This document shows positions 1 to 24,134 of a DNA stretch of 24,134 nucleotides, piece after piece. This DNA is from a virus. How positions within the stretch are numbered: the first letter of the stretch is position 1; every line of letters begins with the position of its first letter. The stretch spans positions 1-24,134 of the IMG/VR virus record IMGVR_UViG_3300015245_000222, one strand, 5' to 3'. The notes under the pieces are model-generated. The model worked only from the letters and a program-made list of their open reading frames with translations. It was not told where the DNA came from and did no database searches. A program made the position numbers and the translations under genes.

Positions 1-115
1 TAATGCCCTGGCCGGGCGCCGACGGCGGCTCGTGCGCGTTGACCCGATCGAACCAGCCGGTCTGCAGCGCATGCCCGACGAGCTGATCGGTCAAGCCCTG
101 CGCGTCGAGAGGCAT
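1..115 (-). CDS. Phage tail-terminator-like protein, N-terminal fragment
   Basis: The ATG at 115 starts 1 base after the TGA of the neck gene (117-119). The frame stays open to the window edge, giving about 38 residues that begin MPLDAQGLTDQLVGHALQTG and continue with a WFDRVNAHEPPSAPG stretch. I recall this 'VN.HEP..APG' N-terminus from actinophage tail-terminator or minor tail proteins, where it follows the connector and neck genes as it does here. The role would be to cap the tail tube at the neck. The assignment rests on the short N-terminus and on position. The C-terminus lies outside the window. Confidence 0.6.
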   Translation of the reverse strand, partial: MPLDAQGLTDQLVGHALQTGWFDRVNAHEPPSAPGQGI

Positions 116-116
116 C

Positions 117-506
117 TCAACCGCCCAACCGCTGCACGCAGCGCGCGAGCGCCGGGCCGACAAGCCGTATGACCTTCGCCTCGGTCGACTGCTTCGCGCG
201 CCGGAACGATGAGTAGCCCTTGAAGCGGGTAGTCCGGTTGCGCGAGCCGGTACCTTCGAGCCAGGGGCCGTAGATGATGCCGCGATCGTTGACCGAGCCC
301 TCGGCCTCGCTGAGCGTCTGCATCCTTACCTGCGTCTCGTAGTAAGGCGTCGGATGCCTGATCGAGTCGTGCAGGTTGGTGTGCACATCGGCGCTGGCCT
401 GCGCGGTGACATCGTGCACGATCTCGCGCTCGAAAGTGCGCAGTACCTCATCGGCCAGCCCGGCGCTGAACAGCGGGCCGGACGTGTGCACGTCATAGAC
501 GCTCAT
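117..506 (-). CDS. Head-tail neck protein (HK97 gp10-like position)
   Basis: This is a 129-residue protein starting at ATG 506, which overlaps the TGA of the connector gene (503-505) as ATGA. That overlap is why I chose this start over a much longer open frame upstream. The central part reads HPTPYYETQVRMQTLSE..., then GIIYGPWLEGTGSRN and TRFKGYSSFRRA. I recognise this as a common actinophage neck or connector family found between the head-tail connector and the tail terminator. It probably helps join the portal/connector ring to the tail. No enzymatic motif is seen. The family is called from memory of the motif, with no alignment. Confidence 0.65.
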   Translation of the reverse strand: MSVYDVHTSGPLFSAGLADEVLRTFEREIVHDVTAQASADVHTNLHDSIRHPTPYYETQVRMQTLSEAEGSVNDRGIIYGPWLEGTGSRNRTTRFKGYSSFRRAKQSTEAKVIRLVGPALARCVQRLGG

Positions 507-1558
507 ACGGCTAGCACCCTGCCCTGCCGGGCCATCGAGGCGTAACAGCGAGCGCGGGCATCTTCGAGCCCAGCGCCACTCGCGTTGCGGATCGCGTCGG
601 CCGCGCCGACCGTGCGGGCGTAGCCGCTCGTCTCCTGCAGCAGCCGGTTGATGCTCTCGGCGATGGCCAGTTCTCGCGCCTTGTCGGGCGTGAGCCACTT
701 CGTGATCGCCGCGCCGTTCGAATGGGTGGCCGCCGTGGTGCCGAGCTGGCCGCGCACGATGGTAAGGATACGCGCCGCGAAGATCGTAGAGCCCGAGTGC
801 GCGGCCAGCGTGCTGCCGTCGTAGGCGCGCTTCACGATCAGGTTGTTGCCCGCGATGTCCGTGATCAGCATGCGCTCGGCGTCGAGCAGCAGGATCTCGC
901 CGACGGCATAGAGCGCGCCGTTCGTGACCGCCATCGTCTGCTCGGCCATCGTCGCGCCGACCGGCGTCTGCAACGTCTGCGCCGTGGTCAGCATCGTCTT
1001 GCCGGTCACGATCATGCGCTCGCTGTCGACGGTGATCACCTGGCCGACGCCGATTGCATTCGAGTCGGTCACGTTGCACGCGACGGCCCCGGCGCTGGCG
1101 ATGCTCGCGGCCAGCGAGCCTGCCGGGCCTGAGTCGTCGGTCCAGCCCCAGAGTCCGTTGATCACGATCGAGCGCTGCCACGTACTCGCGAAGTTGAAGG
1201 TCGAGACAGTGCTGATGTCGATCTCGACCCGATCGAACGGCGCGCCGTAGCGCTGCGGTTCCAGCAGGTAGTTCGCCGGGGGGATCGTGATCCCGCCCGA
1301 GATGATCGACGTCACCGAGATCAGCGTGCGATCGTCCAGCCAGAGCCGCCACGGCGTGGGGCTGGCGACGTCGGGCCAGTTGAAGTCATAGGTCGCGATC
1401 GTCGGAGCGATGCCGTTGTCGGGATACTTGATCAGTGAGTCGACGTCGCGCGAGGCTGACAGGGTGGCCGCGTCGATGCGCGAGTTGCTCAGGGCGATCT
1501 CGGCGAAGTCGAGGCGTTGCTTCACGTCCTCGCGCGTGCAGTAGGCAACACTCGCCAC
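503..1558 (-). CDS. Head-to-tail connector protein with internal repeats
   Basis: Start GTG 1558 is preceded by AGGAGG with an 8-base spacer, giving 351 residues; upstream in-frame codons lack such a site. The N-terminus (VAYCTREDVKQRLDF, then a helical stretch) matches the usual start of gp6-like connector proteins that dock under the portal. Residues about 175-290 carry repeated beta-type units around VGQVITVDSERMIVTG and VGEILLLDAERMLITDI, then LIVKRAYDGSTLAAH and ILTIVRGQLGTTAATHS. These are typical of actinophage connectors with an inserted beta domain. The C-terminal helical part (TPDKARELAIAESINRLLQE) returns to the connector fold. It overlaps the neck gene by 4 bases. It is the first head-tail gene after the accessory island. 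Confidence 0.7.
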   Translation of the reverse strand: MASVAYCTREDVKQRLDFAEIALSNSRIDAATLSASRDVDSLIKYPDNGIAPTIATYDFNWPDVASPTPWRLWLDDRTLISVTSIISGGITIPPANYLLEPQRYGAPFDRVEIDISTVSTFNFASTWQRSIVINGLWGWTDDSGPAGSLAASIASAGAVACNVTDSNAIGVGQVITVDSERMIVTGKTMLTTAQTLQTPVGATMAEQTMAVTNGALYAVGEILLLDAERMLITDIAGNNLIVKRAYDGSTLAAHSGSTIFAARILTIVRGQLGTTAATHSNGAAITKWLTPDKARELAIAESINRLLQETSGYARTVGAADAIRNASGAGLEDARARCYASMARQGRVLAV

Positions 1559-1690
1559 CGCGCTCGCCTCCTGTCCCTTGCATTCTCGGCTGGCAGGCCC
1601 CGTGAGGCGCTGCGGAAGACAGCTCTTGATCGGCAGGATAGCCGACGACCGGCCGTAACTCGACACCCGAGCGCTCGTTGGGAACAGCAG

Positions 1691-1730
1691 GCGGCCCCGC
1701 CTCCCTCGAAGGGGGGAGAGGCGGGGCCGC
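1691..1730 (-). terminator. Strong hairpin after the peptidase gene
   Basis: GCGGCCCCGCCTC (1691-1703) pairs perfectly with GAGGCGGGGCCGC (1718-1730), a 13-bp GC stem with a 14-base loop. It sits just past the stop of the minus-strand peptidase gene. No U-run follows on the minus strand, so termination is inferred from stem strength and position, as is usual in high-GC actinobacteria. The stretch 1559-1690 to its left must hold the promoter of the connector operon if the hairpin is efficient. I see only a weak TATCCT there. Confidence 0.6.
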
Positions 1731-1743
1731 GCTCAGTGCGCCG

Positions 1744-2400
1744 TCAGAGCTTCGGGACCGAGCAGTCTCCCTGCTGGCCGAGCAGCGTGCCGAGCTGATC
1801 CCAGGTCAGCTTGAACGTTCCGTCGAGGCCCCATTCACCCCAGGACTGCAGGGCGCTGACTTCCTGCAGCTCGTCGTCGATCTCGTTGAGGCACACCTCG
1901 TGGTAGCCGCGCAGCTTGCCGTCGAGCGTCACGTGGCCGTCGGCCGACGGGGTGTCCATGCCCTCGTACCACGGAATGCCGATCAGCACGGGGTTGAGCA
2001 CGAGCGCGCCGAGCGTGTGGAGCTGGCCGAAGGCGTGCGAGTAACTCGTGATCACCCCGGAACGCTTCGCGCCCTTACAGACCGCGAGCCCCGAGCTGCC
2101 GGTGTCGGTGATCGGCCACTCGTGCTGATAGGGGTCGATCGTGGTCGCGATGGCGTAGTAGCCGACGGCATCCCAATCGCTCAGCGGCCGACCGTTGACA
2201 GCAGCTACCGGAATCGCGAACGGGTCGCAGTTGAGCAGGTTGGTCAGAGCGAAGCCGGTGCAGCCGCCGAGATCGAGCTGATTGAGCTTCGGCCCCCGCC
2301 AGGCGTGCTTGACAGACTTGAGCACACCGGAGATCGCGGCCGGGTAGGCGCGACTCGCCTGATCGTGCCAGAGCGTACGGCCGAGTGCCCCGCCGCTCAT
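1744..2400 (-). CDS. Papain-like (C1-type) cysteine peptidase
   Basis: The 218-residue protein begins at ATG 2400 (MSGGALGRTLWHD), which overlaps the preceding gene's TGA as ATGA. The sequence LNQLDLGGCTGFALTNLL around residues 40-56 resembles the papain-family nucleophile region, with Cys47 as candidate. GYHEVCLNEID (residues 166-174) supplies His168. LQSWGEWG (residues 184-191) is the counterpart of the papain NSWGxxWG box, but with Gln where the conserved Asn normally sits. No signal peptide is seen. A phage-borne peptidase of this class might act on the cell wall or on host or virion proteins; the sequence does not decide. It follows a single-TM protein gene, so a lysis role is possible but unproven. 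Confidence 0.6.
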   Translation of the reverse strand: MSGGALGRTLWHDQASRAYPAAISGVLKSVKHAWRGPKLNQLDLGGCTGFALTNLLNCDPFAIPVAAVNGRPLSDWDAVGYYAIATTIDPYQHEWPITDTGSSGLAVCKGAKRSGVITSYSHAFGQLHTLGALVLNPVLIGIPWYEGMDTPSADGHVTLDGKLRGYHEVCLNEIDDELQEVSALQSWGEWGLDGTFKLTWDQLGTLLGQQGDCSVPKL

Positions 2401-2750
2401 CGAGGTGCCTGCACGTAGGTGAGCAGCACGACAGCGGCCACGGTGCCCGCTGCGACGCTGACCACGAGGTTCGGCCACTGGCCCGCCAGCCACCGGCCGA
2501 CACGGCGCCAGGGGCCGCCCTGCGGCTGCTCGGCGTCGGTCTGCCAGGACCGCTGCGCGTATTCGAAGCCGTCCTGCCAGCCGGGCAGGTAGCCGGTGCG
2601 CTGCATGAACGTGTCGTGATCAGCAAGCGAGTGCGCGCTCAGCGAGCCGCACGTGCACTGCAGACCGCCCGAATGGTTGAGCGTGAAGCGGACCGCGTCG
2701 AGCTTGAGCGACAGCTCATGCGTCGCGGGGTCCTCGGTGAAGATCGTCAC
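2397..2750 (-). CDS. Single-TM protein next to the peptidase
   Basis: Start GTG 2750 has AAGGGA about 6 bases upstream; the product has 117 residues. The N-terminal half is soluble and carries His and Cys (HSGGLQCTCGSLSAHSLADHD), with a CxC pair that could bind metal. Residues 93-113 (NLVVSVAAGTVAAVVLLTYV) form one membrane segment close to the C-terminus. The gene is coupled by a 4-base overlap to the papain-like peptidase downstream. The topology suggests the soluble domain faces one side and is anchored by its tail. It could be a holin-like or anchoring partner of the peptidase; that is inference from adjacency only. I do not recognise the family. Confidence 0.65.
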   Translation of the reverse strand: MTIFTEDPATHELSLKLDAVRFTLNHSGGLQCTCGSLSAHSLADHDTFMQRTGYLPGWQDGFEYAQRSWQTDAEQPQGGPWRRVGRWLAGQWPNLVVSVAAGTVAAVVLLTYVQAPR

Positions 2751-2784
2751 GGGCGTTCCCTTCGTTGCCTCGGAATGATAGACC

Positions 2785-2824
2785 GGCCGGGCCCTGCCCG
2801 GACCGACTGAGGCAGGGACCGGCC
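2785..2824 (-). terminator. Hairpin between secreted-protein and TM-protein genes
   Basis: GGCCGGGCCCTGCC (2785-2798) pairs with GGCAGGGACCGGCC (2811-2824), 13 of 14 positions, with a 12-base loop. It begins 9 bases past the stop of the minus-strand gene 2833-3462. There is no clear U-run. It may terminate or attenuate transcription from the promoter at about 3507. Confidence 0.5.
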
Positions 2825-2832
2825 AGAGTCGG

Positions 2833-3462
2833 TCAGAAGTGGTTGATCAGGACGATGCTGCAGCCGTTGCTGATGATCGCATCATCGCCCGGAGTCCACG
2901 CCTCGTAGTCGAAGTGGATGAAGGGCCGGTCGGAGTTGTGGAACTGATGGATGAAGTACGAGCCCTCGCCCGGGTTGCCGGTGCCGGTGGTCCACGGCTG
3001 AGAGATCCCGTTGTTGGCGACGCTGGTGTGCACCTTCCCGTCGGTCGAAGAGATCGTGAAGTCGAGTGCGTTGTTCTGCGGCGGCGCCAGGCCCGCAATG
3101 CCGTAGATGTACGTGGAGGATGCGTCACCACCGGCCGAGTCCTCGGCGTAGGCGTAAAGAATCCCGGAGCGGATCAGCGAGACACCCTCGGGGTCCTGCA
3201 CGGTGAAGCCAGAGCCGGTGATGTCGACCCTGATGTGCTTGCCGGTCTTCATCGCCACCCACTTGACACCGGCACTGTCGGTCCACGACCAGTAGTAGAT
3301 CGTCAACTGAACATTGCCCGCACCGGTGTTGTGGCAGACCGTGGTGTCCACGTCATCGTGCAGCACGTAGGCGCTGGCGGGTGATGCGCTGGCGACCATG
3401 CCGCCCACCGCCAGCACCATCACGGCCAGCGCGATGATCACGCGCCGGATTCGATCGATCAT
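2833..3462 (-). CDS. Secreted beta-rich protein with signal peptide
   Basis: ATG 3462 has AAGGGA a few bases upstream. The 209 residues start with a textbook Sec signal: MIDRIRR, a hydrophobic run VIIALAVMVLAVGGMVA, then SASPASA with likely cleavage before YVLHDD. The mature protein is rich in Thr, Ser, Tyr and Gly, with two cysteines (near VDTTVCH and NGCSIVL) at its two ends that could form a disulfide. No enzymatic motif is visible. It has its own promoter with an operator-like site at 3507-3526. A secreted protein under a phage operator could be a lysogenic-conversion product or act on the host surface. Its function is unknown to me. Confidence 0.75.
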   Translation of the reverse strand: MIDRIRRVIIALAVMVLAVGGMVASASPASAYVLHDDVDTTVCHNTGAGNVQLTIYYWSWTDSAGVKWVAMKTGKHIRVDITGSGFTVQDPEGVSLIRSGILYAYAEDSAGGDASSTYIYGIAGLAPPQNNALDFTISSTDGKVHTSVANNGISQPWTTGTGNPGEGSYFIHQFHNSDRPFIHFDYEAWTPGDDAIISNGCSIVLINHF

Positions 3463-3504
3463 GATCTTCCCTTCGATTGTTAACGACTCCCCGCTTGCCC
3501 TCCG

Positions 3505-3526
3505 ATCCTAGCAGAATCCTGACAGC
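3505..3526 (-). promoter_or_regulatory. Operator-like inverted repeat O1 with -10 TAGGAT
   Basis: On the plus strand it reads CCTAGCA-GAATCC-TGACAGC (3507-3526), matching the 20-bp inverted-repeat family described in the findings. On the minus strand the left half overlaps a -10 TAGGAT (3505-3510). The predicted transcript would have a leader of about 40 bases before ATG 3462, unlike the leaderless members of the family. It probably drives the secreted protein gene. Confidence 0.55.
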
Positions 3527-3571
3527 AGAGCGACCCGACACCCTGACGGATGCCGGGCCGCCTGCAGCCGG

Positions 3572-4120
3572 TCAGAACTTCGTGATGCAGACCGGCCCCA
3601 GCCCGTTGGCCCGGCTGAACTCGTCGCTCAGCGGTGAGCCGCAGCGGGCGCAGACGGTGAACTCACGCGAGTAACGAACGGCTGCGGCCTTCGGGCCAGT
3701 GTAGAGCTGGCCCGACTCGGGGTCGGTGTAGCTGTCGGCCCTGATCGCGGCGAACAGCTCGTCGCGGGCATCGCCGCGCACCGGGTACTGAGCCCACGTG
3801 CCAGGGGCGCCGACGAGGTGAGTCACGAAGCGCCGACCGGCCCACTTGGTGCCCTCGCGACCGGTGTCGACCTCGTAGAACTTGATCCCGGCGAGCGCGT
3901 CGCCGAGCGCGTACTTCGAGTCGGGCACCGCGACCGGCTCAGCGGCCACTGCTGGCGCGCTGTCAGCCTCGCACGGGGTGACCGGAGTGGTGGGCTCGGG
4001 CTGCAGGCCCCAGGCTGCGTTGGCCCTCTCGGCGGCGCAGGCCCGCACGTCGGCGATGCTCGGGTGGTAGTGGTGGCAGTGACCGCAGCGGATGCCGCGC
4101 GGGGTGGCTGTCTCTGTCAT
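3572..4120 (-). CDS. DUF6011-like protein with N- and C-terminal zinc knuckles
   Basis: This is a 182-residue protein from ATG 4120, preceded by GAGAGGAAACGATC, the same ribosome-binding context seen at 22949. The N-terminus has CGHCHHYH. The C-terminus has CARCGSPLSDEFSRANGLGPVC, the Cx2C...S..G.GPxC signature of DUF6011, which is common in actinophages and probably binds zinc. Between them lies a Pro/Ala-rich linker and a domain around KYALGDALAGIKFYEVDTGREGTKWAGRRFV. An in-frame ATG at 4159 lies exactly 6 bases after a TAGGTT -10 element, so a leaderless 195-residue form is also possible. The molecular role of the family is not known to me. Confidence 0.75.
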   Translation of the reverse strand: MTETATPRGIRCGHCHHYHPSIADVRACAAERANAAWGLQPEPTTPVTPCEADSAPAVAAEPVAVPDSKYALGDALAGIKFYEVDTGREGTKWAGRRFVTHLVGAPGTWAQYPVRGDARDELFAAIRADSYTDPESGQLYTGPKAAAVRYSREFTVCARCGSPLSDEFSRANGLGPVCITKF

Positions 4121-4156
4121 GATCGTTTCCTCTCTCATCGTGCTCGATCCGACTAG

Positions 4157-4187
4157 CATGGAGACAACCTATCATAAGCCTGTTAGG
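4157..4187 (-). promoter_or_regulatory. Operator-like site O2 and leaderless-type promoter
   Basis: CCTATCA-TAAGCC-TGTTAGG (4168-4187) belongs to the 20-bp inverted-repeat family. On the minus strand it overlaps -10 TAGGTT (4166-4171), followed by 6 bases and an ATG (4159). Transcription is predicted to start at or next to that ATG. The next in-frame ATG (4120) has a good ribosome-binding site, so this mRNA may start translation at two places. Confidence 0.6.
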
Positions 4188-4219
4188 TGGAGCAAGCCAT
4201 TACACGAATCGCGTAATGA

Positions 4220-4366
4220 TCACCGCTTGCGCCGCTCCCGCCTGCCGGTCGCCTGCTGCCAGCGCGCGAGGCGCACGAGCAACCCGACGACAGCGTTGCC
4301 GGACTCGCCGACCTTGCGCTGCGGCGCACGCTTCGGCGCCGGTCCTCTTCTCGGTGGCCTCACCAT
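4220..4366 (-). CDS. Small very basic protein, 48 residues
   Basis: ATG 4366 lies 2 bases after the stop of the 43-residue gene, with GGGAG about 11 bases upstream, so the two are probably translated together. The product, MVRPPRRGPAPKRAPQRKVG followed by ESGNAVVGLLVRLARWQQ and a basic tail, is highly Arg/Lys-rich with a short amphipathic segment. It could bind nucleic acid or the membrane surface. I do not recognise it. The pair is transcribed from the promoter at 4507-4512. Confidence 0.5.
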   Translation of the reverse strand: MVRPPRRGPAPKRAPQRKVGESGNAVVGLLVRLARWQQATGRRERRKR

Positions 4367-4368
4367 GA

Positions 4369-4500
4369 TCAGTAATCTCCCATCGGGTCGGGGTCCTCGT
4401 CTGGCAGGTAGTCGGTGCCGAACAGCTCGTCGGCGCCCGCCTCGTCGAGATCGCACGCGAGGCAGGGTGAGGCTGTGTGCTCGATCGCTCGTGGTGTCAT
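4369..4500 (-). CDS. Small acidic protein, 43 residues, leaderless
   Basis: ATG 4500 follows a TAGGAT -10 element by exactly 6 bases, so the mRNA is predicted to begin at the ATG. The product (MTPRAIEHTASPCLACDLDE, then AGADELFGTDYLPDEDPDPM, then GDY) is strongly acidic and contains one CLAC pair. The next gene encodes a strongly basic 48-residue protein 2 bases downstream. The acidic/basic pairing suggests the two might form a complex; this is inference. No family is recognised. Confidence 0.55.
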   Translation of the reverse strand: MTPRAIEHTASPCLACDLDEAGADELFGTDYLPDEDPDPMGDY

Positions 4501-4506
4501 GAGACA

Positions 4507-4539
4507 ATCCTATCATGAACTTGACAGGTATGGTAGACT
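4507..4539. promoter_or_regulatory. Divergent promoters sharing operator O3
   Basis: CCTATCA-TGAACT-TGACAGG (4509-4528) is one of the best palindromes of the family. On the minus strand TAGGAT (4507-4512) lies 6 bases from ATG 4500. On the plus strand TAGACT (4534-4539) lies 6 bases from ATG 4546. Both genes look leaderless, and one operator lies over one promoter and just upstream of the other. A single bound dimer could switch both. Confidence 0.65.
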
Positions 4540-4545
4540 GTTCCC

Positions 4546-4818
4546 ATGAACATCGCGAAGCCCCGAGAGATCACCGTTAGCGGCCGGGTCGCCAAGTTCG
4601 CCCAGACGGGTTGCCCTGGCTACGGCCGCACACGCATCAGCATCGGCCGGGTCGAGCACTTCGTGGACGTCGAGGACGTGGCGCGCGACGCTGGCCGCCG
4701 CTCAACGCTGCGGCGCTACTTCGTGCAGCGCTACAACATCGACCCGACGACGATCGAGATCATCGCGCAGGCCGACGGCCCAGCGCATTACAACTACGTC
4801 ATCAAGGCGAAGGGCTGA
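4546..4818 (+). CDS. Divergent plus-strand gene, 90-residue protein of unknown role
   Basis: This gene runs against all its neighbours. ATG 4546 lies 6 bases after a TAGACT -10 and has no ribosome-binding site at normal distance, so it should be leaderless. The 90 residues (MNIAKPREITVSGRVAKFAQ...) look like a compact alpha/beta protein: GYGRTRISIGRVEHFVDVEDV, then a basic helix GRRSTLRRYFVQRYNI, then DPTTIEIIAQADGP and YNYVIKAKG. No membrane segment or catalytic motif is seen. The isolation, opposite orientation and private operator are typical of a moron-type insertion. I do not recognise the family. Confidence 0.7.
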   Translation: MNIAKPREITVSGRVAKFAQTGCPGYGRTRISIGRVEHFVDVEDVARDAGRRSTLRRYFVQRYNIDPTTIEIIAQADGPAHYNYVIKAKG

Positions 4819-4892
4819 CCTACAGCGAGCCTCGCAAGAGACCGACCCGTTCGGCCGATCACATCGCACGGCCACTCGCCGACAGGCTCGGC

Positions 4893-5063
4893 ATGACGGT
4901 GCGATGGGAAGCCAGCAGAGCGCATTACCCGTTCGATGCCGAGAAGCCCTGGCCGCTCGTGCTCAGTGAATGGATACGCTCACGGCGCCGGTCGACAGCA
5001 GCCAGAGCGCCAGCCCGGCAGGCACGAGCGCACCGGCCCACTTCGCACGCGGCCCGCCCATGA
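4893..5063 (+). CDS. Doubtful small plus-strand ORF after the moron-like gene
   Basis: ATG 4893 has ACAGG 6-7 bases upstream and opens 56 codons. The first part (MTVRWEASRAHYPFDAEKPW, then PLVLSEW) looks protein-like. The rest becomes a run of Arg, Ala and Pro typical of the antisense of a coding gene, and it overlaps the minus-strand membrane-protein gene 4963-5130 by about 100 bases. Either the real gene is truncated by the neighbour or this is a remnant. Between 4819 and 4962 nothing else is evident except a CATCGCAC/GTGCGATG inverted repeat (4863-4906), which could end transcription. Confidence 0.2.
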   Translation: MTVRWEASRAHYPFDAEKPWPLVLSEWIRSRRRSTAARAPARQARAHRPTSHAARP

Positions 5064-5130
5064 TGACAACGAGCGCGGCCAGCACGAAGCACAGCAGCGC
5101 CAGCGCTGCCAGCAGAGATCGAGCACTCAC
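4963..5130 (-). CDS. Small two-TM membrane protein, 55 residues
   Basis: GTG 5130 has GGAGG 5 bases upstream, the clearest ribosome site in this cluster. The product has two hydrophobic segments, about residues 5-24 (SLLAALALLCFVLAALVVIM) and 34-48 (ALVPAGLALWLLSTG), separated by a short basic loop GGPRAKW. This is the last gene of a chain of small membrane proteins. Two closely spaced TM segments with a basic turn are compatible with a holin-like or envelope-modulating role, but there is no direct evidence. Confidence 0.6.
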   Translation of the reverse strand: MSARSLLAALALLCFVLAALVVIMGGPRAKWAGALVPAGLALWLLSTGAVSVSIH

Positions 5131-5142
5131 AACAGCCTCCAT

Positions 5143-5277
5143 TCACGGACCCGGTATCCCGGCAGCACCGGCACCAAGCAGACCGATCAGCAGCAGCAGC
5201 CATGCCGCCATCGCCGACAGCACGGCGAAGGCGACCATGCCGAGACATACCCCGGCTGCGATCTTCCACACGCTCAC
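5143..5277 (-). CDS. Small hydrophobic protein, 44 residues
   Basis: GTG 5277 overlaps the upstream TGA (5274-5276) as GTGA, which selects this start. The product (MSVWKIAAGVCLGMVAFAVL, then SAMAAWLLLLIGLLGAGAAG, then IPGP) is almost entirely hydrophobic: one long or two short TM segments ending in a Gly/Ala tail. It is translationally coupled to the 100-residue TM protein upstream. The family is unknown. Confidence 0.6.
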   Translation of the reverse strand: MSVWKIAAGVCLGMVAFAVLSAMAAWLLLLIGLLGAGAAGIPGP

Positions 5278-5576
5278 GGCAGACGCCGGGCGTTGGCAAC
5301 GGTGCAATCCCTGATCGCCGTGAGATCGGCGCCGGGGTTGTTGATCACGCACCACGTGCCGACGAGTTGACGGTCGGTGATCTGATCAACGATCTTCGCC
5401 GTCTGCGCCGCCTGCGCCTGCGCGCACTTGCCGGTCGGCCTCGTGCACGAGCTGATCTCATTCCACGTTTCACGTGAAACAACGACACCGGCCATCACGA
5501 TGACGAACAGCAGGAAGCCGATCAGCGCCGTCAGCTCGGCCACGCTCGGCCGCCGCAGGCGGATACGCGCACTCAC
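5274..5576 (-). CDS. Membrane-anchored protein with external Cys pairs, 100 residues
   Basis: Either GTG 5576 (GTGA overlap with the upstream stop) or GTG 5579 starts this gene; I take the overlapping one. A basic N-terminus (SARIRLRRPS) precedes one TM segment, about residues 14-33 (ELTALIGFLLFVIVMAGVVV). A soluble domain follows with four cysteines: SSCTRPTGKC, GTWCVINNP and IRDCTV. The positive-inside rule places this domain outside, where two disulfides could form. The short segment KIVDQITDRQLVGTWCVIN is not a motif I know. It is part of the coupled membrane-protein chain. Confidence 0.65.
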   Translation of the reverse strand: MSARIRLRRPSVAELTALIGFLLFVIVMAGVVVSRETWNEISSCTRPTGKCAQAQAAQTAKIVDQITDRQLVGTWCVINNPGADLTAIRDCTVANARRLP

Positions 5577-5671
5577 CACGGCAACCGCCAGTTCATTGCG
5601 AGACTCACCGCGATCAGACCGAGAGCCGAACCGAGCCAGAGCGCGAGAGGTGCCCAGCGGGTGATCATCAT
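5573..5671 (-). CDS. Tiny single-TM protein, 32 residues
   Basis: ATG 5671 overlaps the upstream TGA (5668-5670) as ATGA, and its own TGA overlaps the next GTG. The product (MMITRWAPLALWLGSALGLI, then AVSLAMNWRLPW) is one TM segment with short tails. The four-base overlaps at both ends are the main evidence that it is a real gene despite its size. Confidence 0.5.
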   Translation of the reverse strand: MMITRWAPLALWLGSALGLIAVSLAMNWRLPW

Positions 5672-5931
5672 TCCTGACCGTCCTTGCCCCGCCCCATGAA
5701 CTTGTCCAGATCGAAGCGAGCGAAGGTCGGCACGCCGAGAAGTGCGCCGAAGATGATCAGCAGCACCGGCCGCTCGCCGCTTGTGAAAAACGTCTCGTGA
5801 AGCACTCCGGTGATCCCCACGATCCGACAGAGTGCGACCCAGAGATGCCGGGGCCGGAAAGGCTGCCGCCCACGCGCGGCCGATTGGATGATCGGCGCCA
5901 CGGGTGGCGGGATGCTCGTCTCGTCGCTCAC
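5668..5931 (-). CDS. Small single-TM protein, 87 residues
   Basis: GTG 5931 has GGGAGG 8 bases upstream; GTG 5940 would be too close to that site. The N-terminal part is proline-rich and soluble (SDETSIPPPVAPIIQ). A basic amphipathic stretch follows (RPRHLWVALCRIVGI), then a TM segment RPVLLIIFGALLGVPTFARF and an acidic/basic tail. The tail resembles small actinophage membrane proteins found near minor tail or lysis genes. It is the first gene after the lipoprotein and opens the lower half of the membrane-protein chain. Confidence 0.6.
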   Translation of the reverse strand: MSDETSIPPPVAPIIQSAARGRQPFRPRHLWVALCRIVGITGVLHETFFTSGERPVLLIIFGALLGVPTFARFDLDKFMGRGKDGQE

Positions 5932-5976
5932 GCACGGCACCTCCCGGCTCAGCCCTGATCGGGCCAGGCTAGCCGG

Positions 5977-6552
5977 TCACGGCCAGGCCAGCACACGCCT
6001 GATGCCCTCGGCCAGCGTGATGCGACCGGCGCAGACATCGGCCTTGAGCCGGTCCTCGATCTCATCCTTGGCGTTCGGCCGTCGACCCGGCTCGGGCCAG
6101 AGATTGGCGATGGCCGACGAGCCGCCCAGCTCAAGCGGAATTCGATGATCGATCTCGCCGAACGGGCCGTAGAAATCCGCCATCGACTCGTGATATGCGG
6201 CCACCAACGGCCCACGAATCCTGCTGATCGCGGCCGACGTCGGCCGCACCCTGCCGGTGTAGCCCGGCACGCAGATCGTCTGGCCGATGTTCTGCTGGTT
6301 GACAGCAGAGTCGAGCGCGCCGGGCGTGCAGCCGGGGTCGGGGCCGCCGTCGATCAGGTTGCAGCTCACGGGCACCGAGCCGGTGACGCGCTGACGGCGC
6401 GGAGCGGGCAGTGAAGGGGTCACAGAGCGTCCAGCAGCGCCAGGCCGGTGGGATGGGGTCGCCAGGCGCGCAGCGGGGCGCTGAGAGGCGCCAGACGCGC
6501 AGCCGGTCAGCAAGAAAGCGGCCAGCGTGACGGCTAGAGCACTACGCCTCAC
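5977..6552 (-). CDS. Lipoprotein with HNH-like nuclease domain
   Basis: GTG 6552 overlaps the upstream TGA as GTGA. The 191 residues begin with a lipoprotein signal: RRSALAVTLAAFLLTGC, with Cys18 as the lipidated residue. A Ser/Pro/Arg-rich linker follows to about residue 60. The C-terminal half carries EIDHRIPLELGGSSAIANLW, then a conserved KDEIEDRLKADVCAG block. This matches the DHxxPLxxGG...NLW form of HNH-family domains, in which the third His is absent. Two further cysteines (CNLIDGGPDPGC) may form a disulfide outside the cell. A membrane-tethered, exported nuclease-like domain could attack incoming DNA at the envelope (superinfection exclusion) or be non-catalytic. Known: the HNH motif. 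Inferred: the role. Confidence 0.75.
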   Translation of the reverse strand: MRRSALAVTLAAFLLTGCASGASQRPAARLATPSHRPGAAGRSVTPSLPAPRRQRVTGSVPVSCNLIDGGPDPGCTPGALDSAVNQQNIGQTICVPGYTGRVRPTSAAISRIRGPLVAAYHESMADFYGPFGEIDHRIPLELGGSSAIANLWPEPGRRPNAKDEIEDRLKADVCAGRITLAEGIRRVLAWP

Positions 6553-6698
6553 GACGAGTGCCGCAGATCGAGATAGACCACTACGGCAGCCACGGCAGCA
6601 CAGACACCGATGATCGTCAGCCCGAGCCAGAGCGGAATACGGCTGTCATCGCAGCCGCTCGGGATGATGATCGGGATCACCGTGGCGAGCATGGTCAC
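6549..6698 (-). CDS. Small single-TM protein, 49 residues
   Basis: I use GTG 6698, which overlaps the upstream TGA (6695-6697) as GTGA and has CAGG 5 bases upstream. ATG 6701 and ATG 6692 are alternatives. The product contains a hydrophobic N-terminal run (LATVIPIIIPSGCDDSRIP) and a clear TM segment, about residues 23-43 (LWLGLTIIGVCAAVAAVVVY), with a short LDLRHSS tail. It is coupled to the lipoprotein gene. No family is recognised. Confidence 0.55.
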   Translation of the reverse strand: MTMLATVIPIIIPSGCDDSRIPLWLGLTIIGVCAAVAAVVVYLDLRHSS

Positions 6699-6784
6699 CA
6701 TCGCCTGCAGATGAACAGCGAGCCCAAGATCACGATCACGAGCAAGGCATCGTCCAGCAGGCGATAGAGATCATGGCCGCTCAT
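6695..6784 (-). CDS. Micro membrane protein, 29 residues
   Basis: ATG 6784 overlaps the TGA of the upstream gene (6781-6783), and its own TGA overlaps the next start. The product (MSGHDLYRLLDDALLVIVIL, then GSLFICRRW) has a single TM segment, an acidic N-side and a basic C-terminus. It is too small for confident calling except by the overlaps on both sides. Confidence 0.5.
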   Translation of the reverse strand: MSGHDLYRLLDDALLVIVILGSLFICRRW

Positions 6785-6990
6785 CGCTGCTGCCTGGCCT
6801 TCGCCAACGCTACGAGGATCACCGGCCAGAGCGCCGCAGCGACGAGCACGAATATCTGCCGGGTGATCCCGGCGCGCCGCAGATCCTCGTCGACCTGCTC
6901 GCCGAGAGTGGCGAGCAAAAAGGTAGCGAAGCCGCCCGACAGGCAGCCCAGCAGCAGGTAGCCCCACAAGATCGCCCCAAGGAGAGTCAC
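6781..6990 (-). CDS. Two-TM membrane protein, 69 residues
   Basis: GTG 6990 overlaps the upstream TGA (6987-6989). An in-frame GTG at 7002 is less likely because it would extend the overlap. TM1 spans about residues 2-27 (LLGAILWGYLLLGCLSGGFA...). A charged loop follows (LGEQVDEDLRRAGITRQ), then TM2 (IFVLVAAALWPVILVALA) and a basic KARQQR tail. The hairpin topology with a charged loop resembles small phage holins. No partner endolysin is adjacent, so holin is only a possibility. Confidence 0.6.
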   Translation of the reverse strand: MTLLGAILWGYLLLGCLSGGFATFLLATLGEQVDEDLRRAGITRQIFVLVAAALWPVILVALAKARQQR

Positions 6991-7148
6991 TCGGGCCGCC
7001 ACCCGTCGAAGCGGCAGAACAGCTTGCCGTCCGGCCCGGGGGTGAGCGGCTGGCCATCGTTCGGGCAGGCCACGTCACCGACGTCCGGCCCGGCTTCCTT
7101 GAGCGCGCGCCGCTCCTGCTCGATCTCAAGCAACTGCTGCCAGCTCAC
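6987..7148 (-). CDS. Small zinc-binding-type phage protein (CPNDG...FCRFDGW)
   Basis: GTG 7148 overlaps the upstream TGA as GTGA, giving 53 residues. The N-terminal helix MSWQQLLEIEQERRALKEAG is followed by VACPNDGQPLTPGPDGKLFC and RFDGWRPE. The single-Cys pair CPNDG...LFCRFDGW is a signature I know from many actinophages, where short proteins with this pattern sit near minor tail genes. A structural or metal-binding role is likely, but the function has not been established as far as I know. Here it heads the chain of membrane proteins. Confidence 0.7.
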   Translation of the reverse strand: MSWQQLLEIEQERRALKEAGPDVGDVACPNDGQPLTPGPDGKLFCRFDGWRPE

Positions 7149-7645
7149 TGCGCACTCCCGTTGCTCGGGGGGGGCTCGACGAGCCGTAGCTTGCGCGACT
7201 CGGCCAGCGCCTTGCCGATCTGTTCGAGTGCCTGGCCGACGACGCGAGCATTCGGCCGGGGATGGGCGAGCACCACGGTCGAGAAGTCCGTCTCGCCGAT
7301 GATCGTCGACTTGCACGTGATCAGCACGAGCCATCCCGGCATGATCTGCCCGTTGGGCTGTGGCAGGGGTATCAGCGACACGTCGAACTCGACGTTCGGC
7401 AGTCCGATGGTGTGCTGTGGCAGCTCGCGCTTGATGATCGCCATCAGGCGCTCACGACCACCACGTCCGGTGAAGTCCTCGGGCGGAAGATCAGGCACCA
7501 CGGCGGGCGTGGCGAGCACGTCGTTCGGCAGGGCTGCAGGCGCGTGATGCTGGCCGCGCCGATCGTTGACAACGAAGCTCGGCGGTGCGTCGATCGACTG
7601 CGCGGGATCGGCAGGCACGAAGTCCTCAGAAGTCTGCTCAGCCAT
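7145..7645 (-). CDS. Unknown phage protein, 166 residues
   Basis: ATG 7645 lies within the last codons of the upstream gene (8-base overlap). The N-terminal 60 residues are Pro/Ala/Asp-rich and probably disordered. The C-terminal domain begins near FTGRGGRERLMAIIKRELPQ and contains alternating strands (VEFDVSLIPLPQPNGQIMPG, then WLVLITCKSTIIGETDF) and a helix VVGQALEQIGKALAESRKL. No membrane segment or catalytic motif is seen. Coupling to the CPNDG protein suggests a shared role, perhaps virion-associated. It is not recognised. Confidence 0.65.
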   Translation of the reverse strand: MAEQTSEDFVPADPAQSIDAPPSFVVNDRRGQHHAPAALPNDVLATPAVVPDLPPEDFTGRGGRERLMAIIKRELPQHTIGLPNVEFDVSLIPLPQPNGQIMPGWLVLITCKSTIIGETDFSTVVLAHPRPNARVVGQALEQIGKALAESRKLRLVEPPPSNGSAQ

Positions 7646-7904
7646 GACGGCGCACCCCCTTGCCCTTCGGCGGCACCGGCAGCTCGGGGCCGTGCTCACC
7701 CTCGAAGCTGTGCACCAGATCGGGGTCGACGTCGCCGAAGCCGCCACCCGAGATGCTCGCGCCGGACTCGACAGCCTGCGCCGCAAGGCTCGACTCGACA
7801 GGCTCGGCCGGTTCGTCGGCCACCGCAAGCTCAGGCTGCTCGGTGAACAGCTCAACGATCTCGTCGGCGTTGAGCGGGCCGTGTGCGGTAGTGATCTTCG
7901 CCAT
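7638..7904 (-). CDS. Acidic protein, first gene of the accessory operon
   Basis: ATG 7904 lies 6 bases after a TAGGGT -10, so the mRNA should be leaderless; the in-frame GTG at 7910 would lie within the -10/+1 spacer. The 88 residues (MAKITTAHGPLNADEIVELF...) are acidic and low in complexity in the middle, with a Gly-rich SISGGGFGDVDPDLVHSF stretch and a basic KGKGVRRHG tail. It opens the operon that runs through the small membrane proteins. Small acidic proteins beside capsid genes are sometimes scaffold-like, but nothing proves that here. Confidence 0.6.
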   Translation of the reverse strand: MAKITTAHGPLNADEIVELFTEQPELAVADEPAEPVESSLAAQAVESGASISGGGFGDVDPDLVHSFEGEHGPELPVPPKGKGVRRHG

Positions 7905-7910
7905 GCTCAC

Positions 7911-7936
7911 ACCCTACCTGTCAGGCTGCTGACAAG
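7911..7936 (-). promoter_or_regulatory. Operator-like site O4 and leaderless promoter
   Basis: CCTGTCA-GGCTGC-TGACAAG (7917-7936) belongs to the 20-bp inverted-repeat family. On the minus strand TAGGGT (7911-7916) directly follows it, then 6 bases, then ATG 7904. The site lies immediately downstream of a terminator-like hairpin, so it restarts transcription for the accessory island. Confidence 0.6.
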
Positions 7937-7939
7937 CCA

Positions 7940-7974
7940 GCGGCCCGAGCCTCTCGGGGAAAGACTCGGGCCGC
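7940..7974 (-). terminator. Hairpin ending the capsid operon
   Basis: GCGGCCCGAG (7940-7949) and CTCGGGCCGC (7965-7974) form a perfect 10-bp stem with a 15-base loop. It lies between the last capsid-module gene (8012-8113) and the next promoter (7911-7936), the expected place for a terminator. No U-run is seen. Confidence 0.6.
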
Positions 7975-8011
7975 CGACTCTGTCGACCAGCAGCGGTTGA
8001 CAGCTTCGAGG

Positions 8012-8113
8012 CTACGCCTCGTCGCCGTCTTCCGTCTCGCTGGCCTCGTCCTCGGGAGCCTCGACGTCACCCTCGGCGGGCGCGCCGGTGGGCTCGGGCG
8101 CTTCGGTGCTCAT
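8012..8113 (-). CDS. Micro acidic protein downstream of head-surface genes
   Basis: ATG 8113 has AAAGGA 6 bases upstream, the same context as the start at 9054. The 33-residue product begins MSTEAPEPTGAPAEGDVEAP and continues with EDEASETEDGDEA. It is almost entirely Glu, Asp, Pro and Ala, so it is disordered and strongly acidic. The strong ribosome site and the fit in a tight operon support it as a gene. No function can be given. Confidence 0.55.
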   Translation of the reverse strand: MSTEAPEPTGAPAEGDVEAPEDEASETEDGDEA

Positions 8114-8176
8114 GGTGGTCCTTTCGTCTGCGACTCGATCCAGGTAACTGCTGAGATCCACCAGATCAGCCTACGG

Positions 8177-8635
8177 TCAGGCAGCCGCCACCGAGGCACC
8201 GATGTCGAGCGGCACGTAGGTGATGTCCCACTGAACGGTGCCGGTCACCGTGGATGCCGTGGTGATCGTGACCGCACCGGCCACCGCGATCCATCCTGAC
8301 GGCGCGATGATGCCACCGCTCGCGACGACGATCAGCGCGCCCCCGTCGAGCTTCGAGATCAGCGGCGAGCCTGCCGTCACGGGGATCGTCCCGGCCGACG
8401 AGAGCGCGGCCGGTGCCGACGTGCCGGTGTAGGTCGGCGTCAACCCGACCGTGGTCGCGTTGGTGCCGCTCAGCGTCGTCACAACGAGCCCCGTGAGGGA
8501 CCTGATCAGAATGCGGCCACCGGTGATGGTGAAGATGCTGCCGATGGTCGTGCTCGGCAGCGCTGCCGCCGCGCGGGTGACATTGATGCCGAGCGCGATG
8601 GTCCGAACGTCCTGACTCTTGACGATGTTGGTCAT
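8177..8635 (-). CDS. Head-surface (decoration or fibre-like) protein
   Basis: ATG 8635 overlaps the upstream TGA by one base (TGATG), giving 152 residues. It is rich in Thr, Ala, Gly and Val with regular beta-strand patterns (IGSIFTITGGRILIRSLTGL, PAALSSAGTIPVTAGSPLIS, SGWIAVAGAVTITTASTVTG). The position two genes after the major capsid protein is where actinophages place decoration or head-fibre-like proteins, and the composition fits a beta-sandwich. No enzyme motif is present. Virion location is inferred. Confidence 0.6.
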   Translation of the reverse strand: MTNIVKSQDVRTIALGINVTRAAAALPSTTIGSIFTITGGRILIRSLTGLVVTTLSGTNATTVGLTPTYTGTSAPAALSSAGTIPVTAGSPLISKLDGGALIVVASGGIIAPSGWIAVAGAVTITTASTVTGTVQWDITYVPLDIGASVAAA

Positions 8636-9054
8636 CAGGCGCTCGCCTTCGGGAGGTTGGCCGGGGTCCGCATCGCGCGCAGGTCGTGCATGAGCGCGGT
8701 GACGAGTCCGGCAGCACCGACGGACACCTTGACGTAGTTGAGCGGGTCGGCGAGCTGCGTGCCGCGAACCACGAACACCACGGTGCCCGAGGCGATCGTG
8801 ACGGCGTTGCTCGCGACCTGCGATGCGAACACCCACACCGCCGTGCCGTTGGTCGCGGTGTTGGTGTACTTCCGAGTGATGATGTTGCCGGGGGTTGCGT
8901 AGGACCCGGCGAACGAGCTGGCCGTGGTGATGGTGAACGTGTCGTTGCCGGTGCAGACGAACGTGATGACTTCGCAGTCACGCATCGCGATGCCAACACC
9001 AGCGGCGATCGGGACGACGTTGAAGACTCGACCGAGGCCCTCTCCGAGACTCAT
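8635..9054 (-). CDS. Capsid-adjacent structural protein
   Basis: ATG 9054 has AAAGGA about 8 bases upstream. The 139 residues begin MSLGEGLGRVFNVVPIAAGV and continue IAMRDCEVITFVCTGNDTFT, a pattern I recall from proteins encoded right after the major capsid gene in several actinophages. The middle is beta-rich and the end has a helical SAGLVTALMHDL-type segment (here GAAGLVTALMHDLRAMRTPA). It is probably a head-surface or capsid-stabilising protein. The GTG/TGATG coupling to the next gene suggests matched amounts. Confidence 0.65.
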   Translation of the reverse strand: MSLGEGLGRVFNVVPIAAGVGIAMRDCEVITFVCTGNDTFTITTASSFAGSYATPGNIITRKYTNTATNGTAVWVFASQVASNAVTIASGTVVFVVRGTQLADPLNYVKVSVGAAGLVTALMHDLRAMRTPANLPKASA

Positions 9055-9100
9055 GGTCAGATCCTTTCGAGGTAGGGGGTTGATTGCCTACCCGGAGCGA

Positions 9101-9132
9101 GCGCCGGGCGGGGTGTGAATGCCGCCCGGCGC
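9101..9132 (-). terminator. Hairpin just after the major capsid gene
   Basis: GCGCCGGGCGG (9101-9111) pairs perfectly with CCGCCCGGCGC (9122-9132), an 11-bp stem with a 10-base loop. It lies 16 bases after the capsid stop codon and no U-run follows. It may be a partial terminator that keeps capsid mRNA higher than downstream mRNA, or a 3'-end stabiliser. Confidence 0.5.
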
Positions 9133-9148
9133 CAGGTCCGGCCAGTCG

Positions 9149-10519
9149 CTACGGCCTCGTCGCGATCTTCACGAACGGGGTCAGGGTGTTCGCGGATCCC
9201 GAGGCGGGGGTGATGGCCGACTGAATCCACGGCCGACCGTCGACCCGCTCGATCAGCCGGAACGCGGTCTGATCGTTCTGGAACTTGAAGTGAGGCGACG
9301 TGCTCGCCTGCATCGCCTGCCGGTCGCCCAGCAGGTAGTAGCCCAGATCAACGAAGTTCAGGTCACCGGCCGTGCCGAGCGTGGAGACCTTTTCGGTGAA
9401 GATCACCGGACGTCCGAGGATCGTCACGGGCGCGCCCGCCGCGCCGTTGTTGATCCACACCGGAGCGCCGCCCGTGCCGACCGAGAGCGCCATCGTGGCC
9501 AGCTCGCGGAACGTGTCGATGTTGGCGACCCACACCGCGCGCCCGAGAGAGGACGGCAGCATGCGGGAGTACATCGTGACGACGTTCTCCCACACGATGG
9601 TGTTGGTCGGCTGGCCCGGCTCGGCGTTGACCGAGACGGCGGCCGGTGCCTTGAGGTAGCCGAGAGGCTCACCGACACCCGTGCCCGAGGTGAAGCCGAC
9701 GTCTTCGAACCATGCGAGCGCCTGTGGGAGAATCTGATCGATGAACGCGCCGAAGCTGATCACGGAGTCGAGGAACAGCTCGTTCGGCGCCTCGCCGTAG
9801 AGCGTCAGCTTCTTGGCATCCAGCGTGACCCGGCCGAAAGTGGCCTGCGACGCGGTGAGCAGCGCGCTCTCCTCGGTCCAGTAGGCGGTCACACCGCCGT
9901 ACACCGATCCGTTGTCGGTGGTCGAGTCGATGGTGGGGAAGGGCACCTTGAGCGAGTCCATCGGCACGACGGTCGCCCTGGGGCGCACCACGGCCGATTC
10001 GAGCGCGACGGCTAGCAGGTTGGCTCGCAGCGTCTCGGGGATCAGGAAGCCGCCGTCGGCCGGAACGGTCGAGCCGTAGGCGTTGCGGATCGCTTCGAGC
10101 GCGTTCTGCGTCTCGGAGTGCTTCGGGTTGGCCGAGCGGTGGAAGATCGAGGCGAAGAACTCGGCCGAGATCGGCTTCGTCCGGTCCTCGAACAGCTTGT
10201 CGGCCTTGGTGCCGGGCGCGCTCGGCGAGTAGCCGAGCTTCGAGGTGATCTGCTTCGGGGCGAACTCACCGGTCGGCCCCATCGGCAGGCGCCGACCGTT
10301 GGTGTTGGTCAGCATCCACTCGCGGTTCGTGCGCTCGACTTCGGCGCGGATCTGTTCGCCGATGCCGGGGTCGACCTCGCGCGTCTTGTCGACGTATCCC
10401 TTGATGAACTCGCCGAAGGCGGGCAGCGCCTTGCCTTCGCCATCGAACCACTCGCTGTAGTTCGCCGAACCAAGCGCGTCCTCGAATCCGGCGACGGTAT
10501 CGGGCAGGGTAACGGTCAC
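9149..10519 (-). CDS. Major capsid protein, HK97 fold
   Basis: GTG 10519 overlaps the protease TGA (10516-10518). The 456-residue product has an N-terminal helical region of about 140 residues, then the HK97-type core: VPADGGFLIPETLRANLL near residues 152-169, a P-domain and spine region (TLDAKKLTLYGEAPNELFLD), SGTGVGEPLGYL near residue 300, and the A-domain segment VWVANIDTFRELATMALSVG. The late strand LGDRQAMQASTSPHFKFQND precedes TAFRLIERVDGRPW, a strongly conserved feature of the phage capsid family. It is the main shell protein and is processed or assembled with the upstream ClpP-like protease. The N-terminal region may act as the scaffold (delta) domain. Confidence 0.92.
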   Translation of the reverse strand: MTVTLPDTVAGFEDALGSANYSEWFDGEGKALPAFGEFIKGYVDKTREVDPGIGEQIRAEVERTNREWMLTNTNGRRLPMGPTGEFAPKQITSKLGYSPSAPGTKADKLFEDRTKPISAEFFASIFHRSANPKHSETQNALEAIRNAYGSTVPADGGFLIPETLRANLLAVALESAVVRPRATVVPMDSLKVPFPTIDSTTDNGSVYGGVTAYWTEESALLTASQATFGRVTLDAKKLTLYGEAPNELFLDSVISFGAFIDQILPQALAWFEDVGFTSGTGVGEPLGYLKAPAAVSVNAEPGQPTNTIVWENVVTMYSRMLPSSLGRAVWVANIDTFRELATMALSVGTGGAPVWINNGAAGAPVTILGRPVIFTEKVSTLGTAGDLNFVDLGYYLLGDRQAMQASTSPHFKFQNDQTAFRLIERVDGRPWIQSAITPASGSANTLTPFVKIATRP

Positions 10520-11355
10520 TTCGTCGCTCCTCTCAGAGCAGCCCGGACAGATGCCGGATCGATCACGAGCCGACGAGGCGTCGGCTCGGGCTGTTGGGTT
10601 TCGGTGCGCGCGGCCGGTGCCGGTGCGTTCTCCCGGCCAGCGTAGGTGAAGATCGAGAGATCCCAGCGCGCGGCGAGATCGTCGGGCTCAGCGGCAGGCT
10701 CACCCTTCGGCTTCGCAGGCGGCACCTCGTCGGCAAGGCCAGCGGCCACCGCCTCGCCCGAGCTGTACCACTGTTCCTCGATCATGACGGCACGCCATTC
10801 GGCGACCGTGCCGCCTGCGCGCTGCGCGTAGATGTCGGCGATGTTGTCAGACACCTTGTTCAGTAGTTCAGACAGCTCAAGCGCGTCCGCAGCGTTGCCG
10901 ATCATCATGCCGATCGCGTCGTGGATCATCATCTGAGCGTTGCGCTCGATCACGATCTTGTCGCCTGCCTGCGCGATGAAACTCGCAGCGCTCGCGGCCA
11001 GCCCTTCGATGCGCACAGTCGTGTCGGCCGGATGATTCCGAATCGCGTTGTAGATCGCGATCCCGTCGAAGACGTCGCCACCGGGAGAGTTGATCCGCAC
11101 CAGCAGATTCGGCACGTCGAGCGCCTGCAGCTCGGCCACGAAGTCGGCGGCGGTCACCCCCCAGAAACCGATTTCATCGTAGATCAGCACTTCGGCCGAC
11201 TGACCGGGGTCGTGGTTCACGATCTTGTACCAGTCCGGCGACTCGCCCCGCATGGCACGCATGGCGCCGAAACGCGGCTCGCGCCGCTGCGGCTCGGGCT
11301 GCGCGGCCCGGTTGGCGGGGCGCCGGGGAGCGGCCAGCTCGGGAGTCACGTACAT
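10516..11355 (-). CDS. Head maturation protease, ClpP-like (S14)
   Basis: ATG 11355 overlaps the portal stop as TGATG. It has 279 residues. After a variable 40-residue N-terminus, the ClpP-type core starts at AEVLIYDEIGFWGVTAADFV. LLVRINSPGGDVFDGIAIYN (residues 84-103) is the hallmark strand-turn. GLAASAASFIAQAGDKI (118-134) holds nucleophile Ser122. NAQMMIHDAIG (139-149) holds His145, and the acid is probably in DNIADIYAQRAGG. The tail (EVPPAKPKGEP and onward) is proline-rich. Known for the family: the enzyme cleaves scaffold or capsid N-termini during prohead maturation. The order portal, protease, capsid is canonical. Confidence 0.93.
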   Translation of the reverse strand: MYVTPELAAPRRPANRAAQPEPQRREPRFGAMRAMRGESPDWYKIVNHDPGQSAEVLIYDEIGFWGVTAADFVAELQALDVPNLLVRINSPGGDVFDGIAIYNAIRNHPADTTVRIEGLAASAASFIAQAGDKIVIERNAQMMIHDAIGMMIGNAADALELSELLNKVSDNIADIYAQRAGGTVAEWRAVMIEEQWYSSGEAVAAGLADEVPPAKPKGEPAAEPDDLAARWDLSIFTYAGRENAPAPAARTETQQPEPTPRRLVIDPASVRAALRGATK

Positions 11356-13661
11356 CAGGCACCGCCAGTCTGCTCAGGACGCCATACGCCGAAGATCGTG
11401 CCACGACAACGGCTGCCACCGAGGCAACCGATGTAGCCGCCGAAGGCGCCCATCGGGTAGCTGTCTTCGACCTGCGCCGCGTCGCTGATGTTACCCAACC
11501 ACCGGCCGTTGATCGAGGCGCACGGCTCGCAGGTATTCCGATCGAGCTGCTCACTCGCGTACAGAGCCCCCTCGGGGCCTGCCGTCATCGTGGTCATGCG
11601 GGCCGCGTTCTGCGCGCCGGTCAACAGCCCACCGAAGGTGAGCCGGGGCTGGGCGTCAGTCAGGCTCGCGAGGTGGTCGGCCACCCCGGCTGCGACGTCG
11701 GCGGCCGACCGGGTCGGGCCTTGAATCCGCAGCGCCTCGCTACCGGCCGAGATCGCCATGCCGTTGGCGAGCAGCCGAGCCGCGACGGCGGCGGCCCGCT
11801 CCATCTCGGCATGGCTCGGCGTCATCGGGTCGAGCGTCACGCCCTGGGCTTTCGCCTCGCCGACCACGGCGTGCGCCGCTCCGGTCGCGATGGCCATCAT
11901 CTTGTCAACGATCTTGTTGGTGCCGTCGGTGACAGCAGCCTGAGACACGGAGAGATCGCCGAGCTGCACCAGATCGCTGTCACTGATCGCCCGGCGCACT
12001 TGCTCAGTGAGCTGATCGGCCCAACCTGCGTTGACCTTCGACCAGCTCGCCAGCAGCGCGTCGACACCGGCCTGCCAGTCGTCCTGCAGGCCGGACAGGT
12101 CCGGCTGATCGGCCGTCGGGATGCGTGGCGGCTCGGACCCCTTGTCGCGCACCGGCAGCCCGTAGGCCACACGCAGTGCATTGATGATCGCCAGCTCGTC
12201 GAGCACGCCGAGCACCTCGACGTGCACGTTAGCGGGCGGCTCGGGCGCATTCGGCGGGCCGGGCAGCATCGGCGGGGCCGGTGGAGGCGGCGGCGGGGTG
12301 AACGGCGCCGAGAGCTGCCAGCCGGTCGCCCTGATCACGTCGCGCGCCTCTTCGACGCTGATCACCTTGTCGACCGGAGTCGAGAGAGTGGCCATCAGCG
12401 CGGCGATCTTGTCGGGGTCGGGCGTGCCGTCGCCGCTGTCGACCTGCGCGGCCACCATCGCCATCTCGGGCAGCTCGCACGCCTCGAAGGCGGACGCGGG
12501 ATCGACACCCTGCGCGATCAGTGCAACAGCGCTCTGCACGTTCAGGTTGACGGCCTGCGCCTCGGTGAGATCGTCTTCCGGGGTCGGGTTGTCGAAGTCG
12601 AACTCATAGCCCTTGCCGGTGGCGAACATCGGCAGCAGATCGAAGTTGAGCGCCTGCCGCCAGCGCTCAAGCCGTTGCTTGAGCAGCCACCGCGAGAGCA
12701 CCGTCTCGGCCGCGTCAGCGTTCGCCCGGTTGACGTTCTCGACAGTGCCGAGCATCGGCTTCGGGAACCGGAACGCCTCGCGCACGACTTCGCGATTCAC
12801 CTCGCGAAGATCCTTGAACTGCATGTCTTTAACGGAATAGGACCGTTCGACCCACGTCATTCCGCCTTCGAGAACGGCGACTCGATGCGCCCGCGCAACA
12901 CCCTTGTGGGATTCCGCCCACCGATCGCGCAGCTTCCTGAATGCGGTGTCATCCATCGTGGTCGGCGCGAGAATGATGCCGCCCGGCGTGGCCGAATTGA
13001 CGAAGAAATTACGGTTCCACTCGGCCGAGAATCGGATCGAGTCAAGATCGGCGAGCACGGTCTGCACGGCGCCCATGCCCCGGTACGGGTCGAGCGGATT
13101 GGGCCGCCGCAACATGATCACTTCGTTACGACCGAGCGGCACTTTCTCGCCGCTCGGGCCGGTGTAGACGTAGCCCGCCAGGTACGTCTCGGGATCGGGG
13201 ACCGGCTGCATGCGATCGGGCCGGACGCACCACAGTTCGAGCGGCACCCCGGCGCCCGAGCCGTCGGCAGCCTGACCGGACCATCGCACGACGAGCCACG
13301 TCTCGCCGACCAGCTCTTGATGCTGCTGACCGGACTCGACAAGCTCCTGCCGCGTGTAGAACGGGTTGGGTGCGTTCCACAGATCGAGCGCCGCGTGGCT
13401 GTAGACCTCCGTGCGCTCGCCGTCCGGCCGGGCAGCCTTGCGGAATAGGTGCCAGTCCTGGCCCGCCGTGCCGACGCTCAGCGCGTCCACGATGGCGAAC
13501 AGCGTGCCCACGGCGCCCATCGCGCCCATGAGCTGCTCCTGGCTATGGCCGGTGCCGCCGAACATCGTGGACAGCACCGAGCCTGCAGCGCCGTACGTCG
13601 TGCCGGTGAGAGGCACGGGCGGCCCGCCTTGGTTGCTCAAGCGGGTCAGCAGCGACGGCAC
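11355..13661 (-). CDS. Portal protein fused to MuF-like head protein
   Basis: GTG 13661 has AAGGG about 7 bases upstream. The 768 residues are long for a portal. Residues ~1-430 are an HK97-type portal, including LGRNEVIMLRRPNPLDPYRG (176-195) and the crown region IRFSAEWNRNFFVNSATPGG (209-228). A Pro-rich hinge covers about 454-477. The C-terminal part ends with NTCEPCASINGRWLG and GGYIGCLGGSRCRGTIFGVW, the Cys-containing signature of Mu gpF-like minor head proteins. So one chain carries both the DNA-entry channel subunit and the MuF domain. There is no internal stop or start that would split it. It overlaps the protease gene by 1 base. Confidence 0.9.
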   Translation of the reverse strand: MPSLLTRLSNQGGPPVPLTGTTYGAAGSVLSTMFGGTGHSQEQLMGAMGAVGTLFAIVDALSVGTAGQDWHLFRKAARPDGERTEVYSHAALDLWNAPNPFYTRQELVESGQQHQELVGETWLVVRWSGQAADGSGAGVPLELWCVRPDRMQPVPDPETYLAGYVYTGPSGEKVPLGRNEVIMLRRPNPLDPYRGMGAVQTVLADLDSIRFSAEWNRNFFVNSATPGGIILAPTTMDDTAFRKLRDRWAESHKGVARAHRVAVLEGGMTWVERSYSVKDMQFKDLREVNREVVREAFRFPKPMLGTVENVNRANADAAETVLSRWLLKQRLERWRQALNFDLLPMFATGKGYEFDFDNPTPEDDLTEAQAVNLNVQSAVALIAQGVDPASAFEACELPEMAMVAAQVDSGDGTPDPDKIAALMATLSTPVDKVISVEEARDVIRATGWQLSAPFTPPPPPPAPPMLPGPPNAPEPPANVHVEVLGVLDELAIINALRVAYGLPVRDKGSEPPRIPTADQPDLSGLQDDWQAGVDALLASWSKVNAGWADQLTEQVRRAISDSDLVQLGDLSVSQAAVTDGTNKIVDKMMAIATGAAHAVVGEAKAQGVTLDPMTPSHAEMERAAAVAARLLANGMAISAGSEALRIQGPTRSAADVAAGVADHLASLTDAQPRLTFGGLLTGAQNAARMTTMTAGPEGALYASEQLDRNTCEPCASINGRWLGNISDAAQVEDSYPMGAFGGYIGCLGGSRCRGTIFGVWRPEQTGGA

Positions 13662-13664
13662 AGA

Positions 13665-13937
13665 TCAGCCCTTGACGGCTCGTTCGATCACGAGAAGCGC
13701 GGCGCCGAGCACGGCCAGCCCGGCGATGGGGGTGATCATAGCGGCTGCGGCCGGGAAGCACAGAACGCCCAACACGCCCATGTTGGCGTACGGCTTGATG
13801 TGCCCGACGATCGCGCTGAGCCCCGCCTTGAGCTTCCCAAAGAGCTGCCCCGAGCCGCGACCGAGCTTCGTCGCGACGCTCGGCCCGTTCACGATCTGCT
13901 CAACCTGCTGCACGCTCATCCCGGCAGCATCGCACAC
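13665..13937 (-). CDS. Small membrane protein between terminase and portal
   Basis: GTG 13937 lies 9 bases after the terminase stop; ATG 13919 is an alternative start. Neither has a strong ribosome site. The product of up to 90 residues has a soluble N-terminus (VQQVEQIVNGPSVATKLGRG) and then two hydrophobic segments: YANMGVLGVLCFPAAAAMIT and IAGLAVLGAALLVIERAVKG. A membrane protein at this position, inside the packaging cassette, is unusual. Its coding end lies 3 bases from the portal start. The family is not recognised. Confidence 0.6.
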   Translation of the reverse strand: MCDAAGMSVQQVEQIVNGPSVATKLGRGSGQLFGKLKAGLSAIVGHIKPYANMGVLGVLCFPAAAAMITPIAGLAVLGAALLVIERAVKG

Positions 13938-13946
13938 CGAAGCTTG

Positions 13947-15287
13947 TCAGTCGATGAACCGCACGTTGTACTCAGGTCGAAGATCATAATGGGCGACGAG
14001 ATAGCGAGTCATGTCCAGACCGTGATCATCGGCCTTCACCGGCGTCTCTTTCGGCCGCTCGGTCGAGCCGTCCCACACGTAGCCGGGGAACTCGTCGAGC
14101 GTGCACGTCGGCCGCTTACTCTCGACCAGCTCGGCATCGGGATCGATCAGCGCGTTCCGATGCAGGAAAAGTCTAGGCCGACCGTCACCGGCGAGCTGCA
14201 GGCGACGCTGCACAGCTTGTATGCCCTCGGTCACGGCCTTGTGCGCCGGGGTTGTGACAAGCCCCGTCTCTTTCTCGAAGACTGCGCGACCTTCGGCATC
14301 GTGGTCGCAGACCACGACCTGCGGCCGGGGCTCGCGCCAGCCTTCGGCCCGGTGTCGGCCTTCGTGCATCACCGAGCGCAGGATCTTCGCCGCGTGCTCG
14401 GCGACGGTGCGCTTCGTCCGGTAAATCTCCCGATAGAGATAGAGCCGCCCGTCGGGATCGATTGCCCAGAAACCGCAGACGAACGGGTTGGTATAGCCGA
14501 AGTCGATCGACCATGCGCGCGGCCATTCGAGCGGCGGCGGCAGCAGATCGACAACATGCAGCGCGGGGTCGAAGCCGTCATAGACCAAGCCCTCGGCGGC
14601 TGCCCAGATGCCTTTACGCAGCCGCAGGTAACGCGGGCCGGTCAGCTTGTCGAGCTTGCCGAGATACTCGGCGCCGTGCTCGGTGATCTGGCCGTCGTCA
14701 TCGAACAGCTCGGGGTTGTCTTCGTGGCGCGATTCGAGCATAACCGTGCGGCCTTCGACCGAGCGTGCACGCAGCCAGTGTGTCGGCTTGTCGGGGTTGC
14801 AGTCGGCGATGAGCTGTTGGAACGAGACGACCCACGAGCGCAGCCGGGTGGTGAGCGATTCCCAATCGTTGATCGTCAGCTCGGTGGCTTCCTGCACATA
14901 GATCAAGTCATACTCACTCGACATGATGCGCGATGGCCGGTCGAGCCCACCGATCGTGATAGTGCTGCCGTTCTGATAACGATACTGCGGCGCCTCGCGG
15001 GGGCCACCACCGTAGAACGTCACCACGAAGTTGCTCATGGCCTCGGGGATCACGAAGCGCTCAAGCGTCTTGATGGCCGTGGTGGCGAGCGAGGTGGCCG
15101 TCTTGCGAACGATCAACGCACGCATGCCGGGATTGAGCAGACACATCAGGTGGATCTTCTCAAGGCAAGCACGCGACTTGCCGGTGCCAGCGGGGCCGCT
15201 GATCACAACCTCAGCATCACGTCGCTGCCCAAGCTCCTGAGCTGCACCGCGCGGAACGTAGCGATGCTCAAGCGCAGTTGCGCTCAC
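13947..15287 (-). CDS. terL: Terminase large subunit
   Basis: GTG 15287 overlaps the upstream TGA. The 446-residue product carries an N-terminal ATPase: Walker A GPAGTGKS (residues 31-38), an ALIVRKTATSLATTAIKTLE segment (57-76) and Walker B EYDLIYVQEA with Glu133. The C-terminal RNase H-like nuclease shows WSIDFGYTNPFVCGFW with Asp262, a second acid in VVVCDHDAEG (328-330) and a third in ADDHGLDMTRYL. Known role: the motor packages DNA into the prohead and cuts the concatemer. All catalytic landmarks are present, so it should be active. The length is ordinary for the family. Confidence 0.93.
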   Translation of the reverse strand: MSATALEHRYVPRGAAQELGQRRDAEVVISGPAGTGKSRACLEKIHLMCLLNPGMRALIVRKTATSLATTAIKTLERFVIPEAMSNFVVTFYGGGPREAPQYRYQNGSTITIGGLDRPSRIMSSEYDLIYVQEATELTINDWESLTTRLRSWVVSFQQLIADCNPDKPTHWLRARSVEGRTVMLESRHEDNPELFDDDGQITEHGAEYLGKLDKLTGPRYLRLRKGIWAAAEGLVYDGFDPALHVVDLLPPPLEWPRAWSIDFGYTNPFVCGFWAIDPDGRLYLYREIYRTKRTVAEHAAKILRSVMHEGRHRAEGWREPRPQVVVCDHDAEGRAVFEKETGLVTTPAHKAVTEGIQAVQRRLQLAGDGRPRLFLHRNALIDPDAELVESKRPTCTLDEFPGYVWDGSTERPKETPVKADDHGLDMTRYLVAHYDLRPEYNVRFID

Positions 15288-15628
15288 GGGTAGATGTAGC
15301 CGTCAAGTCGCTGCGCTCGCGAGCGCTGAGCTGCTGCACGCAGCGCTGCGATCGAGGCGCCGAGATGCACGGTGTCATCAAGCGGCTCAAGCGGATGATC
15401 CCACATCTCGTAGTGACGCCGAGAGCACCACGGCCGAAACGCCATCATCTGCGGGCACGCCCTGCACGTCGGGCAGTGCGGGCCGAAGCAGCAGGGGAAA
15501 CCAGCGTCTCGCGCGATGCCCGTGCGGTAGTCGGGCGTGCTGAATACGGCGTGCGACAACTCGAAGAGCAGAAGCGCATCAGCGACAGCAGCACTAGCGG
15601 CCAGTTCGATCGGACTCATGCCTTTCAC
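15284..15628 (-). CDS. Cys-rich protein between the terminase genes
   Basis: ATG 15628 overlaps the upstream TGA (15625-15627) and the stop overlaps the terminase GTG, so it is coupled on both sides. It has 114 residues. The middle holds a dense cysteine cluster, GFPCCFGPHCPTCRACPQMM, followed by RPWCSRRHYEMWDHP, likely binding one or two zinc ions. The N-terminal helix (SPIELAASAAVADALLLFEL) and the C-terminal ALRAAAQRSRAQRLDGYIYP flank it. A zinc protein here might bind DNA ends or regulate packaging; this is inference from location. I recognise no family. Confidence 0.65.
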   Translation of the reverse strand: MKGMSPIELAASAAVADALLLFELSHAVFSTPDYRTGIARDAGFPCCFGPHCPTCRACPQMMAFRPWCSRRHYEMWDHPLEPLDDTVHLGASIAALRAAAQRSRAQRLDGYIYP

Positions 15629-16131
15629 GTCATCGCCTCAGGATTCCAGCCGACGACCTCGACCTTGAGCGTGCCCGAGCCTTCGACCTTGACCGGTGAA
15701 TCGAGTCCGGCCAGCTTCGAGATACGCTCAGTAATCTTGAGCAGCCGATCGATCGCGGCCAACGTGGGCGCATCGTCCTGCAGGTACTCGCCAGTCGTGG
15801 GATCGGTGAGAAAGATCGTACCGGTGCCCTCGCCTCCCGTGCCGGTGGCAAGATGCCGCTTGTCAAGCACGTCGAGCGCGGCCTTGCGAAGCTGATCGAG
15901 GTGTTCCATCTCGACAGCACGCAGCTCATCGACAGCGAGTGCGCCTTCGTCGATCGTCGATCGCACTCGCCGCTGAATCGCCTCGAAGGCCACCTGTCGT
16001 GAGTTCCAATTCAACGCCTTAGCGATCTCGTCGAAACTCGCGCCACGAGAACGCATGCGCACAGCCTCGGTCACCCGGCGCGCCTCATCAGGGTCCTGCG
16101 GCAGCCTCGTCGGCTTGCGCTTCGTCGGCAC
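15625..16131 (-). CDS. Putative small terminase or HTH DNA-binding protein
   Basis: GTG 16131 has GGGAGGA 6 bases upstream, which fixes the start. It has 168 residues. Residues ~15-55 form a helix-turn-helix-type domain (EARRVTEAVRMRSRGASFDE, then IAKALNWNSRQVAFEAIQRR) like those at the N-terminus of small terminases. A long helical central part follows (EMEHLDQLRKAALDVLDK), then IDRLLKITERISKLAGLDSP, also typical of terminase small subunits before a short beta tail. Position one gene before the large terminase supports it. It should recognise the packaging site and load the motor. The family is uncertain, but the architecture agrees. Confidence 0.65.
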   Translation of the reverse strand: MPTKRKPTRLPQDPDEARRVTEAVRMRSRGASFDEIAKALNWNSRQVAFEAIQRRVRSTIDEGALAVDELRAVEMEHLDQLRKAALDVLDKRHLATGTGGEGTGTIFLTDPTTGEYLQDDAPTLAAIDRLLKITERISKLAGLDSPVKVEGSGTLKVEVVGWNPEAMT

Positions 16132-16151
16132 GGTCAATCCTCCCCCTACCG

Positions 16152-16262
16152 TCAGGCGCCTTTAGCGGGGCGAAGCTCGATAACACGCACGAAGCTGACC
16201 GGGACGCCGTTCACGTAACGGATTCTAATGCCGTACTCGGGCATGGTGACGAAGGTGACCAT
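16152..16262 (-). CDS. Micro protein, 36 residues, stop-start coupled
   Basis: ATG 16262 shares a base with the TGA of the upstream gene (TGATG), a classic translational-reinitiation arrangement. The product begins MVTFVTMPEYGIRIRYVNGV and continues PVSFVRVIELRPAKGA. It reads as a beta-hairpin-like basic peptide with good codon usage and no low complexity. The next gene starts 21 bases after its stop with its own strong ribosome site. It is too short for a family call. Confidence 0.5.
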   Translation of the reverse strand: MVTFVTMPEYGIRIRYVNGVPVSFVRVIELRPAKGA

Positions 16263-16744
16263 CAGGTACCACCGCCGAAGTTGCCGCACACGCCGTCCTC
16301 GTCGAGCTTGAACGTCACCGGAGTGCCGGGCACATCGAAGGGGCCGACGTCATTGCCGGTGAGGTGCATACGGATCGCACCGACTCGGCACGGTGCGGTG
16401 ACGGTGAGATCGAGCTGCCGGGCGAAGCGGTAGGTCCGTGACCATGACTTCGAGCCGGACGCGCAGGCGAACGGCAGCCATGATGCGTCCGGCTGCTGCA
16501 GCTCCATGCAGACCGTCGCGTCGACCGACTCGGTGCCGATCGGCATGGGGCAGCCCCCGACGTGCCCACCACCCTGCAGCACGGTGTTCTGCGCGTTCTC
16601 GTCGAGCCATGCAACGGCGGGCAGGCCGGGCGTGCGGTTACTGCAGGCCGCATGCGTCACTGCACTGGCACCGGCTGCGGTGACGAGCTGCGCACCGAGC
16701 ATCAGCGCGACGACTGCAACAATCGAGGCTCGCCTCACGATCAC
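16262..16744 (-). CDS. Secreted protein with signal peptide, 160 residues
   Basis: GTG 16744 overlaps the upstream TGA (16741-16743), and this start places a signal peptide exactly at the N-terminus: basic IVRRAS, then hydrophobic IVAVVALMLGAQLVTAAGASA, with likely cleavage near AGASA. The mature part contains about five cysteines (AACSNR, GGCPMP, TVCMEL, FACASG, APCRVG and VCGNFGG near the end), suggesting disulfides, and a beta-type fold (YRFARQLDLTVTAPCRVGAI). An exported protein encoded among replication and packaging genes is unusual. No family is recognised. Confidence 0.7.
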   Translation of the reverse strand: MIVRRASIVAVVALMLGAQLVTAAGASAVTHAACSNRTPGLPAVAWLDENAQNTVLQGGGHVGGCPMPIGTESVDATVCMELQQPDASWLPFACASGSKSWSRTYRFARQLDLTVTAPCRVGAIRMHLTGNDVGPFDVPGTPVTFKLDEDGVCGNFGGGT

Positions 16745-17418
16745 ATCCCTTCCGGTGCCCACGGCCACGTGCAGCGCCATTCGCCCCACGAGTCTCGCCA
16801 CGTCCACACGCCGATTACGGCCTGCCCGGTGGCCGGGTCGATCGCGTTCGGGCATCCGATCGTCGGCGACGGTGGGGTGCTCGGCGCGGTCGCGGTCGGC
16901 GACGGCGGGGCCGTGGTCGAACTGATCGGCACGGGGCTCGTGGTGACCTTCGGTGCCGAGATGGCCCGCCACCGGAAGACGTCACCGGCAGCCGTAGTGC
17001 ATTGCATCAGTATGTGATCAACAGTGTGCCCGAAGGCGCCATGCTGCGAGCAGAACTCGCCAGGACCAACGAACGGGCGGTTGCCGGGCCGGGCGGCAGA
17101 AAGCTCGCCCGGCCCGGCAACGCGAGGCGTGGCCACGGCAGCCGAAGCAACCACCTGCACCACCGGCCGTAGACCTGAACGCGCCTCGCCATCGATCCCG
17201 GCCGTGCTCGTTGCGGTCGGGATCGTCACCGGCCCGCTCGGGGGGATGAGCTGAGCCGGGAGATTCATGAATGCTGCCACGATGCCCATGATCGCACCGA
17301 TGACGATCGCCAGCAGAATGGCGATCGTCCAGGTGCCGACAGTCGGGCCGGTCGGCTGGCGCCGAGGACGCACGAGCGGCCGGGTGTCGGCCGGTCGGGT
17401 CAGCTCGGTCACGGACAT
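16741..17418 (-). CDS. Membrane-anchored protein with extracytoplasmic domain
   Basis: ATG 17418 starts 225 residues; no clear ribosome site is seen, but the upstream gene ends only 13 bases away. A basic N-terminus (RPLVRPRRQPTGP) precedes one TM segment, about residues 30-51 (WTIAILLAIVIGAIMGIVAAFM). A long Pro/Thr/Ala region follows, then EFCSQHGAFGHTVDHILMQC, a Cys-containing block I have seen in actinophage and actinobacterial small domains. The end (GVWTWRDSWGEWRCTWPWA) is Trp-rich. The orientation suggests the Cys and Trp parts are outside the cell. It is coupled by GTGA to the secreted protein, so the two may act together. Confidence 0.65.
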   Translation of the reverse strand: MSVTELTRPADTRPLVRPRRQPTGPTVGTWTIAILLAIVIGAIMGIVAAFMNLPAQLIPPSGPVTIPTATSTAGIDGEARSGLRPVVQVVASAAVATPRVAGPGELSAARPGNRPFVGPGEFCSQHGAFGHTVDHILMQCTTAAGDVFRWRAISAPKVTTSPVPISSTTAPPSPTATAPSTPPSPTIGCPNAIDPATGQAVIGVWTWRDSWGEWRCTWPWAPEGM

Positions 17419-17430
17419 GGCAGGAAGCTA

Positions 17431-18045
17431 TCAGCTCGAAGCGAGCTGCACAAGGCGAGCACGCACGTCGGCCACATCGGCGAACCGCCCGTCGAGCATC
17501 GCCCGGCGCAGCTTGCCGCTCTCGGTCAGGATCCCCCAGCCGTCACCCTTGAGCAGCAGCGAGCTGATCTCGACGGGGATGGGCTCGCCGACCGGCGCAC
17601 CGTCGCACTCCCGGCCGTCGAGCTTGTGCTTGTGCAGCGCCCCGTCGATCGTCACGGCCTTGATCTTGCCGCATCGGCTGCAGGCCCGCTGCCCGTTCTC
17701 GTCGATCACGCCCCGGGCGTAGGTCAGCCGGTGCGGGATGCCGTTGGTCTCGACGAAGACGAGCGCCTTGCCGATCTCGCTGGCACGTCCCTTGGGTCGC
17801 TCGTCAGCGCCCGCCAGGCGACCTGGCACGAGCACCCCGACGTGCACCTTGGGCCTGCGATCGCTGGCGCCCCGGGCGGGCGCAGGAGGCGGCGCGGTGC
17901 CCGCCAGGACATCCCAGGCCCGGCGCTCGTCAAGCGTCTCGACGACGCGGCGCAACGGCGGCTTGTGCAGCCAGTCATGATCACCTTCGGGCTGATCGTC
18001 AGGATCGATCAGCCCGAAGACATCACTACCGGGAGGCTTGATCAT
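17431..18045 (-). CDS. Zinc-knuckle protein coupled to the helicase
   Basis: ATG 18045 overlaps the helicase TGA (18042-18044) as ATGA; a GTG 18 bases earlier is not needed. The 204 residues contain a Pro/Ala-rich middle, then KALVFVETNGIPHRLTYARG and a metal-binding CSRCGKIKAVTIDGALHKHK followed by DGREC, that is Cx2C...H...C. The C-terminal segment LKGDGWGILTESGKLRRAML carries helices. Coupling suggests it works with the helicase, for instance in nucleic-acid binding. No family name can be given. Confidence 0.65.
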   Translation of the reverse strand: MIKPPGSDVFGLIDPDDQPEGDHDWLHKPPLRRVVETLDERRAWDVLAGTAPPPAPARGASDRRPKVHVGVLVPGRLAGADERPKGRASEIGKALVFVETNGIPHRLTYARGVIDENGQRACSRCGKIKAVTIDGALHKHKLDGRECDGAPVGEPIPVEISSLLLKGDGWGILTESGKLRRAMLDGRFADVADVRARLVQLASS

Positions 18046-19661
18046 CGCTGGCCTTCGATCCACTTGGTCAGCGTGCCGTCGAAACGCTGGCTCGCCAGAC
18101 CGATACTGATCTTGTCGGAAACGGCGCCAGAGCGCTCGCCTTCGACAGCCTCGGCACCGAGCCGAACAGCATAAGCAAGTTGCTTAGCGTTCGCCTTGCG
18201 CTTGCGCCAGGCGCGATCCTTCGCCGAGATCATCTGTTCTTCGACGGTGATCGCCGACTCGCCGTGTGCCATCGCGTAACCGAGATCGGCGACGTCACGC
18301 GCGAGCATCCCGCCACGGTCGGCCTTGGCCTTCACCCATGAGTTGCGCGAGTACCACCCGACGTGGAACGAGCCGGTCGGCAACGGGATCAACACGATGA
18401 AACGCTCACCGGCCTGAATGAACCAATACCCGGCGCGCGTCTGCAACCACTGCTGCCGGGAGTCGGCGAACAGATCAACCTCGCGCGCCTCGGTCGGCCC
18501 GTGGTACGCCTCGCGATCATCATCTTCGCGGTCCTCGTCAGGTTCAGCGTCGATCGCTTCGAGCAGCCCGACCCCTTCGGCGACGGCGACCTCACGCCCG
18601 GCCAGGGTGGCGATCGAGCAGAGCGAGTGCTTGCCGGTGGCACCAACGACGTCGATAACGAGCGCGCCGATCTTGCCGGGGAACGGCCGCAGCACCCTGC
18701 CGACCATCTGAATGAACAGCGGCTCGCTCTGCGTGGGCCGGGCGATGATGCACACCTCAGCGCGCGGCGAGTCGTAGCCCTCGGTCAGCACCATGCAGTT
18801 GCAGAGCACGTCGACCCGACCGGCGTCGAAGTCGGCGAGAGCTGCACGCCGGTCGGTCAGCGGCATCGCGCCCCACACCATCGAGCTGCGTACACCGGAC
18901 TCGACGAGCGCCTCATGGAACACGCGGGCCGATTCGACGGTCGGAGCGAACAGCAGCGCCGGGCGGCCAGCGGCCTGATCGACGTACGCCTTGGCGACCA
19001 GCTCGGGCGCGAGGCTGGCTTCGAGCGCCTCGCCGAGCTGCCCTTCGGCGTAGTCGCCACCCGAGCGGCGCACGTCGCGCAAATCGAGATCGGGCACCTT
19101 CACGTGGATGCCCTTCGGGTCCACGAGATAGCCCTTGCGGATCATGCTCAGAATGTCCTGCTGGTAGACGATCTCTGCCCAGACGTCACCGAGCTTCGCG
19201 GAGTCGCCTCGTTTCATGGTGGCCGTGAAGCCTGCCCACGGGATGTCGAGCGCATCCATCACGGCCCGGTAGGTGGGCGCTGTCGCGTGGTGCGCCTCGT
19301 CAACGATCCCGACGGTGAAGTTCCCCAGCGCGGAGCGCCGGGCCTCGCTGGCGAGCGTCTGGATCGAGGCCACGACGCAGGAGGCATCGATCTCGTTGCG
19401 ATCAGCCTTGACCACGCCGATCTGCAGGGCCGGGTCGACCGAGCGCAGCTTGGCGACGGCCTGCTCGATCAGCTCGTCGCGGTGCGCGAGCACGAGAGTA
19501 CGCCCACCCTCGGCGGCCACCCCGGACGCGACGGCCGAGAAGATCACTGTCTTGCCCGAGCCGGTCGGCAGCACCACGGCTGGCCGGTTGGTGCCGTCGG
19601 CCCACGCCTGCGTGACGGCGACCACGGCGTCCTGCTGGTAGTCCCTGAGCTTGATCGTCAT
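18042..19661 (-). CDS. Superfamily 2 DEAD/DEAH-type helicase
   Basis: ATG 19661 is 7 bases after a TAGACT -10 and has no ribosome site, so the message is probably leaderless. It has 539 residues. Motifs: Q-motif region LRDYQQDAVVAV (5-16), Walker A PTGSGKT (32-38), DEAHHA (121-126), TAT (146-148), then the second RecA lobe with LLFAPTVESARVF, VLTEGYDSPRAEVCIIARPT and the arginine-finger motif QMVGRVLRPFPGK. This resembles the SSL2/UvrB-like phage helicases used in replication or recombination. The last ~170 residues after the helicase core (YWFIQAGERFIVLIPLPTGS...) are an extension that I do not recognise. It heads the long operon. Confidence 0.9.
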   Translation of the reverse strand: MTIKLRDYQQDAVVAVTQAWADGTNRPAVVLPTGSGKTVIFSAVASGVAAEGGRTLVLAHRDELIEQAVAKLRSVDPALQIGVVKADRNEIDASCVVASIQTLASEARRSALGNFTVGIVDEAHHATAPTYRAVMDALDIPWAGFTATMKRGDSAKLGDVWAEIVYQQDILSMIRKGYLVDPKGIHVKVPDLDLRDVRRSGGDYAEGQLGEALEASLAPELVAKAYVDQAAGRPALLFAPTVESARVFHEALVESGVRSSMVWGAMPLTDRRAALADFDAGRVDVLCNCMVLTEGYDSPRAEVCIIARPTQSEPLFIQMVGRVLRPFPGKIGALVIDVVGATGKHSLCSIATLAGREVAVAEGVGLLEAIDAEPDEDREDDDREAYHGPTEAREVDLFADSRQQWLQTRAGYWFIQAGERFIVLIPLPTGSFHVGWYSRNSWVKAKADRGGMLARDVADLGYAMAHGESAITVEEQMISAKDRAWRKRKANAKQLAYAVRLGAEAVEGERSGAVSDKISIGLASQRFDGTLTKWIEGQR

Positions 19662-19668
19662 GGGGGAT

Positions 19669-19690
19669 AGTCTACCACACTTCTGTCAGG
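19669..19690 (-). promoter_or_regulatory. Operator-like site O5 and helicase promoter
   Basis: On the plus strand TCTACCA-CACTTC-TGTCAGG (19671-19690) is a weaker member of the inverted-repeat family. On the minus strand -10 TAGACT (19669-19674) overlaps it and lies 7 bases from ATG 19661. A neighbouring CTGTCAG-GTC-CTAACAG half-site pair (19684-19700) may extend binding. The site would control the whole replication/head operon. Confidence 0.6.
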
Positions 19691-19740
19691 TCCTAACAGC
19701 TTGTTGAGTGCCCCGCTGCCATGATCAATATGACCATAGC

Positions 19741-19852
19741 CCCGGCCCCGGGCACTCACTGCCCCGACTCCCCCCTTCGGGGGCAGTCGGCGGGGCAGTA
19801 GTGGGAAGTGCCCCGCACTGCCCCGGGGCAGTGCGGGGCAGTGCGGGGCACT
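19741..19852. repeat. GGGGCA/TGCCCC iterations with 32-bp palindrome (possible replication origin)
   Basis: This lies between primase and helicase. TGCCCCGCACTGCCCC (19809-19824) is followed directly by its reverse complement GGGGCAGTGCGGGGCA (19825-19840), a perfect 32-bp palindrome. GTGCGGGGCA is repeated in tandem at 19831-19840 and 19841-19850, so an alternative 18-bp stem (19807-19824 with 19835-19852, 10-base loop) can form instead. Upstream, CCCCCTTCGGGGG (19771-19783) forms a UUCG-type hairpin inside an imperfect larger stem. Repeats of this kind beside replication genes suggest origin or regulatory structure, but a double terminator of the primase transcript is equally possible. The rest of 19691-19875 shows no gene. 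Confidence 0.6.
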
Positions 19853-19875
19853 CAACATTCTGACAGTGATCACGA

Positions 19876-21885
19876 TTACTCACTGTTCAACTGATCTGAC
19901 AGATAGTGTACCTGCGCCCGGCGAGCGCCGATGTCGATCCTGATCTCCGAACGGGCTGCGGAGAGCGCCTTCGCGAAGCGGCCCTGCCCCCAGGCGAGCG
20001 CCGTCCTGATCTCGTTCTGTCCCTGGCCGGGATTGGCGCCCACGTAATCGATTAACGCTTGCGCGTCCGCGTTGCGCCGGGTGGTCGCCCGACTCCATCC
20101 CCCGAGCGCGAGCCGACGGCTGGCAGAGTCGTAGCTGATCTGCTCTTCGGGATGATCGACGTCTCTTCCCTCAGCCCGCAGATATCGCTCGGTGCCGGGG
20201 TAAATCTCGCGCGTCAGATACCAGATCGCGTCAGGCCAGGCTTCGAGCCGCTGGCTTCCGATGGCCGTCTCTTCGCCGGACTCGACGTGCGCCTTCGGCG
20301 TATGTACCGGCATGACGAGCTGGCCGACCCCGGCCTCCATCTTCACCACGTCGAGATGATCGAGAAACCGGGAGACCTGCGCCTCGTCGTTGCCGTTGTC
20401 GAGGCTGCCGACGTAGGCGCGCGAGTACGGGTCGATGATCCACGTCTCGACCTGGCGCTCACGCAACCAGGCTGTGATCCACGCGCGCACCCTGGGATCA
20501 GCCACCGGCAGCGACCGCCCGCGCAGATGCAGCACGTGCACACGCTCGGGGTTGGTCAGCCCCACCTCGCGCAGCCAGCGCCGGTACTGATGCTGCTCGA
20601 CCTCGTAGTTGAAGATCGCAATCGAGCCGTCGGCCGGGCTGACCTCGAAGCGCCCCAGGAACGGTTCGTCGTCGACCAGCGAGCGCACCAGCTCGTTGAC
20701 GATCGTGGTCTTCCCCACCTTCCGCCCGGCGACAAGGATCGCGTTATGCCCGGCGCCGAGCATGCCCTTGACCCGCCACTCGACCGGCAGGTCGGGCAGC
20801 GTCAGCTCGTTGGCGAGTGAGCCGAAGTCGGCCGGTGCCGTCCAGCTCTCGGCGTGCGCCTCGATCGCGAGCAGTTCTCGTGCCTGCGCCATGACCCGCA
20901 ACCGGTGCAGAGCGTTCGCCACGTCGTCGCTGAGCGCCTCGTCGGCAGCTTCGGTCCCACCGTCAGGGGTGACCGTCGGCAGCGCCTCACCGGCCGTCCA
21001 GGGGCGGGGCTTGCGAGTGCCCGCCTTGATCTGCCGGGTCACGAGCGCGCGCATCTTCACGTCGTCGCCGAACTTGCGCCACGTCCAGCCGTCGAGCGCG
21101 CCCCGCATGATCCGATTGGCCTGATGCTCGCTGAGCTGTTCAGCGCCGACATACTGCCCGGCCCGGTAGGCCAGCGAGCTGATCGCGCCGAAGCCAGATC
21201 CATCAGGAGTAGCACCTAGCTGCTCGGCCAGCTCGTAGACGCGAGCGAGCACGGCTGCGTCGTCGGCGCGTGGCCGGTCAGCCTGCCCGCCCGGCTCGTC
21301 GAAGCCGTCGAAGCTGATCTCGGTGCTGCTCATCTCGTCAGGCCGGTCGGCAGCGGGCGGCCCGATCCCCGTGGCGACGAAGCTCGGCACCACGGGGAGA
21401 TCGGCGACCTTCGGCATCGAGTGATAAGCGAAGACGAGCCCGCCCGATCCCTTGACGTCGACACCGGCCGCGAGCTTGCCGGTGTTGTCGCAGCCGACCG
21501 GCGACTTCGGATCGGCCCGGTAGAAATAGTGCCGCCCACGGCTCGGCGTCTCAGCCCACGGATGGTCACGCCTCGTTGCGAGAGTAGTGATCCCGGCGAG
21601 TCCTCGCCACGCGCTGACGCCGTGGTGGCCGGACTTCTCGTCGGCATCGATCACCACGATGCCGGACTTGCCGCAGTCGATCGCCGGTGTGGCGAGCGGT
21701 TGAGCCGTCCACCATGCCTCGATCGCCGTCTTCTCCATGGTGGACATCTCGCGCCACGAGCGAGCGGGGAACTCGACGTCGGTCCTGTTGCCCTCGGCAT
21801 CCAGCTCGATGCGGACGGGAAAGATCGAGTAGCCCTTGGCGGCCAGCGCCAGTGCGAGATCGAGCCCGGAAATATTGCCGGTCAT
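19876..21885 (-). CDS. Primase-polymerase / AAA ATPase replication protein
   Basis: This 669-residue protein starts at ATG 21885. The N-terminus is a bifunctional primase/polymerase (Prim-Pol) domain: LALALAAKGYSIFPV (10-24), catalytic acids in GIVVIDADEKSG (D80 and D82), TPSRGRHYFYR with His119 (113-123) and GVDVKGSGGLVFAY with D143. The C-terminal half is a RepA/DnaB-like ATPase: Walker A GRKVGKTT (387-394) and Walker B TWIIDPYSRA with D485. A winged-helix-type tail (ALIDYVGANPGQGQNEIRTA) ends the chain. It should prime and unwind DNA at the phage origin. The gene lies just upstream of the palindromic repeat region. No clear promoter is seen in 21886-21939. Confidence 0.9.
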   Translation of the reverse strand: MTGNISGLDLALALAAKGYSIFPVRIELDAEGNRTDVEFPARSWREMSTMEKTAIEAWWTAQPLATPAIDCGKSGIVVIDADEKSGHHGVSAWRGLAGITTLATRRDHPWAETPSRGRHYFYRADPKSPVGCDNTGKLAAGVDVKGSGGLVFAYHSMPKVADLPVVPSFVATGIGPPAADRPDEMSSTEISFDGFDEPGGQADRPRADDAAVLARVYELAEQLGATPDGSGFGAISSLAYRAGQYVGAEQLSEHQANRIMRGALDGWTWRKFGDDVKMRALVTRQIKAGTRKPRPWTAGEALPTVTPDGGTEAADEALSDDVANALHRLRVMAQARELLAIEAHAESWTAPADFGSLANELTLPDLPVEWRVKGMLGAGHNAILVAGRKVGKTTIVNELVRSLVDDEPFLGRFEVSPADGSIAIFNYEVEQHQYRRWLREVGLTNPERVHVLHLRGRSLPVADPRVRAWITAWLRERQVETWIIDPYSRAYVGSLDNGNDEAQVSRFLDHLDVVKMEAGVGQLVMPVHTPKAHVESGEETAIGSQRLEAWPDAIWYLTREIYPGTERYLRAEGRDVDHPEEQISYDSASRRLALGGWSRATTRRNADAQALIDYVGANPGQGQNEIRTALAWGQGRFAKALSAARSEIRIDIGARRAQVHYLSDQLNSE

Positions 21886-21939
21886 GCCGTGATCTTGGTA
21901 GGGTCGAGCACGGGATCACACTCCCAAGTCTCAAGCGGG

Positions 21940-22009
21940 ACGCCTCAGCCCCGGCCGATGACGCGAGCACGTCGGCCGGGGCTGTGCCATGTCTGAGCCC
22001 CGAGGCGTC
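21940..22009 (-). terminator. Nested hairpin between RHH regulator and primase
   Basis: CAGCCCCGGCCGA (21946-21958) pairs perfectly with TCGGCCGGGGCTG (21972-21984), a 13-bp stem with a 13-base loop. The flanking GACGCCTC (21940-21947) can pair with GAGGCGTC (22002-22009), either as an outer stem or as an alternative. It lies 3 bases past the stop of the RHH gene and ahead of the primase. It could terminate the regulator transcript. The pairing choice may act as an attenuator. Confidence 0.55.
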
Positions 22010-22012
22010 AGG

Positions 22013-22234
22013 CTATGCCTTGCTACCGGCCTTGTCAGCCACGGGCTGATCACCCGTCTCGACCAAGCGCCGACGGTGCAGCTCTTCGCGCTTGGGCAGC
22101 CCGTAGAACAGCACGTCTCGCACCACTGCGGCCTCGCTGACGCGCTCGCCTTCGTGGATCGCCTTGAGCCGTTCCTTGTCGTCCTTGCTGATCAGGATCG
22201 ACAGCGCCTCGGTGAACTCTGCTTCTCTCGCCAT
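22013..22234 (-). CDS. Ribbon-helix-helix-type DNA-binding regulator
   Basis: ATG 22234 (MAREAEFTEALSILISKDDK) is preceded, 7 bases earlier, by a TACCAT -10-like element; ATG 22243 is an alternative. The 73 residues begin with a beta-type segment EFTEALSILISK and two helices (DKERLKAIHEGERV and SEAAVVRDVLFYGLPKREEL), the standard RHH arrangement also known for actinophage regulators. Such proteins bind inverted repeats as dimers of dimers. The gene sits between the two diverging transcription units, next to operator O6, so it is the best local candidate for the protein that reads the operator family. That link is inference. Confidence 0.7.
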   Translation of the reverse strand: MAREAEFTEALSILISKDDKERLKAIHEGERVSEAAVVRDVLFYGLPKREELHRRRLVETGDQPVADKAGSKA

Positions 22235-22241
22235 GATCGAC

Positions 22242-22292
22242 ATGGTACCAGCGCTGACAGCATCTTGACAACTGACAGGAACATGATAGGTT
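22242..22292. promoter_or_regulatory. Divergent control region with operator O6 and full promoter
   Basis: On the plus strand TTGACA (22265-22270), a 16-base spacer and TAGGTT (22287-22292) form the only complete -35/-10 promoter I see, 6 bases before GTG 22299. The spacer is filled by ACTGACA-GGAACA-TGATAGG (22271-22290), a member of the inverted-repeat family that also overlaps the -10. A further CTGACAG half-site (22254-22260) lies nearby. On the minus strand TTGTCA...TACCAT (22242-22247) may serve the RHH gene, with an 18-base spacer. Confidence 0.65.
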
Positions 22293-22298
22293 GATCTC

Positions 22299-22472
22299 GT
22301 GACTATGACGAAGGCCGACAGCGAGCGCCTCGCCCGGATCGTCGGCGAGCTTGGTGACCTGGCGTCTTACAAGGACATCGACACCGCCGCCGAGCTGATG
22401 CGTCAGGCGGCGGGAGTGCTCGGCGTCTCGCCCGAGTCGATCCCCGGTTACGCCAAGATCAGCAAGCTCTGA
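22299..22472 (+). CDS. First early gene, 57-residue helical protein, leaderless
   Basis: GTG 22299 follows -10 TAGGTT by exactly 6 bases, so the mRNA should start at or next to this codon. The product (MTMTKADSERLARIVGELGD, then LASYKDIDTAAELMRQAAGV, then LGVSPESIPGYAKISKL) is helical and mildly charged, with no Cys or TM segment. It opens the rightward operon. No family is recognised. A small helical first gene of an early operon could be a regulator or inhibitor of host function. Confidence 0.6.
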   Translation: MTMTKADSERLARIVGELGDLASYKDIDTAAELMRQAAGVLGVSPESIPGYAKISKL

Positions 22473-22484
22473 CAGGAGACGATC

Positions 22485-22712
22485 ATGACCATCACCACCC
22501 CGCGCGGAGTCAAGATCCGTTGCACAAGCAAGCGCCGTTACTACGTCATCCGCGAGATGATCTTCCGGGGCGACTGGGCTGCTGACGTGATGTTCCGCAG
22601 TGACGACCTGGCGACCGCGCGCAGGCGCGCCGACCGCGAGGACGGCGAGAATGTTCGAGTCTCGGTCTTCGACTCGGTGACCCGCACCTACGTAGCGCGC
22701 GGCGTCTTCTGA
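22485..22712 (+). CDS. Small basic protein, 75 residues
   Basis: ATG 22485 has AGGAGA 6-7 bases upstream. The product begins MTITTPRGVKIRCTSKRRYY, then VIREMIFRGDWAADVMFRSD and DLATARRRADREDGENVRVS, ending VFDSVTRTYVARGVF. It is a compact beta-helix-beta pattern rich in Arg. It is followed by TGATG coupling to the next gene. It may bind nucleic acid, but there is no recognised family. Confidence 0.65.
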   Translation: MTITTPRGVKIRCTSKRRYYVIREMIFRGDWAADVMFRSDDLATARRRADREDGENVRVSVFDSVTRTYVARGVF

Positions 22713-22939
22713 TGGCATCGCGCGATCCCGGCCCGGGCGATCCAATGGACCCGCCGAACGGACTGCTCATACTGATCATCATCGCGACGATCCTCGGCGC
22801 GATCGCCTTCGGCATGACCGGTTACAGCGTCTCGCATTCGCCGACACCGGGCGAGCGGCCCCGACCGACGGTGACGCACCATTCCACCCCGCATGCCACA
22901 TGCGGCAGGGCTCATAACGAGCCGTGCCTGAACAGATAG
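22712..22939 (+). CDS. Small single-TM protein with exposed Cys tail, 75 residues
   Basis: ATG 22712 overlaps the preceding TGA (TGATG). A short Pro/Asp-rich N-terminus precedes one TM segment, about residues 18-38 (LLILIIIATILGAIAFGMTG), and a Pro/His/Thr tail ending in TCGRAHNEPCLNR with two cysteines. The pattern is like the membrane proteins of the left island, so envelope targeting recurs in both arms. No function is known. Confidence 0.65.
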   Translation: MASRDPGPGDPMDPPNGLLILIIIATILGAIAFGMTGYSVSHSPTPGERPRPTVTHHSTPHATCGRAHNEPCLNR

Positions 22940-22948
22940 GAAACGATC

Positions 22949-23458
22949 ATGAAAGGAACCATCACGCGCATCACGCGCACCGAGCAGGACGCTGACCCCG
23001 AGAACGTCGCACGCGGCTCGGCCCCGACCACGAGTACCAAGGTGATCCGCGCAGTCTCGCTCGACAATGAGCTGCTGCCGCGCCTGGCGTCTCGATGGTC
23101 GACAGTCCCGCGCACCTTATACCGGCCGGTGAATCTGACTGAGACGGTGGAGATCGAGAACGGTGAGATCGTTTACTACGTGATCAAGCTATACGGCCCG
23201 AAGCGAACGCTCAAGGGTGAAGATCACAAGTCGCAGAGCCTTGACGAGTCGTGGGATCGGGGCCATAGGTTCCGCTTCGCCTCTCGGCCCGACGATCCCC
23301 ACCCTGCTGGTTTCTGGACGCTCGAAGCGCTGCGCGTGCCCGACGAGATCAAGGCGCTGCTTGTCGGCGCCGAGCGTCTCGCTGCCTGGCCGTGGGAAGG
23401 CACCGAGGCGTCCATCGTCGCCGAGGCGATGCAGGCGACCTGGCCCGAAGGGAACTGA
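22949..23458 (+). CDS. Early-operon protein of unknown function, 169 residues
   Basis: ATG 22949 is preceded by AGGAAACGATC, the same ribosome-binding context used at 4120. The chain starts MKGTITRITRTEQDADPENV and has a Ser/Thr-rich region. A beta-type core follows (TVEIENGEIVYYVIKLYGPK), then SWDRGHRFRFASRPDDPHPA and GFWTLEALRVPDEIKALLVG, ending in a Trp-rich helix. There is no TM segment and no catalytic motif. It overlaps nothing and is followed 2 bases later by the next gene. It is not recognised. Confidence 0.65.
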   Translation: MKGTITRITRTEQDADPENVARGSAPTTSTKVIRAVSLDNELLPRLASRWSTVPRTLYRPVNLTETVEIENGEIVYYVIKLYGPKRTLKGEDHKSQSLDESWDRGHRFRFASRPDDPHPAGFWTLEALRVPDEIKALLVGAERLAAWPWEGTEASIVAEAMQATWPEGN

Positions 23459-23460
23459 TC

Positions 23461-23766
23461 ATGCCTGACGAGCCGAACATCGACGAGGCATGCTTCACCG
23501 AGAAGTGCCTGCGCCCGGCGCGCGCTGCGATCTCCACCCGGCGTGGCGGCGGGGCGAAGCGGGGCGAGATGTCATCCACCCTGCATTACGACAACAGGAC
23601 CGCGCCGAAGTCGGCAACGCGCTACTGCCGTGCCTGCGCGATCGAGCTGATGATCAGCCTCGGCCGCGTGCTGATCAACGAGGATGACGAGACGTCGCTG
23701 CCACTGGTCGACTCCAACGGCAATCCCGTCGCGCAGATCGAGACGACCGAGCGGCACGGGCTGTGA
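23461..23766 (+). CDS. Four-cysteine (zinc-ribbon-like) protein, 101 residues
   Basis: ATG 23461 has AAGGGAACTGATC directly upstream; the longer in-frame opening at 23392 lacks one. The product has CFTEKC near residue 11 and YCRAC near residue 58, two Cys pairs that could form a zinc ribbon. A helix IELMISLGRVLINEDDETS follows, then a short beta end. Its TGA overlaps the next GTG (GTGA). A nucleic-acid-binding role is plausible but unproven. Confidence 0.6.
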   Translation: MPDEPNIDEACFTEKCLRPARAAISTRRGGGAKRGEMSSTLHYDNRTAPKSATRYCRACAIELMISLGRVLINEDDETSLPLVDSNGNPVAQIETTERHGL

Positions 23767-24134
23767 ACAACCGGCCGACGAGTCCACCCGTAGCCGATGT
23801 CACCCCGCCCGGGTGGCTGCCCGATGAGCAGAACGCAGGATGGCAACGATGGTGGAACGGGCATGAGTGGTCTAAATGGGTAGTCGAGTCGAACACACTG
23901 CCGCGCCCGGCGCCTCCCGCCAGGGAGGCTGTCGCTCCGGCAGGTGTGCCCGCCGCCGCCCCGGCGGCGCAACCGGCGGCCGCCGCACCGGCCGCCAAGG
24001 CCGCGGCGAAAGCCGCGCCCAAGCCGGCGGCGGCTACGCCAGCCAAACCGGCGGCAACGGCGGCGGCGGCGCCGGGCGGCAAGGTTCAGCTCCAGCTCGC
24101 CTCGCTGCGCAGCCCGGAGGCCGCCCGCGAGGAC
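23763..24134 (+). CDS. DUF2510-like protein running into a SPOR-like end, truncated
   Basis: GTG 23763 overlaps the preceding TGA, and the frame is open to the window end (124 codons). Residues ~16-40, PPGWLPDEQNAGWQRWWNGH followed by EWSKW, match the DUF2510 pattern (PPGWxPD...RWWxGxxW) typical of actinobacteria. From about residue 50 a long Ala/Pro/Lys linker of very high GC follows, ending in GGKVQLQLASLRSPEAARED. That end resembles the beginning of a SPOR domain as found in alphaproteobacteria. The first part fits the phage and the second does not, so either this is a genuine fusion or the contig is chimeric after about base 23905. Confidence 0.55.
   Translation, partial: MNNRPTSPPVADVTPPGWLPDEQNAGWQRWWNGHEWSKWVVESNTLPRPAPPAREAVAPAGVPAAAPAAQPAAAAPAAKAAAKAAPKPAAATPAKPAATAAAAPGGKVQLQLASLRSPEAARED

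Follow-up and report, generated by a model that had tools for sequence, protein, structure and literature searches.

Do the palindromes scattered between the genes of an uncultured phage form one operator system, and which protein would bind them? The regulation of uncultured actinobacteriophages is poorly known. We analysed a 24,134-bp stretch of phage DNA (the window), which is the whole of IMG/VR record IMGVR_UViG_3300015245_000222. Compared with relatives of 36-51 kb, it probably represents roughly half of a phage genome, and no tail genes were identified within its 24,134 bp. The capsid protein was up to 61% identical to those of IMG/VR contigs, 46% identical to that of Streptomyces phage Dagobah and 54-56% identical to those of two Streptomyces genomes found in a genome scan with the capsid. 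These capsid relatives point to a streptomycete or a close relative as the probable host.

A palindrome family enriched between genes

A first-pass annotation had described six 20-bp inverted repeats (CCTRTCA-N6-TGAYAGG, spacing 7-6-7) in intergenic or start regions. We recovered all six. Two mismatches to the consensus occur in each of the sites at 3507 and 22271 and three in the site at 19671, with 5-7 of 7 symmetric pairs per site. Five sites fell within two mismatches (0.17 expected; none of 100 dinucleotide shuffles reached five), and seven matches fell within three mismatches (1.8 expected). In an exhaustive palindrome search (4096 half-sites x 9 spacings, ranked by enrichment outside genes), CTGTCA-N6-TGACAG ranked first, with a log10 p of -7.2 compared to -6.2 for the best of 150 shuffled windows.

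Scanning with a position weight matrix added a seventh site at 22253-22272 (GCTGACAGCATCTTGACAAC), in tandem with the site at 22271-22290 and overlapping it by two bases. In leave-one-out scans, six of the seven left-out sites ranked first among 24,073 positions; the site at 19671 ranked third, and a weak tandem partner of this site lies at 19692-19711. Only 6.1% of the window is intergenic, and all strong matches lie there. At a score of at least 10 we observed ten intergenic matches and none in coding regions; the even spread over genes and spacers that had been named as the counter-case did not appear. A dispersed phage operator system is marked by a single motif concentrated at many promoters within one phage genome, and such a motif is present here in seven copies. 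We did not find a description of this motif in a literature library of incomplete coverage.

The sites lie at predicted, mostly leaderless promoters

Leaderless genes in Actinobacteria are marked by a TANNNT element ~12 bp ahead of the start codon (PMC3160421). Reading the sequence for TAGNNT-N6/7-[AG]TG gave predicted leaderless transcript starts at 4159-, 4500-, 4546+, 7904-, 19661- and 22299+ (signs denote the strand). The annotated overlap or contact of each repeat with a -10 element held for all seven sites, and most of these -10-like elements belong to leaderless starts. Counted by promoter, a site lies on or directly beside the -10 at eight promoters.

We numbered the putative operators from left to right. 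Operator 1 (GCTGTCAGGATTCTGCTAGG, 3507-3526, minus strand) lies over TGC-TAGGAT (3505-3510), ahead of the gene for a secreted-type protein (2833-3462-); this gene is leadered, with a Shine-Dalgarno-like GGGAAG ahead of its start. Operator 2 (CCTAACAGGCTTATGATAGG, 4168-4187, minus strand) lies over the extended -10 of TGA-TAGGTT-N6-ATG (-10 at 4166-4171), which leads into the gene for a DUF6011-containing protein (4159-). Operator 3 (4509-4528), the perfect consensus, is common to two divergent leaderless promoters, TGA-TAGGAT-N6-ATG (-10 at 4507-4512; 4500-) and TGG-TAGACT-N6-ATG (-10 at 4534-4539; 4546+). The open reading frame from the leaderless ATG at 4500- (window 4220-4500) stops after 43 codons, and the longer listed frame is another one.

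Operator 4 (CTTGTCAGCAGCCTGACAGG, 7917-7936, minus strand) abuts the -10 of TAGGGT-N6-ATG (7911-7916), at the start of the accessory operon (7904-). Operator 5 (CCTGACAGAAGTGTGGTAGA, 19671-19690, minus strand), the weakest, lies over TGG-TAGACT-N7-ATG (-10 at 19669-19674), ahead of the helicase gene (19661-). Operator 6 (GTTGTCAAGATGCTGTCAGC, 22253-22272, minus strand) sits between a -35-like TTGTCA and a -10-like TACCAT (22242-22247; TACCAT-N7-ATG) ahead of a gene for a ribbon-helix-helix (RHH)-like protein (22234-). Operator 7 (ACTGACAGGAACATGATAGG, 22271-22290, plus strand) lies over TGA-TAGGTT-N6-GTG (-10 at 22287-22292), the start of the early operon (22299+), with TTGACA 16 bp upstream.

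The downstream half-site belongs to the extended -10 at five promoters; at three (4546+, 7904- and 22234-) the palindrome is upstream of the -10, at a distance of 0-5 bp. Measured from the first translated base, site centres fall at ~-18 to -28, and the sites span the -10 to -35 region. We found no TTGACA-like -35 at 4500-, 4159-, 3462- and 19661-. Since TGATAGG is largely the extended -10 itself (TGN-TANNNT), independent support for a binding site comes from the other half only. An internal control is provided by the leaderless promoter at 17425-17430 (minus strand; TGA-TAGCTT-N6-ATG, 17418-), which has TGATAG without the mirror half; a -10 alone thus does not make the palindrome. Judged by sequence and position, the window sites are operators in the strict sense, at which a protein would bind. 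An operator within the -10 of a leaderless promoter packs promoter, operator and translation start into ~40 bp.

Three related phages carry their own palindromes in a similar layout

The annotation had named a lack of conservation in related phages as evidence against the family. Size, promoter position and gene context of the sites are conserved; the exact sequence stayed at control level. Among 42 structural relatives, the exact motif matched no more often than control patterns. One match of score 23, on contig L046, was rejected as an operator because it lies inside a long open reading frame. A scan of viral contigs for the motif together with a leaderless start returned 29 matches, mostly in low-GC contigs with single sites, and no network. 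In the two Streptomyces contigs found via the capsid, the leaderless-palindrome pattern was no commoner than its control in those genomes. The primase and the 22949+ product, used as queries, returned no relatives among viral contigs.

Four further records (G043, G034, G026 and G032) were reached through their helicases, which are related to that of the window. G034 and G026, which resemble each other closely, are counted as one lineage. Because the relatives' patterns were picked after the first sites had been seen, their counts are suggestive only, most strongly so for G034 and G026, where CTNTTGACRYGTCAMYAG is present in five copies per genome (shuffles gave 0 to 0.05), and less so for G043, where we counted six copies of CCTRNTA-N6-TANYAGG, including two that overlap (shuffles gave 1.6, with a maximum of 4). 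An unbiased search of G034 had given the lead for the scan of G034 and G026. In these two genomes the sites lie on the -35 or spacer regions of promoters (for example, TTGACG-N17-TACCGT); in G026, a near-perfect CCTACTA-N6-TACTAGG is additionally placed on TAGGTT-N6-ATG. The G043 palindromes lie mostly over TAGGNT-N6-ATG starts. We saw no such palindromes in G032.

An operator is found at the RHH-like gene's own junction in the window (22253/22271), G034 (40676), G026 (15290) and G043 (20608/20700). Another precedes the helicase operon in each (19671 in the window, 37386 in G034, 11400 in G026 and 26263 in G043). Operator placement relative to the promoter varies between lineages. What the sequence itself shows is the site family, its location at promoters and a layout that relatives have in common.

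An RHH-like protein is the best regulator candidate

The regulator is most likely the 73-aa RHH-like protein encoded at 22013-22234 (minus strand), which would act as an autoregulated repressor that blocks RNA polymerase. It is the best candidate because RHH-like genes adjoin operators in three lineages: the window, G034 (40287-40691) with G026 (14913-15305), and G043 (20752-20997). The RHH-like proteins of the three lineages are related by sequence comparison; the window protein matches those of G034 and G026 with an E value of 2e-4 (0.2-Mb database), and the latter two are fusions with a phage zinc-finger domain, itself weakly matched. A direct search of IMG/VR and GenBank phages gave no homologues beyond G034 and G026.

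Curated RHH family models (Pfam, NCBIfam) did not match the window protein. A profile of three of these proteins aligned to the RHH segments of CopG, NikR and PutA and to an 'Arc-like' protein of Dagobah. Both hhalign scores (21.9 and 23.3) were above all 100 shuffles run for each, and the resemblance extends over strand-helix-helix. The best solved-structure profile match was AvtR, which was not significant (E = 0.094). Two AlphaFold monomer models place an N-terminal helix where the RHH fold needs a strand; a strand formed only in the dimer is easily missed in monomer models. A fold search with the first model returned no solved RHH fold and no meaningful match. The Arc-like gene of Dagobah also lies at a divergent junction, and neither a comparable palindrome set nor leaderless starts were found in that phage.

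Proposed repression by occlusion and its alternatives

With somewhat better than even confidence, we propose that the seven palindromes are operators of one dimeric or tetrameric phage regulator, most likely the RHH-like protein, which represses by occlusion. That a single regulator serves all the sites, as the annotation had suggested, is probable, and it would coordinate most promoters of the window. Bound to its operators, it would cover ~-10 to -35 and block the RNA polymerase open complex. Blocking of RNA polymerase is suggested by position, because the site centres lie over the -10 to -35 region. Through the two tandem sites at 22253 and 22271, the RHH-like protein would shut off both the early operon (22299+) and its own gene. 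The helicase, accessory and left-end promoters would likewise be silenced until the regulator level falls. In this scheme we infer binding, which protein binds, that it represses rather than activates, and the timing.

The operators may instead be bound by another phage protein, which we consider rather unlikely. One candidate is the 90-aa product of 4546-4818 (plus strand), whose gene stands behind operator 3, the only perfect-consensus site, and which gave an HTH_3 match (E = 2.9e-4 in one genome, 0.013 against Pfam). Both scores, however, are under the family cut-off. No homologue of this protein was found in the relatives that have the same layout, whereas each of the three lineages has an RHH-like gene next to an operator. 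The other candidate is a repressor from the missing part of the genome: the 24-kb record may be a fragment, with probably about half of the genome absent, so the true regulator may be encoded outside the window. It is improbable that the bound protein, whichever it is, activates or times middle or late promoters. The lack of a clear -35 box at the four site-bearing promoters named above would fit activation, but extended -10 promoters need no -35, no activator family was found, and sites that overlap the -10 with centres varying over ~10 bp suit occlusion.

The motif could also be a mere promoter signature, an extended -10 (TGN-TAGNNT) plus an upstream element read by a host or phage sigma factor, with no repressor involved. 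The TGATAGG half does coincide with the extended -10 at most sites, and a TANNNT ~12 bp before the start is normal for actinobacterial leaderless promoters (PMC3160421). This explanation seems to us a long shot. The distance from palindrome to -10 at 4546+, 7904- and 22234- is not fixed as it would be for a sigma element, the second half mirrors the first and is missing from the leaderless promoter at 17418-, the 22253/22271 tandem has no promoter reason, and in G034 and G026 the palindrome is on the -35 instead of the -10.

A search for tyrosine and serine integrases (PF00589, PF00239) gave no match in the window or in the four relatives, all of which may be fragments. This would remove the main reason for calling the system immunity, but does not prove virulence, since the records may be incomplete. 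A role in timing lytic growth is no less likely than one in immunity.

More tentatively, and with a little less than even confidence, we suggest that genome-wide regulation in this group of actinobacteriophages relies on an RHH rather than a helix-turn-helix protein, whose operators are merged with the extended -10 of leaderless promoters. The operators would shift in sequence among relatives while site size and targets (the RHH gene junction and the helicase operon) stay fixed, which would make a natural series of co-evolved RHH-operator pairs. If so, the four related phages would be matched regulator-operator pairs of differing specificity, from which changes in DNA recognition by RHH proteins could be read. 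They would also be a source of compact, leaderless, repressible promoters for Streptomyces.

Comparison with known operator systems

The temperate Streptomyces phage phiC31 has conserved inverted repeats that are palindromic operators of one repressor, dispersed over its genome. The window resembles it, by description, in its dispersed palindromic sites, which would likewise serve one repressor. RHH repressors of the Arc/CopG type are small, autoregulatory in position and bind inverted-repeat sites of ~20 bp. Textbook cases control one or two promoters, whereas the window candidate would control several operons across 19 kb.

The likeness to mycobacteriophage stoperators that the annotation had drawn did not survive comparison. 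Cluster A stoperators (L5, TipsytheTRex) are asymmetric 13-mers in more than 20 copies, read by a monomer, with an orientation tied to transcription and many copies outside promoters; they also occur in short intergenic spaces, where they stop elongation (PMC9283540). Both systems would place many sites for a single repressor across an actinobacteriophage genome. The window sites, however, are 20-bp palindromes and every one is on a promoter. Having found neither asymmetric, oriented 13-bp sites nor promoterless intergenic sites, we rejected the stoperator reading.

By analogy of function, the nearest documented case appears to be the Bacillus prophage SPbeta, whose 15-bp motif SPBRE is bound by MrpR, a recombinase-like master repressor (PMC10516654). 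There too, one short motif recurs at many promoters of one phage genome under a single phage repressor, here a candidate. The window differs in its 20-bp palindrome, leaderless promoters and RHH-like candidate, and in showing no sign of lysogeny. Because SPBRE/MrpR is nearest by function and stoperators differ in symmetry and location, we class the window system as dispersed phage operators, a known kind, in which the RHH-like candidate regulator and the leaderless promoters would be new.

Other structured and repeated elements

Between the primase and helicase genes, window 19691-19880 is predicted to form a large branched fold (RNA, -126.6 kcal/mol, z = -8.4; DNA, z = -9.3), with a closing stem plus GGGGCAGT/ACTGCCCC hairpins. 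It matched no Rfam family at its cut-off, and is a candidate replication origin, terminator or RNA. The comparable intergenic stretch of G034 (37553-37793; L123:17553-17793), upstream of the helicase region, contains many TGTTATG/CATAACA repeats, like origin iterons.

G043 carries repeated intergenic blocks with the palindrome CCTAGGGGTTGCGTATGCAACCTAGG at 31.1-33.9 kb (for example, L134:13370-13420), ahead of about six small genes. These blocks may be a second repeated regulatory element. At the end of the same record (35950-36090), repeats at 33 bp spacing probably form a tandem array. In G032, the neighbouring genes at 22258- and 23140- (L129) have near-identical leaderless promoter regions, ACAGAGTGC-TAGGGT-N6-ATG, with one base different over the stretch shown.
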